This document shows, in pieces, positions 1-64,000 of a DNA stretch of 64,000 nt (position 1 is its first letter; every line of letters begins with the position of its first letter). The notes beneath the pieces were generated by a model. The model was not told the DNA's origin, searched no databases, and saw only the letters and a list, made by a program, of their open reading frames with translations. The DNA comes from Rhodoferax sp. Its GTDB lineage: Bacteria; Pseudomonadota; Gammaproteobacteria; Burkholderiales; Burkholderiaceae_C. The position numbers and the translations under genes are program-made. The stretch spans positions 52,285-116,284 of the forward strand of contig JAUXWC010000135.1 of assembly GCA_030685025.1 (NCBI GenBank), in the 5' to 3' direction.

Positions 1-1041
1 GTCAATCTGGCGATGCGCTCGCAGCGCATCGCCCACGATCTGCTCAAGCTGGTGTCGCGCGGCCAGACCGCCAAGCCCCCGGCCACCGTCGGCACCGCGC
101 CGGTCAAGGAGCAGGTGATCCACTTTGTCAACAAGAAGCTGCCCGGTGGCCTGCCCAAGCGCACCGCGCGGGCCTTGCTGGACATCGAAGACAAGAACTA
201 CGTGCCCATCATCCGTGATCCGGCCGCCACCAACGCCGAAACCGAGGCGGTGTTCTACTTCCCCGGTTGCGGCTCGGAGCGCCTGTTCAGCCAGGTCGGG
301 CTGGCTACGCAGGCCATGCTGTGGCATGCGGGGGTGCAGACGGTGCTGCCGCCGGGCTATCTGTGCTGCGGCTACCCACAGCGCGGTTCCGGCCAGTTCG
401 ACAAGGCCGAGAAGATGATCACCGACAACCGGGTGCTGTTTCACCGCGTGGCCAATACCCTGAACTACCTGGACATCAAGACCGTGGTCGTGAGCTGCGG
501 CACTTGTTATGACCAGTTGCAGGGCTACAAGTTCGAGGAGATCTTTCCGGGCAGTCGCATTATCGACATCCATGAGTACCTGCTGGAGAAGGGCATTACG
601 CTGCAGAACGCTGGCGCCTTCTTGTTTCATGACCCCTGTCACAGTCCGATGAAGCTGCAGGAACCGCTGAAAACCGTCAAAGCCCTGCTGGGGAACAGCG
701 TCGTGCAGTCGGCGCGCTGCTGTGGCGAATCGGGCACCTTGGCGCTGAACCGGCCGGACGTGTCGACCCAGGTGCGTTTTCGCAAGGAAGAGGAAATCCG
801 TAAGGGCGAGGCGCAATTGCGCGACAGCGGCTTGGTCGGTGCCAAAGACAACATCAAGATGCTGACCTCTTGCCCGGCTTGCCTGCAGGGATTAAGTCGC
901 TTTGGCGAGGATTTGCAGAATGGCCTGATGGAAGCGGACTACGTCGTGGTCGAGATGGCCCGCCAGATTCTCGGAGAACAGTGGCTGCCGGACTATGTGC
1001 AGCGCGCCAACCAGGGCGGTATCGAACGGGTGCTGGTGTGA
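1..1041 (+). CDS. FAD-linked oxidase / Fe-S oxidoreductase, C-terminal part (partial at window edge)
   Basis: The reading frame is open from base 1, so only the last 346 residues are seen. They hold two cysteine-rich CCG-type domains like those of heterodisulfide reductase and glycolate/lactate oxidase Fe-S subunits: a GCGSERLF...CCGYP block, then a HDPCHS...CCGESG block, with further Cys pairs near the end (SCPAC). In betaproteobacteria such a tail ends very large (about 1280-residue) FAD-binding oxidoreductases related to D-lactate and glycolate dehydrogenases. The substrate cannot be told from this part. The missing N-terminal FAD domain would lie to the left of the window. The gene ends about 200 bases before the DUF971 gene. 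Confidence 0.8.
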   Translation, partial: VNLAMRSQRIAHDLLKLVSRGQTAKPPATVGTAPVKEQVIHFVNKKLPGGLPKRTARALLDIEDKNYVPIIRDPAATNAETEAVFYFPGCGSERLFSQVGLATQAMLWHAGVQTVLPPGYLCCGYPQRGSGQFDKAEKMITDNRVLFHRVANTLNYLDIKTVVVSCGTCYDQLQGYKFEEIFPGSRIIDIHEYLLEKGITLQNAGAFLFHDPCHSPMKLQEPLKTVKALLGNSVVQSARCCGESGTLALNRPDVSTQVRFRKEEEIRKGEAQLRDSGLVGAKDNIKMLTSCPACLQGLSRFGEDLQNGLMEADYVVVEMARQILGEQWLPDYVQRANQGGIERVLV

Positions 1042-1211
1042 GCGTGCCCAAGGCCGGTTGCGCGGGGGCGACCGGATCTTCCCATAACCCACCTTGTGGA
1101 AGGGCCGCAGCGGGATCGGTCGAGGTGCGTGTGGCGGTGTGATACTGTTAGCGGTCAACATCGCTCGAGCTTGTTTCGCTCTGCGGCCAAGCGAGTTCGT
1201 TCAATTTTTTC

Positions 1212-1229
1212 GCCCGCTTTCAGGCGGGC
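1212..1229 (+). other. GC-rich hairpin upstream of the DUF971 gene
   Basis: A 6-base perfect inverted repeat (GCCCGC / GCGGGC, 6-base loop) lies 17 bases before the DUF971 start codon. The T-run lies before the hairpin and not after it, so it is not an intrinsic terminator on the plus strand. It could affect translation or mRNA stability; nothing shows which. Confidence 0.35.
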
Positions 1230-1246
1230 TATTCGAGAGTTATGTC

Positions 1247-1660
1247 ATGGCAGGATTAAGCGCGAGTTCTCCCACTCCTCAAGCGTTGACCGTTCACAGC
1301 CAGTCGGCGGTTCTGGAAGTGGTGTTCTCTGATGGCGCGCAGTTCCGAATTCCGTTCGAACTGATGCGCATCTACTCTCCATCAGCCGAGGTACAGGGCC
1401 ATGGGCCGGGCCAGGAAGTGCTGCAAACCGGCAAACGCCAAGTCAAGTTGCTGGGCCTGGAGCCGGTTGGCAATTACGCTGTGCAGCCGTCCTTTTCCGA
1501 CGGACACGAAAGCGGCATCTTCTCGTGGGATTACCTCTACTTTTTGGGCTCGCGGCAAGACCAATTGTGGACTGACTACCACGCGCGGCTGGTCAAAGCC
1601 GGTGTGGACCGGGACGCGGCCATGCCCGAAAAAGCTGCTTCGGGCTGTTCAAGCCACTGA
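1247..1660 (+). CDS. DUF971 protein (gamma-butyrobetaine hydroxylase-like N-terminal domain)
   Basis: A 137-residue soluble protein. It has the short DUF971 fold: LEVVFSDG near the start, FRIPFELMRIYSPSAEVQGHGPG in the middle, and a final block around FSWDYLYFLG. Family members are small and of poorly known function; the domain also precedes gamma-butyrobetaine hydroxylase. In Burkholderiales the gene regularly comes just before ubiE, as here, which hints at a link to quinone biosynthesis or Fe-S/iron handling, but that is inference. I chose the ATG at 1247 because the longer frame adds unconserved low-quality sequence and GAGAG lies just upstream. Confidence 0.75.
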   Translation: MAGLSASSPTPQALTVHSQSAVLEVVFSDGAQFRIPFELMRIYSPSAEVQGHGPGQEVLQTGKRQVKLLGLEPVGNYAVQPSFSDGHESGIFSWDYLYFLGSRQDQLWTDYHARLVKAGVDRDAAMPEKAASGCSSH

Positions 1661-1804
1661 CCGATCCGGGGACGGGCTGCGCGGGCTCGCGCCGCAGGTC
1701 CTTTGGATGCCGCCGCTGTGTGGTTTCATCAAAATTGCGACATATCCCCACAATGAGCTGGCGGGCGCGAGACGGGTCGCCATTTCGGGCCTAATATTGG
1801 CAGC

Positions 1805-2536
1805 ATGACAGCAACACATTTCGGATTTCAATCGGTCGAGGAGGCGGAAAAGGCCAAGCGCGTGCGTGGCGTGTTTGACTCGGTTGCGCCCAAGTACGAC
1901 TTGATGAATGATCTGATGTCGATGGGCTTGCACCGTGTCTGGAAGGCCTACACAGTGCTGGTGGCGGACGTCAAAGAAGGACATCAGGTGCTCGACATTG
2001 CAGGAGGCACCGGCGACCTCGCTCTGGCCTTCGCCAAGAAAGTGGGGCCGACGGGCCGCGTGGTTCACACCGATATCAATGAAGCCATGCTCAGCACTGG
2101 GCGCAATCGCCTGATCAACGCGGGCGTGGTCCTTCCGACCGTGGTGTGCGATGCTGAAATGCTGCCGTTTGCGGACGAGCAGTTCGACCTTGTCAGCGTC
2201 GCATTCGGGCTGCGCAACATGACCCACAAGGACATCGCGCTGGCGGAGATGAACCGGGTACTCAAGCCAGGCGGCAAGCTGCTGGTGTTGGAGTTCTCCA
2301 AGGTCGCGCCGCCGCTGGCGAAGGTCTATGACTGGTATTCGTTCAGGGTGCTTCCCACACTGGGCAAGCTGGTGGCCAACGACGATGCCAGCTACCGCTA
2401 TCTGGCGGAGTCGATTCGCATGCATCCTGGCCAGGAAGAGCTAAAGGCCATGATGCACAAGGGTGGATTCGGCCATGTGGATTTCCACAACCTGACTGGC
2501 GGGATGGTAGCCTTGCATGTTGGAATCAAGTGTTGA
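1805..2536 (+). CDS. ubiE: Ubiquinone/menaquinone biosynthesis C-methyltransferase UbiE
   Basis: 243 residues, the usual length for UbiE. It C-methylates demethyl benzoquinol intermediates on the way to ubiquinone (and demethylmenaquinone where present) using S-adenosylmethionine. Visible motifs are the class I methyltransferase motif I ([16 protein letters not shown]), the UbiE signature around [13 protein letters not shown] near the start, and [26 protein letters not shown] and SSEWW-less but UbiE-like C-terminal GGMVALHVG. It is followed after 48 bases by the Tim44-like gene and then ubiJ and ubiB, so the group is a quinone-synthesis operon. The ATG at 1805 is the first in frame. Confidence 0.95.
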
Positions 2537-2584
2537 TCTTGTGATTGCGTGCGTAGCCCTGATCTGGGGTGACATGGAGGACTT

Positions 2585-3574
2585 ATGAAACTTTGGACTT
2601 TGATACTGACGGTCGCGTTGGCGATGACAACCCTGGACGCCGACGCCGCCAGGCGTTTGGGTGGCGGCAAGTCCGTTGGCAAGCAATCCAGCAACGTGAC
2701 GCAACGCGAGGCTGCACCGACAGCACCGGCTGCGCCGACCCAAGGGGCGGCGAACTCGGCGGTCAAGCCCACGGCGGCCGGTGCCCCGGCAACACCCGCC
2801 AAGAAGCCGTGGGGCGCCATGCTGGGCGGCTTGGCCGCCGGCCTGGGGTTGGCCTGGTTGGCCAGCTCTCTGGGCTTGGGCGAGGCGTTCGGTCAAATTC
2901 TGATGTTTGGCCTACTGGCGTTGGCGATCATGATGGCCGTTGGCTGGTTCATGCGCCGCCGTCAGGCGGCACAGGCGCCCGGCACGGCGGGTACGCCCTT
3001 TGCGTTTCAAGGCGCCGGACCTGGCGCCGCCACGCCAACGCCGACCAGCTACCGGCCAGAGAACGTCGGTAACGACGCGTCGGCGCGGCCCTGGGAGCGC
3101 AGCAGCATGGCTTTCGAGGCGGGCAAGGCGCCCGGCGCGGCGGGTTCGATGATCGGTTCAGCCTTGGCAGGTTCGCAGAACTGGGGCATTCCCGAGGGCT
3201 TCGACACCGAGGGGTTTCTGCGCGCGGCCAAAGCAAATTTCGTGACGCTGCAGACTGCTTGGGACAAGTCGGACATCCCGGCGCTGCGGGTCATGATGAC
3301 CGACGATATGCTCAAGGAAATCCAGACGCAACTGGCTGAACGCGAGGCCACGACCGGAGCGCCAGGCAATCACACTGAGGTGGTGATGCTGGAAGCTAAA
3401 CTTCTGGGCATCGAGGATACGGCCGAGGACTACATGGCCAGCGTCGAGTTCTCGGGCATGATCCGGGAGGACGCCTCGGCTGGTCCAGGCCCATTCCGCG
3501 AAGTGTGGAACATGACCAAGCCCAGGAGCGGCGCGAGCGGCTGGCTGGTGTCTGGCGTGCAGGCGCTGCAATAG
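2585..3574 (+). CDS. Tim44-like domain membrane protein
   Basis: 329 residues. It begins with a cleavable-looking signal (hydrophobic residues 5-20, then DADAARR), continues with a low-complexity Ala/Pro/Lys linker, has two hydrophobic helices around residues 77-118, ending in MRRRQ, and closes with a Tim44/TIM44-like cone domain of about 130 residues (EGFLRAAKANFVTLQTAWDKSD onwards). The Tim44-like domain in bacteria is found in inner-membrane proteins of unknown exact role; in mitochondria the related domain binds membrane lipid. Its place between ubiE and ubiJ, 48 bases after ubiE, suggests a membrane scaffold for quinone biosynthesis; this is inference. AGGA precedes the start codon. Confidence 0.85.
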   Translation: MKLWTLILTVALAMTTLDADAARRLGGGKSVGKQSSNVTQREAAPTAPAAPTQGAANSAVKPTAAGAPATPAKKPWGAMLGGLAAGLGLAWLASSLGLGEAFGQILMFGLLALAIMMAVGWFMRRRQAAQAPGTAGTPFAFQGAGPGAATPTPTSYRPENVGNDASARPWERSSMAFEAGKAPGAAGSMIGSALAGSQNWGIPEGFDTEGFLRAAKANFVTLQTAWDKSDIPALRVMMTDDMLKEIQTQLAEREATTGAPGNHTEVVMLEAKLLGIEDTAEDYMASVEFSGMIREDASAGPGPFREVWNMTKPRSGASGWLVSGVQALQ

Positions 3575-3630
3575 CGTTGCGGGCGGCCGTCCCTTCGGAG
3601 GAAGGGAAATTCAGGGAATAATCGGGGACT

Positions 3631-4182
3631 ATGGCAACACAGTCCCCTTTCTCTTTTCTGGAGAGCGTTTTTCAGAGCCTCATTCCGCCAGGCCTGCAGC
3701 CACCGACCTGGATGGTGGAAGAGGCGCAGCGCCGGACGGTCTTGCTGCTCAACCACGTCTTGATGCAGGAGCCCGAGGCGACCGCCCGGCTCGCTCGCCA
3801 GACGGGCAACGTGATGCTGGTGCAATGGCGTGGCTTTACGCTCAGCTTGCTGGCGACGCCGGCGGGCCTGCTGGATCTTGCCGGGCCGCAGGCCAAGCCC
3901 GACCTGACGCTGTCGATCACGCAGGAGTCGCCATTTGCCTTGCTGGAGTCGGCCTTGCGGGGCGACAAGCCCGAGGTACGAATCGAAGGTGACGTGCAAC
4001 TCGCGGCGGAAGTCAATTGGCTGGTGGACCACATTCGCTGGGATATTGAAGAAGACCTCTCGCGGATCGTTGGCGATGGACCCGCACATACGATCGGTCA
4101 GGCGGCAAGGAGCATGGTGCGGGCTTTACGCCAGTTTGCCGGCACGGTGCTGGCGCCAGGAGCGAACAGGGCGCCGAGATGA
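3631..4182 (+). CDS. ubiJ: UbiJ-like SCP2 lipid-binding accessory factor for ubiquinone biosynthesis
   Basis: 183 residues, in the range of UbiJ/COG3165. The centre carries an SCP2 sterol-carrier-like domain (roughly residues 35-115) with [17 protein letters not shown] and [42 protein letters not shown]. The last part is helical. In Escherichia coli UbiJ binds isoprenoid quinone intermediates and helps hold the soluble Ubi hydroxylases and methylases together. It overlaps ubiB by 4 bases (ATGA), showing translational coupling. Confidence 0.85.
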
Positions 4183-5744
4183 GGCGACTCTTCAGGGGTG
4201 TCTTCATCATCTGGGTGATGCTGCGCTATGGACTTGATGAACTTGTCTTGACCAGTTTTCAACGGCCTTGGCTGCGGGTGCTTGCCCGGGTCGTGACGGT
4301 TGGGAGAAACCTTACGGCGCCCAGGGGCCAGCGCATTCGCCAGGCCCTGGAACGGCTGGGACCGATCTTTGTCAAGTTTGGCCAAGTGCTGTCGACACGC
4401 CGGGACTTGTTGCCGGTTGACATTGCCGACGAACTGGCGCGGCTGCAGGACCGCGTGCCGCCGTTCTCCAGCGATGTTGCGATCGCCATCATCGAGCGTG
4501 CCTTTCGCAAGCGGGTGCACGACGTGTTCCAGTCGTTCGAGCGCGAGCCAGTGGCCAGCGCGTCCATCGCACAAGTGCATTTTGCAACCATCAGGGACCG
4601 CCATGGCGCGGTGCGTGATGTTGCGGTCAAGGTGCTGCGCCCCGGCATGCTGACTGCCATCGAAAAGGACTTGGGCCTGATGCGCATGATGGCCGGATGG
4701 CTGGAGGGTTTGTCCGCCGACGGCAAGCGCTTGAAGCCGCGCGAAGTGGTGGCGGAGTTTGACAAGTACCTGCACGATGAGCTCGATCTGGTGCGCGAGG
4801 CGTCCAGCGCGGCGCAGTTGCGGCGCAACATGGCGGGGCTGGATCTGGTGCTGATCCCGGAGATGCTGTGGGACTATTGCATGACCGATGTCATCGTGAT
4901 GGAACGCATGGTTGGCATTCCGATCAGCCAGGTGGACCGCTTGCGCGAGGCCGGCGTGGACATCCCGAAACTGGCGCGCGACGGCGTGACGATTTTCTTC
5001 ACGCAGGTGTTTCGGGACGGCTTTTTTCACGCGGACATGCACCCCGGCAATATCCAGGTTAGCGTTGACCCGGCCACTTTTGGCCGCTACATCTCACTTG
5101 ATTTCGGCATCGTTGGAACCTTGACCGAGTTCGACAAGGAATACCTGGCGCAGAATTTCACGGCGTTCTTTCGACGTGACTACAAGCGCGTGGCAGAACT
5201 GCACATCGAGTCAGGCTGGGTGCCCGTGACTACGCGGGTGGACGAGCTTGAGTCTGCGATCCGCTCGGTCTGCGAGCCCTACTTCGATCGGCCGTTGAAG
5301 GAAATCTCCCTCGGCATGGTACTGATGCGCCTGTTTCAGACCTCCAGACGCTTTCATGTCGAAATCCAGCCGCAACTGGTGCTCTTGCAGAAAACCCTGC
5401 TCAACATCGAGGGCCTTGGCCGTGAGCTCGACCCGGAGCTGGACCTGTGGAACACCGCCAAACCGTTTTTGGAAAAGTGGATGGTGGATCAGCTCGGTCC
5501 CAAGAAGCTCATGGACGAATTTCGTAACGAGGCCCCGCGGTACGCGAAACTGCTGCCCGAGCTACCCCGGCTGCTGGTGAACTTCCTCCAGGGCAATCAG
5601 TCGGAGCTTCGGCGCCAGCAGGCTGAACTGCTGGCGGAACAGAAGCGGACCAACCGCTTGTTGCAGGCACTGATCTACGCCGGCGTCGGATTCGCGCTGG
5701 GCGTGGTGATGATTCAATTCATCATCCGTGTGCGGGTCTTCTAG
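4179..5744 (+). CDS. ubiB: Ubiquinone biosynthesis ATPase/kinase-like protein UbiB
   Basis: 521 residues, matching UbiB of the ABC1/ADCK atypical kinase family, which supports ubiquinone synthesis at the inner membrane by ATP hydrolysis. Seen in order: [14 protein letters not shown] (the family KxGQ motif), the Ala-rich loop [11 protein letters not shown] that replaces the kinase P-loop, VAVKVLRPG with the ATP-binding Lys, HADMHPGNI (catalytic loop), LDFGIVG (metal-binding DFG) and a pair of hydrophobic helices at the C-terminus after a basic coiled-coil-like stretch. It starts inside the end of ubiJ with a 4-base overlap. Confidence 0.95.
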
Positions 5745-5837
5745 CGCAGGTCGAGGCTTGCGAGGCCTCGGCAGGGGTTTGGAGATTGGCGATAATGCGC
5801 GCTGCCCGTCGATGGGGCGGGTCATGTGGAGTTCGCG

Positions 5838-7304
5838 ATGTTGATCAGTTTTGTTGTCTTGTACTTGCTGGCGTCCATTGCCATTGGCCTGTATGCGGCC
5901 AGCCGAGTCCACAACACGGCCGACTATGCAGTGGCGGGGCGTAGTCTGCCCTTAGCGGTGGTGGTTGCCACCACGTTTGCGACCTGGTTTGGCGCCGAAA
6001 CCGTGTTGGGCGTCTCGGCCAAGTTCGTGCAGGGGGGCTTGGGAGCGGTGGTTGAGGACCCGGTCGGCTCCTCGATGTGCCTGATCCTGGTCGGGCTGTT
6101 TTTCGCCTACAAGCTGTATCAGCGCAACCTCATCACCTTGGGTGACTACTATCGCCAACGGTATGGTCGTTTGATCGAAATCGTGTGCTCGATCATCATC
6201 ATCACCAGCTATTTGGGGTGGGTTGCGGCGCAAATCACGGCGCTCGGTCTGGTGTTCAACCTGTTGACGCAAGGCGCCGTCTCGGTGCCGGTCGGCATGG
6301 TGGTTGGCACCATGATCGTGCTGGTGTACACGCTGTTTGGCGGAATGTGGTCGGTAGCGATGACTGACTTCGTGCAGATGATCGTGATTGTGCTGGGTTT
6401 GCTGGCCATCGCCTGGTTTGCAGCCGGATTGGCGGGCGGCGCGGACAAGGTGATCGCGTTCGCGGCCAGCCAGGGTAAGTTCCAGTTCTTCCCCACAGGC
6501 GGAGTCAAGGAATGGCTGTTCTTCGTCGCGGCGGCGATCACGATGATGTTGGGCTCCATTCCGCAACAGGATGTGTTCCAGCGGGTGCTGTCTAGCAAGG
6601 ATGGCAAGACAGCCCAGCGCGGCCCGGTGATTGGGGGCTCCCTGTATTTCCTGTTCGCGCTGCTGCCCATGTTCATCGTGACCGCCGCAGTGATGGTGAT
6701 GCCGGAGGTGACGCAGGGCTTGCTCAAGGACGATCCGCAAAAAGTGCTGCCGACGCTGGTGATGGAGAAGATGCCCGTGATGTTGCAGGTCGCGTTTTTC
6801 GGCGCCTTGTTGTCGGCCATCATGTCGACTGCGTCGGCTACCTTGCTGGCGCCCAGCACCACCTTCGTGGAAAACATTCTGCGCAACCTCAAACCAGGCA
6901 TGAGTGATGCCGCCACGCTCAAGGCCATGCGCTGGAGCGTTCTGGTGATCACGCTGGCTGTCCTGGCATACGCCTTGACCATGCAGGGGACGCCGATCTA
7001 CGACCTCGTGTCTGGAGCCTATCAAGTTCCTTTGGTGGGAGCCTTCGTGCCATTGGTGTTTGGTCTTTACTGGCGCGCCGCCACGACCCAGGGGGCGGTT
7101 TGGTCCGTGGCGGCGGGCTTGGGCACCTGGCTCTTGTTCATCGCGATACCTTCGTGGGCCGACGCGTTTCCGCAGCAGTTGGCAGGCGTATTGGCAGCCT
7201 TGGCGGGCATGTTGGCGGGTTCCTTGCTGCCTCAGTGGATTCTGGACCACAAAGGTCATGTGCATCACTTTGAAGGCAGTGCGGTCGAGGCCTCACGGCT
7301 CTGA
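5838..7304 (+). CDS. Sodium:solute symporter (SSS family)
   Basis: 488 residues with about 13 hydrophobic helices, the SSS/LeuT-fold size. Family signs are the early DYAVAGRSLP segment, TTFATWFGAETVLG, and GGMWSVAMTDFVQMIVI in the middle. Such carriers move sugars, amino acids, organic acids or vitamins with Na+; the substrate cannot be read from the sequence. I prefer the ATG at 5838 because GTGGAG lies 6 bases upstream, over the GTG at 5826 that would add four residues. It stands alone, 93 bases after ubiB, and a strong hairpin follows its stop. Confidence 0.85.
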   Translation: MLISFVVLYLLASIAIGLYAASRVHNTADYAVAGRSLPLAVVVATTFATWFGAETVLGVSAKFVQGGLGAVVEDPVGSSMCLILVGLFFAYKLYQRNLITLGDYYRQRYGRLIEIVCSIIIITSYLGWVAAQITALGLVFNLLTQGAVSVPVGMVVGTMIVLVYTLFGGMWSVAMTDFVQMIVIVLGLLAIAWFAAGLAGGADKVIAFAASQGKFQFFPTGGVKEWLFFVAAAITMMLGSIPQQDVFQRVLSSKDGKTAQRGPVIGGSLYFLFALLPMFIVTAAVMVMPEVTQGLLKDDPQKVLPTLVMEKMPVMLQVAFFGALLSAIMSTASATLLAPSTTFVENILRNLKPGMSDAATLKAMRWSVLVITLAVLAYALTMQGTPIYDLVSGAYQVPLVGAFVPLVFGLYWRAATTQGAVWSVAAGLGTWLLFIAIPSWADAFPQQLAGVLAALAGMLAGSLLPQWILDHKGHVHHFEGSAVEASRL

Positions 7305-7321
7305 GGGCCACGTGGGTGGCA

Positions 7322-7341
7322 GCGCTGCGGTGCCGCAGCGC
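7322..7341 (+). terminator. Perfect GC-rich palindrome after the symporter gene
   Basis: A 9-base perfect inverted repeat (GCGCTGCGG / CCGCAGCGC) separated by only TG lies 18 bases after the symporter stop. There is no T-run, so it may be an RNA 3'-end stabiliser or a Rho-dependent stop and not a classical intrinsic terminator. Confidence 0.4.
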
Positions 7342-7372
7342 CCAAAGCGTCGGCCGGTTCGAGGGGCAGCCC

Positions 7373-7378
7373 TATAAT
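7373..7378 (+). promoter_or_regulatory. Candidate -10 box of the fmdB-DUF502-aspS operon
   Basis: A perfect TATAAT lies 37 bases before the fmdB start. I see no good -35 hexamer 16-18 bases upstream, so the call rests on the -10 alone and on its position after a hairpin and before the first gene of the group. Confidence 0.4.
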
Positions 7379-7414
7379 CGAGGGTTTTGCAACCTGACAG
7401 CGGACCCCATCGAT

Positions 7415-7729
7415 ATGCCCATATACGCCTACAAATGCGAGTCCTGCGGTTTAGCCAAGGATGTTCTGCGCAAAATCTCCGATGCTCCTTTGGTGGACTG
7501 CCCGGCCTGCGGTGTGCCCGCCTTCAAGAAACAACTCACTGCGGCGGGCTTCCAGTTGAAAGGGTCCGGCTGGTACGCCACCGACTTCAAGGGTGGCAGC
7601 GCGGCGGCAACCGGCGATGCCCCGGCGCCGACCGAAGCCAAGCCCGCTGACAGCGTGCCAGCGAAGGCTGACACGGCGGCCCCCAAGCCTGCGGCCGCAG
7701 GTTGTGGTGGCGCGTGTAGCTGCCACTGA
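7415..7729 (+). CDS. FmdB-family putative regulatory zinc-ribbon protein
   Basis: 104 residues. The N-terminus MPIYAYKCESCG...DCPACG forms the FmdB/CxxC_CxxC zinc ribbon; the middle has KKQLTAAGFQLKGSGWYATDFK, typical of the family; the rest is Ala/Pro/Lys-rich and ends GCGGACSCH with extra Cys and His. FmdB was named as a regulator of a formamidase/amidase operon, but most members are of unknown role. The ATG at 7415 is where the conserved ribbon begins; the frame upstream is not conserved. It leads an operon with the DUF502 gene and aspS. Confidence 0.8.
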   Translation: MPIYAYKCESCGLAKDVLRKISDAPLVDCPACGVPAFKKQLTAAGFQLKGSGWYATDFKGGSAAATGDAPAPTEAKPADSVPAKADTAAPKPAAAGCGGACSCH

Positions 7730-7762
7730 GTCTCGAATGAACCACTACACCCGGAGCCGCGC

Positions 7763-8404
7763 TTGCACATCAAAAAATACTTGCTGACTGGCTTGTTGGT
7801 CTGGCTTCCCTTGGCTATCACCATTTGGGTGCTGCTGTGGCTGGTTGGCCTGCTGGACGCCGTGTTTGGTGGACTGCTGACGGGCGTGGCGGCGGTGGCG
7901 CCGGTTTCATCGGGCGATGTGATCGAGCGCTTGCGACACATTCCTGGCTTGGGCGTGGTTCTGGTTTTTTCGGTCCTGCTGGTCACGGGGGCACTGGTTT
8001 CCAATGTTGCAGGTCGCTGGTGGATCAAGCAATGGGACAAGTTATTCACCAATATTCCGGTCTTCAAATCGATCTACAACAGCGTCAAGAAGGTCTCGGA
8101 CACGCTGTTCTCGAGCAACGGCAATGCCTTTCGCACGGCCTTGCTGGTTCAGTACCCGCGAGCGGGCGCCTGGACGATCGCCTTTCAGACCGGCACACCC
8201 GGTGGCGAGGTGGCGGCCCACCTCGGTAACGACTGGGTTAGTGTCTATGTTCCCACCACGCCGAACCCGACCAGTGGCTTCTTCTTGATGCTGCCGCGCA
8301 CCGATGTGATTGAACTGAAGATGAGTGTGGATGAAGCGCTGACCTATGTCATTTCCATGGGGTCCGTGGCTCCCGCACCGACGGCTGAAACGCCACTCAA
8401 GTAA
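7763..8404 (+). CDS. DUF502 inner-membrane protein
   Basis: 213 residues, starting with TTG at 7763 (HIKKYLLTGLLVWLPLAITIWVL), which is where members of the family begin. Two long hydrophobic helices (residues about 5-30 and 55-78) are followed by the conserved SIYNSVKKVSDTLFS and the PTTPNPTSGFFLM motif. DUF502 proteins are membrane proteins of unknown function that occur before aspS in many betaproteobacteria. It lies 33 bases after the FmdB-like gene and 52 bases before aspS. Confidence 0.8.
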   Translation: MHIKKYLLTGLLVWLPLAITIWVLLWLVGLLDAVFGGLLTGVAAVAPVSSGDVIERLRHIPGLGVVLVFSVLLVTGALVSNVAGRWWIKQWDKLFTNIPVFKSIYNSVKKVSDTLFSSNGNAFRTALLVQYPRAGAWTIAFQTGTPGGEVAAHLGNDWVSVYVPTTPNPTSGFFLMLPRTDVIELKMSVDEALTYVISMGSVAPAPTAETPLK

Positions 8405-8456
8405 ACCTTGTCGACAACCTGCGCCGCCCTCACCCGCGGTGCCTTGAAAGCTTTCT

Positions 8457-10292
8457 ATGGCGATGCGTTCTCACTATTGTGGTCTTGTGACCGAAGCCCT
8501 GCTGGGCCAGACCGTTACCTTGTGTGGCTGGGTCAATCGCCGCCGCGATCATGGTGGCGTGATCTTCGTGGACCTGCGTGACCGCGAGGGCTATGTTCAG
8601 GTGGTGTGCGACCCTGATCGCGCCGATATGTTCAAGGTGGCTGAAGGCGTTCGCAACGAGTACTGCATGCAGGTCAAGGGCCTGGTGCGGGCCCGTCCCG
8701 AAGGTACCGTCAACGACAGCCTCAAGAGCGGCAAGATCGAGGTGCTGTGCCACGAGCTGATCGTGCTCAACCCCTCGGTGACACCACCGTTCCAGCTTGA
8801 CGACGAGAACCTGAGCGAGACCACGCGCCTGACCCATCGAGTGCTCGACCTGCGTCGTCCCTACATGCAAAACAACCTGATGCTGCGCTACCGCGTGTCG
8901 ATGGAAGTGCGCAAGTTCCTGGATGCCAACGGTTTCATCGACATCGAGACACCCATGCTGACCAAGAGCACGCCCGAGGGCGCACGGGATTACCTGGTGC
9001 CCAGTCGCGTGCACGACGGGCATTTCTTCGCCCTGCCGCAGAGCCCGCAGCTGTTCAAGCAGCTTCTGATGGTCGCCGGCTATGACCGCTACTACCAGAT
9101 TACCAAGTGCTTCCGCGATGAAGACTTGCGTGCCGATCGGCAACCCGAGTTCACCCAGATCGATATCGAGACCTCGTTCCTGACCGAAGAGGAAATTCGC
9201 GACATGTTCCAGGGCATGATCAAAACCGTGTTCAAGAACACCATGAATGTGGACTTGGGCGAGTTTCCGGTCATGCCCTACAGCGAGGCCATGCATCGAT
9301 ACGGCTCGGACAAGCCGGACCTGCGCGTCAAGCTCGAATTCACCGAGTTGACTGACCTGATGGGCGACGTCGAGTTCAAGGTGTTCTCGGGGGCTGCCAA
9401 CATGAAGGGTGGCCGGGTCGTGGCCCTGCGCGTGCCCTTGGGTTCGCAAGAAACCGGTGGCATCAGCCGCGGCGAGATTGATGCCTACACCGAGTTCGTC
9501 AAGATCTATGGCGCCAAGGGATTGGCTTATATCCGCGTCAACGATGCGGCCAAGGGCCCGGGCGACAAGACTCTTCGGTGGCCGGGCCTGCAGTCGCCGA
9601 TCATCAAGAACATTCACGACAAGGCCCTGGCCGAGGTGCTGGCACGCACCGGCGCCAAGGACGGCGACTTGATCTTCTTTGGCGCGGACAAGGTCAAGAT
9701 CGTCAATGACGCCATGGGGGCTCTGCGCCTGAAGATCGGCCTAAGTGAGTTCGGCAAGAAGAACGGCCTGTTCGAGGCCGGCTGGCGCCCAATGTGGGTG
9801 GTCGACTTCCCCATGTTCGAGTTCGACGAGGACGCCCACCGGTACACCCCCACGCACCATCCCTTCACGGCACCCAAGGATGGCCACGAAGACTGGATGG
9901 TCACGGCGCCCGAGAAGTGCATTTCCAAGGGCTACGACATGGTGCTCAATGGCTGGGAAATGGGGGGGGGCTCGGTGCGTATCCACCGCGCGGACGTCCA
10001 GCAGAAGGTGTTTGACGCGCTGAAGATCACGCCGGAAGAGGCCCAGCTCAAGTTCGGCTTCCTGCTCGACGCCCTGCAGTACGGCGCGCCGCCGCACGGC
10101 GGTCTGGCGTTTGGTCTGGACCGGATTGTGACCCTGATGACCGGCGCCGACTCCATTCGCGATGTGATCGCCTTCCCCAAGACGCAGCGCGCGCAGTGTC
10201 TACTGACCCAAGCGCCCAGCCCGGTGGACGAGAAGCAATTGCGCGAGCTCCACATCAAGCTGCGCCACGCGGACTTGGTCAAGGCGTCCTGA
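8457..10292 (+). CDS. aspS: Aspartyl-tRNA synthetase, predicted non-discriminating type
   Basis: 611 residues, a bacterial-type class IIb synthetase with an N-terminal OB anticodon-binding domain, the three class II motifs (for example [18 protein letters not shown] and [15 protein letters not shown]) and the inserted bacterial GAD domain between them. His32 in RRRDHGG and Gly83 in ARPEGT match the His31 and Gly82/83 that mark the relaxed, tRNA-Asn-charging enzyme of Pseudomonas aeruginosa; discriminating enzymes have Leu and Lys there. If so, the organism would make Asn-tRNA through Asp-tRNA-Asn and the GatCAB amidotransferase. A run of G at 9962-9970 lies inside the gene but the frame is intact. 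An intrinsic terminator follows. Confidence 0.95.
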
Positions 10293-10312
10293 ACGGGCTT
10301 TCAGGCAGAATG

Positions 10313-10339
10313 AAAGGGCGCTGCTTGAGCGCCCTTTTT
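10313..10339 (+). terminator. Intrinsic terminator after aspS
   Basis: A 10-base perfect stem (AAAGGGCGCT / AGCGCCCTTT) with a 5-base loop is followed by T's, 20 bases after the aspS stop. This is the clearest terminator in the window and separates the aspS operon from nudB. Confidence 0.9.
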
Positions 10340-10381
10340 GCTTGCCGCGCCCGCCTGGGCGTACCTACTCGGTGTGACGCA

Positions 10382-10855
10382 ATGGCCTACAAGATTCCCC
10401 AATCGGTGCTGGTGGTGATTCACACGCAAGGGTTGGACGTGCTGTTGATCAAGCGCTCCGATGCGCAGGAGTTCTGGCAGTCGGTCACGGGCAGCAAGGA
10501 CCGCCCGCATGAGTCTTACCGTGAAACCGCCCAACGCGAGGTGCTGGAAGAGACGGGCATTGATTGTCGGCCCGGCTCGCCCCTGGCGGATGCACTGGTC
10601 GACTGGCAACTGGAAAACGTGTACGACATCTATCCGCGTTGGCAACACCGTTATCCGCCGGGTGTGACGCGCAATACCGAACATCTGTTTGGTCTGCTGG
10701 TGCCAAGCGACACTGCGGTCACGACAGACCCGCGCGAACACACCGGGTACCAGTGGTTGCCTTACGCCCAAGCCGCCGACCGGTGCTTTTCATCCTCCAA
10801 TGCCGAGGCAATACTGATGCTGCCGCGCTTCATCGTGGCCAGGGAGTCAACGTGA
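10382..10855 (+). CDS. nudB: Dihydroneopterin triphosphate diphosphatase (Nudix), NudB
   Basis: 157 residues. The Nudix box G-x5-E-x7-REVxEETGI is present (GSKDRPHESYRETAQREVLEETG). The start MAYKIPQSVLVVIHT and the tail FGLLVP...EHTGYQWLPYAQAADRCFSSSNAEAI match NudB, which removes pyrophosphate from 7,8-dihydroneopterin triphosphate in folate synthesis, the step after GTP cyclohydrolase I (folE, 2 kb downstream). Its end overlaps the next gene by 4 bases (GTGA). Confidence 0.9.
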   Translation: MAYKIPQSVLVVIHTQGLDVLLIKRSDAQEFWQSVTGSKDRPHESYRETAQREVLEETGIDCRPGSPLADALVDWQLENVYDIYPRWQHRYPPGVTRNTEHLFGLLVPSDTAVTTDPREHTGYQWLPYAQAADRCFSSSNAEAILMLPRFIVAREST

Positions 10856-11592
10856 ACATCGTTCGAGTGGCCACCTACAACATCCACAAGGGTGTGCAAG
10901 GTATGGGGCCACGGCGTCGCCTTGAAATTCACAACCTGGGTCATGCCGTGGAGCAGCTTGATGCGGACATTGTGTGTCTGCAGGAAGTCCGCAAGCACCA
11001 CCGGGGTGAAGCGCAGCATTTCACTCGGTGGCCGGATCTGCCGCAAGCCGACTTTCTGGCGCCTGAAGGTTATGAGGCCATTTATCGAACCAATGCCTAC
11101 ACGCGCGGGGGTGAACATGGCAATGCCCTGTTGTCGCGCTGGCCGGTGTTGTCGCATCAGCACGAGGACATGTCGGACCACCGATTCGAGCAGCGTGGGC
11201 TGCTGCATGCGGAGGTGATGCTGCATGGGTGCATGGTGCATGTCGTGGTGATGCACCTCGGACTGATCAAGGCCAGTCGGGCACGACAGCTGGCCCAACT
11301 GGGAAGCTTCATCGAGCGCGAAGTTCCGGCTGGCGCGCCCTTGTTCGTGGCGGGCGACTTCAATGATTGGGGCAACTACGTGCGCCATGCATTGGCGGAC
11401 TATGGCTTGCAGGCGTTTGACGGTCAGCGTCATCCAACGTTTCCGGCGCGCCTGCCCCTGGCGCAGCTTGACTACGTGTTTGCCAGGGGTCTTACACCTG
11501 TGGGTGTGCACGTGCCACGTGGCCGAGCCTGGTGGCGCATGTCCGACCATCTGCCCCTGATAGCCGAGTTTGGCTTGCCGGAGACGACCTGA
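10852..11592 (+). CDS. Endonuclease/exonuclease/phosphatase-fold protein
   Basis: 246 residues beginning with GTG. The fold is shown by VATYNIHKG, IVCLQEVRKH, GNALLSRWPV, VVVMHLGL, VAGDFNDWG and SDHLPLIAEF, which carry the metal and phosphate ligands (Asn, Glu, Asp-Asn, Asp-His). The family spans DNases, sphingomyelinases and inositol phosphatases. In proteobacteria a member of this group is often coupled with a ClsB-type cardiolipin synthase, as in the E. coli ybhP-clsB(ybhO) pair. Here it overlaps clsB by 1 base, so a role in phospholipid metabolism is likely but not proven. Confidence 0.85.
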   Translation: MNIVRVATYNIHKGVQGMGPRRRLEIHNLGHAVEQLDADIVCLQEVRKHHRGEAQHFTRWPDLPQADFLAPEGYEAIYRTNAYTRGGEHGNALLSRWPVLSHQHEDMSDHRFEQRGLLHAEVMLHGCMVHVVVMHLGLIKASRARQLAQLGSFIEREVPAGAPLFVAGDFNDWGNYVRHALADYGLQAFDGQRHPTFPARLPLAQLDYVFARGLTPVGVHVPRGRAWWRMSDHLPLIAEFGLPETT

Positions 11593-12836
11593 TGCGATCT
11601 GGTGCTTCTCAGCTCAGGGCGGATCACCAGGTTCACCTGCTGGAGGGGAGCCAGGCGTACTTTCCAGCGCTGGTGAAGGCGATCGACCAGAGCCTGCACG
11701 AGGTGCGAATGGAGACCTACATCTTCAACCTCACCGCCTGCGGGCAAGGGGTGGCCGAGGCCCTGGAGCGTGCGGCAAGACGTGGCGTGGCGGTCTATCT
11801 GGTCATGGACGGAGTCGGCACGCCCGCTTTACCGCCGCAGTGGGCGGCGCGCTTTGATGCGGCTGGCGTGCAGTGGCGAATATTTTCGCCGCTGGGTCGA
11901 TTTGGGCTGTTGATTCCCAGCCGCTGGCGACGCCTGCATCGCAAGTTGTGTGTTGTCGATGGGCAACTGGCGTTCTGCGGTGGCATCAATATCCTGGATG
12001 ACTTCTATGATCCCAACCATGGACAACTGGTGGCGCCACGCTTCGATTTCGCGGTGCAGGTGAGGGGGCCGCTGGTCCAGTCGGCACATGAAGCCTGCGC
12101 CCAGTTCTGGTGGCGCCAGCAAGCCGCGCGCACCGCGCGCAGTGCCCAGTTCGTGTCCGCCTGGCATGCGCTGCAAGAAGCGGTCGCGCAGGGGACGCGG
12201 GCGGCAACGCCCGGCTCCGAGACGAGTATCGGCCTTGTTGCCAGTGAGCCCTTTGGCGTCGGCACGCTGGCCGAACTGGTGCTGCGCGACAACCTGCTCA
12301 ATCGCAGCCGTATCGAGCGGTCCTACCGGCGTGCGATTGGCGAGGCGCGCCAGGACATCATCATTGCCAACGCCTATTTCGTGCCGGGAGGCAAGTTGCG
12401 CAAGTCGCTGATTCACGCGGCCACACGGGGGGTTCGGGTGCGCTTGTTGTTGCAGGGGCGTTACGAGTATTTCATGCAGTACCACGCCGCCCGGCCGGTC
12501 TATGGTGCCCTGCTCGCGGCCGGGGTGGAGATTCACGAGTATTCGGCCAGCTTCCTGCATGCCAAAGTGGCCGTGATTGATGGCCATTGGGCGACGGTCG
12601 GTTCGTCCAACCTGGACCCCTTGAGTTTGCTGCTGGCACGCGAGGCCAATGTGGTGGTGGATGACCGTCAGTTTGCGATGGCCCTGCAAGCGCGCCTGGA
12701 GCAAGCCATGGCCGAGGGTGGGCAGCGGGTCGACCCACAAGCCTATGCGAATCGGCCCTGGCAGCAGCGCTTGCTGGACCGGCTGGCCTACGGCCTGATG
12801 CGCGGACTCTTGTTCCTGAGCGGAAAGCGCTACTAA
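11592..12836 (+). CDS. clsB: Cardiolipin synthase ClsB
   Basis: 414 residues with two phospholipase D HKD motifs: HRKLCVVDGQLAFCGGINI in the first half and HAKVAVIDGHWATVGSSNLD in the second. Unlike ClsA it lacks N-terminal membrane helices, which fits ClsB. It condenses phosphatidylglycerol (or phosphatidylglycerol with another phospholipid) to cardiolipin at the inner membrane. Its start codon shares one base with the stop of the preceding phosphatase-fold gene (TGATG), so the two are translationally coupled. Confidence 0.9.
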   Translation: MRSGASQLRADHQVHLLEGSQAYFPALVKAIDQSLHEVRMETYIFNLTACGQGVAEALERAARRGVAVYLVMDGVGTPALPPQWAARFDAAGVQWRIFSPLGRFGLLIPSRWRRLHRKLCVVDGQLAFCGGINILDDFYDPNHGQLVAPRFDFAVQVRGPLVQSAHEACAQFWWRQQAARTARSAQFVSAWHALQEAVAQGTRAATPGSETSIGLVASEPFGVGTLAELVLRDNLLNRSRIERSYRRAIGEARQDIIIANAYFVPGGKLRKSLIHAATRGVRVRLLLQGRYEYFMQYHAARPVYGALLAAGVEIHEYSASFLHAKVAVIDGHWATVGSSNLDPLSLLLAREANVVVDDRQFAMALQARLEQAMAEGGQRVDPQAYANRPWQQRLLDRLAYGLMRGLLFLSGKRY

Positions 12837-12837
12837 C

Positions 12838-12880
12838 TTGATAGCTGTAAGTGACCGTGATACAAGGGGGAACGATGAAA
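12838..12880 (+). repeat. Possible short intergenic repeat (Comamonadaceae type)
   Basis: The string GATAGCTGT followed about 20 bases later by AAGGGGG resembles the element at 24349-24412 (GGTAGCTGT ... AAGGGGG). The likeness is partial. It lies between clsB and folE. Confidence 0.25.
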
Positions 12881-12961
12881 AGCCTTATTATTGAATCGCT
12901 GGTACCATTTGCCGATGCTAATGAAGTCTCAAACTGCCATGAACCCAGCCGATGCCGATGA
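12875..12961 (+). other. Possible 28-codon leader ORF overlapping the folE start
   Basis: An ATG at 12875 has the strongest Shine-Dalgarno-like sequence near folE (AAGGGGG, 5 bases upstream). It opens a 28-codon frame that ends at 12961 inside the first codons of folE in another frame. It may be a leader peptide coupling folE translation, or the purine run may simply serve a downstream start. No known peptide is recognised. Confidence 0.25.
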
Positions 12962-13640
12962 GGGCACGCCCGTGTCCGTCAAGATTCGCGAGCGGCTGGT
13001 GGCCGCACGCAAGCGCTATCACGCCAATGACAACATTGCCGATTTCATTCAACCCGGCGAGCTCGAAGCGCTGCTCGATGAGGTCGAGGCCAAGATGCAG
13101 ACCGTGCTCGACAGCATGGTGATTGACACCGCGAATGACCACAACACCGACAACACCGCCCGACGGGTGGCGAAGATGTACCTCAAAGAGGTGTTCAACG
13201 GGCGCTATGTCAAAGCGCCCACCATCACCGAGTTCCCCAACGCCGAGCACCTCAATGAACTGATGATCGTTGGGCCGATCACGGTACGCAGCGCCTGCAG
13301 CCATCACCTGTGCCCGGTGATCGGCCAGATCTGGATTGGCGTGCTGCCCAACGAACACACCAACGTGATTGGCCTGTCCAAGTACGCGCGCCTGGCCGAG
13401 TGGGTGATGGGGCGCCCGCAGATTCAGGAAGAAGCCGTGGTGCAACTGGCCGATCTGATTCAACAGAAAACGCAGCCCGATGGCTTGGCCATCGTGATGG
13501 AGGCCAGCCACTACTGCATGAGTTGGCGCGGGGTGAAGGACATGGACAGCAAGATGATCAATTCCGTGATGCGCGGCAGCTTCCTCAAAGACCCCAATCT
13601 GCGCCGTGAATTTTTGTCCCTGATTCCGAAGAGAGGCTAG
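12915..13640 (+). CDS. folE: GTP cyclohydrolase I, FolE
   Basis: About 241 residues. It turns GTP into 7,8-dihydroneopterin triphosphate, the first step of tetrahydrofolate synthesis. The zinc and active-site segments are present: TVRSACSHHLCPVIG (Cys and His ligands), GLSKYARLAEW and EASHYCMSWRGVKD (third Cys ligand). The start is uncertain: ATG at 12915, 12921 or 12939 and TTG at 12891 are all in frame and none has a clear ribosome site. The BLUF gene follows after 2 bases, so the two are surely co-transcribed. Confidence 0.92.
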   Translation: MLMKSQTAMNPADADEGTPVSVKIRERLVAARKRYHANDNIADFIQPGELEALLDEVEAKMQTVLDSMVIDTANDHNTDNTARRVAKMYLKEVFNGRYVKAPTITEFPNAEHLNELMIVGPITVRSACSHHLCPVIGQIWIGVLPNEHTNVIGLSKYARLAEWVMGRPQIQEEAVVQLADLIQQKTQPDGLAIVMEASHYCMSWRGVKDMDSKMINSVMRGSFLKDPNLRREFLSLIPKRG

Positions 13641-13642
13641 CC

Positions 13643-14065
13643 ATGTTGGTCCGTCTGCTTTACGCCAGTCGCGCTATCGACACCACTGATGCGGCGATCG
13701 AGGCCATCCTGACCCAGTCGCGCCAGCACAACCCAGAGTGTGGCATCACCGGTATTCTTTGTTACGGTGGCGGCGTTTTCCTGCAGGCGATCGAGGGCGG
13801 ACGCCTGGCCGTCAGCGAGCTCTACAGCCACATCCAGAAGGACGTTCGTCACAAGGAAGTGGTGCTGCTGCACTACGAGGAAATCCTGGAGCGCCGTTTT
13901 GGCGGCTGGACGATGGGCCAAGTGAACATGTCCAAGATCAATGCCACCATCCTGCTCAAGTACCTGGAGAAGCCGGTACTCGACCCCTACTCGGTGTCCG
14001 GCAAAGTCTCGCTGGCCTTGCTCGAAGAGCTGATGGCCACCGCCTGCATCATCGGCCGGGCCTGA
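13643..14065 (+). CDS. BLUF-domain blue-light sensor protein
   Basis: 140 residues, a short single-domain BLUF protein with about 40 residues of helical C-terminal cap. The flavin-pocket residues are Tyr7 (LLYASRA), Asn30 (HNPECGITGIL) and Gln48 (FLQAIEGG), and Trp89/Met91 (GGWTMGQ) match the light-signalling region. Such proteins bind FAD and pass the signal to a partner protein. Its start lies 2 bases after the folE stop, an unusual pairing of a flavin photosensor with pterin synthesis. The function of the pair is not known to me. Confidence 0.92.
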   Translation: MLVRLLYASRAIDTTDAAIEAILTQSRQHNPECGITGILCYGGGVFLQAIEGGRLAVSELYSHIQKDVRHKEVVLLHYEEILERRFGGWTMGQVNMSKINATILLKYLEKPVLDPYSVSGKVSLALLEELMATACIIGRA

Positions 14066-14078
14066 GCGCAGGCGGTGA

Positions 14079-14960
14079 ATGCCGGCGTCAGCGTTTGCGC
14101 TGGTCGTCCTGGCCGGCCTGATTCACGCCAGTTGGAATATCGCCGCCAAGAAGGCCGGCGGCGACGCCCGCTTTGCCTGTTTCACCGGCCTGGTGATGAT
14201 GGTCTTCTGGGCGCCATTGGGCTTGTGGCTGGGTTGGCAACAAGTGCCGCTGTGGGGCACTGCCCAATGGGCCCTGATCGTCGTCAGCGGTATTCTGCAC
14301 GTGCTGTATTACATCGTGTTGCTGCGCGGCTACCGCCGCGCTGACTTGACGGTGGTCTATCCTTTGGCGCGCGGCTTCGGTCCCTTGCTGTCCTCTTTGG
14401 TGGCAGTGGTGTTTTTGGGCGAGCAGTTGTCGGCCCTGGGCGCGGTTGGTGTGTTGGGCGTTGTGCTCGGTGTGTTTTTCATTGCCGGCGGGCCGGGCCT
14501 GTTCAGGGTGGCGCACGATCCTGCGCAGCGGGTGCGGGTGCTCAGAGGCGTGCGTTATGGTCTTGTCACGGGGGCTTTCATCGCCAGCTACACGGTGGTG
14601 GACGGTTACGCCGTCAAGTGGATGCTGATGTCGCCCATTCTGATTGACTACTTCGGCAATTTCGTGCGCCTTGTGTTCCTGCTGCCATCGGTGCTGCGTG
14701 ACCGCGCCACGGCGTCCATCCTGTGGTCGCGGCAGTGGAAGTACGCCTTGGTGGTAGGCATCATCAGCCCGGTGTCCTACGTGCTGGTGCTGTATGCGGT
14801 GCAGGTCGCGCCAATCAGCCACGTGGCCCCGGCGCGCGAGGTCTCGATGCTGTTTGCGGCCCTGTTGGGTGGCCATTTGCTGGGCGAGGGTGACCGCTGG
14901 GCGCGTGTGGGTGGCGCGGCCCTGATAGCGGCCGGAGTGATGGCGTTGGCGCTGGGGTGA
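14079..14960 (+). CDS. EamA-family (DMT) transporter
   Basis: 293 residues, ten hydrophobic helices in two homologous halves, as in the drug/metabolite transporter superfamily. The N-terminal half has LVVLAGLIHASWNIAAKKA and LLRGYRRADLTVVYPLARG; the second half has VAPISHVAPAREVSMLFAALLGGHLLGE. The substrate is not predictable. The gene begins 13 bases after the BLUF stop and may belong to the same transcript. Confidence 0.8.
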   Translation: MPASAFALVVLAGLIHASWNIAAKKAGGDARFACFTGLVMMVFWAPLGLWLGWQQVPLWGTAQWALIVVSGILHVLYYIVLLRGYRRADLTVVYPLARGFGPLLSSLVAVVFLGEQLSALGAVGVLGVVLGVFFIAGGPGLFRVAHDPAQRVRVLRGVRYGLVTGAFIASYTVVDGYAVKWMLMSPILIDYFGNFVRLVFLLPSVLRDRATASILWSRQWKYALVVGIISPVSYVLVLYAVQVAPISHVAPAREVSMLFAALLGGHLLGEGDRWARVGGAALIAAGVMALALG

Positions 14961-15082
14961 CAACCGCCGCGGTGGGCCAATTCCAACAGGTTATGGGCAT
15001 TGCCCAAGCATTCATCTTTGCCGCGTTGTCGCAAGGGCATGGTCTGTGCCACATTTGCAGCTTGATCAATACGGGTGGACTT

Positions 15083-16327
15083 ATGCGGGAAGTGTGCGTT
15101 GTGGGCGCTGGCGTCGTGGGCGTCACCACCGCCTGGTATTTGGCCGAAGCGGGATGGAGGGTTACCTTGCTGGACAAGGCCGCAACGGTCGGAACCGGGG
15201 CGAGCTTTCAGAACGGTGGGCAGCTCAGCTATCGCTATGTGTCGCCGCTGGCCGACGGCGGTGTGCCGCTGAAGGCACTCAAATGGCTGACCGAACGAGA
15301 TGGACCGCTGCGTTTCAAACCCAGCGCTGACCTGTTCCAGTGGACCTGGTTGGCCCGGTTTTTGATGCGGTGCCATGGTCGAGCCAATCGTGAAACAACG
15401 GATCGCCTCGCGCGATTGGGAGTACTTAGCCGCCAATGCATGACGCATCTGATGGCAAGCAACAAGTTACCGGATTTCAACTGGAAGGAGTCGGGCAAGC
15501 TTGTCGTTTACCGGACCCAAGCGACGTTTGACAGGGCGGCGGGCGGCATGATCGCGTCGGATGCGCAACGAGTCATGTCCGCGCAGGAGTGTCTACAGGC
15601 GGAGCCTGCGCTCGGTGCCCTCAATGGTCAGCTTACGGGAGGCATTTTCACGTCGGGGGAGGCGGTCGCCGATTGCCACGCCTTTTGCGAGTCCCTGATG
15701 AGCGTCTTGGCCGCACATCCAAACTTTGTTGCCTACGTCAATGAAGAGGCGCTTCGTTTCGCAAGAGATTCCAATGGTCGTCTGAACCTGGTAACCCGGA
15801 CCGGGGTCAGGGGTGCCGACGCGTTCGTGCTGGCCAGCGGTATCGCCAGTCGGCGGCTGGCCGCCAGCGTATCGCAGAACTTGCCGCTTTATCCGCTCAA
15901 GGGCTATAGCCTGACGGCCCCGATCACTGTCGGCCACACAGCGCCCAGGAGCAGCATTACCGATTTCGAGCGCAAGGTTCTGTACGCCCGTATTGGTGAC
16001 AATTTGCGGGTCGCGGCGATGGTGGACATGGTCGGCGAGGACGATTGCATCGAACCGTCCCGTATCGCAAGCTTGCTTCGCGTCGCCAGAGTCGACATGC
16101 CGAACGCGGGGGACTATGCCAGAGCGACGACGTGGGCCGGATTGCGTCCGGCCACGCCCGATGGTGCTCCCATTGTCGGGCCATGTTCGGTACCGGGGCT
16201 GTGGCTAAACGTCGGACACGGCCCGCTTGGATTTACCTTTGCCTGCGCAACGGCGAACATCCTGGCCAGCTTGATGGGCAGAGGGCATGGCCCGCTCCCG
16301 ATCGATAGCTTCACGTGGCCCAATTGA
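15083..16327 (+). CDS. dadA: D-amino-acid dehydrogenase (DadA family)
   Basis: 414 residues, a FAD-dependent DAO-fold oxidoreductase. The N-terminal dinucleotide-binding motif is VVGAGVVGVTTAWYLAEAGWRVTLLD, the FAD-contact stretch is ASFQNGGQLSY and the C-terminal flavin motif is GLRPATPDGAPIVG...LWLNVGHGPLGFT. DadA oxidises D-alanine and other D-amino acids to 2-oxo acids at the membrane, giving electrons to the respiratory chain. It is convergent with the peptide transporter operon whose other flank carries a D-Ala-D-Ala dipeptidase, so D-alanine from the cell wall is a plausible substrate. The ATG at 15083 is where the FAD motif begins. Confidence 0.88.
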   Translation: MREVCVVGAGVVGVTTAWYLAEAGWRVTLLDKAATVGTGASFQNGGQLSYRYVSPLADGGVPLKALKWLTERDGPLRFKPSADLFQWTWLARFLMRCHGRANRETTDRLARLGVLSRQCMTHLMASNKLPDFNWKESGKLVVYRTQATFDRAAGGMIASDAQRVMSAQECLQAEPALGALNGQLTGGIFTSGEAVADCHAFCESLMSVLAAHPNFVAYVNEEALRFARDSNGRLNLVTRTGVRGADAFVLASGIASRRLAASVSQNLPLYPLKGYSLTAPITVGHTAPRSSITDFERKVLYARIGDNLRVAAMVDMVGEDDCIEPSRIASLLRVARVDMPNAGDYARATTWAGLRPATPDGAPIVGPCSVPGLWLNVGHGPLGFTFACATANILASLMGRGHGPLPIDSFTWPN

Positions 16328-16342
16328 GGTTTTGTGGGACGG

Positions 16343-16358
16343 ATCGGCGAGAGCCGAT
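16343..16358. terminator. Hairpin between convergent dadA and ABC transporter genes
   Basis: A 6-base perfect inverted repeat (ATCGGC / GCCGAT, GAGA loop) lies in the 48-base gap between the two convergent stops. It has no T-run, so the terminator role is likely only by position. Confidence 0.35.
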
Positions 16359-16375
16359 GCATTGTCCTCATCCGA

Positions 16376-17203
16376 TCAGGCTGCAGCGGTCCGTGATGGC
16401 AGCGCTTCCACTCTCTCCCTGCGAAAGCCGTCCGATGCATCCATGAGTTTGCGCGTGTAGTCGTGCTTGACGCGGCTTGCGGACAGATCGGCTGCTGCCA
16501 GCAACTCAAGGGTCTGGCCGCGCTGCATCACCATCAATTGGTCGCACATGTGCGTGACCACCGCCAGATCGTGGCTCACCATGATGAAGGTCAGGCCTTG
16601 CCTGGCGCGCAGATCTTCCAGCAGATTGAGGACTTCGGCCTGCACGGAGGCGTCCAGGGCTGATGTGGGTTCATCCAGCAGCAGGATCTGCGGCTCCAGA
16701 ATCAGCGCACGCGCGATTGCGACGCGTTGGCGCTGCCCGCCCGACAACTGATGTGGGTAGCGGAATCGAAGTTCCGAGCCCAGTCCAACCTCGCTCAGCG
16801 CGGCCTCGATCCGAGTCTCGGCGTCGCCGATGTCGTGAATCGCCAGGGGCTCGGCCAATATGCGGTCAACAGTCTGGCGCGGGTGCAGCGAGCCGTAGGG
16901 ATCCTGAAACACCATTTGCACCCGTCGGCGGAATGACTTGCTCCCTGGCAGCGCTTGGGCCTCCTGCGTCGGTCCGATGAGCCCGACCGTACCCGACTGC
17001 ACAGGCGCCAAGCCGCAGATGGCGCGCAACACCGTGGACTTGCCGGAGCCGGATTCCCCGACGATGCCAAAACTCTCACCGGCCTGCACGCGCAACGAGA
17101 TGTCGGCCACGGCCACAAAGTCATCGTAAACAACACGCAGGTGTTGCACTTCAATGCCGGTCCGAGCGCGGCCCTTGGTCACAGGGGAATTCACAAGGAC
17201 CAC
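16376..17203 (-). CDS. Peptide ABC transporter ATP-binding protein (DppF/DdpF type)
   Basis: 275 residues with Walker A GESGSGKST, Q-loop VFQDPYGSLHP, signature LSGGQRQRVAIARAL, Walker B ILLLDEPTSALD and the switch His in MVSHDL. The Q-loop context FQDPYGSL is typical of the oligopeptide/dipeptide import ATPases. It is the last of five genes (binding protein, two permeases, two ATPases) and overlaps the upstream ATPase gene by 13 bases. The ATPase shorter than DppF here lacks much of the usual C-terminal oligopeptide extension. Confidence 0.9.
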   Translation of the reverse strand: MVLVNSPVTKGRARTGIEVQHLRVVYDDFVAVADISLRVQAGESFGIVGESGSGKSTVLRAICGLAPVQSGTVGLIGPTQEAQALPGSKSFRRRVQMVFQDPYGSLHPRQTVDRILAEPLAIHDIGDAETRIEAALSEVGLGSELRFRYPHQLSGGQRQRVAIARALILEPQILLLDEPTSALDASVQAEVLNLLEDLRARQGLTFIMVSHDLAVVTHMCDQLMVMQRGQTLELLAAADLSASRVKHDYTRKLMDASDGFRRERVEALPSRTAAA

Positions 17204-18039
17204 TCCGGCTGACGATCAAGGGTTGGCAGTGGATGGCGGTCATCCCCCAAGCGGGGCAGGCAGTTGAGCAAGCCGCGCGTGTAGGGATGTTGCGCATCCG
17301 CCAGTCCGCCAGCGGCAATCTCCTCCACCACCCGGCCGGCGTACATGACCAGGATTCGATCGCAAAAGGTTGACACCAGGCGCAAATCGTGGGAGACAAA
17401 GATCAAGCCCATGCCGCGTTGTACGACCAGGGCGTCGAGGATTGCGAGGACTTGGAGTTGCACCGTCACGTCCAGCGCCGAGGTGGGTTCGTCGGCGATC
17501 AACAACTGCGGATTGGCAATCAGCATCATGGCAATCATGGCGCGCTGTCCCATGCCGCCAGAAACCTCGTGCGGATAGAGCTGGTAGACGCGCTCCGGTT
17601 GATCAATCTGCACCGCCGCCAGCGCTGCCAGCGCCTGGCTACGTGCTTGGGCACTGGAAATCCGGCGATGCGCTCGCAGCGTCTCCACCACCTGATCGCC
17701 TATTCGTATCACCGGATTGAGTGAGAACTTCGGATCCTGCAGTACCATGGCAATCCGGGCGCCGCGCAGCGCGCGCCGTTGTTTGGGGCTGCACCGCAGC
17801 AGATCGATCCCGTTGAAGGTCAGCGTTTTGGCAGTGACAATCGCTTCGGGTGCGGTCAAGCCAACGATGGCGCGACCGGTCTGCGATTTGCCCGAGCCGG
17901 ACTCGCCGACGATGCCGAGACGTTCACGTCCGAGCTTGAACGAGACGCCGCGCACGGCCTCGGTGCGGGTGCCGTCGCGGTTGGGAAACGACACCCGCAA
18001 GTCCTCCACTACCAGCATCGAGTCAGCAAGGGCGATCAT
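17191..18039 (-). CDS. Peptide ABC transporter ATP-binding protein (DppD/DdpD type)
   Basis: 282 residues with Walker A GESGSGKSQ, Q-loop VLQDPKFSLNPV, signature VSGGMGQRAMIAMMLI, Walker B LLIADEPTSALD and switch His in FVSHDL. These are the marks of the first ATPase of nickel/dipeptide/oligopeptide importers. It overlaps the permease gene upstream by 4 bases and the second ATPase downstream by 13 bases, so the whole operon is translationally coupled. Confidence 0.9.
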   Translation of the reverse strand: MIALADSMLVVEDLRVSFPNRDGTRTEAVRGVSFKLGRERLGIVGESGSGKSQTGRAIVGLTAPEAIVTAKTLTFNGIDLLRCSPKQRRALRGARIAMVLQDPKFSLNPVIRIGDQVVETLRAHRRISSAQARSQALAALAAVQIDQPERVYQLYPHEVSGGMGQRAMIAMMLIANPQLLIADEPTSALDVTVQLQVLAILDALVVQRGMGLIFVSHDLRLVSTFCDRILVMYAGRVVEEIAAGGLADAQHPYTRGLLNCLPRLGDDRHPLPTLDRQPEWSL

Positions 18040-18977
18040 TTGGCGCCCTTTGGATCGAGCGCGTCTCGCAAGCCGTCACCCAACAGGTTGAAAGCCAGGC
18101 TGACCAGGAAGATGGCCGCGCCCGGTGCCGCCGCCACCCACCACTGGTCCAGCACGTACAGTCGCCCATTGGCGATCAGCGCGCCCCATTCTGGCATGGG
18201 GGGCTGCGCCCCGAGCCCCAAGAAACCGAGTCCGGCTGCTGTCAAGATGATGCCCGCCATGTCCAGCGTGACCCGCACAATGACGGATGCGACACACAGC
18301 GGCATGATGTGCCTGAGCACAATGCGCCAGGGCGACGCGCCAGTCAACTGAACCACGGCAATGTAATCGGCTTGCCGGATAGTGAGCGTCTCGGCGCGCG
18401 CAATTCGCGCGTAGGGCGGCCATGACGTGATGGCAATGGCGATCACCGCGTTTTCGATGCCCGGACCCAGCGAGGCGACCAAGGCCAAGGCCAGAATCAG
18501 GCGCGGGAACGCCAGGAATATGTCCGTCACGCGCATCAGTGCCGCATCCAGCCAGCCCCCTGCATAACCCGCGACCGTGCCCACCAGCAGGCCAATGGGT
18601 GCGGCCAGGATAGCGACCAGCACCACCACATACAGTGTGATGCGGGAACCAAAAATGATGCGGGAAAGAATGTCACGGCCCTGGTCGTCGGTGCCAAACC
18701 AGTGGGCCGTGGACGGCGGCAGCAACCGGGTGGTGAGCAAGTCGCCCGTGGTCGGCGAGTAGGGTGCCAACCGGTCAGCGAACAGGGCCATCAGCACCAG
18801 CCCGATCACAATGGCCAGGCCGATCATGGCCAGCCGGTTGCGGGCGAACGTGCGCCACGCGCCATAGGCCCGGCCCAGCGCGGCCTGGCGGCGCGACATT
18901 GGACGCTCCGACATCAGCCAGTCATGCAGGCTCTGCCGATGCTGCGCCTCGTGTCCATGGTCGAGGATGTTGTTCAT
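18036..18977 (-). CDS. Peptide ABC transporter permease (DppC type)
   Basis: 313 residues. A cytoplasmic N-terminus is followed by about six membrane helices. The EAA loop, which docks the ATPase, is seen around ARAETLTIRQADYIAVVQLTGASPWRIVLRHIMP. The segment HWFGTDDQGRDILSRIIFGSR is typical of DppC/OppC proteins. It sits between the partner permease and the first ATPase with 4-base overlaps on both sides. Confidence 0.9.
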   Translation of the reverse strand: MNNILDHGHEAQHRQSLHDWLMSERPMSRRQAALGRAYGAWRTFARNRLAMIGLAIVIGLVLMALFADRLAPYSPTTGDLLTTRLLPPSTAHWFGTDDQGRDILSRIIFGSRITLYVVVLVAILAAPIGLLVGTVAGYAGGWLDAALMRVTDIFLAFPRLILALALVASLGPGIENAVIAIAITSWPPYARIARAETLTIRQADYIAVVQLTGASPWRIVLRHIMPLCVASVIVRVTLDMAGIILTAAGLGFLGLGAQPPMPEWGALIANGRLYVLDQWWVAAAPGAAIFLVSLAFNLLGDGLRDALDPKGAK

Positions 18978-20023
18978 CGGGTTCTTGTTCGGGGGTCAAG
19001 CAACTGGTATAGCAGGTCAGACAGCAGGTTCAGCCCGATAAAGACAGAGCCCACCACGATGGTGCCGCCCATGACGGCATTCATGTCGGCGTTCTGCAGC
19101 GAATTGGTGATGTACAGACCCAGACCCGGCCAGGCGAACACGGTCTCGGTCAGCACCGAGCCCTCCAACAAACCGGCGTAGGACAGCACCACCACCGTGA
19201 CCAGCGGAACCATGGCATTGCGCAAGGCATGGTGCCAGATGATGCGGGACTCCGACAGGCCCTTGGCGCGCGCCGCCACCACATATTCCTGCGCCAGTTC
19301 ATTGAGCATGAAGGATCTCGTCATGCGGCTGATGTAGGCGAGCGAGAAATAGCCCAGCAAACAGGCTGGCAGAATCAGGTGCGACAGGGCGTTGCCAAAG
19401 GTATCCCATTGCCCGGCCAGTGCGGCGTCTAACAGCAAGAAGCCGCTGACCAGGGTCAGCGAGTACTCATAGGCGACATCAATGCGTCCGGGGCCACCGA
19501 CCCAGCCCAGGCGCGCATAGAACAGCACCAGGCCCATCAGCCCGAGCCAGAAAATGGGCACGGAATACCCGATCAGACCTAGCACGCGCACCGCATGGTC
19601 AGCCACCCCGCCACGGCGCACGGCGGCCCAGACACCCAAGGGCACCCCGAAGCCTGCGCCAATGATGATGCCCAGCGTAGCGAGTTCAATGGTGGCGGGA
19701 AAGGTGCGCCGTATGTCCTGCATGACCGGGTTGGACGTGAGCACGGATGTGCCGAAATCGCCGTGCAGCACCCGGCCGAGATAGATGTAGAACTGTTGCC
19801 ACAGCGGCTTGTTCAGTCCCAGTTCTTCGCGCACGCGCGCTACCACGTGCTCTGGCGCCCGCTCCCCCACGATGGCCAGCACCGGGTCAACGGGAATCAC
19901 CCTACCGATGAAGAAGGTAACGGCGAGCAGCCCCAGGTAGGTCAGAAAAATGGCCACCAGCAAGCGGCCCGCAGCTGCGGCCAGGCGCCGCGCCCGGATG
20001 CCATTGACAGGTGAAAACCTCAC
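18974..20023 (-). CDS. Peptide ABC transporter permease (DppB type)
   Basis: 349 residues with six membrane helices. The N-terminal helix and the first periplasmic region (VDPVLAIVGERAPEHVVARVREELGLNKPLWQQF, YLGRVLHGDFGTS) are typical of DppB/OppB, and the EAA loop is around EYVVAARAKGLSESRIIWHHALRNAMVP. It overlaps both neighbours by 4 bases. Confidence 0.9.
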   Translation of the reverse strand: MRFSPVNGIRARRLAAAAGRLLVAIFLTYLGLLAVTFFIGRVIPVDPVLAIVGERAPEHVVARVREELGLNKPLWQQFYIYLGRVLHGDFGTSVLTSNPVMQDIRRTFPATIELATLGIIIGAGFGVPLGVWAAVRRGGVADHAVRVLGLIGYSVPIFWLGLMGLVLFYARLGWVGGPGRIDVAYEYSLTLVSGFLLLDAALAGQWDTFGNALSHLILPACLLGYFSLAYISRMTRSFMLNELAQEYVVAARAKGLSESRIIWHHALRNAMVPLVTVVVLSYAGLLEGSVLTETVFAWPGLGLYITNSLQNADMNAVMGGTIVVGSVFIGLNLLSDLLYQLLDPRTRTR

Positions 20024-21615
20024 TTGGAGACTGCGAACATGTGGGTGGACGCCGATGTCGAACCGAGTTTCAAGCCCTGTACGTCGCTACGCATGGCCGC
20101 CACTTCAAGCTGCTGGTAGATCATGATAAACGGGCTGTTCTTGCGGAAGTCGGCCTGTATCTCCTCGTACATGGCGCGGCGCTTGGCCGGATCACGCTCC
20201 AGCACGGCGGCATCTGCCTTGCGGGTCAGTTCGGGAATATCCCAGGCATTGCGCCAAGCCAGGGGCTTGGATTTGGCGTTGTCGGTGTTGTCGGGGTTGC
20301 GCGCAAACGTATCGGCGTTGGTGTGAGGGTCCCAGTAGTCGGTGCCCCATTGCCCGATGTACAAGTCGTGGCTGCGAGCCCGGTATTTGGTCACCGTCTG
20401 TTTGCCGTCGCCGGGCAGTATCTCGATGTCGATTCCGGCACGCTTGGCGGTTTGCTGGAACGATTCAGTGATGCCCTGCACCAGCGGCGTGGTGCGCATG
20501 TCGATCGTGACCTTGAACCCGTCGGGGAAACCAGCCCTGGCCAGCAGTGCGCGTGCCTTTTCAACGTCGAGCTTGTAGGGGTTAACGTTGCTGGCGCCGA
20601 GCAGACCGGCTGGCAGGAAGTTCTGATGCACCACGCCAATGTTCTTGATCAGGGTCTCGCCGATGGCGGCGTAGTCGATCAGCCACTTGAAGGCCTCGCG
20701 CACCTCGGGCTTGGCCAGCTTTGGGTTCTTCTGGTTCAGGCTGATGTAGAACAGCGTGCCTTTGGGGCTGGACGTGGTCCTGATGTCCTTGCTGCCAGCG
20801 AGGGCGGACAGGTCTTGCGGCGACAGGTTGCGGGCGATGTCGGCATCGCCTTTTTCCAGCAGCAGGCGCTGCGTCGCGCTTTCCTTCACATGGCGGTAGA
20901 TGACGCGCGGCAGTTTGGCTTTGACGCCGTGGTAGTGGTCATTGCGCTCCAGCGCGACGATTTCGTTGGCGCGCCACTCCCGTAGTTTCAGGGGCCCCGA
21001 GCCGGCGAAACTGGTCTTTAGCCAGCCATGACCCATATCGCCATTGACCTCCTTGGACATCACCAACCTCTTGTCAATGATCGCGCCAACGTCGGCAGTC
21101 AGGCAGTTGTAGACGAACGTCGGCGAGTAGGTCTGGTCAGTCTCGAGCGATAGCGTCAAGGCCCCGGTTTGTTTGACCTTTTCCTTGACATTGGCCTTGT
21201 TCAGGCCGAATTGCGTCAGGATGAACGCTGGTGACTTGTCCAGCATCACAGCCCGCTGCAACGAAAACACCACGTCCTCAGCCGTCAGTGGATTGCCCGA
21301 CGCGAATTTCAGGCCGGGCTTGAGTTCAAACGAGTAGGTCTTGCCATCGGCGGAAACCGACCACGATTTGGCGACGTCGGCGACCAGCCTGGAGGGGTCC
21401 CCGACATCCGAGCGAAGCAGCCGGTCGTAGGTGTTGCCCATGATCTCGCTGGCGGAAATCTCGAAGACTTCGGCCGGGTCCATGCTGATGATGTCGTCAA
21501 TTGCCCAGGCCACCACCAAGGTATCTTTCGGAGTTGCCGCCAACAGACTCGGCGGCATCGTCAACGCAGCCGCGGCGGCCACGGCCATCGCGGATCGGAT
21601 CAGCAGATATTTCAC
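20020..21615 (-). CDS. Periplasmic dipeptide/oligopeptide-binding protein (SBP family 5)
   Basis: 531 residues with a signal peptide (residues 1-26, ending SLLAA) and a family 5 solute-binding fold: IDDIISMDPAEVFE, LKPGLKFASGNPLTAEDVVFSLQR, FYISLNQKNPKLAKPEVREAFKWLID and YIGQWGTDYWDPHT. It catches peptides in the periplasm for the importer encoded downstream. The start is GTG at 21615 with an ideal AGGAG six bases upstream. The gene runs divergently from the D-Ala-D-Ala dipeptidase gene. This arrangement recalls the E. coli ddpXABCDF set, so D-Ala-D-Ala or murein peptides are the likely ligand; inferred. Confidence 0.9.
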   Translation of the reverse strand: MKYLLIRSAMAVAAAAALTMPPSLLAATPKDTLVVAWAIDDIISMDPAEVFEISASEIMGNTYDRLLRSDVGDPSRLVADVAKSWSVSADGKTYSFELKPGLKFASGNPLTAEDVVFSLQRAVMLDKSPAFILTQFGLNKANVKEKVKQTGALTLSLETDQTYSPTFVYNCLTADVGAIIDKRLVMSKEVNGDMGHGWLKTSFAGSGPLKLREWRANEIVALERNDHYHGVKAKLPRVIYRHVKESATQRLLLEKGDADIARNLSPQDLSALAGSKDIRTTSSPKGTLFYISLNQKNPKLAKPEVREAFKWLIDYAAIGETLIKNIGVVHQNFLPAGLLGASNVNPYKLDVEKARALLARAGFPDGFKVTIDMRTTPLVQGITESFQQTAKRAGIDIEILPGDGKQTVTKYRARSHDLYIGQWGTDYWDPHTNADTFARNPDNTDNAKSKPLAWRNAWDIPELTRKADAAVLERDPAKRRAMYEEIQADFRKNSPFIMIYQQLEVAAMRSDVQGLKLGSTSASTHMFAVSK

Positions 21616-21837
21616 GTCTTGCTCCTGGAATTGAAATGAACCGACTTGGCATCCTAACCGGGCATCAGGACCGCGTGGTGTCCAAGTCGCGGGTGCGGGT
21701 TATCAATATTTGCGGGTATTCCATAACCGACAGTGTCCGGCGACAGGGGAATGCCTCACAATCCTGGTCGGAAACCCGATGTGCGAGGGCGCCTGTCGAC
21801 GCCACTCATCCCAGTGGAGTTATTCTTGCAAGGCAAC

Positions 21838-22437
21838 ATGGACTGCGAGCTGATTGCGAAGCATGCCGATTTTCGGCCCTTGTCATCCATCCCTGGCCTC
21901 GCGGTGGACCTTCGTTATGCGGACCACCGCAATTTCGTCGGTCGGGATTTGTACGGCGTGCTGGACTGCGCCTGGCTGCACCGCGAGGCGGCTCTGGGGC
22001 TGCACGCGGTTGTCGCGCACCTGCGCGGGCATCACCCCGGGCTGATACTGGTGGTGCTGGACGCACTGCGCCCCCACCGGGTGCAAGTGCGGCTCTGGGA
22101 GCATTTGGCGGGCAGCGAACTGCGCCAGTATTTGGCCGACCCGGTTCGCGGGTCCATTCATTCCTTCGGGATGGCGGTCGATGTGACGCTGCTGGATCGC
22201 CGTGGTGTCGAGCTCGACATGGGCACGGCATTCGATGATCTGAGCGAACTGTCACAGCCCAAGTTCGAATCCAAGCACCTGGCGCTGGGGTCGTTGACGG
22301 ATGTCCAGATCGCTAATCGGGTCCTATTGCAGCGTGCCATGCGAGCAGGCGGATTTCATGGAATCTCCAGTGAATGGTGGCATTTTGATTGCGGTGATCG
22401 CGAACGCGTTCGACGACACTTCCAGCGCGTGGACTAG
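21838..22437 (+). CDS. ddpX: D-alanyl-D-alanine dipeptidase (VanX/DdpX family)
   Basis: 199 residues, the usual VanX size. Zinc ligands His108 and Asp115 lie in SIHSFGMAVD and His182 in EWWHF; Glu179 is the catalytic base and Arg78 (DALRP) the transition-state Arg. It cuts D-Ala-D-Ala to D-alanine in the cytoplasm. Neighbours include a dipeptide importer (divergent) and D-amino-acid dehydrogenase, which together would let the cell use D-Ala-D-Ala as food. No vanH/vanA ligase genes are near, so this is a catabolic and not a vancomycin-resistance enzyme. The ATG at 21838 has AAGG upstream; a GTG at 21733 and an ATG at 21751 are in frame but add unconserved residues. Confidence 0.9.
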   Translation: MDCELIAKHADFRPLSSIPGLAVDLRYADHRNFVGRDLYGVLDCAWLHREAALGLHAVVAHLRGHHPGLILVVLDALRPHRVQVRLWEHLAGSELRQYLADPVRGSIHSFGMAVDVTLLDRRGVELDMGTAFDDLSELSQPKFESKHLALGSLTDVQIANRVLLQRAMRAGGFHGISSEWWHFDCGDRERVRRHFQRVD

Positions 22438-22562
22438 TCTCGTCACATCCTAAGCACGGTCTGAACGATCTGCGATGCGCTCGCCCCACTGTAACCCGGT
22501 TGTGGCGCCGGGTTGCAGGGTCTTGTAGCGGATGCTGACGCGTCACGGTACGTCGCAAGGTC

Positions 22563-23234
22563 TCAGGGCCTGGGCAGTGGAGCGCCCGTCAAGCGGGCTT
22601 TGACGGCGCGTTGCAGCCAGCCCGAGTGCAGGTGGGCGTACAGGTTTTTGCCTGGACAGAGCGTTTGCGCGCTGAAGTCGCGGTGCGCGGCGATGGCGTC
22701 GGGGCCCAGCCCATGTCTGCGTATCAACCAGGCAGACAATTCCACGGTGGCTTGCAACTGCGCGGCGCTGGGTTGACCCTGCTCGAAATTGCCCAGCAGC
22801 ATGATCAGCGCATGGTCGCGTGGGTCGTATTCGGTGTTGGTGTCGCCGGGACGGGCTTCGTCGCGCGCGGCGTAAATCTGGCCGTCCGGCGCAATCACGT
22901 AATGATAGGGAATATCAGCCCAGCGCTTGGTCAGCCGCGACCACTGCTGCAAGCGCTGCAGGTAACGCGTCACGTCGGTGCTGTCGGTCCAGATCTCGCC
23001 CTGGTGGTGCAGCGTGATGCGTCGGATGGTTTGCGGCACGTGCGGTGGCGCAGAGGCGCTGCCGCCCCACGTTTGCACTGCGACGATGCGGGGTGCGATG
23101 GCGGCATCAGGAGCCTGCGCGGCCGGGTCCGCCATCGCCATGCCCGCAACGCCGCACATCCACAAGACTTGCAGTCTGGCCCGTGTGGTAGTGTGTGAGC
23201 ATCGGCATGTCTGCCGATCAGTAGCTCTGAACAT
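22563..23234 (-). CDS. N-acetylmuramoyl-L-alanine amidase (PGRP/AmpD fold), exported
   Basis: 223 residues. An N-terminal basic stretch and hydrophobic core (LQVLWMCGVAGMAMA) form a signal peptide. The amidase_2/PGRP domain follows: ITLHHQGE (first zinc His), WADIPYHYVIAPDGQIYAARDEARPGDTNTEYDPRDHALIMLLGNFEQGQPS, and IAAHRDFSAQTLCPGKNLY (second His and Cys ligand). The enzyme cuts the bond between MurNAc and L-Ala, most likely in the periplasm. The start overlaps the upstream epimerase gene by 17 bases and has AGGG 8 bases upstream. It is the last gene of the eight-gene leftward operon. Confidence 0.88.
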   Translation of the reverse strand: MFRATDRQTCRCSHTTTRARLQVLWMCGVAGMAMADPAAQAPDAAIAPRIVAVQTWGGSASAPPHVPQTIRRITLHHQGEIWTDSTDVTRYLQRLQQWSRLTKRWADIPYHYVIAPDGQIYAARDEARPGDTNTEYDPRDHALIMLLGNFEQGQPSAAQLQATVELSAWLIRRHGLGPDAIAAHRDFSAQTLCPGKNLYAHLHSGWLQRAVKARLTGAPLPRP

Positions 23235-24318
23235 TGCTCAAACCCTGCACCGCCGTGATGCCCAGGCCCGGGCTATCGGGGAGGCTTATCCAGGGGCCAT
23301 CCATGCTCAGGCCGCCGGTGATGGCGCTGCCCTGGCACAACTGGGGGCCGTCCAGGTCAATCAGGGTTACCACATCGGCGTGGGCGACGGCGAAATGCGC
23401 GGCGGCGGTGACGCTGATACCGCTCTCCAGCATGCAGCCCAACATGCAGGTGCGGCGCAGGCGGCGCGTGAGGTTGGCGATTGCCATGGCCTGGCTGAGG
23501 CCTGCCGTTTTCATGAGTTTGATGTTGATCATGTCGGCGCTCTGGGTGCCCAGGATGTGCAGCGCATCTTCCACGGAAAAGACCGCTTCGTCCGCCAGGA
23601 TCGGGGTCAGCGTGTGATCGGTAACAAACTTCAACCCGGCCACATCGTCCGCCTTGACCGGCTGCTCGACGAACTCCAGCGCAATGCCCGCATGCTCCAG
23701 CGCCTGGATCACTTGAACGGCCTGCTTGGGGGTCCAGCCCTGGTTGGCGTCCAGGCGCAGGGCCACGCCCGGTCCCACGGCACGGTAGATGGCCAGGGTG
23801 CTGGCTACGTCCTCCTTCCAGGCCCGTGCGCCCACCTTGATCTTGAGTGCGTCAAATCCTTGCGCGACCGCGTGCAGGCAGTCCCGCACCATGGTGGCCG
23901 TGTCGCCCACGCTGATGGTGACATCGGTCTTGATGCGCGGCACGCCGCCGCCGAGCAACTGGTACAGCGGCACGCCAAACTGCTGCGCGCGCAGGTCGTA
24001 CAGCGCAATCTCCAGCGCGGCCTTCAGGCTGTTGTGGTGCAACACCGACTGGTGCACGGTGTTCAGGATGGCGTGGAAGTCCAGCAGGTCCTTGCCAATC
24101 AGGCATGGCGCAATCAGGGCCAGCGCGGCGCGCATGGAGTCCAGCAAGTCGCCCGTGATGACGGCGGTGGCCGGTGCTTCGCCGTAGCCCTTGTGGCCGG
24201 TGTCGGTCTCGACGATGAGCACCAGATCATGCATATCGGTCACCGTGCGCAGGGCGGTCTTGAAGGGCAGCTTGAGCGGCAGCTTGATCTCGCCAACGGT
24301 GATGCGTTGAATCAGCAT
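23218..24318 (-). CDS. L-Ala-D/L-Glu epimerase (enolase superfamily)
   Basis: 366 residues with the muconate-lactonizing/enolase fold. Catalytic Lys is in ALKIKVG, metal ligands are in LRLDANQGW, EFVEQP and LADEAVF, the second Lys is in INIKLMKTAG, and the DLDGP near the end is the DxD motif that fixes the dipeptide amine in L-Ala-D/L-Glu epimerases. It turns L-Ala-D-Glu released from murein into L-Ala-L-Glu, which ordinary peptidases can split. A short intergenic repeat separates it from the kinase gene upstream, and the amidase gene overlaps its end. Confidence 0.9.
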   Translation of the reverse strand: MLIQRITVGEIKLPLKLPFKTALRTVTDMHDLVLIVETDTGHKGYGEAPATAVITGDLLDSMRAALALIAPCLIGKDLLDFHAILNTVHQSVLHHNSLKAALEIALYDLRAQQFGVPLYQLLGGGVPRIKTDVTISVGDTATMVRDCLHAVAQGFDALKIKVGARAWKEDVASTLAIYRAVGPGVALRLDANQGWTPKQAVQVIQALEHAGIALEFVEQPVKADDVAGLKFVTDHTLTPILADEAVFSVEDALHILGTQSADMINIKLMKTAGLSQAMAIANLTRRLRRTCMLGCMLESGISVTAAAHFAVAHADVVTLIDLDGPQLCQGSAITGGLSMDGPWISLPDSPGLGITAVQGLSNVQSY

Positions 24319-24348
24319 GGGTGAACCTTCCGGTGGCGGTGTGGCATT

Positions 24349-24412
24349 GAAGTGCTATAAAAAAGGTAGCTGTTCACGCAGGGTTTAAGGGGGTTGGTGG
24401 CCTGTTTTGTTA
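24349..24412 (-). repeat. Short intergenic repeat of Comamonadaceae type, reaching into the kinase 3' end
   Basis: The stretch reads GTGCTATAAAAAAGGTAGCTG, then TTCACGCAGGGTTTAAGGGGG and GGCCTGTTTT. I recall many near-copies of such a CTATAAAAA-xTAGCTGCTxxCGC-...-GGGCTxxAGGCC element between genes in Comamonadaceae. It supplies the last codons and the stop of the kinase gene. The identification is from memory of the pattern and needs a genome-wide search. Confidence 0.4.
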
Positions 24413-25326
24413 TGGTGAATGGCTAAATGGGCGGCCGTTAGATGGGCCGCCAGGTCAGGCGTGATGCGCAGCACGATATCGTCTGGCAAGGCCGCGCGCA
24501 GGCCCTGTTCCAGCAGGGGACTGAGCAGCAAGGCTCGCCCGGCGGCTGTCACCGGACGCGGCCCAAAGCGGTGTAGCATGTGCTGCGCCAGTTCCGCCAG
24601 GGCCGCGCCGGCGCGCAGCAGCAGGTCACGCGCGACCGGGTCTTCATGGGCCGATGCCCCCACCTGCAACGCCAACCGTCCCATCGTGCCCCGGTCACCG
24701 CCATACACATATTGGCGTGTGCAAGCCCAGTCGTCGCCACCCATGGCCGCGAACAGGCGCTGCGCCATGGGCGAACGTTGGCTGGCACCGGGGCTGCGGT
24801 CCTCCTGGCGCCAGACCCAGGCCAGCGCCTCGCGCGCTATCCAGTAGCCGCCGCCCTCGTCGCCCAGCACACCGCCGCGCCCGCCGGCGCGGTGTAGCTG
24901 GCCCCGTGCATCAATGAAGGCGGAAATAGACCCGGTGCCGGCGTACACCAGGTAGCCCGCCCCGGGCGCGAACGCGCTTCGGAAGGCAATGTCCATGTCG
25001 TGGGTCAGGGTGCTTGTAGACGCCAGCACCGGGAATTGCTCCTGGAACAGCGCCAGCAGGCGGGCCTGGTCCCGCGCTTCGCCCAGTCCGGTAAACCCGC
25101 CGTACACGCAAAAAGCCCTGCCGCGTATTTGGTGGTCCACGCATTGCGCCAGGGCTTGCAGCGTCGCACGCAAGGCGATTAGACCGTGGTCGGTGTGCAG
25201 TTGCAGGCCGCTCATGCCGGCCACGTGCCCCTGCGCTAGCACGTTGCCGTGTACGTCGGCCAGCGCCCAGCGAGTCTGGCTACCGCCCGCGTCCAAGCCC
25301 AAGCCCATAACGCCGATTTCGTTCAT
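24385..25326 (-). CDS. Amino-sugar kinase, BadF/BadG/BcrA/BcrD ATPase family (GlcNAc or MurNAc kinase, MurK-like)
   Basis: 313 residues with the actin-like ATPase fold: GLGLDAGGSQTRWALAD (phosphate-1), VYAGTGSISAFI (phosphate-2 region) and AGRALLLSPLLEQGL near the end. N-acetylglucosamine kinases and the MurNAc/GlcNAc kinase MurK of Clostridium and Tannerella belong here. It lies in one operon with murQ, whose substrate is MurNAc-6-phosphate, and no PTS or anhydro-MurNAc kinase gene is near, so MurK activity is the best guess. Its start overlaps the GHL10 gene by 4 bases; its C-terminus seems set by an inserted repeat. Confidence 0.82.
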   Translation of the reverse strand: MNEIGVMGLGLDAGGSQTRWALADVHGNVLAQGHVAGMSGLQLHTDHGLIALRATLQALAQCVDHQIRGRAFCVYGGFTGLGEARDQARLLALFQEQFPVLASTSTLTHDMDIAFRSAFAPGAGYLVYAGTGSISAFIDARGQLHRAGGRGGVLGDEGGGYWIAREALAWVWRQEDRSPGASQRSPMAQRLFAAMGGDDWACTRQYVYGGDRGTMGRLALQVGASAHEDPVARDLLLRAGAALAELAQHMLHRFGPRPVTAAGRALLLSPLLEQGLRAALPDDIVLRITPDLAAHLTAAHLAIHHNKTGHQPP

Positions 25327-26918
25327 GTTGCACTCCTGAGGGGCGGTAGCAAGCCGACCCTGGGTGATTCATTGCCCACCCGATCCAGCGCAGAAACCAC
25401 CACACCGGTGAGTGGTGCGGCTTGCGCGCCCGCACTGTTCGTCGGCAGTACCTGGGTGGGCTGGTGACACACCTGAAAAACCCAGTGCTCGCCATAGCGC
25501 AGCCACACGGCCCAGCGCACCACCGGTTTGTCGAACCATGGGATGCGCAGCCGGAGATCCAACGCGCCGTCGCTCCGCCTAGTCAAGTGTGCAACCGGCG
25601 CTGCGGGCGCACTGCCCTCCAGCCAGGGCGAGGCCGGAACCAGGGCTGGCGCAGCATAGGTTTGCGACTGGAGTAAGTCGGCCAGTCCCTGGCGGTTTTG
25701 CCGCAGCGCCACCATGCTGAAGTGCACATGGCCACTGCCGGGTGCGCGGGCACGAACGGCCGCAATTTGGTTGGCGATTTCTTGCGCGGGCCACCCCAAG
25801 CTGGGCTCGCCGCCGGGTGCAGCCAGCTTGCTGGTGAACAGGCCGGCGTAGACATGGCGAGAGCGTGGATTTTGCGCATGCCAGTAGTCCAGCAGGGGCG
25901 CAAAGGCCTGTGCCGTCTGGTCCATGCGCCAGTAGAGTTGCGGCACCAGGTAGTCCAGCCAGCCCTCGGCCAGCCAGCGCTCCACGTCGGCATACAGCTT
26001 GTGGTATTGGCTGAAGCCCTGAATGCCGCTGGGGCGCAGTTCCGGGCGGCCCAGGCCAAACGGGCTCACGCCAAAACGCACCCAGGGTTTGACGGCCCGG
26101 ATACCGGCATAAATGCGTGCCACCAAGGCGTCCACATTGCTGCGCCGCCAGTCGTCTCGCGCCAGGGCGCCACCACCATCTAGGTAGCGTTGCCAGGCAG
26201 GCTGGTCCGGGAAATCCACCTCCAGCTTTGGCGCGTTCCCCTGTGTCACCGGGTAGGGGTAAAAGTAGTCATCGATGTGGATGCCATCCACGTCATAGCG
26301 GCGCAGCACATCCATGAACACGGCCAGCGTGTGGTCGGCGGCGGCGCTTTCGCCGGGGTCGATCCAGAGCTGGTCGCCATAGGTCTTGACCCAGGTGGGC
26401 TGCGTCTGACTCAGGTGGCCGGGCGCAGGGTTGGACGCCGCTTTGCTCTGGCGCGCCCGAAACGGGTTGAACCAGGCATGCAGCTCCAGCCCACGGGCGT
26501 GAGCTTCGGAAATCCACACGGCCAGGGGATCGTAATAAGGCTCGGGCGCTTGGCCCTGGGTGCCCGTCAGGTACTCGCTCCAGGGTTCCAGGGTGGACGG
26601 GTAAAACGCGTCGGCACTGGTGCGGACTTGCAGGATGAGGGCGTTGAGTTTGAGCGCCACCGCCTGGTCCAGGATGGCGTGCATCTCGGCCTGCTGCTGT
26701 GCACTTGACAGGCCCTTGCAACTGGGCCAGTCGATGTTGGCCACGGTGGCAACCCAGGTCGCACGGAACTCGCGTGGTGCCGGGGGTGCCAAACTCGCCA
26801 GTTCAGGCGCGCCGCGCGCCGCGCCAGAGCCTGCGACTGGCCAGTTGCCGCATGCAGCCAGGCTTGCCACAGCCCCAGCGGACAGGCCAAACATACGTCG
26901 CCGACTCAGTGCAAACAT
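25323..26918 (-). CDS. GHL10/DUF187 glycosyl hydrolase, DigH-like lipoprotein
   Basis: 531 residues. The N-terminus SRRRMFGLSAGAVASLAAC combines a twin-arginine motif with a lipobox Cys, so it is probably a Tat-exported lipoprotein. The glycosidase domain (about residues 48-370) has REFRATWVATVANIDWPS, NALILQVRTSADAFYPS, LELHAWFNPFRA, DVDGIHIDDYFYPYP (acidic catalytic candidates), FGVSPFG and DYLVPQLYWR, the marks of the YngK/DigH group. E. coli DigH cuts glycan strands stripped of stem peptides. Two amidases nearby would make that substrate. A roughly 100-residue C-terminal beta domain follows. Operon member between the NagX-like and kinase genes. Confidence 0.85.
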   Translation of the reverse strand: MFALSRRRMFGLSAGAVASLAACGNWPVAGSGAARGAPELASLAPPAPREFRATWVATVANIDWPSCKGLSSAQQQAEMHAILDQAVALKLNALILQVRTSADAFYPSTLEPWSEYLTGTQGQAPEPYYDPLAVWISEAHARGLELHAWFNPFRARQSKAASNPAPGHLSQTQPTWVKTYGDQLWIDPGESAAADHTLAVFMDVLRRYDVDGIHIDDYFYPYPVTQGNAPKLEVDFPDQPAWQRYLDGGGALARDDWRRSNVDALVARIYAGIRAVKPWVRFGVSPFGLGRPELRPSGIQGFSQYHKLYADVERWLAEGWLDYLVPQLYWRMDQTAQAFAPLLDYWHAQNPRSRHVYAGLFTSKLAAPGGEPSLGWPAQEIANQIAAVRARAPGSGHVHFSMVALRQNRQGLADLLQSQTYAAPALVPASPWLEGSAPAAPVAHLTRRSDGALDLRLRIPWFDKPVVRWAVWLRYGEHWVFQVCHQPTQVLPTNSAGAQAAPLTGVVVSALDRVGNESPRVGLLPPLRSAT

Positions 26919-26921
26919 CGC

Positions 26922-28055
26922 TTAGACCTTTACAAACCAGCCCTTGCGCCACATGGCCCAGGCAATGACGTACATGACGCTGCAAAACAGCAGCGCAAAC
27001 ACCAGCGACGCATTCACCGGTGCCAGACCCAGCGTCTGGAAGGGTTCGTACAACCAGGCCTTGAGCGACTCGGCAGGTGCGACCTTGATGAAGCCGAGCA
27101 TCTTGGCAATCAGGCTGGACAGGGCAAACAGGAACAGGGCGTTCATGCCAAAGATCACCAGCGGGCGCAGCCACGCACGAGCGCGTGCGCGCAAACCGGC
27201 ATCCGGCATGGCATCGAGCAGCCAGTGGAAAACGCCCAACACGATGCAGGCCCAACCCGCCATCAGCAGCACATAGGCCGGGCTCCACAGGCTCTTGTTG
27301 ATGGGCATGCTCCAGGCCCCCAGCACCTGGCCCAGCCACAACAGGCCCAGGCCGGCCAGCAACAGCCACACCGTTTTTTCCACCGGCAAGCGATGGCTAG
27401 CCAGCCAGTGACCGACCAGCACGCCGGCTAGTTGGCTGGCCACCGCTGGCACGGTGGAGAGCAGCCCTTCGGGGTCCCAGGTCTTGCTGCTGTGCCACAG
27501 ATGACCGTTCATCAGGGCGCGGTCCAGCCAGGCTCCCACGTCTTCTCCGGCTTGCAGCGAGCCGGTATGCCACACACCCTGGGCATCGGGCACGCTGACC
27601 CACAAGATGATGGCGGTATACGCCAGCAGCAGACCGACAAGCCAGGCCAGTTGAGCACGCCAGTTGAAATAGAGCACGATGGGTGCCGCTAAAATGGTGC
27701 ACAGACCCAGGCGTTGCAGCACACCCGGAACGCGCAGCGTGACCAGGTCGAAAGTGGGAATCAGATTGAGCAACAAGCCGATGACGATGATCACGGCGCC
27801 GCGTTGGACGGTATGCACCAACAGGTGCAGCTTGTCATCCCCTAGCGCGGCGCGGCGCCCCAGGCTCAGGGTCATGGAGATGCCGCTAATGAAGACGAAG
27901 AAGGGGAATATCCAGTCGGTAAAGGTCCAGCCATCCCACTTGGCGTGCGCCAGGGGCGCGTACAAATGCCCCCAGTCGCCCGGGTTATTGACCAACAGCA
28001 TGGCCGCAATCGTGAAGCCGCGAAAGACATCCAACGAGAGCAGGCGGCGGTTCAT
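26922..28055 (-). CDS. NagX/HGSNAT-like transmembrane acyltransferase
   Basis: 377 residues with about ten membrane helices. It begins MNRRLLSLDVFRGFTIAAMLLVNNPG and has FTDWIFPFFVFISGISM, the signature of the DUF1624/DUF5009 group related to human heparan-alpha-glucosaminide N-acetyltransferase. Bacterial members (NagX) are common in GlcNAc and chitin use clusters, where they are thought to acetylate or carry an amino sugar across the membrane. The ATG at 28055 is chosen because the family starts there; the open frame continues upstream without conservation. It overlaps the AmpG-like gene by 4 bases. Confidence 0.82.
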   Translation of the reverse strand: MNRRLLSLDVFRGFTIAAMLLVNNPGDWGHLYAPLAHAKWDGWTFTDWIFPFFVFISGISMTLSLGRRAALGDDKLHLLVHTVQRGAVIIVIGLLLNLIPTFDLVTLRVPGVLQRLGLCTILAAPIVLYFNWRAQLAWLVGLLLAYTAIILWVSVPDAQGVWHTGSLQAGEDVGAWLDRALMNGHLWHSSKTWDPEGLLSTVPAVASQLAGVLVGHWLASHRLPVEKTVWLLLAGLGLLWLGQVLGAWSMPINKSLWSPAYVLLMAGWACIVLGVFHWLLDAMPDAGLRARARAWLRPLVIFGMNALFLFALSSLIAKMLGFIKVAPAESLKAWLYEPFQTLGLAPVNASLVFALLFCSVMYVIAWAMWRKGWFVKV

Positions 28056-29344
28056 TCCTGTTCGGCTTTCTTTCCAAAGCCCTCGGGAATTTTGATCAGA
28101 GCCACCATGGCGAAAGAAGGAAGGGTTGCCAGCATCACCCAGACGAAGAAGGACAGGTAGCCCAGTTGCTGCTGCAACCAGCCGCTCCACATGCCGGGCA
28201 GCATCATGCCCAGCGCCATGAAGCCGGTGCAGATGGCGTAGTGCGCGGTCTTGTGTGGCCCATCGGCCACCAGGATCATGTACATCATGTAGGCGGTAAA
28301 GCCCAGGCCGTAGCCAAACTGTTCCACCGCCAAAGCGGCGCTTACGATCACCACGTCCTGAGGCTGCGCCAGCGCCAGAAACACAAACACCGCATTGGGC
28401 ACGTGCATCAGCAGCACCAGGGGCCACACCACCCGTTTGAGGCCGAACCGGGAGATGATCCATCCGCCCAGCAAACCACCGCAGGTCAGCGCCAGAAGCC
28501 CCACCGTGCCGTAGGCGATGCCCACTGCCTTGGTACTCAGGCCCAGGCCGCCCAGTTCGGGCTTGTCCAGCAGGAATGGCGTGGCCAATTTGAGTAACTG
28601 CGCCTCGGGGAAACGGTACAGCAGCAGAAAGCCCAGCACCACCAGAATGCCGGGTTTCTTGAAAAACGTGCCGAAGACGGCAAAGAATTCGTGCACCAGG
28701 TCACGCGCTTTGCCCGCTCCGGGACCGCGCGTGTCGGAGAGTGGGCGCGGCAACATGCGCCAATGGAACAGCGCCATCGCGACAAACAGGGCGGTGAGCA
28801 CGTAAAACACGACGCTCCATGCGGTCTGCATGCTGCCAGTGCGCTCCTGCAAGACGCCGGCCAGGTACACCAGACCGCCCTGACCACCGATATTGGCCAA
28901 GCGGTAAAAGGCCGAGCGCACGCCCACGAAGGCGGCCTGGTTGTGTTCGGGCAAAGCCAGCATGTAGAAACCGTCAGCGGCAATGTCGTGCGAGGCAGAC
29001 GAAAATGCCATCAGCCAGAGCACGGCCAGCGTCATTCTGAAGAAGTCAGGCCCGGGAATGGTCAAGGCCACACAGGCCAGTGCCGCGCCAACGGCAAACT
29101 GCAGGGCCACAATCCAGGCCCGCTTGGTGCCAAACAACTCCATCAGAGGCGACCACAGCGGCTTGATGACCCAGGGCATATACAACCAACTGGTGTACAG
29201 GGCAATGTCGGTGTTGTCGATGCCCAGGTTCTTGTACATGATGACCGACAGCGTCATCACCACCACATAGGGAATGCCCTGCGCGAAGTAGAGCGTGGGA
29301 ACCCAGGCCCAGGGGCTGCGCGCGCGGCCGGCGGAGACCATCAT
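28052..29344 (-). CDS. AmpG-like major facilitator permease (muropeptide/sugar)
   Basis: 430 residues, twelve or more membrane helices. Family signs are VPTLYFAQGIPYVVVMTLSVIMYKNLG, PWVIKPLWSPLMELFGTKRAWI and ASHDIAADGFYM, which match AmpG-type permeases. AmpG brings GlcNAc-anhydroMurNAc peptides into the cytoplasm in enterics. This branch is nearer to the AmpG-like carriers found in amino-sugar clusters of other phyla, so the cargo may be free MurNAc, GlcNAc or disaccharide. It overlaps murQ upstream and nagX downstream by 4 bases each. Confidence 0.8.
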   Translation of the reverse strand: MMVSAGRARSPWAWVPTLYFAQGIPYVVVMTLSVIMYKNLGIDNTDIALYTSWLYMPWVIKPLWSPLMELFGTKRAWIVALQFAVGAALACVALTIPGPDFFRMTLAVLWLMAFSSASHDIAADGFYMLALPEHNQAAFVGVRSAFYRLANIGGQGGLVYLAGVLQERTGSMQTAWSVVFYVLTALFVAMALFHWRMLPRPLSDTRGPGAGKARDLVHEFFAVFGTFFKKPGILVVLGFLLLYRFPEAQLLKLATPFLLDKPELGGLGLSTKAVGIAYGTVGLLALTCGGLLGGWIISRFGLKRVVWPLVLLMHVPNAVFVFLALAQPQDVVIVSAALAVEQFGYGLGFTAYMMYMILVADGPHKTAHYAICTGFMALGMMLPGMWSGWLQQQLGYLSFFVWVMLATLPSFAMVALIKIPEGFGKKAEQE

Positions 29345-30237
29345 GCGTCGCCCTGTGCGCCGTCCAACGCGCGGCGCACGTTGTCACCAGCCGCAGCCAG
29401 CCGGGACCGCGCGGCGGCCACATCACAGTCCAGGCGAAGCGCCACGATGGCCACTTTGACGTGATGGTCGCAGGCCTGCAGGATCTGGCGCGCGCTGGCC
29501 TCGTCGCAGCCGGTGGCGCGCTGGGTCAGGGCCACGGTGCGCCGCACCAGTTTGGCATTGGTGGCTTTCATATCGACCATCAAATTGCCGTAGACCTTGC
29601 CCAGGCGCACCATCAGCGCGCTGGAAAAGGTGTTCAAGGCAATCTTCTGCGCGGTGCCCGCCTTGAGCCGGGTGCTGCCCGAGATCACTTCGCTGCCGGT
29701 GTCCAGGGTCATGCCGATCTCGGCCTGTTGTGTCACCGGGGCGTTGGGGTTGTTGGCAAACCCAAGTGTCAGTGCCCCGGCGTCGCGCGCCGCCTGCAAG
29801 GCGCCCAGCACATAAGGCGTGCCGCCCGAGGCGGCCAGCAGCAGCACCACATCAAGGGCGTTGACGCTTGCGGCCCGCACATCGCGTGCGCCCTGTTGCG
29901 TGTCGTCTTCGGCACCTTCCACGGCCACAAACATGGCGCTGGCCCCACCCGCTAGCAGCCCCACTGCACGTTCGTTCGGCCAGGAAAAAGTCGGGTTCAG
30001 CTCCACACTGTCGAGCACGCCCAGTCGGCCCGAGGTGCCCGCACCGACATAAATCAGGCGTCCGCCTTGGCGCATGCGCGCAGCCGCGGCATCCACCGCT
30101 CGGGCGATGTCGGCGCCAGCGGCACGCACTGCGTTCACCGCGTTGACCTGGTCTTCGACAAAGGCTGACACCAGGTCGGGGGTTTCATACAGGTCCAGAT
30201 CGGTATGCAGGGTGCTGGGCGTTTCGGTGTTGAGCAT
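29341..30237 (-). CDS. murQ: N-acetylmuramic acid 6-phosphate etherase MurQ
   Basis: 298 residues, the normal length. It removes the lactyl ether from MurNAc-6-phosphate, giving GlcNAc-6-phosphate and D-lactate. The SIS fold shows in IYVGAGTSGRLGVLDSVELNPTFSWP, which includes the catalytic Glu, and in ALTLGFANNPNAP, EVISGSTRLKAGTAQKIALN and GKVYGNLMVDMKATNAKL. The ATG at 30237 with GAAAG just upstream is preferred to the TTG at 30252. It starts 19 bases after the metallohydrolase gene. Its product would feed NagA, encoded on the opposite strand 6 kb away. Confidence 0.95.
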   Translation of the reverse strand: MLNTETPSTLHTDLDLYETPDLVSAFVEDQVNAVNAVRAAGADIARAVDAAAARMRQGGRLIYVGAGTSGRLGVLDSVELNPTFSWPNERAVGLLAGGASAMFVAVEGAEDDTQQGARDVRAASVNALDVVLLLAASGGTPYVLGALQAARDAGALTLGFANNPNAPVTQQAEIGMTLDTGSEVISGSTRLKAGTAQKIALNTFSSALMVRLGKVYGNLMVDMKATNAKLVRRTVALTQRATGCDEASARQILQACDHHVKVAIVALRLDCDVAAARSRLAAAGDNVRRALDGAQGDA

Positions 30238-30256
30238 GCTGCTTTCTAGCAAGGTT

Positions 30257-31276
30257 TTAGGCGGTAGTTCCTACGATGTCGCGGCTGCTGCGGTGGGCGA
30301 AGTAAAACCACTCGTTGCCCGGCTGGGCATTGGCATCGGGAAACACGATGTAGCCATCGCGCGGTGCCAGCACCGACGTGCCGTCGTGGCGCACGGCAAT
30401 CGGCGCGCCGGCCGCAACCACGTCGTAACTGGCCCAAGCCTGGCTAAACCGGTCATCCGAATGGTGGCGGTCAAAGACCTCGGACAGGCGTAGAAATTCA
30501 ACGTCGGTACATGCTGGCGGCGGTGCCGCATCCACCAGTCCCAGGTGCGCCAGGGCGTTGCGAATGGCGCGGTAGGCGACCCTTGACGCCTGGGGGTCAT
30601 CATGCTGGCCACACTCCAGCGTGATGGCGTAGCCCCCGGTCTTGCGCATGTATTCGGTGGTGCCCACGCCATGGCTGAGAGCCGTGTTCAAAAGGGTAGC
30701 GCGCTCGCTCGGTTGGGTACGGGCCAGGCGCAACTGCACGCCAGCCGCGTAGGTGGAGAGCCATCCTTCCACGATGCGCCGTGGCCCCAGGCGCAGCGCC
30801 AGTGCCTGCTCGTGGGCTGCGTGGGCGACCGGTTCCAGTGCGCCACTGTTGTTGGCGGGCCCGATCAGGGAAAACGCCTCGCCCAGGGAGCTAAAGGAGT
30901 GCAGGTCCAGCAGGACGTCATGCCGCGCCAAAAGGGGGCACAGCACATTGGCAATTCGGTCCTCGTTGTCTTGCGGCTGTGCACGGGGTTGCAGATTGCG
31001 GTTGAGGTTGCGCTCGCCATTGCGTTCCCCCTTGCTGTAGGCCAGCGGGTTGGTGACGGGCACCAGCGTGAGCTGGCCACGCGCAATCGTGAGCTCGCCG
31101 CTGTCGAGTTCGGATAACACCCGCTCGATGCCGCGCGTGCCGCACCTCTCGCTGCCGTGCACGGCGCCCGTGACGATCAGTCGCGGGCCAGGCAGCAGCG
31201 CCGCGAACTGATGTATCCGGAGCTGCGCAGGGGCATAAGTCATGGGTGGGGCGGGGTCGGAAATTGGGGTTTTCAT
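30257..31276 (-). CDS. AstE/AspA-family zinc metallohydrolase (M14-like), substrate unknown
   Basis: About 339 residues. GAVHGSERCGTRG gives the His and Glu zinc ligands, LLDLHSF the second His, and NLNRNL the substrate Arg/Asn motif of succinylglutamate desuccinylase/aspartoacylase and related M14 carboxypeptidases; the tail (VVAAGAPIAVRHDGTSVLAPRDGYIVFPD) is the beta domain of that family. No arginine-catabolism genes are near. As first gene of an operon with murQ and muropeptide genes it may cut an amide in cell-wall fragments, as MpaA does; that is inference. The ATG at 31276 is preferred to the GTG at 31285. The gene is divergent from the AmiD-like gene. Confidence 0.75.
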   Translation of the reverse strand: MKTPISDPAPPMTYAPAQLRIHQFAALLPGPRLIVTGAVHGSERCGTRGIERVLSELDSGELTIARGQLTLVPVTNPLAYSKGERNGERNLNRNLQPRAQPQDNEDRIANVLCPLLARHDVLLDLHSFSSLGEAFSLIGPANNSGALEPVAHAAHEQALALRLGPRRIVEGWLSTYAAGVQLRLARTQPSERATLLNTALSHGVGTTEYMRKTGGYAITLECGQHDDPQASRVAYRAIRNALAHLGLVDAAPPPACTDVEFLRLSEVFDRHHSDDRFSQAWASYDVVAAGAPIAVRHDGTSVLAPRDGYIVFPDANAQPGNEWFYFAHRSSRDIVGTTA

Positions 31277-31397
31277 TGTAGACACGCCCTCTCGCGGCAG
31301 CCATCGAACTGCGTTCGTGGCCCATAATCAAAAGGTATGCAGTGCCGACTCGCCGGTGCCGTGCGTCTATACCACGAAGTTATGCGCTGCGACACGA

Positions 31398-31403
31398 TTG
31401 ACA
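31398..31403 (+). promoter_or_regulatory. Candidate -35 box in the divergent promoter region of the two murein operons
   Basis: A perfect TTGACA lies 40 bases before the AmiD-like gene in the 166-base gap between the two divergent operons. No convincing -10 sits at 16-18 bases, so this is a weak call. The gap must hold the promoters for both operons and is the likely place for the LysR regulator (33621-34523) to bind. Confidence 0.25.
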
Positions 31404-31442
31404 TGGGGCGTCTTCAATTTGCCGTAGTAAGCTGACCGACTT

Positions 31443-32354
31443 ATGTTTACAGGGCTCCATCCCATCATGGCAGGCGGACTTGCCGTTCTGTATCGCGCAA
31501 TCAGCCGCCGCGGCGCCTGGTACATCAGTTTTGTCGGTGCGCTGTTGTTGAGTGCCTGCGCGTCGGGCGTTCGCATCGACAACAGCTACACATCGGAAAA
31601 CCAGGACAGCCGCGCACTCTTCCTGGTGTTGCATTACACCGTGGGCAACTTTGAGAGTGCGCTGGCGATGTTGACCAAGCCGTCCAGCCGGGCGGTGTCG
31701 AGCCACTATCTGGTGCGCGATGAGCCTGTCAAAACCTACCGACTGGTGGATGAAAACCGGCGCGCCTGGCATGCCGGTCCAAGCTACTGGAGGGGCTACA
31801 ACAACCTCAATGCCAGTTCCATCGGCATTGAAATTGTCAACCCCGGGTGGGTCAGGGATGCCGATGGCTCGCAGCGGTACATTCCATTTTCCGCAGCGCA
31901 GATTGACGAAGTGGTGGCCCTGTGCAAGGACATCGTGGCACGCCACGGCATCCGGCCTGAGCACATCATCGGACACGCTGACATTGCACCCGGTCGCAAG
32001 CAGGACCCAGGCCCCTTGTTTCCCTGGAAGCGTCTGGCCGATGAGGGTCTTATCGCCTGGCCCGACTCAAGCGTAGTGGCGACCAGGAGGCCTTTGCATG
32101 CGGCGCAGCTTCCCGGGGCAGCGTGGTTTCAGGAGAAATTGGCCGAGCACGGCTACAACACGTCTCGCAGCGGCGAGTTCGATGCCTTGACGCGTGACAG
32201 TTTGGTGAGTTTTCAGATGAAATACCGGTCCGCCCGGTACGATGGACTACCTGATGCCGAGACTGCCGCGCTGCTCGACGTGGTCAATAGCGAGTTGGGT
32301 ATGGTGATGACCCGCCCCACCACCGGCACCAGGCCATATACCTCCCGCTGGTAG
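31443..32354 (+). CDS. N-acetylmuramoyl-L-alanine amidase, AmiD-like lipoprotein
   Basis: 303 residues. A hydrophobic segment with lipobox LLSAC (Cys39 from this start; Cys31 if the ATG at 31467 is used) makes it an outer-membrane lipoprotein candidate. The amidase_2 domain has LVLHYTVGNF, SSHYLVRDEPVKTYRLVDENRRAWHAG, SIGIEIVN and IIGHADIAPGRKQDPGPLFPW with the zinc His/His/Asp set. A C-terminal peptidoglycan-binding domain (about residues 215-285) follows. AmiD cuts MurNAc-L-Ala in intact murein and anhydro-muropeptides. First gene of the rightward operon. Confidence 0.92.
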   Translation: MFTGLHPIMAGGLAVLYRAISRRGAWYISFVGALLLSACASGVRIDNSYTSENQDSRALFLVLHYTVGNFESALAMLTKPSSRAVSSHYLVRDEPVKTYRLVDENRRAWHAGPSYWRGYNNLNASSIGIEIVNPGWVRDADGSQRYIPFSAAQIDEVVALCKDIVARHGIRPEHIIGHADIAPGRKQDPGPLFPWKRLADEGLIAWPDSSVVATRRPLHAAQLPGAAWFQEKLAEHGYNTSRSGEFDALTRDSLVSFQMKYRSARYDGLPDAETAALLDVVNSELGMVMTRPTTGTRPYTSRW

Positions 32355-32372
32355 CGGCTTTCTTGATCCCTT

Positions 32373-33611
32373 ATGGCACTATCCTATATTTGGTCGGGTT
32401 TTTTTCTGGTGGGTTTTGCTGCTGCCCTGGCCCAATGGCTGTTCATGGGGGATGTCGAGGTATTCAAACGCATCATTGACGGCACGTTCTCCTCCGCCAA
32501 GGTGGCGGTGATGGATATTGCACTGCCACTGGCGGGGGTGATGACCTTGTGGCTGGGTTTGCTCAACATTGGGGAGCGCGCGGGTGCCATCGGTGTCGTT
32601 GCGCGTTTGATCAGCCCTTTTTTTTCCCGCATCTTTCCCGAGGTTCCCAAGGATCATCCGGCGTCGGGCCACATGGTGATGAACTTTTCCGCCAACTTTC
32701 TCGGCCTGGACAACGCCGCCACGCCGTTTGGACTCAAGGCCATGGACAGCCTGCAAAGCCTCAATCCTAACAAGGAGGAGGCCAGCAACGCGCAGATCAT
32801 GTTTCTGGTGCTGCAGACCTCGGGCTTGACCCTGATCCCGATCTCGATCATTGCTCAGCGAGCGGTGTTGGGCGCCAGAGATCCGTCTGACGTCTTTCTG
32901 CCCATCCTGATCGCCACCTATGTTGCTACGCTGGTGGCCCTGGTGAGTGTTTCCGTCAAACAGCGCATCAATCTGTGGGATCGTGTGATTGTGGGGTGGG
33001 TCGGTGGCATCTCGGCCGTGATTGGCGGCATGGTGTGGTACTTCGTCAACTACCTGAGCCGCGCCGAGATAGAGCTGTTTTCGAAGGTAGCCAGCAACCT
33101 GGTGCTGGCATCCATCATTGCCGCATTCCTGATCGGCGCACTGCGCAAGAGAGTCAATATTTTTGACGCCTTCATCGACGGAGCAAAAGGCGGTATACAA
33201 ACTTCACTCACCATCATGCCGTATCTGGTTGGCATGCTGGTGGCCATCAGCGTGCTGCGCAACTCGGGCGTATTGTCGTTCATCGTGAGCGGTTTCACCT
33301 GGACGTTTTCCCAGCTAGGCTGGAACACCGATTTCACGCCGGCCCTGCCGACTGCCCTCATGAAGCCCATTAGCGGCAGCGGCGCACGCGCCATGATGAT
33401 TGATGCCATGCAGACCTACGGCGTCGATTCCTTTGTTGGACGCCTCTCCAGTGTGCTGCAGGGCGCGACCGACACCACCTTCTACATCATCGCTCTTTAT
33501 TTTGGCGCGGTGGGCATCAAGCGGGCTCGCTATGCGATTGGCTACGGTCTCCTGGCCGACCTCACTGGCGTGCTCGCTTCGGTGTGGGTGGCCTACTTGT
33601 TCTTCCATTGA
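32373..33611 (+). CDS. SpmA-SpmB fusion, nucleoside-recognition (Gate) domain membrane protein
   Basis: 412 residues with about ten membrane helices and two Gate domains: the N-terminal half is SpmA-like (ALPLAGVMTLWLGLLNIGERAG, NFSANFLGLDNAATPFGLKAMDSLQ) and the C-terminal half SpmB-like (VNIFDAFIDGAKGGIQTSLTIMPYLVGMLVAI, MKPISGSGARAMM). In Bacillus SpmA and SpmB are separate spore-maturation proteins; in proteobacteria the fused form is of unknown function. It is 18 bases after the amidase gene and 9 bases before the LysR gene, so a transport role in cell-wall metabolism is possible but unproven. Confidence 0.85.
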   Translation: MALSYIWSGFFLVGFAAALAQWLFMGDVEVFKRIIDGTFSSAKVAVMDIALPLAGVMTLWLGLLNIGERAGAIGVVARLISPFFSRIFPEVPKDHPASGHMVMNFSANFLGLDNAATPFGLKAMDSLQSLNPNKEEASNAQIMFLVLQTSGLTLIPISIIAQRAVLGARDPSDVFLPILIATYVATLVALVSVSVKQRINLWDRVIVGWVGGISAVIGGMVWYFVNYLSRAEIELFSKVASNLVLASIIAAFLIGALRKRVNIFDAFIDGAKGGIQTSLTIMPYLVGMLVAISVLRNSGVLSFIVSGFTWTFSQLGWNTDFTPALPTALMKPISGSGARAMMIDAMQTYGVDSFVGRLSSVLQGATDTTFYIIALYFGAVGIKRARYAIGYGLLADLTGVLASVWVAYLFFH

Positions 33612-33620
33612 TGGTGCGCC

Positions 33621-34523
33621 ATGCGACTGCGACATATTGAGGTATTCCATGCGATCATGCAGGCGGGCACCGTCACTGGCGCCGCGCAAATCCTGCACAT
33701 CTCACAACCCGCCGTGACCAAGGTTCTGCAGCATTGTGAGCTTCAGTTGGGAATACCCTTGTTTGAACGTGTGCGCGGCAAGTTGCACCCGACTCCCGAG
33801 GCACAACGGCTTCGCGTTGAAATCGACAAACTCAACCGGGATTTGGTCTCGATCCGTCGCCTGGCGTCCACCCTGCGCGCCGGTGAGTCGGAGTTGCTGC
33901 GACTGGTTTCCACGCCGACGCTAGGGGCATCTGTGCTGCCATCGGCCATCGCGCGGTGGAGTCGGGCTTACCCCCAGTCACGCTGCACGCTGGCCACCAA
34001 CCACACCCGTGAAATCATCAGCGCCCTGTTGTTGGGCGAGGCGGACATGGCCTTGTCGCTCCAGGACCCGCGCTACCCCGGCATTGTCGCCGACTCGATC
34101 GCCGCCGGACCCATGATGGCTTTGTGTCCGCTCACGAGTCCCGAGGGCGCCAAAGGCGGCGCGCTGCAGGTATCGGAGATCACAACGCCGCTGATCGCCA
34201 TGGTGGACGGCGACCCACTTGGCCACCTGCTGATGAACGTGTTCGACGAGCGGGACATTCACCCTGAGAGCCATATCACGGTGCAGACCTATCAGTTGGC
34301 GCGCGCCTTGGTGGAGGCCGGGGCGGGCATGACGGTGGTGGACCCATTCACGGCGGCGACCGCGGACCGGGCGCGCGTGCGCGTGCGCGCGCTCGAACCC
34401 GCCATGCCGGTACAACTGTACTTGCTGACGGCGGTCAGCGCGCCACTGGCACAGTCAGCCCGGCGGCTGGTCAAGTTCCTGGGTGATAGCGCGCGCGCCA
34501 GCCTGGCGTCGGTGGAGGGCTGA
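33621..34523 (+). CDS. LysR-type transcriptional regulator
   Basis: 300 residues. The N-terminal winged helix-turn-helix is seen in MRLRHIEVFHAIMQAGTVTGAAQILHISQPAVTKVLQHCELQLGIPLFER, followed by a linker helix and a two-lobed effector domain. It sits inside the rightward murein operon after the SpmAB gene. It probably controls the two divergent operons in response to a cell-wall fragment or amino sugar; the effector is not known. LysR regulators of beta-lactamase (AmpR) sense muropeptides, which makes this worth testing. Confidence 0.9.
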   Translation: MRLRHIEVFHAIMQAGTVTGAAQILHISQPAVTKVLQHCELQLGIPLFERVRGKLHPTPEAQRLRVEIDKLNRDLVSIRRLASTLRAGESELLRLVSTPTLGASVLPSAIARWSRAYPQSRCTLATNHTREIISALLLGEADMALSLQDPRYPGIVADSIAAGPMMALCPLTSPEGAKGGALQVSEITTPLIAMVDGDPLGHLLMNVFDERDIHPESHITVQTYQLARALVEAGAGMTVVDPFTAATADRARVRVRALEPAMPVQLYLLTAVSAPLAQSARRLVKFLGDSARASLASVEG

Positions 34524-34577
34524 TCCCTGTACCGCCAAACTGCGATGTTGCCCGTAAACAAGACCCGAGTCACGCTG

Positions 34578-35651
34578 ATGAAAGAGCCCATGACCGTGCA
34601 AAGGCGACAGTTCGTTCAATCGTTTTCCCTCGGAGCAGCGATGGTTGCCAGCGTCACTGAAGCCACTTCCGCTACGCATGGCACTGCGCCGGCCTGGCCG
34701 ACCTTGCTGGCGCGCCGTTTGCTGCCTGGCGATACGCTGGGCCTGTTCAGCCCGGCTAACGCCATCTACGAACGCGAGCCCATGCGGATGGCGATCGAGG
34801 CGCTGCAGGCGCTCGGATTCAAGGTCAAGGTCGGCGTGCATGCGCGTGCGCGCTATGGTCACTTCGCAGGCACGGATGCGCAGCGCGCAAGTGACATCAA
34901 TGCCCTGTTTGCAGACGATGGGGTGGCTGGTCTGATCGCCGTGACCGGTGGCTCGGGTTGCAACCGGATCATTGACAAGCTGGACTATCCGCTGATTCGC
35001 AGCCGCCCGAAGTTCTTTGGCGGTTTTTCCGACCTCACTGCATTGGTCAATGGGATTCAGCGGCAAACCGGACTGGTCACGTTTCATTGCCCGGTTGCCG
35101 AGTCAGAGTGGAACGAATTCAGTGTCTCCCACTTCAAGGCCATTGCCATGCAAGCCCAGGCACCGCTCCTTCGCAACCCGGTGGGCGAGCGTGGCGACAA
35201 CCTGATTCAGACGCAGGACCGCATCATCACGTTGCGCGGTGGCAAGGCGCGTGGCCGCATGATCGGTGGCAACCTGTCGGTCCTGGCTTCCCTGGCCGGC
35301 ACCGCATATCTGCCGGATTGTCGCGGCGCCATCCTTTTTCTGGAAGAGGTCAACGAATACATCTACCGCGTCGACCGTTTGCTCTCGACCCTGCGGCTGT
35401 GCGGCGCGCTGGACCAGTTGGCCGGCGTGGTCATCGGGAAGTTCACCAAGTGCGAGCCTGGCGACGGCAAATATGGCACGCTGACACTGGACGAGGTGTT
35501 TGACGATTATTTTCTGCCACTCAACATACCGGTGTTTCGTGGTGCCATGATTGGCCATGTCAAACGCAAGTTTACGGTCCCGGTGGGTCTCGATGTCGAC
35601 ATGGATGCGGACGCCGGCAGCCTGCAGCTATTGCGCCCGGCGGTGCTCTGA
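34578..35651 (+). CDS. ldcA: LD-carboxypeptidase (S66, LdcA family) with a Tat-like export signal
   Basis: About 357 residues. The S66 fold is shown by LLPGDTLGLFSPAN, GGFSDLTAL (nucleophile Ser), ILFLEEVNEYIYRVDRLL (catalytic Glu) and the His in GHVKRKFTVPVGL. LdcA cuts the L,D bond releasing D-Ala from murein tetrapeptides. Usual proteobacterial LdcA is cytoplasmic; this one begins with QRRQFVQSFSLGAAMVASV, a twin-arginine motif followed by a hydrophobic stretch, so it is probably sent to the periplasm. Starts at 34545, 34578 or 34590 are possible. It comes 54 bases after the LysR gene and just before nagA. Confidence 0.87.
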   Translation: MKEPMTVQRRQFVQSFSLGAAMVASVTEATSATHGTAPAWPTLLARRLLPGDTLGLFSPANAIYEREPMRMAIEALQALGFKVKVGVHARARYGHFAGTDAQRASDINALFADDGVAGLIAVTGGSGCNRIIDKLDYPLIRSRPKFFGGFSDLTALVNGIQRQTGLVTFHCPVAESEWNEFSVSHFKAIAMQAQAPLLRNPVGERGDNLIQTQDRIITLRGGKARGRMIGGNLSVLASLAGTAYLPDCRGAILFLEEVNEYIYRVDRLLSTLRLCGALDQLAGVVIGKFTKCEPGDGKYGTLTLDEVFDDYFLPLNIPVFRGAMIGHVKRKFTVPVGLDVDMDADAGSLQLLRPAVL

Positions 35652-35666
35652 AATGAGACGCGAAGC

Positions 35667-36797
35667 ATGAAGCGTCTGCGCGGGAACATCCTCACGCCGG
35701 CCGGGTTTATTGAAGGCGTGCTGTGCGTTGACGCAACAGGCCGGATCGCGAGCATCGAAGGTCACGCCAGAAGTGAGACCGAAGCGCGAGACTCGCATGA
35801 GCCGCTGGTGCTGCCCGGCTTCATTGACCTGCACGTGCATGGCGGCGGCGGGCGCGACATCATGGAAGGCACCGACGCGGTTGAGCGTGTGGCGACGCTG
35901 CACGCCCAGCACGGCACCACGACCATGCTGGCCACCACCATGACCGCGCCGGCGGCCGACATCGAAAAGGCCTTCCGGGCCCTGGCGCCGGTGTGTGCCA
36001 CGCGCACGCCGGGGGGCGCGCGTGTGTTGGGCGTGCACTTGGAAGGGCCGTATATCAATCCCGGCAAACTCGGCGCTCAACCCGGTTATGCCAGGCCGGT
36101 CAACGCCGCCGAATTGCAGCGCCTGCACAAGCTCGCGCCGATCCGGCTGATCACCCTGGCGCCCGAGGTCAGCAGCAACATGGACCTGATCGAGTCTCTT
36201 TGCGCCGCCGGGCACCGGGTGCAGATTGGCCACAGCCTGGGAACTTATGAAGACGGCGTTGAAGCCTTGCGCCGCGGCGCGGGCGGCTTCACTCACCTCT
36301 TCAACGCCATGACGCCGCTGCACCACCGCGAGCCCGGCATCGTTGGCGCCGCGCTGGCCCATGCGCAGTATTCCGAAATCATCCCGGACCTGGTGCATAC
36401 CCACCCCGGCGCCATCCGAGTGGCCCTGCGCGCCATTCCCGGCCTGTACTGCGTGACCGACTCGACCGCCGCGGCGGGCATGCCAGACGGGCAGTACCGG
36501 CTCGGTCGCCATGTCGTCACCAAGTGCCTGGGCGGGGTGCGTCTGGCCGACGGCACGCTGGCCGGCTCCACCCTCACGATGGACCAGGCCTTGCGCAATC
36601 TGGTTCACGCAATTGGCCTCGGACTGGCCGATGCCTCGCAACGCGTATCAAGCAACGCCGCCAACTACCTGGGCCTGGCTGATCGCGGCCGCCTGGCCGT
36701 GGGCGCCTGGGCCGATGCCGTGGTCCTGGATCACGATCTCAAACTTATGGACGTCTATGTTGAAGGAACTTCAATCCAAAACCCACATGCTGGCTGA
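35667..36797 (+). CDS. nagA: N-acetylglucosamine-6-phosphate deacetylase NagA
   Basis: 376 residues. The amidohydrolase metal sites are in PGFIDLHVHGGGG, HLEGPYINPGKLGAQP, IGHSLG and FTHLFNAM, and the catalytic Asp is in CVTDSTAAAGMPDGQYRLG. It makes glucosamine-6-phosphate and acetate from GlcNAc-6-phosphate, the product of MurQ or of a GlcNAc kinase. It starts 16 bases after ldcA. Its end overlaps the next gene by about 41 bases. Confidence 0.93.
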   Translation: MKRLRGNILTPAGFIEGVLCVDATGRIASIEGHARSETEARDSHEPLVLPGFIDLHVHGGGGRDIMEGTDAVERVATLHAQHGTTTMLATTMTAPAADIEKAFRALAPVCATRTPGGARVLGVHLEGPYINPGKLGAQPGYARPVNAAELQRLHKLAPIRLITLAPEVSSNMDLIESLCAAGHRVQIGHSLGTYEDGVEALRRGAGGFTHLFNAMTPLHHREPGIVGAALAHAQYSEIIPDLVHTHPGAIRVALRAIPGLYCVTDSTAAAGMPDGQYRLGRHVVTKCLGGVRLADGTLAGSTLTMDQALRNLVHAIGLGLADASQRVSSNAANYLGLADRGRLAVGAWADAVVLDHDLKLMDVYVEGTSIQNPHAG

Positions 36798-37797
36798 GGC
36801 GCTGGAGGCGCCCTCTGCCGTGGCCCGCCAGTTGGCGCACAACGATCAGCTCTACAGCGACTTCGGTGCCTTGCTGCGCAAGCGCGCTCCGACATCGGTG
36901 CTGACCGTGGCGCGAGGCAGCTCGGATCACGCGGCGCACTTCATGGCCTACCTGATCATGGCCCGTCTAGGTCGACTCGTGACCTCTTTGCCGATGTCGT
37001 TGATCACCCTGTACCAGTCCCAGATCGCGTGTGACGGACTGGTCTCGATGGCGTTCTCTCAATCTGGCCAAAGCCCCGATCTGGTGGCCCCCACTCGAGC
37101 CTTCTCGGATGCGGGCGCCATCACCGCAGCCTTTGTCAACGAGCCCGAGTCGCCCTTGGCCCATGTGGCGCAGTGGGTGTTCCCCTTGCATGCCGGCCGG
37201 GAAGCCAGCGTGGCCGCCACCAAGAGCTTCATCACCCAGTTGGTCGCCGGAGCACGCGTGGTGGCTGCCTGGCAAGACAATTTGGTGCTGCAGGCCGCGC
37301 TGTCTGGACTTCCGGGTGTGTTGTCACGAGCGGCCCATGCGGACTGGTCGGCAGCGGTGCAGACCTTGCGTGGCGCCACCCGCCTACTGGTGATCGGACG
37401 CGGCACCGGTCTGCCCATCGCCATGGAGGCGGCCCTGAAGTTCAAGGAAACCTGTGCCATCCAGGCCGAGGCGTTTTCGGGCGCCGAAGTCAAACACGGC
37501 CCGATGGCCCTGATCGACGAGGGCTACCCGATGCTGATCTTTGCGCCGCGCGGACCGGCGCAGCCCGGCCTGCTGGCGCTGGCCGACGAGATGCGCCAAC
37601 GCGGCGCCAATGTATTGCTGGCCGCGCCGGCGGGAACCCGTGGTGCGAGCCTGCCGATTGTCGAGACCGCCTCCATCGAGCTTGATCCGATCTCGGCGAT
37701 CCAGAGTTTTTATCCGATGGTCGAAGCCCTGGCGCGCGAACGCGGTCGCAACCCCGATGCGCCGCCGCATCTGGCCAAGGTCACCCGAACCAACTGA
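36757..37797 (+). CDS. SIS-domain glucosamine-6-phosphate deaminase (NagB-II type)
   Basis: About 346 residues with two SIS domains: SVLTVARGSSDHAAHFMAYL, FSQSGQSPDLVAPTRAFSDAGA and EASVAATKSFITQL in the first, RLLVIGRGTGLPIAMEAALKFKETCAIQAEAFSGAEVKHGPMALI in the second. It resembles the isomerase half of GlmS without the glutaminase domain, as do NagB-II/AgaS deaminases. With nagA just upstream it would turn glucosamine-6-phosphate into fructose-6-phosphate and ammonia. The ATG at 36757 lies inside nagA; an ATG at 36787 is also possible. The gene is convergent with dacB with only 19 bases between stops. Confidence 0.88.
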   Translation: MLKELQSKTHMLAEALEAPSAVARQLAHNDQLYSDFGALLRKRAPTSVLTVARGSSDHAAHFMAYLIMARLGRLVTSLPMSLITLYQSQIACDGLVSMAFSQSGQSPDLVAPTRAFSDAGAITAAFVNEPESPLAHVAQWVFPLHAGREASVAATKSFITQLVAGARVVAAWQDNLVLQAALSGLPGVLSRAAHADWSAAVQTLRGATRLLVIGRGTGLPIAMEAALKFKETCAIQAEAFSGAEVKHGPMALIDEGYPMLIFAPRGPAQPGLLALADEMRQRGANVLLAAPAGTRGASLPIVETASIELDPISAIQSFYPMVEALARERGRNPDAPPHLAKVTRTN

Positions 37798-37816
37798 GTC
37801 AACACCACCGATTTCC

Positions 37817-39310
37817 CTACGACTGACTGGCCACCCACTCAATGATGGCGTCCAGTATCGGGGGTCCCTTGTCAGCGGCACTGTCGTGGTTCAGCAGCGC
37901 GACGACCAGCCACTGCCGCTGGCTCGCATCGGTCACGAAACCGACCAGCCCAACGGCATTGCGCAGGGTCCCCGTCTTGAGGCGGGCCCGCCCCTGCGCC
38001 GGGGAACCCTTGAAACGACGCGACAGCGTGCCATCCACGCCCGCCACCGGCAAGCTGCTTAGCAGTTCTGGCCAATGCGGGCCTTGCTGCGCAGCCAACA
38101 ATACCGCAGCCAACTGCGCCGGTGTAATGCGTTCGGCGCGTGACAAGCCCGAGCCGTTGTCCATCACCAGTCCGTCGACCGTGATGCCCTTGCCGACGAA
38201 CCATTCACGAACGACACGTTCCGCGGCTTGCAGTGTTGCTTCATCACCGCGCGCCGCGCTGGCACCCATACGCAGGTAGGTCAGTCGCGTCAGCGGATTG
38301 TCCGAGCGTTTCAACATGCCGCGCACGACCTCTGCAAACGGCCGTCCGAGATGGTGCACCAGCACGGTGGCGGTGGCCGGGGTTGGGCCCTCGCTGTCCG
38401 CGCCATCAATGTGCCCACCGAGCTGTTGCCAAATCTGACGCACCGCTGCGCCAACGACCCACTGGCGGTCAAGCAAGTTGAGCTCGGGCGCCTGGCTGCA
38501 ATTTCTGGGAAACTGGCCCTGAAAAGTGATTTGGGCGCCCAGATCGTCCTGTTGCACCTGGGGAAGCGCCCAACTGCCACCCCAATCAGTGCAGAGTTTG
38601 TCATTCAGCGTCACGGCCCGTGTGTCCAGGTGCAGGCCGGGCCATGCGGGACTGCTGCGGACCGACACGGTGCGCGCATCGGATTGAAAGGCGAATCGCA
38701 GCAGGCTTGTGTTGAGGTTCAATGCGTCGGGAATTACGTTGTAGGGGAATTCGGGTGCCTCATCGAAGGGCATGGTGCCGATGTCCAGCCGTGACGGATT
38801 GAACAAGGTGCGGTCCACCACCAGGCCGCCCTGGATATGCCGCACGCCCTGGTCGCGCAACTGCCGCAACATGTCCCACAGCGCGCCCCAGTCAAGGTCG
38901 GTATCGGCACCTCCACGCAAGTACAGAGGGCCCGCGATCACACCGTCCTGGGGTTTGTCGGTGGCGGCCAGGTCGGTGCGTCCGCGCGCGTTGGGGCCCA
39001 GGCGCTCCAGTGCAACGACGGTGGTGACCAGTTTCATGGTCGAGGCCGGTTGCATGGGTTCATCGGGGTTCACCCACAGCCCCTGGCTGCCGGGTGCCAA
39101 GGGATAAGCCACCACGCCGAGTACCTGTTCCGTCATGCCTGCCTGTTGCAAGGCCGCCTGCACGGAAGGCGGCAGCAACCTGCCTGGCACGCTTGCGCAG
39201 CCCGCCAACAGAAGCAGGTACAGCGCGGGCACCCAGCGCAAACCGGAGTCTGTCACGGTGTCCGGCCGGGTGCGCGCAGCTCGGACTTGGCGGTCGGTAG
39301 TGAGGAGCAT
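37817..39310 (-). CDS. dacB: D-alanyl-D-alanine carboxypeptidase/endopeptidase (PBP4, DacB, S13), lipoprotein-like
   Basis: About 497 residues. The three penicillin-binding motifs are SxxK in PASTMKL (Ser90), SxN in KRSDNPLTR and KTG in LKTGTLRNAVGLVGFV. The S13 insert lies between the first two. The N-terminus carries LLLLAGCAS, a lipobox-like site, so it may be anchored to a membrane, unusual for PBP4. It removes terminal D-Ala and cuts D-Ala-mDAP cross-links in the periplasm. The start at 39310 (ATG) is chosen, but a later GTG before the signal is possible. It runs divergently from the TonB receptor gene. Confidence 0.9.
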   Translation of the reverse strand: MLLTTDRQVRAARTRPDTVTDSGLRWVPALYLLLLAGCASVPGRLLPPSVQAALQQAGMTEQVLGVVAYPLAPGSQGLWVNPDEPMQPASTMKLVTTVVALERLGPNARGRTDLAATDKPQDGVIAGPLYLRGGADTDLDWGALWDMLRQLRDQGVRHIQGGLVVDRTLFNPSRLDIGTMPFDEAPEFPYNVIPDALNLNTSLLRFAFQSDARTVSVRSSPAWPGLHLDTRAVTLNDKLCTDWGGSWALPQVQQDDLGAQITFQGQFPRNCSQAPELNLLDRQWVVGAAVRQIWQQLGGHIDGADSEGPTPATATVLVHHLGRPFAEVVRGMLKRSDNPLTRLTYLRMGASAARGDEATLQAAERVVREWFVGKGITVDGLVMDNGSGLSRAERITPAQLAAVLLAAQQGPHWPELLSSLPVAGVDGTLSRRFKGSPAQGRARLKTGTLRNAVGLVGFVTDASQRQWLVVALLNHDSAADKGPPILDAIIEWVASQS

Positions 39311-39668
39311 GTTGCTTGGAATTCCTTGGTCGACTCCGCGTCGGCGGTCACGACGTGTGCCGACACTGTAACGCGCGTTAAGGCCGTAGCGCATGAAGAC
39401 CATAGCACGCCAGCGGGTTGAACGAATGCGTGGGAATGGCGTCTCCTGTCAAAGTGCTTCAATTCAAATCATTCCTGTTGGTTATGCCTTTCAAGCAAGC
39501 ATTCATTGCAGCAAAGATACATTTCGGGCCGCTACCTATGGCTTACGCGGGGCAACTGGTTCATCATGGAAACCGCTCAGATGCAGGTTCTGCGTGCGCT
39601 GGAGATGCGATGACTGGCTGCCAAGTGACCCTGGCAGCCAGGCGATTTATAACCACAGGAGATTCACC
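39311..39668. other. Gene-free divergent region between dacB and the TonB receptor
   Basis: 358 bases without a convincing gene. Base use in the middle (around 39460-39530) is richer in A and T than the genes on both sides, as expected for promoters of the two divergent genes. An AGGAG at 39657-39661 is the ribosome site of the receptor gene. I see no clear repeat, operator or RNA gene. Confidence 0.5.
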
Positions 39669-42518
39669 TTGAACATGAATATGAAAAAATTGACCCACAG
39701 CCTGGCGCTGCTGGGCTTGAGCACGCACTTGGCTAGCATGGCGCAGACGCCGTCGGCAACGCAGTCACTGCCGCGCGTCGAAATTACCGGCTCCAGCATC
39801 AAGCGGATTCAGGCGGAAGGTGCTTTGCCGATCGAAGTCATCACGGCGGACGATATGGTCAAACGCGGCATTGATTCCGTTCAACAAATGCTGGAGCAGG
39901 TGTCCGGCAATGCCTCGGGCGCGGATCAGGCCGTGTCCAACAACAACATTTTTGGCGGTGACACCGACCGTTTGACCGGTGGCTCCGCCAACGCCAACTT
40001 GCGCGGCTTTGGACCAGGCAGCACCCTGGTATTGCTCAATGGCCGCCGCGTCAGCACGCACGGCATGAGCGGCGGCGGCGTTGACATCAACACCATTCCG
40101 TTTGCCGCCATTCAACGCGTCGAAGTCCTCAAGGACGGGGCCTCCGCCATTTACGGCACGGACGCGATTGGTGGCGTGATCAACTTCATCCTGAAGAAAG
40201 ATTTCGAGGGTGTCGCCGTGGGCGTGGATGTCTCCAGTCCGATGGAGTCGAGCGCAGGCATGAAACGCCGTGCGTCGATGACGGTGGGCAAGGGCAAGCT
40301 GGACAACGATGGCTTCAATGTCATGGCCAGTCTGTCGATGGACAAAAACGACATTCTTCGCGGATCGGATCGTGACTGGGCCAGTGGTTTCAATCCCGCG
40401 ATGGGCCTCTCGCCCAACTCCAGCAGTTCTCCGTTTGCCAACATCATCACTGGTTCCGGCACCGCTTTGGGGACGGGCTCGCGGGTTGGCGCAACGGACC
40501 CCACCCGGTACACGCGCATCAACCTGCTGAGCATGCGGGGCCAATGCGACGCAGTGACCGAGGGCACCCAGTTCCAGCCGGAGCTGTGGACCAGGCCAAC
40601 GGCGACGGCTGCGCAAAAGGCCTCCAATATTGCCAGTGGCAGGTACCTGTGCAACACCGACTATGGCAGCCAGTACATGCTGGCCGCTCCCACGGAGGCG
40701 CAAAACCTGGTCATGCACGGGAGTCTCAAGCTGTCGGACAAGCACACTGCGATGGTCGAGCTGACCGGCTCCAGAGTGGGCGTGTTGTCCGAGTTGACAC
40801 CCACGCAATTCAGCACTGGTTCGTCGTCCAATGCGGCCATTGGCAACAACTTTTACCCCGTCAACGGGCCGTATTACCTGAATCTGAAGGATCAAGGTGT
40901 TCTGGATTTTGACCCGACCAAGCCGATCTCATACCGCTTTCGCATGCAGGATTGGGGTAACCGGGTCATCGACAACGTCTCGACCAACGGCCGCCTGCTC
41001 CTGGCGCTCGAAGGCGTAGTGGGCAAGTACGACTACAAGCTGGGTCTGTCCAGAGCGGCGGCGGCGGCCCATTCCAACCTGCATGACGGCTACGCGTACT
41101 CAAGCAAGCTGCACGCGGCGATGAAGACTGGCATTATCAACCCATGGGTGCAGCCGGGCCAAACCCAAACCCCGCAAGCGATGGCCTTGATTGAATCCAC
41201 CAAAGCGCGCGGCAAAGTCATGGGCGGCAAGACGGGCTTGACACAGTTCGATGGCTCACTGTCGGGTGAACTGATGGACCTGCCAGCGGGGCCTTTGGGC
41301 TTTGCTGTCGGATTTGATGCACGCAAGGAGACCTACGAATTCGCCAATACCACGGGCGATCCGGACTTGGCCATTACCTGCGTCAGCACTTTGCTGACGA
41401 CCGTTGCTTCGGATGTATTGCTTTGCCCGGGGAACTCGGGTGTACCGCTGGTCTCGCGTGACATTCATGCCGTGTATGGCGAACTGGCAGTGCCCGTGGT
41501 CAAGGGCTTGGACCTCCAACTGGCGGTGCGTACCGACCGCTACAGCGGGTTTGGCAACACCACCAATCCCAAGATCGCATTCCGCTATCAGCCAGCCCAA
41601 TCCCTGGTGTTCCGTGGTTCCGTGAACACGGGCTTCAAGGCGCCCACTTTCCAGCAGCAGCAGATCAACACCGCGCCGCAATTGTCAACCGGCAAGTGGG
41701 CCGACCCGGTGAAGTGCCCAACCGATCCGTCGTACTGTGATTTTCAACCGAACTACACGGCCGGTGGCAATCCCGACCTGAAACCCGAGAAGTCCAAGCA
41801 GGGAACATTCGGGGTGGTGTGGGCGCCCGCCGACAACCTGACCCTGTCCGCCGATTACTGGCGTGTCGACTTGGCGGACCGCATCCGCAAGCTGACTTTG
41901 ACGGAGGTGTTGAACAATTATGACTTGTTCACGGACCGCTTTATTCGTGATGCCGCTGGCAATGTGGAGGTCATCCGTACCGGCTGGATCAACGCCGCGG
42001 GCAGCTCTACCAAGGGTCTTGACTGGGGTGCAAGCGGTTCGGTCAAGTCAGGCGTTGGCCAGTGGAGCGCAGCCATCAACGGCACCCACATGTTGAGCCA
42101 TAAGGAAGCCGCCCTGGAGAACCAGCCACTGGTCGAGTATGTGGGTACCTTTGGCACCCGCACCTTGTACCTCCGCGACAAATTCACCGCCAGCCTGACT
42201 TGGAGCCAGGGACCATGGAGCAGCACGCTCACCGGCACGTACAAGTCCGGCTACAAGGACCAGGATCTGTCGGACCGTGCGACGATGCCCGCGACGGCTA
42301 ACACCGACGTGAACAGCTACACCACCTTCGGTCTGAGCGCCACGTACCGGGGCTTCAAGGATGCCACCATCACCGTTGGCATCCGCAATCTGTTCGATGT
42401 GAAGCCCCCCTTTACGCACCATGACGTGGATGACGTGGCCGGTGCCGGTTGGGATCCACGCGTGGCGGACCCGTTTGGCCGTACCTTGACCGTGTCCATG
42501 AAGTACAGCTTCAAGTAG
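39669..42518 (+). CDS. TonB-dependent outer-membrane receptor
   Basis: About 949 residues. A signal peptide (ends ASMAQ) is followed by the plug domain: RVEITGSSIKR, EGALPIEVITADDMVKRGIDSVQQMLEQV, LRGFGPGSTLVLLNGRR and VEVLKDGASAIYGTDAIGGVINF. The long beta-barrel ends in FGRTLTVSMKYSFK. Such large receptors bring in carbohydrates or peptides, and its place among murein genes suggests muropeptides or glycan fragments; inferred. I chose TTG at 39669 because AGGAG lies exactly 7 bases upstream, whereas the ATG at 39675 would have a 13-base spacer. Confidence 0.92.
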   Translation: MNMNMKKLTHSLALLGLSTHLASMAQTPSATQSLPRVEITGSSIKRIQAEGALPIEVITADDMVKRGIDSVQQMLEQVSGNASGADQAVSNNNIFGGDTDRLTGGSANANLRGFGPGSTLVLLNGRRVSTHGMSGGGVDINTIPFAAIQRVEVLKDGASAIYGTDAIGGVINFILKKDFEGVAVGVDVSSPMESSAGMKRRASMTVGKGKLDNDGFNVMASLSMDKNDILRGSDRDWASGFNPAMGLSPNSSSSPFANIITGSGTALGTGSRVGATDPTRYTRINLLSMRGQCDAVTEGTQFQPELWTRPTATAAQKASNIASGRYLCNTDYGSQYMLAAPTEAQNLVMHGSLKLSDKHTAMVELTGSRVGVLSELTPTQFSTGSSSNAAIGNNFYPVNGPYYLNLKDQGVLDFDPTKPISYRFRMQDWGNRVIDNVSTNGRLLLALEGVVGKYDYKLGLSRAAAAAHSNLHDGYAYSSKLHAAMKTGIINPWVQPGQTQTPQAMALIESTKARGKVMGGKTGLTQFDGSLSGELMDLPAGPLGFAVGFDARKETYEFANTTGDPDLAITCVSTLLTTVASDVLLCPGNSGVPLVSRDIHAVYGELAVPVVKGLDLQLAVRTDRYSGFGNTTNPKIAFRYQPAQSLVFRGSVNTGFKAPTFQQQQINTAPQLSTGKWADPVKCPTDPSYCDFQPNYTAGGNPDLKPEKSKQGTFGVVWAPADNLTLSADYWRVDLADRIRKLTLTEVLNNYDLFTDRFIRDAAGNVEVIRTGWINAAGSSTKGLDWGASGSVKSGVGQWSAAINGTHMLSHKEAALENQPLVEYVGTFGTRTLYLRDKFTASLTWSQGPWSSTLTGTYKSGYKDQDLSDRATMPATANTDVNSYTTFGLSATYRGFKDATITVGIRNLFDVKPPFTHHDVDDVAGAGWDPRVADPFGRTLTVSMKYSFK

Positions 42519-42564
42519 TCGGTGCGCAGGGGGCAACGCTTCGTGCGCGTTTCTTCCTGAGAAC

Positions 42565-42583
42565 CCCCCGGCTTCGCCGGGGG
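42565..42583. terminator. Strong hairpin between convergent TonB receptor and murA-like genes
   Basis: An 8-base perfect stem (CCCCCGGC / GCCGGGGG) closes a 3-base loop, 46 bases after the receptor stop. No T-run follows on either strand. It probably ends or protects the receptor mRNA. I see no gene in the 161 bases between the two stops. Confidence 0.45.
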
Positions 42584-42679
42584 ATGGTTAGTGCACCCGC
42601 TTGCTCGGTTGCCTTCTCGCTGCGCGCCAAATTGACTTCCTGCGCGTGCAAGCCGGGGGTAGCACGCATGGAGATTCGG

Positions 42680-43957
42680 TTACGCACGCCGGGTGATGCG
42701 CGCGCCCAGGCCAAGCAATTTTTCCTCGACGCGTTCATAGCCGCGTTCAATCATATTGGCGTTCTGTACCGTGCTCGTGCCGGTCGCGCACAGCGCGGCA
42801 CCCAATAGCGCCATGCCAGCGCGAATGTCGGGCGAACTCAGGGTGGTGGCGCGCAGCTTGGAGCGGCCACTGATGACCACGCGATGCGGGTCGCACACGA
42901 CCGCGTTGGCGCCCATGCCAATCAGTCGGTCCACAAAGAACAAGCGTGATTCAAACATCTTCTCGAAGAACAGCACAGTGCCTTCAACTTGCGTGGCCAG
43001 CGTGATCATGCAACTCATCTGGTCGCTGGCAAACTGCGGCCACGGCCCGTCTCCTATGACTGGAATGGATCCATCGAAGTCTCGCAGCACCCGTCGCTCC
43101 TGGTCGGCAGGCAGAAAAATATGGTCCTTGAGCAGCTCAATCCTGACACCGAGCGCCGAGAACACCCGACGACACATCCAATAGGCATGCATATCCGTGC
43201 CCTCGACCCTGATCTCTCCGCCAGTGGCCGCCGCCAGCGCCAAATAGGAGGCCGCCTCGATGTGGTCGTGGCAGACTTGGTGGGTCGTGCCACGCAGGCT
43301 CTCGACGCCGTCAACGTTGAGTTGATTGGTGCCAATGCCGGTGACTTTGGCGCCCATGGCGTTGAGCATGTGGGCGAGGTCCTGCACATGCGGCTCGCAC
43401 GCGGCATTGCGAATCACGGTGTGGCCAGCGCTGACCACCGCAGCCATCAAAATGTGCTCGGTACCGGTCACGGACGGTTCGTCAAAAAACAGGTCGGCGC
43501 CAGTGAGGTGGCCCGAGACGGTGAAGTCATAGCGGTCCGCAAAAGAGACCGTGGCCCCCAATTTGCGTAGTCCATAGATGTGGGTATCGAGGCGACGCCG
43601 GCCAATGACGTCCCCGCCAGGCGGAAACAGGCTCGCCTTGCCAGCGCGGTGCAGCAGCGGCGCCACACACAAGATGGAGGTGCGCACCTTGTTGCACAAT
43701 TCGGGTCCGATTTCGTGCGTTTTCAGGTGATCTACGTGGATGCGCACTCGCTCACCGCAGCGATCAACCTGTCCACCCAGCGCGCTAATGACTTCCAGCA
43801 TATGCCGAACATCGATGATGTCCGGCACGTTTTCAAGAATCACCGCCTGGTCTGTCAGGATGCAGGCCGCGATCATTGGCAGAATGGCGTTCTTGTTGCC
43901 CGATGCCCGCACCGTGCCGCGTAGTGGGATGCCGCCCTCGATTTCAAAAGTGGACAT
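42680..43957 (-). CDS. murA: UDP-GlcNAc 1-carboxyvinyltransferase (MurA) paralogue with Asp in place of the catalytic Cys
   Basis: 425 residues, full length. It has Lys22 and Asn23 (SGNKN), the Arg cluster after the loop (GRRRLDTH), the Asp in FASDQMSCM and the Arg in SPDIRAGMALLGAAL, all as in MurA. The flexible-loop Cys115 of E. coli is Asp116 here (PPGGDVIG). Natural Cys-to-Asp MurA enzymes (Mycobacterium, Chlamydia) stay active and resist fosfomycin. MurA adds enolpyruvate from PEP to UDP-GlcNAc, the first step of murein synthesis. The gene stands apart from the hisG-linked murA place usual in betaproteobacteria, so a second copy is likely elsewhere. The start ATG at 43957 fits the family. 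Confidence 0.88.
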   Translation of the reverse strand: MSTFEIEGGIPLRGTVRASGNKNAILPMIAACILTDQAVILENVPDIIDVRHMLEVISALGGQVDRCGERVRIHVDHLKTHEIGPELCNKVRTSILCVAPLLHRAGKASLFPPGGDVIGRRRLDTHIYGLRKLGATVSFADRYDFTVSGHLTGADLFFDEPSVTGTEHILMAAVVSAGHTVIRNAACEPHVQDLAHMLNAMGAKVTGIGTNQLNVDGVESLRGTTHQVCHDHIEAASYLALAAATGGEIRVEGTDMHAYWMCRRVFSALGVRIELLKDHIFLPADQERRVLRDFDGSIPVIGDGPWPQFASDQMSCMITLATQVEGTVLFFEKMFESRLFFVDRLIGMGANAVVCDPHRVVISGRSKLRATTLSSPDIRAGMALLGAALCATGTSTVQNANMIERGYERVEEKLLGLGARITRRA

Positions 43958-44063
43958 GTGCCTGGATGGTGAAAGGATGGACCGTAAGCGGCGGGGTTGC
44001 ATTTGAACTTTGCCACGCGGACCGCGCGCCGGCTTCCGGATCGCCAGCAGCCCCACACTGCTA

Positions 44064-44897
44064 CTACGATTTGGGTAGAACGGTCTCTTGTAGTTTGATC
44101 GCAAGCTGCGAAATCGCCAGCCCGGCTGGGCAGCCTGGGGTGTTTTGCATCATCAGTTGGCGCCGCATGATGGCTTGGCGAACCATCGGGTCGACCGGGA
44201 TGTCGCCCAGATGCACAAGTCGAATGGGTCGACCCGGCTCGGTCACGACGAACCGGTCCACCACCTGCTGTAGTTGCGTGGTGATGGCACGACCGTCGCC
44301 AAGTCGTGCGGTCTGGTTGACGATCAGCCGCAAGGTCTGGCGCTTCTGCTGGCCAACCAGCACCTTGATCGTGGCATAGGCATCGGTCAGCGAGGTTGGC
44401 TCGGGCGTCGCGACGACCAGCACTTCCGACGCCAGCGAAACGGCGAACAGGACCACATCCGAAATGCCCGCACCGGTGTCGAGCAGCACCACGTCGTAGT
44501 GCGGTACCAGGCCGTTGATGATGCGGATGAAATCGTCGCGCACTTCAGGGGTCAGACGGGAGTACTCCACCATGCCCGAGCCCGCCAGCAGCACCGAAAA
44601 GCCGCCCGGCGCCTTGATGATGGCGTCCGCCAGCTTGGCCTTGCCGGTGAACACGTCATGCAAGGTCACCTTGGGGTAGAGGTTGAGCACCACGTCCAGA
44701 TTGGCCAGACCAAGGTCAGCGTCCAGGACCAGTACTTTAAGGCCGTGTTTGGCCAGCGCCGCAGCCAGATTTGCCGACACAAAGGTCTTGCCAACGCCAC
44801 CCTTGCCGCTGGTGACCGCGAGTACTTTCCCGAGCGGTTTGAGCGGCACACTGGCAGCGGCCGTAGGCGCTGCCGGGGAGCTTGGTACATCACTCAT
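44064..44897 (-). CDS. MinD/ParA-family ATPase (FlhG-like)
   Basis: 277 residues. The deviant Walker A is VTSGKGGVGKTFVSANLA, followed by VLVLDADLGLANLDVVL and VVLLDTGAGISDVVLFA. The GLGLANLDV context is seen in MinD/FlhG (YlxH) proteins that place flagella or chemotaxis clusters, but no flagellar gene is in the window. It has an AAAGG ribosome site at the right distance. It follows the diguanylate cyclase gene after 46 bases, and the two may be co-transcribed. Confidence 0.82.
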   Translation of the reverse strand: MSDVPSSPAAPTAAASVPLKPLGKVLAVTSGKGGVGKTFVSANLAAALAKHGLKVLVLDADLGLANLDVVLNLYPKVTLHDVFTGKAKLADAIIKAPGGFSVLLAGSGMVEYSRLTPEVRDDFIRIINGLVPHYDVVLLDTGAGISDVVLFAVSLASEVLVVATPEPTSLTDAYATIKVLVGQQKRQTLRLIVNQTARLGDGRAITTQLQQVVDRFVVTEPGRPIRLVHLGDIPVDPMVRQAIMRRQLMMQNTPGCPAGLAISQLAIKLQETVLPKS

Positions 44898-44943
44898 CGA
44901 TTGACCTTTTTTAGTTCCAACATTTTTCAGTCCAAGCCGGTCT

Positions 44944-45744
44944 TCACTGGAACTTGCCCGTCGCAGCGCTGCTCTGAGTGGCGACGATGGTGTCACTGGA
45001 CAGGCTCTCGATCCACGCTGGCTCGCCCAAGGCGAGGTGCCCGAACAGCAGGTGCTTCTCCTCCGCACTGACGGATACCACGGGCTGCTGGTCAATGAAG
45101 ACCCGGTTGCGACCCTCGGCCTTGGCGCGATAGAGCTGCACGTCGGCACGCTCCGTCCACAGATTGCTGGTGGAGCGAACCCATTCAGGCGCGTAGGCCC
45201 CGCCGATGCTGGCGGTGATCCTGACATTGACCGAGGGCGCGACCGAGATCACCAGCGTTTCGACGGCGCGCCGAATGCGTTCAGCCACGGTTTCACCAAA
45301 GGAAACCTGGCAGTTTGGCATCACCACGGCAAACTCTTCGCCGCCGTAGCGGGCCACGGTGTCCATCGGACGCACACAGCCTGCCAGACATTTGCCCGTT
45401 GCCTGCAATACCTGGTCGCCCGCGAGGTGGCCGTAGGTGTCGTTGATCTTCTTGAAGTGATCGATGTCGAGCATGAGCAACAGGGCTGACTCGCCGGAGC
45501 GCGCCACGACGTCGATGGCGCGTTCCAGCACCGCTCGAAAATGCCGCCGGTTGGCCAGGCCGGTCAGGGGGTCCTTCAGGGAGAGCTCACACAGCGCGTC
45601 GATGACGGCCTGCAGATAAGCGGTCGGGGAGTCGGCCAGTTTGGGCAGGGTGGCGCTGTCTCCGCCGTGTTCAAGCAGGGCGCGTGCATCCTCCAACCGC
45701 AGTGCCTGCGGGTCTACCAGAGAACTTGCGGTCGCGGTCGCCAT
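44944..45744 (-). CDS. GGDEF-domain diguanylate cyclase
   Basis: About 266 residues. The GGDEF domain (residues about 50-215) has DPLTGLANRRHF, LLMLDIDHFKKINDTYGH and the active-site RYGGEEF, which should make cyclic di-GMP from two GTP. No RxxD inhibitory site is evident five residues before the active site, and no membrane or PAS domain precedes it, only a short helical N-terminus. The ATG at 45744 is chosen; a TTG at 45771 is in frame. Confidence 0.88.
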   Translation of the reverse strand: MATATASSLVDPQALRLEDARALLEHGGDSATLPKLADSPTAYLQAVIDALCELSLKDPLTGLANRRHFRAVLERAIDVVARSGESALLLMLDIDHFKKINDTYGHLAGDQVLQATGKCLAGCVRPMDTVARYGGEEFAVVMPNCQVSFGETVAERIRRAVETLVISVAPSVNVRITASIGGAYAPEWVRSTSNLWTERADVQLYRAKAEGRNRVFIDQQPVVSVSAEEKHLLFGHLALGEPAWIESLSSDTIVATQSSAATGKFQ

Positions 45745-45854
45745 GGAGGAGGGTGGTTTGTACGCGTTCAAAGTCTAACAGCATCAGTTCGCCGACAAGC
45801 CGCGAAATCCGCCGGATTCTGGCGGCAGTATTGACCTTTGCGCACCAAGCCAAG

Positions 45855-46607
45855 TCAATGCCGCGCCGCGCACACTGGGCAGTTGCGATCACGCGGCAGG
45901 CGCATCTCGGTGAAGGCCATTTGTCGCCCATCGAGCATCAGCAAACGCCCCGCCAGACTCTGGCCCGCGCCGCTGAGCAGCTTGAGGGCTTCGGCCGCCT
46001 GCATCGAGCCGATGATGCCCACCAGTGGCGCGAATACGCCCATGGTGGCGCAGCGGGTTTCCTCGAAGGTTGTGTCAGGCGGGAACACGCAGGCGTAGCA
46101 CGGCGAACTCGCGTCGCGCGTGTCGTAGACGCTGATCTGGCCGTCAAATCGAATTGCAGCGCCGGACACCAAGGGCTTGCCGTGCGCCACACAGGCGGCG
46201 TTGATGGCGTGCCGGGTGGAGAAGTTGTCACTGCAATCGAGGACCACATCCGCACCGCTAACAAGCTCGTCCAACAGGGTGGCATCGGCCCTGGCCACCA
46301 CGGGTGTGACCTGAACGTCGGGATTGATGGCGCAAATCGCGCGCTGCGCCGACAAAGCCTTGCTTCGCCCGACCTCTGCCATGGTGTGGACAATCTGACG
46401 CTGCAGGTTGGTCATGTCCACCGTGTCGTGGTCAACCAAGGTCATGCGCCCCACACCGGCCGAACCGAGGTACAGCGCCACGGGCGAACCCAAGCCGCCC
46501 ATACCGACCACCAGCGCTCGACCCTGCGCAATACGTTCCTGGCCCTCGATCCCGATTTCGTTGAGCAGAATGTGGCGCGAATAGCGCAGAAGCTGGTCGT
46601 CCGTCAT
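45855..46607 (-). CDS. moeB: MoeB/ThiF-family adenylyltransferase (molybdopterin-synthase type)
   Basis: 250 residues. QLLRYSRHILLNEIG is the classical start of MoeB/HesA proteins. The nucleotide site is VVGMGGLGSPVALYLGSAGVG, and the zinc-binding Cys pairs are CYAC and CPVC at the end. It adenylates the C-terminal Gly of a ubiquitin-like sulfur carrier such as MoaD or ThiS. No rhodanese domain is fused, unlike MOCS3-type proteins, and no moa or thi genes are nearby, so MoeB and ThiF cannot be told apart. It starts 12 bases after ctpA on the same strand. Confidence 0.82.
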   Translation of the reverse strand: MTDDQLLRYSRHILLNEIGIEGQERIAQGRALVVGMGGLGSPVALYLGSAGVGRMTLVDHDTVDMTNLQRQIVHTMAEVGRSKALSAQRAICAINPDVQVTPVVARADATLLDELVSGADVVLDCSDNFSTRHAINAACVAHGKPLVSGAAIRFDGQISVYDTRDASSPCYACVFPPDTTFEETRCATMGVFAPLVGIIGSMQAAEALKLLSGAGQSLAGRLLMLDGRQMAFTEMRLPRDRNCPVCAARH

Positions 46608-46618
46608 GGGACCCGGCT

Positions 46619-48079
46619 TCAATTCTCTTTCTTCTCGTCCGCGCGCTCTAGCATGGTCTTGCTGACCATGACCGGGCGACCCTTGAGTTGGTTGATGGCC
46701 TGGGCCAACTGGAAGTCCTTGTCAGAGCCATACTCCGGCAGTCGACGGTCGGCCAGGGGTTTTTTGGACTCTTCTTCGAGCCGCTTGCGGGCTTCTTCGC
46801 GCGCCTTTTCGCGTGCTTCGTCCTTCTTTTCCTCGCCTTGCCCGCTGGCGAGGTGCTTTTCCAGGTCGGCCTCGCGCGTACGCAGGGAGGCAAACAGATT
46901 GCCTTCCTCGGTCTCGTCAACCATCACGTCGGGCACGATGCCTTTGGCCTGGATCGACCGGCCGCTGGGTGTGTAGTAGCGGCTGGTGGTGAGCTTCAAG
47001 GCGGCAGTCGGGCAGTTATCCATGCGAAAGGCCGAATCAAGGCACACCGCCGTCTGCACCGAGCCTTTGCCGAAGGTCTGGTTACCCAGCACCATGGCAC
47101 GCTTATGGTCCTGCAGGGCACCGGCCACGATTTCGCTGGCGGAGGCCGAGCCCTCGTTGACCAAGACCACCAAAGGCACTTTCTTGATCGCCGCGGGCAG
47201 GCGCTTGAGCGCGTCTGGTCCGCCCCGGCGCTGGTAGAACTCGGGTGAGGCCTTGTAGGTGAACTTGCTCTCGGCCAACTGGCCGTTGGCCGACACCACC
47301 GTGACGTTTTCCGGCAGAAACGCAGCCGATACCGCCACTGCGGCGTCGAGGTAGCCGCCCGGGTCATTGCGAAGATCGAGCACCAGACCCTTGAGCTGTG
47401 GCTCCTGTTTGTAGATCTCGTCGATCTTGCGGACGAAATCGTCAACGGTGCGCTCCTGGAACTGGCTCAGCCGGACCCAGGCGTAGCCTGGCTCGATAAG
47501 CTTGGCGCGAACCGACTGGGTGCGGATTTCCTCGCGGACGATGGTCACCGGGAAGGTGCGATTGTCGCCCTTGCGGAAGATCGTCAGCACTACCTTGGTG
47601 TTGGGCTCGCCCCGCATGCGCTTGACGCTTTCGTTGAGCGTCAGGCCCTTGACGGCGGTATCGTCGATCCGGGTGATCAGGTCGTTGGGTTTCAGGCCAG
47701 CGCGGTAGGCGGGGGACCCTTCAATGGGCGACACCACCTTGATCAGGCCATCTTCCTGGGTGATCTCGATACCCACTCCAACGAACTTGCCAGTCGTGCC
47801 TTCGTTGAATTCCTTGAGGGATTTCTTGTCCAGGTACACCGAATGGGGGTCCAGGCTGGAAACCATGCCGGCGATCGCGTCGGTGATCAGTTTCTTGTCA
47901 TCCACCGGCTCGACGTAGTTGCTCTTGATCATGCCGAACACGCTGGCGAGTTGCTGCAATTCTTCCAGCGGCAGGGGCGCCAGCGTCCCGCGCGCCACGG
48001 TTTGCAGCGAAACGGTGGTCAACGCGCCAGCCAACACGCCCAGCGACACCCATCCGGCAATTTTCAAGTTCTGACCCAT
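46619..48079 (-). CDS. ctpA: C-terminal processing peptidase CtpA (S41)
   Basis: 486 residues. An uncleaved-looking signal or membrane helix (residues 8-27) is followed by the N-terminal helices, a PDZ domain (EGSPAYRAGLKPNDLITRIDD), and the S41 protease core with LDLRNDPGG, the nucleophile Ser in VNEGSASASEIVAGAL and the general-base Lys in QTFGKGSVQ. The C-terminus has a long Glu/Lys/Arg/Ala helix, typical of betaproteobacterial CtpA. It trims periplasmic proteins and in many bacteria controls murein endopeptidases. The start ATG at 48079 has AGGA 6-7 bases upstream. Confidence 0.93.
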   Translation of the reverse strand: MGQNLKIAGWVSLGVLAGALTTVSLQTVARGTLAPLPLEELQQLASVFGMIKSNYVEPVDDKKLITDAIAGMVSSLDPHSVYLDKKSLKEFNEGTTGKFVGVGIEITQEDGLIKVVSPIEGSPAYRAGLKPNDLITRIDDTAVKGLTLNESVKRMRGEPNTKVVLTIFRKGDNRTFPVTIVREEIRTQSVRAKLIEPGYAWVRLSQFQERTVDDFVRKIDEIYKQEPQLKGLVLDLRNDPGGYLDAAVAVSAAFLPENVTVVSANGQLAESKFTYKASPEFYQRRGGPDALKRLPAAIKKVPLVVLVNEGSASASEIVAGALQDHKRAMVLGNQTFGKGSVQTAVCLDSAFRMDNCPTAALKLTTSRYYTPSGRSIQAKGIVPDVMVDETEEGNLFASLRTREADLEKHLASGQGEEKKDEAREKAREEARKRLEEESKKPLADRRLPEYGSDKDFQLAQAINQLKGRPVMVSKTMLERADEKKEN

Positions 48080-48146
48080 AAGCAATCCTGTTTCAAACCA
48101 ATATACACCTTGGAGGCGCGTTTGGTGACCTAGTTCCGCGAAATCC

Positions 48147-48890
48147 TCAGGCTTTGCCTTGCGCCGCCACGGCTGCGGCGGCCCGGGCCGCCGCCTCGGC
48201 ATCGCCCAGGTAATAGTGACGCATCGGCTTCAGGTTGGCGTCGAGTTCGTACACCAGGGGGATGCCGTTGGGAATGTTCAGTCCGACGATGTCCTTGTCC
48301 GAGATGTTGTCCAGGTACTTGACCAGGGCGCGGATCGAGTTGCCGTGCGCCGCAACCAGCACCCGTTTGCCGGCCAGGATGGCGCTCGCCAGGGCCTCGT
48401 TCCAGAACGGCATGACGCGCTCAACGGTGTCCTTGAGGCATTCGGTCAGCGGCACTTGTTCGGGTTGGAGCTTGGCGTAGCGCGGGTCGTTGCGCTCACA
48501 GCGCGGGTCAGCGGGCTCCAGCGCCGGCGGTGGCGTGTCATAGCTGCGCCGCCACACCAGCACCTGCTCGTTACCGTACTGCTTGGCCACTTCGGACTTG
48601 TTCAGGCCTTGCAGGGCACCGTAGTGGCGTTCGTTGAGACGCCAATTGTTGACCACCGGCAGCCAGGTGCGGTCCATTTCGTCAAGCACATGCCACAGGG
48701 TGCGCGTGGCGCGTTTCAAAACGCTGGTGTAGCAGATGTCGAAGTCATAACCCTCGGCCTTGAGCAGCCGGCCCGAGTCCTTGGCCTGTTCGATTCCCGT
48801 GGCGGTCAAATCGACGTCGGTCCAGCCGGTGAAACGGTTGTCGAGGTTCCAGGTGGACTCACCGTGGCGGATTAGAACGAGCTTGTACAT
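48147..48890 (-). CDS. gpmA: 2,3-bisphosphoglycerate-dependent phosphoglycerate mutase GpmA
   Basis: 247 residues. It begins [29 protein letters not shown] with the phospho-His in RHGES, has the second acid/base segment [17 protein letters not shown], and the second His in [17 protein letters not shown]. It interconverts 3- and 2-phosphoglycerate in glycolysis. It is encoded upstream of ctpA on the same strand with 67 bases between. The frame runs on upstream of the ATG but without conservation. Confidence 0.96.
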
Positions 48891-48948
48891 GGTGTCTTGG
48901 CTTGGGGCAACAAAAGGGTGGCGTGGCGCTGCAGACGGGCCAATCTGG

Positions 48949-48977
48949 CCTAATTCGGGCGGATCGCACGGTGTCAA
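48949..48977 (-). promoter_or_regulatory. Candidate gpmA promoter
   Basis: On the minus strand a perfect -35 TTGACA (48972-48977) is followed, 17 bases on, by a weak -10 ATTAGG (48949-48954), about 60 bases before the gpmA start. On the plus strand TAAAAT at 48989-48994 could be the -10 of the divergent rhodanese gene. Confidence 0.35.
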
Positions 48978-49030
48978 CCCCGTCATTCTAAAATGGACGG
49001 TTTTACCCGTGGCTCATTACAAGGAACAAA

Positions 49031-49438
49031 GTGAAATTTATTTTGGACAACTGGATGCTGATGTCGGTCGCCTTGGCCTCCGGGGGCATGCTGCTGTGGC
49101 CCTTGCTCAAAGGGGCCACCGAGGGGGGTCTGACGACCACGCTGGCGGTGCAATTGATCAACCGCGAGAAGGCGGTGGTGGTGGACGTGTGTGAGGCCGA
49201 GGAATTTGCCGCCGGTCACGTCGGTGGCGCCAAGCACATACCACTCAACCAGCTTGAGGAGCGCTTGCCCATGATGGTCAAGAACAAGGCTTTGCCGGTG
49301 ATCCTGGTTTGTCAGTCCGGGGCTCGCTCCGGGCGAGCCCTGGCGATCGCCAAGAAGCTGGGCTACGACAAGGCCCAATCGCTGGGCGGCGGGCTCGGTG
49401 CCTGGAAACGCGCTAACCTGCCAATCGAAAAGGGTTGA
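49031..49438 (+). CDS. Membrane-anchored rhodanese-like protein
   Basis: 135 residues starting with GTG, with AAGGA five bases upstream. An N-terminal membrane helix (residues 8-26) precedes one rhodanese domain with VVVDVCEAEEFAAGHVGGAKHIP and the active-site loop VCQSGARSGRA containing the catalytic Cys. It probably moves sulfane sulfur at the membrane surface. It leads the rhodanese-grxC-secB-gpsA group common in proteobacteria, where the first gene is YibN-like. Confidence 0.88.
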   Translation: MKFILDNWMLMSVALASGGMLLWPLLKGATEGGLTTTLAVQLINREKAVVVDVCEAEEFAAGHVGGAKHIPLNQLEERLPMMVKNKALPVILVCQSGARSGRALAIAKKLGYDKAQSLGGGLGAWKRANLPIEKG

Positions 49439-49499
49439 GCGGCAGTTTGCCGGCCCAGCCGCTCGTTTGCGACCGTCATTCAACTTCGAAAGCCCGTTC

Positions 49500-49760
49500 A
49501 TGCAAGCCGTCAAGATGTACACCACCGCAGTCTGCCCTTACTGCGTACGTGCCAAGCAGATTTTGAAGTCCAAGGGTGTGGACCAGATCGAAGAGATCCG
49601 CATCGACACCGATCCGCAACAACGTGACACCATGATGGCCATCACCGGACTGCGCACGGTGCCGCAGATATTCATCGGGCCAACCCACGTTGGTGGCTGT
49701 GACGATCTGGTGGCGCTGGATGGCCGGGGTGAGTTGATGCCCCTGCTCAACGCCGCGTAG
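49500..49760 (+). CDS. grxC: Glutaredoxin 3, GrxC
   Basis: 86 residues with the dithiol active site CPYC (Cys12 and Cys15), TVPQIFIG with the cis-Pro and GGCDDLVALDGRGEL for glutathione binding. It reduces disulfides and mixed disulfides in the cytoplasm with glutathione. It lies 61 bases after the rhodanese gene and upstream of secB, the normal order. Confidence 0.94.
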   Translation: MQAVKMYTTAVCPYCVRAKQILKSKGVDQIEEIRIDTDPQQRDTMMAITGLRTVPQIFIGPTHVGGCDDLVALDGRGELMPLLNAA

Positions 49761-49785
49761 GGCGCCATCGCTCGCCACTGGTTTT

Positions 49786-49813
49786 TTGTTGGCGTGCCCG
49801 CACCTGAGATAAT
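49786..49813 (+). promoter_or_regulatory. Candidate secB promoter
   Basis: TTGTTG and GATAAT are separated by 16 bases in the grxC-secB gap. Transcription would begin near 49820 and pass through the hairpin at 49836-49870. Confidence 0.4.
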
Positions 49814-49835
49814 GCGCGATTAAACCTATCGCGTG

Positions 49836-49870
49836 CCCGCTACGGAGCTTCCAGCAGCGGGTTTTATTTT
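49836..49870 (+). terminator. Terminator-like hairpin in the secB leader
   Basis: A stem of CCCGCT / AGCGGG around a 14-base loop is followed by TTTTATTTT, ending 16 bases before the secB start. It looks like an intrinsic terminator for the grxC transcript, but since the likely secB promoter lies upstream of it, it could also act as an attenuator of secB. Confidence 0.5.
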
Positions 49871-49886
49871 GACCCGAAAGACCAAT

Positions 49887-50351
49887 ATGGCAGATCAAGA
49901 GACTCCCGTTTTCCAGATTCAACGCGTTTACCTCAAGGAAGCGTCGCTGGAGCAACCCAATTCACCAGCCATTTTGCTGGAGCAGGAAGCCCCCACGGTT
50001 GACATCCAGCTCGGTGTCAACGCGTCGCCGGTGGCCGACGGCATTTTCGAAGTCAGCGTGCGTGCCACGGTGCAAACCAAGGTCAAGGACAAGACCGTAT
50101 TCCTGGTCGAGGCCACCCAGGCCGGCATTTTCGAGATTCGCAACCTGCCTGAGGATCAGATGTCCCAGGTGATGGGCATTGCCTGTCCGCAAATCGTTTA
50201 CCCCTATCTGCGCGGCAACGTTGCCGACCTGATTCAGCGTGGCGGTTTCCCGCCCGTGCATCTGGCTGAGATCAACTTCCAGGCGATGTACGAGCAACAG
50301 CAGGCGCAACTGGCCAGCCAGGCGCAGGCCGAAGCCCCGCTAACGCAGTAA
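49887..50351 (+). CDS. secB: Protein-export chaperone SecB
   Basis: 154 residues. [20 protein letters not shown] near the start, [18 protein letters not shown] and [41 protein letters not shown] are the conserved SecB core. The tetrameric chaperone keeps precursor proteins unfolded for SecA and the Sec translocon. It comes before gpsA with a 42-base gap, as in E. coli. Confidence 0.97.
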
Positions 50352-50393
50352 CGCGCTGGCCTTCCAGAGACTTCACGCCGTCCGGTGCGCCCG

Positions 50394-51410
50394 ATGAAGA
50401 TCCTCGTGCTGGGTGCGGGGGCTTGGGGCACTGCGGTGGCCATCAGCGCCGCGAGCCAAGCGCTCGGGCGCCACGCCGTCACACTGTGGACCCGAGACGG
50501 GGCCATGGCGGCGGACCTGCGAGCCCAGCGCGAGAACGCACGCTACCTGCCGGGCATCAGCCTGCCGTCTGAGCTGGCGATCAGCGCCGCGGCGCCGGAT
50601 CAATTGGCCGCGCTGGCCGGCGCCGTGGACGTGGTGGTCATCGCCACCCCCATGTCGGCGCTACGGGAAATGCTGTGCGCCGTCGCCCATTGCCGCGTTC
50701 CGGTGGCTTGGCTGTGCAAAGGCTTCGAGCCCCCCGTGGCGGGGTCGACCGGCCTGTTGGCCCATGAAATCCAAGCCCAGGTTGCACCTCAATTGATTGC
50801 CGGCGTGCTCAGCGGTCCGAGTTTTGCCCAAGAGGTGGCGCGTGCGCAGCCGACGGCGTTGGTCGCCGCCAGCGCCCATGCGGTGGTGCGCGAGGCGCTG
50901 GTGGCCGCTTTCCACAGCCCAAGTCTGCGCGTTTACGCCAACGAGGACATTGTCGGTGTCGAAGTGGGCGGCGCGGTCAAGAACGTCCTGGCGATTGCCA
51001 CCGGCTTGTGTGATGGTCTGAGCCTGGGTTTGAATGCCCGCGCCGCTCTGATCACGCGTGGCCTGGCTGAAATGACCCGATTGGGTGTGGCCCTGGGCGC
51101 CAAGTCCGACACTTTCATGGGCTTGAGCGGATTGGGTGACCTGGTGCTGACCGCCACCGGCGACCTGTCGCGCAACCGCAGGGTCGGACTGGCATTGGCC
51201 AGCGGCCAATCGCTGCAGCAGGCGCTCGATTCTCTGGGTCATGTCGCCGAAGGCGTCTACTGCGCGCGTACCGTGGTGCAACGCGCGCGCGGCCTGGGTG
51301 TGGAGATGCCCATTGCCCAGGCGGTGGTGGCGCTGCTGGATGGCCAGATCCAGCCGGCCCAGGCGCTCGGCTTGTTGATGGGGCGTGAGCCCACTGCCGA
51401 ATTGCTATAA
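50394..51410 (+). CDS. gpsA: Glycerol-3-phosphate dehydrogenase [NAD(P)+] GpsA
   Basis: 338 residues. The N-terminal dinucleotide site is [25 protein letters not shown], the catalytic Lys in [14 protein letters not shown], and [25 protein letters not shown] follow. It reduces dihydroxyacetone phosphate to sn-glycerol-3-phosphate for phospholipid synthesis. The ATG at 50394 is preferred to the GTG at 50385. Confidence 0.96.
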
Positions 51411-51528
51411 CACGCACGCCGACTGGCGCACTCGGGCCGCTCTGCCGACCCCGTGACACGCATGGCGCGGTGCCCGATCTCCCACACTGCCTCAGGTACA
51501 AGCAGTTGGCGCTATGCTAGGCGCCATC

Positions 51529-52404
51529 ATGTTCGAATTTGATTTCTCCCTTGCCCAAATTGCCGCCCTGGCCGAGTCGGATGCCCAGCGCGCGCTGAAT
51601 GAAGATGTTGGCGCCGGCGACCTGACTGCCGCCTTGATTGACCCGACGCGCACGGCGCGCGCCCGCGTGCTGGCGCGCGAATCGGCGGTGATTTGCGGTG
51701 CCCCGTGGGCACAAGCCGCCATGCTGGCGCTGGACCCCCAGGCGGTGTTGCTGTGGCATGTCGCCGAGGGCCAGCGCTGCGAGGCTGACCAGGTGGTGCT
51801 GGAGATTCGGGGGCGGGCGCCGGCGCTGTTGACCGCCGAGCGCACGATGCTGAATTTCCTGCAGTTGCTCAGTGCGGTGGCCACCAAAACCGCGAACTAC
51901 GTGCAGGCGGTGCAGTCGGTGCCGGGTAACCAGGCGCGCATCGTGGACACGCGCAAGACTTTGCCTGGGCTGCGCTTGGCACAAAAGTATGCGGTGCGCA
52001 CTGGCGGCGGAACCAACCACCGGATCGGCTTGTTTGACGCAGTGTTGATCAAGGAGAACCACATTGCGGCAGCCGGCGGCGTCACCGCCGCGTTGCAGCG
52101 CGCGGCGGCGCTGGTAACGGGCGCCAAGTTCATCGAAATCGAGGTCGAAACGCTGGCCCAACTGGATGAAGCGCTGGCCGCTGGTGCCAAGATGGTGCTG
52201 CTCGACAACATGAGCCTGGATCAGTTGCGCGAGGCGGTGCGCATCAACGCCGGTCGCGCGGTGCTGGAAGTCTCCGGCGGCGTCAACCTGGCTACCGTGC
52301 GCGGCATCGCCGCCACCGGCGTGGACCGGATCTCGATCGGAGCCTTGACCAAGGATGTGCAGGCCACCGATTTCTCGATGCGCTTCGCGGACCAGCAACC
52401 ATGA
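51529..52404 (+). CDS. nadC: Nicotinate-nucleotide pyrophosphorylase (carboxylating) NadC
   Basis: 291 residues. [76 protein letters not shown] and [29 protein letters not shown] are typical of NadC. It joins quinolinate to PRPP, giving nicotinate mononucleotide in NAD synthesis. It overlaps nadA by 4 bases (ATGA). Confidence 0.96.
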
Positions 52405-53498
52405 ATACCATCATTGACGTCGAGTACGAACAGCCTGCCTGCCCCACGCGGCACGCCTGGGCGCGCGTGCCGGTGGAGCCTTCACCTGCCGAGCGTGCGG
52501 CATTGATGGCGCGCATTGCGCGCCTGCTCAAGGAAAAGAACGCGGTGATGGTGTCGCACTACTACGTGCACCCGGACTTGCAGGATCTGGCCGAGGCCAC
52601 CGGTGGCCTGGTCAGTGATTCGCTGGAGATGGCGCGCTTTGGGCGCGACCATCCCGCCACCACGCTGATCGTCTCTGGCGTGCGCTTCATGGGGGAGACG
52701 TCCAAGATCCTGTCGCCTGAAAAGCGTGTGCTGATGCCGGACCTGGACGCCACGTGTTCGCTTGATCTCGGCTGCCCGATTGACGAGTTCTCGGCCTTCT
52801 GTGACGCCCATCCAGAGCGCACCGTGGTGGTCTACGCCAACACCAGTGCCGCCGTGAAAGCGCGCTCTGATTGGCTGGTTACCTCCAGTTGCGCGCTCGA
52901 CATCGTGCGCGCGCTCAAGGACAAGGGCCACAAGATCTTGTGGGCACCCGACAAACACCTGGGCGGCTACATCCAGCGCGAGACCGGCGCCGACATGGTG
53001 TTTTGGGAGGGGACCTGCATCGTGCACGACGAGTTCAAGGCCTTCGAGCTGCAAGCCCTGATGAAGCAGCATCCCAAGGCACGGGTGCTGGTGCACCCCG
53101 AGTCGCCGGCAGACGTGGTGGCACTGGCCGATGCGGTGGGCTCCACGTCGGCCATCCTCAGAGCAGCCAAGGAGTTGGACGCCCCCGAGTTCATCGTGGC
53201 GACCGACAAGGGGATGATGCACAAACTGCGCACTTTGAACCCAGGCAAAACCTTCATCGAGGCCCCCACCGCCGGCAACAGCGCCACCTGCAAGAGCTGC
53301 GCCCACTGCCCCTGGATGGCCATGAACGGGTTGGCTGGCGTGGCACATGTGCTGGAAACGGGCACCAACGAGATCCATGTGGACCCGGCCTTGGGCCTGC
53401 GTGCGCGGCTGCCGATCGACCGCATGCTGGCGTTCACCGCCGCGCTCAGGAGTGGGCACGCTGCGGGGGATCTGGTGCCACAAATCGGCGCGGCGTAG
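52401..53498 (+). CDS. nadA: Quinolinate synthase NadA
   Basis: 365 residues. The three Cys that bind the [4Fe-4S] cluster lie in [21 protein letters not shown] and [31 protein letters not shown] and [24 protein letters not shown] are family blocks. It condenses iminoaspartate and dihydroxyacetone phosphate to quinolinate, the substrate of NadC just upstream. The L-aspartate oxidase gene nadB is not in the window. Confidence 0.95.
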
Positions 53499-53530
53499 TC
53501 GCGGCCAGTACCCTCCCGGCCACTGCGGCG

Positions 53531-55275
<1,745 letters not shown>

Positions 55276-55295
55276 GGCAGTTCCTGGATCAGTTG

Positions 55296-55333
55296 GGGTC
55301 AGAGCACATTTGCTTCGCAAAGTGGTCTGACCC
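55296..55333. repeat. REP-like palindrome upstream of panB
   Basis: GGGTCAGA and TCTGACCC enclose near-complementary inner arms (GCACATTTGC / GCAAAGTGG) around a TTC loop, giving an almost complete 38-base hairpin. GGTCAGA...TCTGACC palindromes are common dispersed elements in betaproteobacterial genomes. It lies in the gap between bioF and panB, 20 bases before the panB start. Confidence 0.5.
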
Positions 55334-55416
55334 GCAAGGTTTCAGATTTTGGGACAGACCTTGCGGGCTGGTGGCATGAAAAAAGGCGATTACATCACGC
55401 CGGCTAACCTGAGACC

Positions 55417-55470
55417 TTGCGGGACAGACCGGAGCGCAGCGACGCTCTGTCCTCAACTGATTGTCGGATG
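55417..55470 (+). repeat. 54-base repeat, copy 1 (bioF 3' end)
   Basis: This stretch matches 63241-63294 at 50 of 54 positions in the same direction. It has an inverted repeat (GGACAGA / TCTGTCC) at its core and covers the last codons and stop of bioF. A shorter match of GGGACAGACC also occurs at 55351. It looks like a dispersed intergenic element, perhaps REP-like. Confidence 0.7.
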
Positions 55471-56679
55471 TTGGTGGTTCGCCGCGGCCGGCCGCAATTC
55501 GTAGAGAGCTTGCACCAACTTATCGACGTCAGCCACGGTGTGCGCAGCCGACAAGGCGATACGCAGGCGAGCCGTGCCAGCGGGCACGGTGGGCGGGCGA
55601 ATGGCGGGCACCCAAATGCCGCGCTGGCGCAAGCCCTCCATCACCGCCAGTGCGGCTTCGTTGCCGCCAATCACCAGCGCTTGCACGGCGGTGCGGGAGT
55701 CGCCCAGTTGCCAGCCAGTTCCGCGCAGCACGGTTTGCAGGCCGTCGCGCAGGCGCGTGATGAGCTGGTTCAAATGGTCGCGCCGCCACTGCTCGGCTTC
55801 GATCAGGCGCAGGCTCTCGCGCAGCGTGTGCGCCAGCAGCGGTGGCGCGGCGGTGGCAAAAATGTAGCTGCGGGTTTTTTGCAGCAGCCATTCGATCAGC
55901 GCCTCGTCGCCGGCGACGAAGGCGCCCGCCACGCCGGCCGCCTTGCCCAGCGTGGCCATGTACAGCACCCGGCGCGAGGCCTGGGCGCCAGTCAGACCGA
56001 AGTGGGCCAAGCTGCCACGGCCTTGTGGCCCGAGCACGCCAAAACCGTGCGCGTCGTCCACCAGCAGCAGCGCGTCGAAGCGTTCACACAGGGCCAGCAG
56101 CGCCGGGATGTTGGCAATGTCGCCGTCCATGCTGAACACGGCGTCGCTCATCACCAGTTTGCGCCGTGCTGGGCTGGCTGCCAGCGCGCTTTCCAGTGCC
56201 AGCAGATCGCCGTGCGGGTAGCGGTGAATTTGCGCCTTGGACAGTCGCGCGCCGTCGATCAGGCAGGCGTGGTTCAGCGCGTCCGAAAACAGTGCGTCGC
56301 CGTCGCCCACCAAGGCTGGGACGATGCCGATGTTGGTGGCGTAACCGGCATAGAAGTACAACGCACGCGGCAACTGCACAAAGGCGGCGAGATCGTGTTC
56401 GAGCGCCTCATTGGCGGCGCTGTGGCCACTCACCAGCGGCGACGCGCCCGAGCCGACGCCGAACTGGCGCGCCCCGTCACAGGCGGCCTCGATCAGCGTG
56501 GGGTGATTGGCCAGGCCCAGGTAGTCGTTGCTGCAAAACGCCAACAGGCTTTGGCCGTCCACTTGCAGGCGGGCGCCCGGCTCAGGCAGTACCACGCGGC
56601 GGCGCCGACGCAGGTGGCCGCGGTCGAGCTCGGCGATGCGCTGCGGGAATTCGTCGAGCCAGGACGGGGGCGTACTCAT
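55453..56679 (-). CDS. bioF: 8-amino-7-oxononanoate synthase BioF
   Basis: 408 residues. [49 protein letters not shown] and the PLP Lys region [18 protein letters not shown] mark this alpha-oxoamine synthase, which joins pimeloyl-ACP and L-alanine in biotin synthesis. It overlaps bioD by 4 bases. Its final residues (HQHPTIS) are encoded within the 54-base repeat, so the original C-terminus may have been replaced. Confidence 0.95.
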
Positions 56680-57344
56680 GCAGGCGGCACCGTGATGGCG
56701 ATGGTCTTGGGGTCTGGCGCCAGGCTGAAGGGGATTCTTGCCAGCATGGGCGCGCGCAAGTGGCGCTGCAAGTAGGCGATGTTGTCGTCTTGCGCCTGCA
56801 TCAATGGGTCGATGTGGTTGGCCACCCATCCCGCCAGCACCAGGCCGCGCGCGCGAATGGCCTCCAGTGTCAGCAGGGAATGGTTCAGGCAACCCAGGCG
56901 CAGGCCCACCACCAGCAGCACCGGCAGCGCCAAGGCCTGGGCCAGATCGGCGCCGGTGCTGTCCTCGCCAAGTGGCACCAGGAAGCCGCCCGCGCCTTCC
57001 ACCACCACGGCGTCGGCCAGTGTGCGGAGTTGCCGGTAACACGAGGCGATGTGGTCGATGTCGATCGTCACCCCCGCACGTCGCGCGGCGATGTGCGGAG
57101 ACAGCGGGTCTGGCAGCAGCACCGGGTTGTCCAGTTCTGGCGGCACCTGCACGGTGGAGGCGGCGCGCAGTGCCAGCACGTCGTCATTGGCCCAGCCAGC
57201 GCCGTGTGGTTCGGCGCCGGCCGCCACCGGTTTCATGCCGACCACACGGGGGTGGTGCAGCGCCAGGGCATGCAGCAGGGCGGCCGAGACCAGGGTCTTG
57301 CCCACGCCGGTGTCGGTGCCGGTGACGAACCAGGCGCGCGTCAT
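56676..57344 (-). CDS. bioD: Dethiobiotin synthetase BioD
   Basis: 222 residues. [18 protein letters not shown] is the P-loop, GMKPVAAG carries the substrate Lys, and [12 protein letters not shown] the second conserved block. It closes the ureido ring of dethiobiotin using ATP and CO2. It lies between bioA and bioF with 4-base overlaps on both sides. Confidence 0.96.
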
Positions 57345-58681
57345 GGCGCGGCCTCTTCCGCCAGCGTGGCCTCTTCCGCCAGCGTGGCCTCTAGTGCGGC
57401 CAGTGCGCCTTGTGCCAGCCAGGCTTGTGCTTCATCGTCCAGCACATAGGGGGGCATGGCGTAAATAGTGTGGCCAATCGGGCGCAGCAGCAGCCCAAGC
57501 GCCATGGCGTGGTGGTGGTAGCGCCGCGCGAAGTGGGGCAGGGTGGTGTCCACATCCCAGGCCCAGATCATGCCGAGCTGGCGCGCGTGGCGCACGCGTG
57601 GGTGCTGGCTGAGGGGCGCCAGCGCTTCACTGAGCGAGGCGGCCAGTTCCACGTTGCGCGCCAGCACGTCTTGCTGCTCAAAAATCTCCAGCGTGGCCAG
57701 CGCCGCGCGGCAGGCCAGCGGGTTGCCGGTGTAGGAGTGGGAGTGCAGGAAACCGCGCGCCACTTGGTCATCAAAAAAGGCCTGGTACACCGCATCAGTG
57801 GTCAGCACAGCGGACAGCGGCAAGGTGCCGCCGGTCAGCCCTTTGGACAGGCAAATGAAGTCGGGCCGAATGCCCGCCTGCTGGTGCGCAAACATCGTGC
57901 CGCTGCGGCCAAAACCGGTGGCGATTTCGTCCACCACCAAGTGCACCTGGTAGCGGTCACACAGGGCGCGCGCCCGGCGCAGGTACTCGGGGTCGTACAT
58001 CACCATGCCGGCGGCGCACTGCACCAGCGGCTCGACAATCAATGCGGCGGTCTCGTTATGGTGCTTGGCCAGCCACGCCTCCAACACTGCGGCGCAGCGC
58101 AGCGCCACGTCAAGCGCGCTCTCGCCAGGCAAGGCAGTGCGGGCGTCCGGGCTGACCACCGTGGCGGCCAGGCGCAGCAGTGGCGCGTAGGCTTCCCGAA
58201 AAATCGCGATGTCGGTCACCGCCAAGGCGCCCACGGTTTCGCCGTGGTAACCATCGGCCAGGCCGACGAAGCGGCACTTCTCGGGCTTGCCGCTGTTGCG
58301 CCAATAGTGCGCGCTCATCTTGAGTGCAATCTCGGTGGCCGAGGCGCCGTCGCTGCCATAGAAGGCGTGGCCCAGGCCGGTCAGCGCCGCCAGCCGTTCG
58401 GACAGCTCCACCACCGGCGCGTGGGTGAAGCCGGCCAGCATCACGTGGTCGAGCCGGCCCAACTGATCAATCAGCGCGGCTTGAATGTGCGGGTGGCAGT
58501 GGCCAAACAGATTGACCCACCAGGAACTCACGCCATCAAGGTAACGTTTGCCATCCACGTCAATCAGCCAGGGGCCTTGCGCATGGGCAATGGCAATCGG
58601 CGGCGCGGCTTCATGCAGCTTCATTTGTGTGCAGGGATGCCAGACGGATGCCAGGCTGCGTTGGGCCAGGGTGGGGTTCAT
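57341..58681 (-). CDS. bioA: Adenosylmethionine-8-amino-7-oxononanoate aminotransferase BioA
   Basis: 446 residues. SVWHPCTQMKLHEAAPP at the start, YLDGVSSWWVNLFGHCHP, FYGSDGASATEIALKM, LVVDEIATGFGRSG and the PLP Lys in FICLSKGLTGGTLPLSAVL mark BioA, which makes 7,8-diaminopelargonate. The C-terminus contains a duplicated hexapeptide (ATLAEE) from an 18-base tandem repeat. The ATG at 58681 aligns with the start of the second, broken copy at 60847. Its native promoter seems to have been cut off by the rloAB insertion: only 37 bases separate it from the rloB stop. Confidence 0.95.
   Translation of the reverse strand: MNPTLAQRSLASVWHPCTQMKLHEAAPPIAIAHAQGPWLIDVDGKRYLDGVSSWWVNLFGHCHPHIQAALIDQLGRLDHVMLAGFTHAPVVELSERLAALTGLGHAFYGSDGASATEIALKMSAHYWRNSGKPEKCRFVGLADGYHGETVGALAVTDIAIFREAYAPLLRLAATVVSPDARTALPGESALDVALRCAAVLEAWLAKHHNETAALIVEPLVQCAAGMVMYDPEYLRRARALCDRYQVHLVVDEIATGFGRSGTMFAHQQAGIRPDFICLSKGLTGGTLPLSAVLTTDAVYQAFFDDQVARGFLHSHSYTGNPLACRAALATLEIFEQQDVLARNVELAASLSEALAPLSQHPRVRHARQLGMIWAWDVDTTLPHFARRYHHHAMALGLLLRPIGHTIYAMPPYVLDDEAQAWLAQGALAALEATLAEEATLAEEAAP
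57350..57392 (-). repeat. 18-base tandem repeat in the bioA 3' end
   Basis: Two perfect units of GGCCTCTTCCGCCAGCGT and a third partial one (plus-strand reading) encode AEEATL twice near the BioA C-terminus. The unit length is a multiple of three, so the frame is kept. Confidence 0.85.
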
Positions 58682-58710
58682 GTTCAATGGATTGGTGCGG
58701 TGCAGGAATG
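58591..58710 (-). repeat. bioA 5'-end repeat, intact copy
   Basis: This block (start of bioA plus about 29 bases upstream) aligns without gaps to 60757-60876, offset 2166 bases. The coding part is about 89 percent identical and the upstream part less so. The two copies flank the rloA-rloB module as direct repeats. Confidence 0.85.
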
Positions 58711-58718
58711 CGGGTGAA

Positions 58719-59393
58719 TCAACCGCGCAACGCGGTCAGCAGCTTCACCAGCTCGACGATGGCGGTGTAGGGCTCGGGCGGGGTGTCGGCGGTGAATTTG
58801 CTGGCCAAGGTCTCGGCGCGTTGCGTGGCAATGACCAGATGCGCTCGTGTGGTGGCAAAAGTGCGCCGCGCGCCCTTTTCGTAGCCCGGGATGTGTTGCT
58901 TAAGGCGGCGCATCACGTCGTCGCGGCCAATGGGCGCCTGGATGTCCTGGTAGTGCAGCAACAGCCACAACTCGAAGCTGGGAACCGAGGCGATGGCTCG
59001 GAAGCGGACGAACTGCCTGGCATCGTTTTTCAGCTTGCCGTCCAGCGACTCGGCCAGGCGCAGCGCGTTGAAGTAGCTGTCGTGATCGTCACGGTCGAAG
59101 ACGGCAAAGACCTGCTCAAAGGCGCGAGGCAGAATGTTCTTGCGGCGGTCACCTTGCTCGAACAAATCCTTGGCGTACCCCACCACCTGAATCGGCGCGG
59201 TGCCCAGCTCACTGGGACGCACCTCGACGTTGGCGGTATGCAGGCGGTAGGCGCTGCGGATCTCGCTGAAGTAGTTCGGCTCGGTCTTGCTGCCTTCCGA
59301 TACGATCAGAATGCGCTCGTAGCTGGCGCGTCGGCCAAGTTGGCGTTCAAGTTGCTGGCGCTGGCGCTCTTTGGGGGAGTCATCGCGCCCCAT
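58719..59393 (-). CDS. rloB: RloB-like (AbiLii-type) Toprim-fold protein
   Basis: 224 residues. ILIVSEGSKTEPNYF holds the first acidic Toprim-like motif, VFAVFDRDDHDSY the DxD-like motif, and IASVPSFELWLLLHY the family block seen in RloB. RloB was named from restriction-linked genes of Campylobacter and is the partner of an ABC-like ATPase; the pair resembles lactococcal AbiL. It likely acts as the nuclease or effector arm of a phage-defence system. Its start overlaps the rloA stop (TGATG). It sits just upstream of bioA. Confidence 0.85.
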   Translation of the reverse strand: MGRDDSPKERQRQQLERQLGRRASYERILIVSEGSKTEPNYFSEIRSAYRLHTANVEVRPSELGTAPIQVVGYAKDLFEQGDRRKNILPRAFEQVFAVFDRDDHDSYFNALRLAESLDGKLKNDARQFVRFRAIASVPSFELWLLLHYQDIQAPIGRDDVMRRLKQHIPGYEKGARRTFATTRAHLVIATQRAETLASKFTADTPPEPYTAIVELVKLLTALRG

Positions 59394-60661
59394 CAGTGTT
59401 TCACCTCCAGGGCGGCGCTCAGGAAGGGCACCCCACCGTAGCGTCCCATCAGGTAACCGCGCTCCAATGCCTCGTTCTTGCGCGGGCTGAATTCAGACAG
59501 GCTGACCAGCTCGGAGGACTGATCACGCTTCTTTTCGACGAACCAGATCTGATCGCGCCGAAACAGATCCGAGGCGTCTAGCAAAGAGGTGTCGTGGGTG
59601 GTAAAGATCAGTTGTGCGCCACCGGTGTTGACGTCGGGGCGATGGAAGAGCCGCACCAGCTCGCGCACCAGCAGGGTGTGCAGGCTTGTATCGAGTTCGT
59701 CGATGACAAGCGTTAACCCCTTGCGCAGAATGTCCATGATCGGGCCGACAAGGAACAACAGGTTGCGCGTGCCGTTGGATTCATCCATCAGATCGAATAC
59801 GGCTTTGCCCGCTTCAGTGACGTGGGAGAAGCGCAGTTGGTGTTCTTCCATCTCTTCGGCGCGTACTTCGGTTTGGCCGGCAACCAGGTCGAAATGAACA
59901 GTCTGCCCCGGCACCTTGCGGGTGACGACTTCGATGTCGGCAATGCTGATGTCCGCCGCGCTGAGCAAGTCGCAAATCTGCCTGCGACCCTCAGCGTGCT
60001 TGAGCATCTGGATCGAACCCTGTGGGCTGAGCTGGGCCTGCTCGTTGAAGATCACCAGCCCATTGACGAACCATTCGAACACCGGCCGCAAGGCTTCGCT
60101 ATTGAGCTGAACTGCCATCGACAAGAACAAGGCGTTGGGTCGGGTGGCGCCTTCCCACAGGTTCTTGGGGCCTTTGAGGCCAGCGCCGAAGTTGTAGATG
60201 TCTTTGCCGGTTTCGCTGTCGAAGTGCCGCTCAAACCAGCGCTGCGGCTTGAAGGCCTTGTAGACCAGCAGGTGCTCACTGACGATGCGCTGCGACGTCA
60301 TCGCGAAGCCGTATTGGTAGCGCACGTCGTCCAAGATGAACGTCAGCTCGAATTCAGCCGGCTCTTGGGCGGATCCCGCGTCCAGACGGAAGGGCTGCAC
60401 GGCAAAAGTCTGGCCTGGCTGGATCACCGTAGCCGACTCGGCTACCACCCCCCGCATGTACTGCAGGGCTTTGACGAGGTTGGATTTGCCGCTGGCGTTG
60501 GCACCATAGAGCACGGCACTGTGCAGGAGGCGAGGCGCAGCCTTGAGGCCAGTGGCCCGCGTGTGCGTGCCTTGGAGGGTCTTGTCTTTGGAGGCAACAA
60601 GACTGAGCACCTGCTCATCACGCAGACTTCTGAAGTTCTTGACGCGAAACTCGATGAGCAA
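59393..60661 (-). CDS. rloA: RloA-like (AbiLi-type) AAA/ABC ATPase
   Basis: About 422 residues. FRVKNFRSLRDEQVLSL is the start typical of AAA_15/21 ATPases, GANASGKSNLVKAL the Walker A, LVIDELDTSLHTLLVRELVRLF the Walker B with D-loop, and LIFTTHDTSLLD the switch His. It is expected to sense infection and drive the RloB effector. The start is uncertain: TTG at 60661 fits the family, TTG at 60673 adds four residues, and neither has a clear ribosome site. The upstream 60 bases are very A+T-rich with a large palindrome. A defence role is inferred from the family. Confidence 0.87.
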   Translation of the reverse strand: MLIEFRVKNFRSLRDEQVLSLVASKDKTLQGTHTRATGLKAAPRLLHSAVLYGANASGKSNLVKALQYMRGVVAESATVIQPGQTFAVQPFRLDAGSAQEPAEFELTFILDDVRYQYGFAMTSQRIVSEHLLVYKAFKPQRWFERHFDSETGKDIYNFGAGLKGPKNLWEGATRPNALFLSMAVQLNSEALRPVFEWFVNGLVIFNEQAQLSPQGSIQMLKHAEGRRQICDLLSAADISIADIEVVTRKVPGQTVHFDLVAGQTEVRAEEMEEHQLRFSHVTEAGKAVFDLMDESNGTRNLLFLVGPIMDILRKGLTLVIDELDTSLHTLLVRELVRLFHRPDVNTGGAQLIFTTHDTSLLDASDLFRRDQIWFVEKKRDQSSELVSLSEFSPRKNEALERGYLMGRYGGVPFLSAALEVKH

Positions 60662-60678
60662 GGTATTTACCAAGTGTA

Positions 60679-60733
60679 AATAAAATAAAGTCTAATTATG
60701 ACCTACGAGGTCGCAAATGCGATTTATTTTATT
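60679..60733. promoter_or_regulatory. 55-base symmetric palindrome between rloA and the bioA fragment
   Basis: Outer arms AATAAAATAAA (60679-60689) and TTTATTTTATT (60723-60733) are perfect complements, and an inner palindrome GACCT-ACG-AGGTC (60700-60712) shares the same centre at 60706. It lies just upstream of the rloA start and is far richer in A and T than its surroundings. It may be the operator of rloAB or a recombination site of the inserted module; I do not recognise it. Confidence 0.6.
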
Positions 60734-60756
60734 GTTGCAGCGATCTTCTTGGAATC

Positions 60757-60876
60757 TGGTAACCAGCGGCGCGGTCTCGTGCAGCTTCATTTGTGTGCTC
60801 GGGTGCCAGACGGATGCCAGGCTGCGCTGGGCCAGGGTGTCGTTCATTCGGAGTCCATTGATGCAATGCAGCAATG
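60757..60876 (-). pseudogene. bioA: bioA 5'-end fragment (second, diverged copy)
   Basis: From the ATG at 60847 it reads MNDTLAQRSLASVWHPSTQ, then MKLHETAPLVT, and then leaves the BioA sequence. It aligns with the first 30 codons of intact bioA and about 29 bases upstream. It is a leftover of the event that placed rloA-rloB at the bioA start. Differences from the intact copy suggest that one of the two came from another strain. Confidence 0.85.
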
Positions 60877-61249
60877 TGTTTAGGAAAGCGTCGATTGTGG
60901 CAGGCTTGGGCCCTGTCGCCGGGGCAATAATTGGCCGGCGTCTGCTGGCGCCAGGGGTGTGTCAAGTGCCGTGGGGAATGGAAATCTCAAGGTAAGCGCC
61001 GCGTTCCATGACATTGAGCGCCGCAAGAATGCTGGGCAAACTCTGTTTGATGCGTGGCCAACTGGTGGTGGTCAAGACAACAATGGCGATCCGGCGTTCG
61101 GACAGATTCTGCTGGTACTTGAGGTTTTGATCGGTGGTCAAACAGCACGCGCACTAAACCGCCTCCAGACTGTGCGCGGCGTGCTCAAGCACCGCGCGGG
61201 CGGATGTTTCCGTGTGATGGGTCAGAGCGTATGTGAGGAGATTGAAGCG
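60877..61249. other. Gap between bioA fragment and HNH gene
   Basis: About 370 bases without an intact gene. It contains the broken DUF5615-like toxin fragment on the minus strand (60962-61153) and, at its right end, the ribosome site of the HNH gene (GAGGAG at 61235-61240). Confidence 0.6.
60962..61153 (-). pseudogene. DUF5615-family PIN-like toxin, C-terminal remnant
   Basis: The minus strand encodes 63 residues ending in a proper stop that contain LTTDQNLKYQQNLSERRIAI and, further on, LPSILAALNVMERGAYLEIS. These are the signature and C-terminal helix of DUF5615 PIN-like proteins (TTDQNLxYQQNL). There is no start codon and a stop lies just before. A little upstream, in another frame, HTPRTVW-like residues recall the middle of the family, so an internal deletion with frameshift is likely. 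DUF5615 genes are usually partners of DUF433 antitoxins. Confidence 0.75.
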
Positions 61250-62032
61250 ATGGTAAGTGCTCCAAACTTTTGGACGAGGCGAGAGACACTCGCGGCGCTC
61301 CACGTGTACCTGCTACTGCCGTTTGGGCAATTGCACCATCGTCAACCGAAGATCACCCAACTGGCCACCTGGATTGGCCGGACATCAAATTCGGTGGCAC
61401 TTAAACTCGTGAACCTCGCAAGCCTTGATCCACAAGTGCGGTCCCGTGGCTTGCATGGCATGGGTAACGTGTCGAAGCTGGATCAGCAGATTTGGAGTGA
61501 ACTCAACGAAAGTTGGGATCGTGTGGCGTTGGAGGCTGCGGCAGAGTACGGGCGGTTGGCGCAAGGGCATGGTGTCACACCCGACGAAGGACTTGTTGAT
61601 GAGTTGCTCGACTTTGATGAAGGCAGATCCAGGTCCGCCACTGTCGAAGTCCGAGTGAACCAAGCTCGCTTTCGAAAAGCTGTGCTGGCCAGCTACAACG
61701 CCACGTGTTGCATCAGTGGTCTACGGCATGAGAAGCTGGTCATTGCCAGTCATATCGTTCCGTGGAGTGAAGACACACAAAACCGGCTCAATCCTCAGAA
61801 CGGACTATGCCTGTCGGCATTGCATGATCGAGCCTACGACCAAGGGCTGATCACGGTGATGCCGGACTTTACCGTGCGAACGTCGTCGAGCCTGAGAGCT
61901 GGTGCACGTAGCGATTTCATGGCGACGAGTTTGTTGCGGTTTGACATGCAGCCCATTCACATGCCCGATCGTTTCCGCCCCGCGCCTGAGTTCTTGGCGC
62001 GTCATGCGCGTCGGTTCGGGTTCATTGCATAG
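61250..62032 (+). CDS. HNH endonuclease, putative restriction enzyme
   Basis: 260 residues. FWTRRETLAALHVYLLLPFGQLHHRQPKITQLATWIGRTSNSVALKLVNLASLDP is the N-terminal domain of a family of predicted restriction HNH proteins. The C-terminal HNH_2 nuclease has CCISGLRHEKLVIASHIVPWSEDTQNRLNPQNGLCLSALHDRAYDQGLI. I chose the ATG at 61250 because GAGGAG is 9 bases upstream and the conserved start fits; the open frame reaches back to 60959 but that part overlaps the toxin remnant. No methyltransferase gene is next to it. Confidence 0.85.
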   Translation: MVSAPNFWTRRETLAALHVYLLLPFGQLHHRQPKITQLATWIGRTSNSVALKLVNLASLDPQVRSRGLHGMGNVSKLDQQIWSELNESWDRVALEAAAEYGRLAQGHGVTPDEGLVDELLDFDEGRSRSATVEVRVNQARFRKAVLASYNATCCISGLRHEKLVIASHIVPWSEDTQNRLNPQNGLCLSALHDRAYDQGLITVMPDFTVRTSSSLRAGARSDFMATSLLRFDMQPIHMPDRFRPAPEFLARHARRFGFIA

Positions 62033-62072
62033 CGGAGTTCATGCCGATATTTGAGGCTTGAGGTAAGCCGGG

Positions 62073-62471
62073 TCAATCCTTTCCGAAAAGCTTCACTCCC
62101 GCCAGTCCTTCAAAGTGAGCGTCCTGAGTCCACAGCTTGGCACCATGTGTTTGGGCGGTGGCATAGATCAGACTGTCGGCCATCGGGAGAGGGTGACAAA
62201 TGGCGATGCGGGAAAGGGCGGCATCGACATCGACCACTTTGCCTCTGCACATTAACGCCTCGGCATAGGCGGCTACTTTGGTGGAGAGTTCGCGGCGCAG
62301 CTTCTTGGTGACTTCATAAACCGTGATGATCGGGACAATCAGCCGCTCCGGATTCTCCGCCGCTGCGGCAAACAGATCAGCCCGAGGCGTGTCGCGCAGG
62401 TATTCAATCCAGCAGGATGAGTCCAGCACGATCCATGTCGGCTCTTTGGCCGCCTTCGTCGGGGTCGCCAT
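62073..62471 (-). CDS. vapC: VapC-family PIN toxin (pair 1)
   Basis: 132 residues with the PIN acidic set Asp17 (VLDSSCWIEYL), Glu53 (TVYEVTKKL), Asp99 (MADSLIYATA) and Asp117 (TQDAHF). PIN toxins are Mg-dependent RNases that cut tRNA or rRNA. Its ATG shares one base with the stop of the upstream antitoxin (TAATG). Confidence 0.92.
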   Translation of the reverse strand: MATPTKAAKEPTWIVLDSSCWIEYLRDTPRADLFAAAAENPERLIVPIITVYEVTKKLRRELSTKVAAYAEALMCRGKVVDVDAALSRIAICHPLPMADSLIYATAQTHGAKLWTQDAHFEGLAGVKLFGKD

Positions 62472-62692
62472 TACAGCCGATCGGGCTCGCGTGGGATGTC
62501 GCTGTCTGTCAATGCGCGCGCGATGCCTCGGTAGGCGCTCACCGGTTGATGGGGCACCAAGTGAACCACACCATCAAACTCGATCCAGGTCAACTTGGCA
62601 CCGGGTTTGAGCTTCAGGTGTTCGCGTACCGAGCTGGGCACCACCACCTGGTACTTGCTCGACAATGTCACGGTGTTGTTGGCTGGTTTCAT
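62471..62692 (-). CDS. vapB: AbrB/MazE-type antitoxin VapB (pair 1)
   Basis: 73 residues. TVTLSSKYQVVVPSSVREHLKLKPGAKL is a SpoVT-AbrB swapped-hairpin DNA-binding domain; the C-terminus (RGIARALTDSDIPREPDRL) is the toxin-binding tail. It should neutralise VapC pair 1 and repress its own promoter. Confidence 0.9.
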   Translation of the reverse strand: MKPANNTVTLSSKYQVVVPSSVREHLKLKPGAKLTWIEFDGVVHLVPHQPVSAYRGIARALTDSDIPREPDRL

Positions 62693-62713
62693 ATCGATAA
62701 GTTTAGCGCTTTA

Positions 62714-62727
62714 CGACATCGCTGTCG
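62714..62727. promoter_or_regulatory. Candidate operator of vapBC pair 1
   Basis: CGACA-TCGC-TGTCG, a perfect 5-base inverted repeat with a 4-base spacer, lies 22 bases upstream of the vapB start. TATCGATA just next to the start codon (62692-62699) is also palindromic. Confidence 0.4.
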
Positions 62728-62799
62728 ATAGTATTGAAGTGCGCGCAACCGCTGTGACCAACAGTTTGGCAAGTTGCTGATGGTCCGTGACAAGCATGC

Positions 62800-63224
62800 T
62801 CATGGCTGATCATTCTCGCGGTAGGTTCCGTCTCCATGTGGCGCCGCCTTGAATGCATCCAGTTGCTCCGCCTGGGCCGAGAACGCGTCCATGACGGGGT
62901 TTCCCGCAAGAACCACAGCCGGCAGCAGCATCTGCGCGAAGTGCCATGCCACCGCCGTGGTCACGCCCGCTTGATCGATGCCTTCGCTGGTTGCGGCCAG
63001 GGGCTTGCTCTGCAGTTCAGCTTCCAAGGAATCAAAAGCGGCCAGCATTTGCCCCGTGACCCGCTGCACCCAGGGCTCATGCAGCTTCTCGGCGGGGCGC
63101 AAGTTGTGCTCGTAGACGATTTGCACACTCTTTTCGCAAGCCGCCAACGCCAGGCCGATCACGCGCAAGGCGTGTTGGCGACGCGGCGCACGTAAGGGGA
63201 GTCGAGCATTCCGATGAGTTGCAT
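62800..63224 (-). pseudogene. Glutathione S-transferase gene broken by an internal deletion
   Basis: The start MQLIGMLDSPYVRRVA (from ATG 63224) is that of a GST. It then meets, in another frame, the C-terminal GST domain: RRQHALRVIGLALAACEKS, IVYEHNLRPAEKLHEPWVQRV and AWHFAQMLLPAVV up to PHGDGTYRENDQP and a stop. About 70 codons of the thioredoxin-fold domain are missing, and the joint lies at about 63180 in repeated CGCCG sequence. The long open frame that spans it is not a true protein. Confidence 0.8.
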
Positions 63225-63240
63225 GGAATATCCTGATGCT

Positions 63241-63294
63241 TTGCGGGACAGACCGGAGCAACGCGACGCTCTGTCCTCAACTGATTGTTGGATG
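63241..63294 (+). repeat. 54-base repeat, copy 2 (after vapC pair 2)
   Basis: Matches 55417-55470 at 50 of 54 positions in the same direction, including the inverted repeat GGACAGA / TCTGTCC. It lies 9 bases beyond the vapC stop on the minus strand, between it and the GST remnant. Confidence 0.7.
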
Positions 63295-63302
63295 CGGCGC
63301 CG

Positions 63303-63713
63303 TCACAGCGCCCACTCTTCAACTGCTAGACCGGGCACGCGCAGAAACTCGCGGGCGTTGTTGGTGACCAGTGTTGAGTCCTCGGCCATGGCATGTGCCG
63401 CAATCAGCAAGTCCATGCCGCCGATGGTCTCGCCTGCGCGCTCCAGCTTGGTCCGAACTTTGGCGTAGTGCTGCGTTGCATCCAGCGGCCAGGGGCGCAC
63501 GTCAAAACCGGCCAACCAGGCTTCAACCGCTGCGGAAAACCGGGGCGATGCCAGCTTGGCGGCGCCGAAGCGCAATTCGGCAGCCACGATGGCCGACAGC
63601 CAGAGCTGCGGGTGATCCAACTCGGCAAAGCGCTCGATCATCGCGGCGGGGTGGCGCCGCAGGATGTAGCTGCAGATATTGGTATCGAGGGTGCGGCGCA
63701 TGCTGATGCTCAC
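63303..63713 (-). CDS. vapC: VapC-family PIN toxin (pair 2)
   Basis: 136 residues from the GTG at 63713, or 132 from the ATG at 63701. RTLDTNICSYIL gives the first Asp, VAAELRFGAAK the Glu, ETIGGMDLLIAAHAMAED the second Asp and TLVTNNAREFLRVPGL the C-terminal motif. It is of the VapC type that cuts initiator tRNA in enterics, but that is only family knowledge. GTG overlaps the antitoxin stop by 4 bases (GTGA). Confidence 0.92.
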   Translation of the reverse strand: MSISMRRTLDTNICSYILRRHPAAMIERFAELDHPQLWLSAIVAAELRFGAAKLASPRFSAAVEAWLAGFDVRPWPLDATQHYAKVRTKLERAGETIGGMDLLIAAHAMAEDSTLVTNNAREFLRVPGLAVEEWAL

Positions 63714-63961
63714 GTCCAGTCGCGGGTCTGGGGTGGCGTGTCATGGCGATCAGCCAGATAGGAATCCGGCAGCGGGTCGCTGGTTTCGTAGAAGGTCTTT
63801 AACCAGCCGGCCAGGTCATGCTGCGGCGACGTCTCGGGCTGAATCCACAGCGCGTTGCCGATTTGTTCGATGCGGACTTCCTTGGCGTCGATACGCAGCT
63901 TGGCGGGCAAACGAATGGCCTGGCTGCGCCCACTCATGAATAGTTTTGCAGTGATGGACAT
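63710..63961 (-). CDS. vapB: VapB-type antitoxin (pair 2)
   Basis: 83 residues. TAKLFMSGRSQAIRLPAKLRIDAKEVRIEQIGNALWIQP is a SpoVT-AbrB/VagC DNA-binding domain; the C-terminal tail (LAGWLKTFYETSDPLPDSYLADR) binds the toxin. GGGAG lies 6 bases upstream of the ATG at 63961. It is co-transcribed with the following vapC. Confidence 0.92.
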   Translation of the reverse strand: MSITAKLFMSGRSQAIRLPAKLRIDAKEVRIEQIGNALWIQPETSPQHDLAGWLKTFYETSDPLPDSYLADRHDTPPQTRDWT

Positions 63962-63977
63962 GGCTGGCTCCCGATTG

Positions 63978-63994
63978 ATATGACAGTGGCATAT
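63978..63994. promoter_or_regulatory. Candidate VapB operator (pair 2)
   Basis: ATATGACAGTGGCATAT is a 17-base imperfect palindrome (14 positions symmetric), 17 bases upstream of the vapB start. VapB-VapC complexes bind such sites to repress their own operon. Confidence 0.4.
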
Positions 63995-64000
63995 TACACC

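What the first reader, a model, noticed from the sequence alone, without database searches (positions are those of the whole stretch)
15083..43957. A 29-kb peptidoglycan-eating island
Nearly every gene from dadA to the MurA paralogue belongs to a family that cuts, carries or breaks down murein: PBP4, two amidases, DigH-like glycosidase, LD-carboxypeptidase, AmpG-like and dipeptide carriers, kinase, MurQ, NagA, NagB-II, Ala-Glu epimerase, D-Ala-D-Ala dipeptidase and D-amino-acid dehydrogenase, plus a TonB receptor and a LysR regulator. Recycling genes are usually scattered. Their grouping suggests a dedicated scavenging system, perhaps for murein of other bacteria. The end products would be fructose-6-P, D-lactate, pyruvate and L-Ala-L-Glu.
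Basis: partly seen in the sequence, partly recalled or inferred. Interest (0 to 1): 0.85.

Follow-up and report, generated by a model that had tools for sequence, protein, structure and literature searches.

The report
Murein-eating gene island with re-acetylase
A block of 23 neighbouring genes in a Burkholderiales bacterium, whose core keeps the same order in many related genomes, is predicted to strip, import and burn bacterial cell-wall material as food, and its core would include a membrane enzyme, related to one in human lysosomes, that likely puts acetyl groups back on wall sugars that lack them.

Summary
In detail: window 14957-42518 has 23 genes, 14 of them in families that cut, import or catabolise murein, amino sugars or D-Ala. 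The island recurs: of the best 80 named loci found with the NagX-like protein, 61 keep murQ-ampG-nagX-digH contiguous (45 of 53 with full flanks). The own genome has AnmK, a NagZ-type GH3 and a stronger AmpG elsewhere, so the island looks accessory; in four of eight MurQ+ genomes, though, the island AmpG is the best one. My reading: murein catabolism by a denuded-glycan route, in which amidase and DigH-type enzyme free glycan pieces, NagX re-acetylates glucosamine ends, and AmpG, kinase, MurQ, NagA and NagB-II finish. NagX keeps five HGSNAT active-site residues in 88 of 88 distinct rows. The SddA deacetylase family is absent from 20 of 20 genomes tested, hinting at a foreign source; CE4 deacetylases are present, so self-origin stays open. 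No assay exists. New variant of the Tannerella ampG-murTKQ kind.

The parts
14957..16327 (+). DadA-type D-amino-acid dehydrogenase
   Evidence: NCBIfam PRK00711 406.6 bits, over its 383 cut-off
16376..21615 (-). dppFDCBA-type dipeptide/oligopeptide ABC importer (16376-17203, 17191-18039, 18036-18977, 18974-20023, 20020-21615)
   Evidence: Pfam ABC_tran, BPD_transp_1, SBP_bac_5; none of the NCBIfam models listed is over its cut-off, substrate unknown
21838..22437 (+). D-Ala-D-Ala dipeptidase (VanX/DdpX-type, M15), no obvious signal peptide
   Evidence: PF01427 E 2e-29; NCBIfam DdpX-type model 139.5 bits, under its 176 cut-off
22563..23234 (-). Amidase_2 protein with signal-like N-terminus
   Evidence: PF01510 E 1e-15
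23218..24318 (-). Ala-D/L-Glu epimerase-type enolase-superfamily enzyme
   Evidence: NF041118 231 bits, under its 500 cut-off
24385..25326 (-). BadF-type sugar kinase, candidate MurNAc/GlcNAc 6-kinase
   Evidence: PF01869; PDB relatives NagK and a MurNAc/GlcNAc kinase; sequence does not fix specificity
25323..26918 (-). GHL10 glycosidase (DigH/Cwp19 family), N-terminus like a lipoprotein signal
   Evidence: PF02638 212 bits; Cwp19 E 7e-72; family in 7 of 8 MurQ+ and 0 of 12 MurQ- genomes
26922..28055 (-). NagX/HGSNAT-like transmembrane N-acetyltransferase; corrected start about 28055
   Evidence: HGSNAT E 2e-33 with profile; five active-site residues kept in 96 of 96 island-type rows, 88 distinct; no Pfam match
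28052..29344 (-). AmpG-like muropeptide carrier
   Evidence: TIGR00901 182 bits, under its 350 cut-off
29341..30252 (-). MurQ, MurNAc-6-P etherase
   Evidence: TIGR00274 306 bits, over its 302 cut-off
30257..31285 (-). AstE/AspA-fold zinc hydrolase, candidate isopeptidase of stem peptide
31286..31442 (.). region between the two divergent gene runs
   Evidence: sequence; blocks shared with L042 and L044
31443..32354 (+). AmpDh2/AmiD-type amidase with PG-binding domain and lipobox-like signal
   Evidence: PF01510 plus PF01471; AmpDh2 E 8e-87
32373..33611 (+). Gate-domain (SpmA-SpmB-like) membrane protein
   Evidence: PF07670, two stretches
33621..34523 (+). LysR-type regulator
   Evidence: PF00126 and PF03466
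34545..35651 (+). S66 LD-carboxypeptidase with twin-arginine-like N-terminus
   Evidence: PF02016/PF17676; NCBIfam 160 bits, under its 378 cut-off
35667..36797 (+). NagA, GlcNAc-6-P deacetylase
   Evidence: TIGR00221 257 bits, over its 226 cut-off
36787..37797 (+). NagB-II-type GlcN-6-P deaminase
   Evidence: NF046059 261 bits, under its 430 cut-off
37817..39403 (-). PBP4/DacB-type DD-carboxypeptidase/endopeptidase
   Evidence: TIGR00666 197 bits, over its 108 cut-off
39675..42518 (+). TonB-dependent receptor, likely start 39675 (ORF opens at 39393)
   Evidence: PF00593 and PF07715; 25 NCBIfam models listed, none over its cut-off

Best explanation
These 23 neighbouring genes, whose core recurs in the same order in many Burkholderiales genomes, are predicted to strip, import and burn peptidoglycan, and their core would include a transmembrane enzyme that likely re-acetylates glucosamine ends of the glycan. 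Shown by sequence: the gene families, two divergent gene runs with overlapping or closely spaced reading frames, the recurring murQ-ampG-nagX-digH(-kinase-amidase) order, and retained active-site residues of the NagX-like protein. Inferred: (1) a TonB receptor passes fragments over the outer membrane; (2) PBP4 and LD-carboxypeptidase trim peptides, and the AmpDh2/AmiD-type amidase removes them, leaving bare glycan; (3) the DigH/Cwp19-type enzyme cuts bare glycan to small pieces; (4) the NagX-like protein uses cytosolic acetyl-CoA to acetylate a non-reducing GlcN, so that a GlcNAc-specific glucosidase can act later; (5) AmpG imports, a NagZ-type enzyme encoded elsewhere splits, the kinase (or AnmK elsewhere) makes MurNAc-6-P, MurQ gives GlcNAc-6-P and D-lactate, NagA and NagB-II give fructose-6-P; (6) freed peptides enter by the Dpp-type importer and are broken by the dipeptidase, epimerase, AstE-like enzyme and DadA. 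LysR would control it.
For: Families. Conservation: scan of genome contigs with the NagX-like alignment gave 392 relatives, best 80 kept; of 80, digH 74, ampG 70, murQ 67, amidase 54, kinase 49; four core genes contiguous on one strand in 61 of 80 and in 45 of 53 loci with full flanks. Evenly drawn order sample: 12 of 300 genomes have a NagX over 400 bits; around the 11 that are not the window's own, digH in 10, kinase in 10, murQ in 8; 5 of these 11 loci are also in the named scan. GHL10 in 7 of 8 MurQ+ and 0 of 12 MurQ- genomes. NagX residues N23, H37, D47, R108, E196 equal HGSNAT N286, H297, D307, R372, E499 in 96 of 96 island-type rows, 88 distinct; roles in PMC11199644, passages seen. E499 binds the GlcN 3-OH there, which fits GlcN better than 3-O-substituted muramic acid. 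NagX family: fitness data for glucosamine use, PMC9007349, passages seen. De-N-acetylated bare strands exist: SddA gives GlcN-MurNAc, PMC12440217, passages seen. SddA family PF04748 matched in 0 of 20 genomes, with E. coli and Caulobacter ringing among the controls.
Against: No transcript, growth or enzyme datum. The NagX-like protein scores 154 bits against a 480-bit NagX equivalog cut-off, the AmpG-like 182 against 350, the kinase 54 against 370. NAG-type NagX keeps the same five residues (7 of 7), so these residues do not show a muropeptide acceptor. CE4 deacetylases occur in 20 of 20 genomes (own: 5 matches), so self-made GlcN is possible. In 4 of 8 MurQ+ genomes (G033, G029, G013, G035) no AmpG is over the family cut-off and the island copy is the best match, so there the island AmpG may serve ordinary recycling too. 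L079, L092 and L099 (full flanks) carry a NagX-like gene without the core, and L106 only digH (and a TonB receptor match) beside it. In G057 MurQ and NagX lie about 2 Mb apart. GHL10 Cwp19 is a lytic transglycosylase, E. coli DigH a hydrolase; which applies is unknown.
Confidence: 0.58

Rival explanations
1. The island mainly recycles the cell's own wall; grouping reflects co-regulation, not feeding on other bacteria, and NagX repairs GlcN made by the cell's own CE4 deacetylases.
For: CE4 family in 20 of 20 genomes tested, own genome 5 matches; in 4 of 8 MurQ+ genomes the island AmpG is the best AmpG match; PBP4 and amidases also act on the own wall (established knowledge).
Against: In the own genome a further set lies elsewhere: AnmK (C75), NagZ-type GH3 (C19), AmpG at 524 bits (C264). 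The 12 MurQ-negative genomes tested have AmpG and GH3 family matches in 12 of 12 (AmpG over cut-off in 9) and AnmK in 11 of 12, so recycling does not seem to need the island. TonB receptor and LysR fit uptake and induction.
Confidence: 0.28
2. The NagX-like protein is a MurNAc carrier like Tannerella MurT, so the core is a murT-murK-murQ module and no re-acetylation takes place.
For: PMC9007349 says NagX is distantly related to TfMurT; the Tannerella operon joins ampG, murT, murK and murQ.
Against: All five HGSNAT active-site residues are kept. PMC5790795 puts Tf_MurT in the sodium symporter superfamily, which disagrees with that kinship; I had no MurT sequence to test. PMC9007349 argued against a carrier role because NagA and other sugar carriers are also needed.
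Confidence: 0.15
3. It is a GlcNAc/chitin utilisation cluster that picked up murein genes.
For: NAG-type NagX sits beside nagA or nagB-II in L135-L137.
Against: MurQ, amidase, GHL10 and the dipeptidase have no known role in chitin use (established knowledge); six relatives carry a separate GH3, AmpG-like and NagX cluster with a distinct NagX branch, 183-209 bits against 687-736.
Confidence: 0.05

Closest known systems
Tannerella forsythia ampG-murTKQ operon (Tanf_08345-08385), PMC5388701, PMC7670621 (passages)
   Same: AmpG-type carrier, MurNAc kinase and MurQ in one cluster of a Gram-negative; there tied by experiment to use of external muropeptides
   Different: Here a NagX/HGSNAT-like gene where that operon has MurT, a GHL10 enzyme where it has ybbC, plus amidases, LD-carboxypeptidase, PBP4, peptide importer, epimerase, dipeptidase, NagA, NagB-II, DadA, TonB receptor and LysR
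E. coli murein recycling (AmpG, NagZ, AmpD, AnmK, MurQ, LdcA, MppA/Opp, YcjG)
   Same: Same chemical steps for sugar and peptide (recalled; partly in PMC13046382, passages)
   Different: Scattered genes there (recalled); here linked, with extracytoplasmic-looking LD-carboxypeptidase and amidases and a NagX-like step
NagX of nag clusters (Shewanella and others), PMC9007349 (passages)
   Same: HGSNAT-related, same five active-site residues
   Different: Separate branch: W43, P125, D172, W187, W193 in the island type against C, L/V/A, N, Y, F/Y/H in 7 NAG-type rows; sits with murQ and digH
Human HGSNAT
   Same: Catalytic and sugar-binding residues
   Different: 377 against 663 residues, no luminal domain; bacterial inner membrane (inferred)

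Membership tests
MurQ etherase (TIGR00274) | score over curated cut-off | tested here: met
   306.1 against 302 bits
NagX equivalog (NF046061) | score over curated cut-off | tested here: not met
   154 against 480 bits; filed only as NagX/HGSNAT-like
HGSNAT-type transmembrane N-acetyltransferase | His-Asp dyad, Asn for acetyl-CoA, Arg and Glu for GlcN | tested here: met
   N23, H37, D47, R108, E196 in 96 of 96 rows, 88 distinct
HGSNAT-type transmembrane N-acetyltransferase | acetyl transfer to GlcN | not testable with these tools
   needs assay
AmpG muropeptide MFS (TIGR00901) | score over curated cut-off | tested here: not met
   182 against 350 bits; own C264 copy 524 bits
DigH/GHL10 | PF02638 domain over cut-off | tested here: met
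   212 against 27.9 bits
DigH/GHL10 | hydrolysis of bare glycan | not testable with these tools
   the one solved relative listed, Cwp19, is a lytic transglycosylase (title of PMC6016235)
AmpDh2/AmiD amidase | Amidase_2 plus PG-binding domain | tested here: met
MurK MurNAc kinase | small residue at MurK T94 position and no bulky acid near S133-L135 | tested here: inconclusive
   of 52 rows Ser 35, Asn 15, His 2 (the window is His); Arg150 also in S. tokodaii hexokinase
Tannerella ampG-murTKQ operon kind | ampG, MurNAc kinase and murQ linked | tested here: inconclusive
   ampG-like, BadF-type kinase and murQ are linked, but MurNAc specificity of the kinase is not shown
Tannerella ampG-murTKQ operon kind | MurT carrier and YbbC in the cluster | not tested
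   no MurT or YbbC sequence was compared with the island; Pfam gave none of its genes a DUF1343 (YbbC) hit, that family number being recalled

The most novel reading that the evidence does not exclude
The island is a lysosome-like murein digestion system: just as HGSNAT must re-acetylate heparan glucosamine before a glycosidase can work, the island's NagX re-acetylates GlcN-MurNAc ends so that bacteria can eat foreign cell wall protected or marked by de-N-acetylation (SddA strands of Gram-negatives, PgdA-type walls of Gram-positives), a wall form its own lineage does not make by SddA.
Probability: 0.3. Interest if true: 0.85.

Novelty: new variant of a known kind. Interest (0 to 1): 0.62.

Why it matters
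If true, a set of Burkholderiales genera (Roseateles, Pelomonas, Massilia, Inhella, Paucibacter and others) carries a ready-made pathway to live on dead or lysed bacteria, whose cell walls are a large pool of carbon and nitrogen. It also gives a place to test two open matters: what happens to de-N-acetylated glycan after SddA or PgdA, and what bacterial HGSNAT relatives act on in nature.

Tried and rejected
A first idea that the 26922-28055 protein is a MurT-type carrier (my script labels say murT_nagX) gave way to NagX/HGSNAT; it stays as a rival.

Arg150 of the kinase as a MurNAc carboxylate binder: rejected, because the S. tokodaii hexokinase has it too.

The Gate/SpmAB protein as a murein-specific carrier: not supported as a general rule. 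Relatives at E<=1e-20 occur in 14 of 60 genomes including the own; of those 14 only the own and G035 have the island core, and G035's copy is on another contig. Close copies (65-91%) sit in islands in 18 of 80 loci.

A literature trace of the locus in Burkholderiales: the searches showed no listed paper that describes it; subscription journals are mostly missing from the library, and beyond the papers cited with passages the listings were seen as titles and abstract starts only.

LysR site: conserved blocks upstream of the amidase gene were seen in three loci but no motif was established. The 50 rows shown of the AstE-like fold comparison did not include an entry titled MpaA, which is not evidence either way. 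The AmgK/MurU route was not tested.

I lowered the best explanation from 0.60 to 0.58 and raised the self-recycling rival from 0.25 to 0.28 for that. I also moved one membership row (ampG-kinase-murQ linked) from met to inconclusive.


Full report
OBSERVATION. The window is G000:C176:52285-116284 of a 5.7-Mb draft genome of 338 contigs; ARAGORN finds no tRNA and Rfam at gathering thresholds no family in it. I read 23 genes between 14957 and 42518. Family scans put 14 in murein, amino-sugar or D-Ala families and nine in carrier, regulator or less specific families. On the minus strand astE-like, murQ, ampG, nagX-like, digH, kinase, epimerase and amidase run from 31285 to 22563 with junctions that overlap or leave a few bases, except 66 bp between kinase and epimerase; on the plus strand amidase, gate, lysR, ldcA, nagA and nagB-II run from 31443 to 37797. 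The 157 bases between them (31286-31442) would hold a divergent promoter region. Several long ORFs needed shorter starts: NagX-like about 28055 (its match begins at residue 139 of the longer ORF), NagB-II 36787, TonB receptor 39675.

NAMES AND LIMITS. Of the proteins scanned, only MurQ, NagA, PBP4, DadA and the flanking MurA pass a listed NCBIfam cut-off. The other names are family-level readings. The amidase with the PG-binding domain is closest to AmpDh2 (E 8e-87) and AmiD (4e-53) among solved structures; the GHL10 enzyme to Cwp19 (7e-72, the only hit). The LD-carboxypeptidase has a twin-arginine-like start and the amidase and GHL10 enzyme have lipobox-like starts; export is thus likely, judged by eye.

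CONSERVATION. MurQ at E<=1e-50 is in 9 of 60 relatives including the own genome. Around the other 8 I fetched about 60 kb each (41 kb in G035 and 34 kb in G027, where contigs end). In 7 of 8 further island genes lie there; ampG adjoins murQ in 6 of 8, the NagX-like gene is present in 5 of 8; G027 has murQ with amidase, dpp, vanX, ldcA and dacB but no ampG, nagX or digH in the part held; G057 has none beside its MurQ. A scan of named genomes with a six-row NagX-like alignment matched 392 relatives; the best 80 were kept, beta-proteobacterial by title except a Kapaibacterium-labelled MAG contig (L082) that shows no other island gene. Counts over the 80: digH 74, ampG 70, murQ 67, amidase 54, kinase 49, PBP4 25, dipeptidase 24, lysR 20, gate 18, dadA 16, TonB receptor 14, ldcA 12, nagA 5, nagB-II 5, astE-like 5, epimerase 1. 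The four core genes are contiguous on one strand in 61 of 80, and in 45 of 53 loci with full flanks. Being chosen by a NagX match, these 80 cannot say how common the island is. An even draw of the order gave 12 of 300 genomes with a NagX over 400 bits; in the 11 not the window's own, digH 10, kinase 10, amidase 8, murQ 8, nagA 5 and nagB-II 5 (some stretches end at contig ends). Five of these 11 loci overlap the named scan. In an even draw of the class (369 genomes) the only match over 400 bits was the window's own; the six others score 156-310 bits.

OTHER COPIES. Matches to AnmK are in 19 of 20, GH3 in 20 of 20, the AmpG family in 20 of 20 genomes. In the own genome AnmK lies on C75, a NagZ-type GH3 on C19 and a second AmpG on C264; the C264 AmpG scores 524 bits, the island one 182. 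This is not so in all: AmpG is over the family cut-off in 13 of 20, namely 4 of 8 MurQ+ and 9 of 12 MurQ- genomes, and in G033, G029, G013 and G035 the island copy is the best match. GHL10 is in 7 of 8 MurQ+ and 0 of 12 MurQ- genomes. The 12 were picked by hand from the 51 relatives without MurQ at 1e-50, all of the same family and without even a weak match; G057 (MurQ+) was not among the 20.

THE NAGX-LIKE STEP. A profile of the protein finds only HGSNAT chains among solved structures (E 2e-33). PMC11199644 (passages) assigns N286 to the acetyl carbonyl, H297-D307 as catalytic dyad, R372 to the 6-OH and E499 to the 3-OH of GlcN. All five are kept in 96 of 96 island-type rows, 88 of them distinct, and in 7 of 7 NAG-type rows; the island-type rows were gathered by similarity to the window's protein. 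PMC9007349 (passages) shows by fitness data that NagX is involved in glucosamine use in five bacteria and proposes periplasmic acetylation. PMC12440217 (passages) shows that E. coli SddA turns bare strands into GlcN-MurNAc and that such strands resist a muramidase. The island sets a denuding amidase, a bare-glycan enzyme and a GlcN acetylase side by side, so I infer that re-acetylation makes GlcN-capped fragments usable by AmpG and NagZ. The SddA family has no match in 20 of 20 genomes while it rings in E. coli and Caulobacter among the 14 controls; generic CE4 deacetylases match in 20 of 20, so a self source is not excluded. PMC7511926 (passages) documents de-N-acetylated prey wall in Bdellovibrio.

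KINASE. It belongs with NagK and a MurNAc/GlcNAc kinase. At the position that PMC10465942 (passages) ties to MurNAc choice the island rows have Ser in 35, Asn in 15 and His in 2 of 52, the window being His (50 rows distinct). Specificity is open.

VERDICT. It is a new variant of the ampG-murK-murQ kind known from Tannerella, larger and with a NagX/HGSNAT-like gene in its core. That it feeds on foreign murein is likely but untested.

Noticed in passing
42680-44104: A second MurA (445 bits, over cut-off) with Asp where the own genome's main MurA on C244 has the catalytic-loop Cys (GGDVIGRR against GGCAIGSR). Such Asp forms are fosfomycin-insensitive in some bacteria (recalled)..
   Followed up: partly
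32373-33611: Gate-domain protein resembling fused SpmA-SpmB lies between the amidase and lysR; close copies (65-91%) recur in 18 of 80 named loci. In B. subtilis spmA-spmB follow dacB (recalled), so a murein-linked role of this little-understood family may be testable.
   Followed up: partly
G033:C1:1186271-1191042 and similar places in G007, G029, G013, G035, G027: A separate cluster of GH3, AmpG-like and NAG-type NagX genes in relatives with MurQ, probably for GlcNAc oligomers.
   Followed up: no
31286-31442: Sequence blocks near the start of the amidase gene (TTGACA-like and CATAAC-like) are shared with L042 and L044; a LysR site was not established.
   Followed up: partly
L019:3000-12036: The island of G007 also holds a second TonB receptor, an arginase-family protein, a PF00144 beta-lactamase-family protein, a second LysR and a beta-eliminating lyase; the TonB receptor, arginase and second LysR recur in G021.
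   Followed up: no
L020:10809-11909: MbnB/TglH-type RiPP enzyme beside murQ in G007; homologues in three more relatives by clustering.
   Followed up: no
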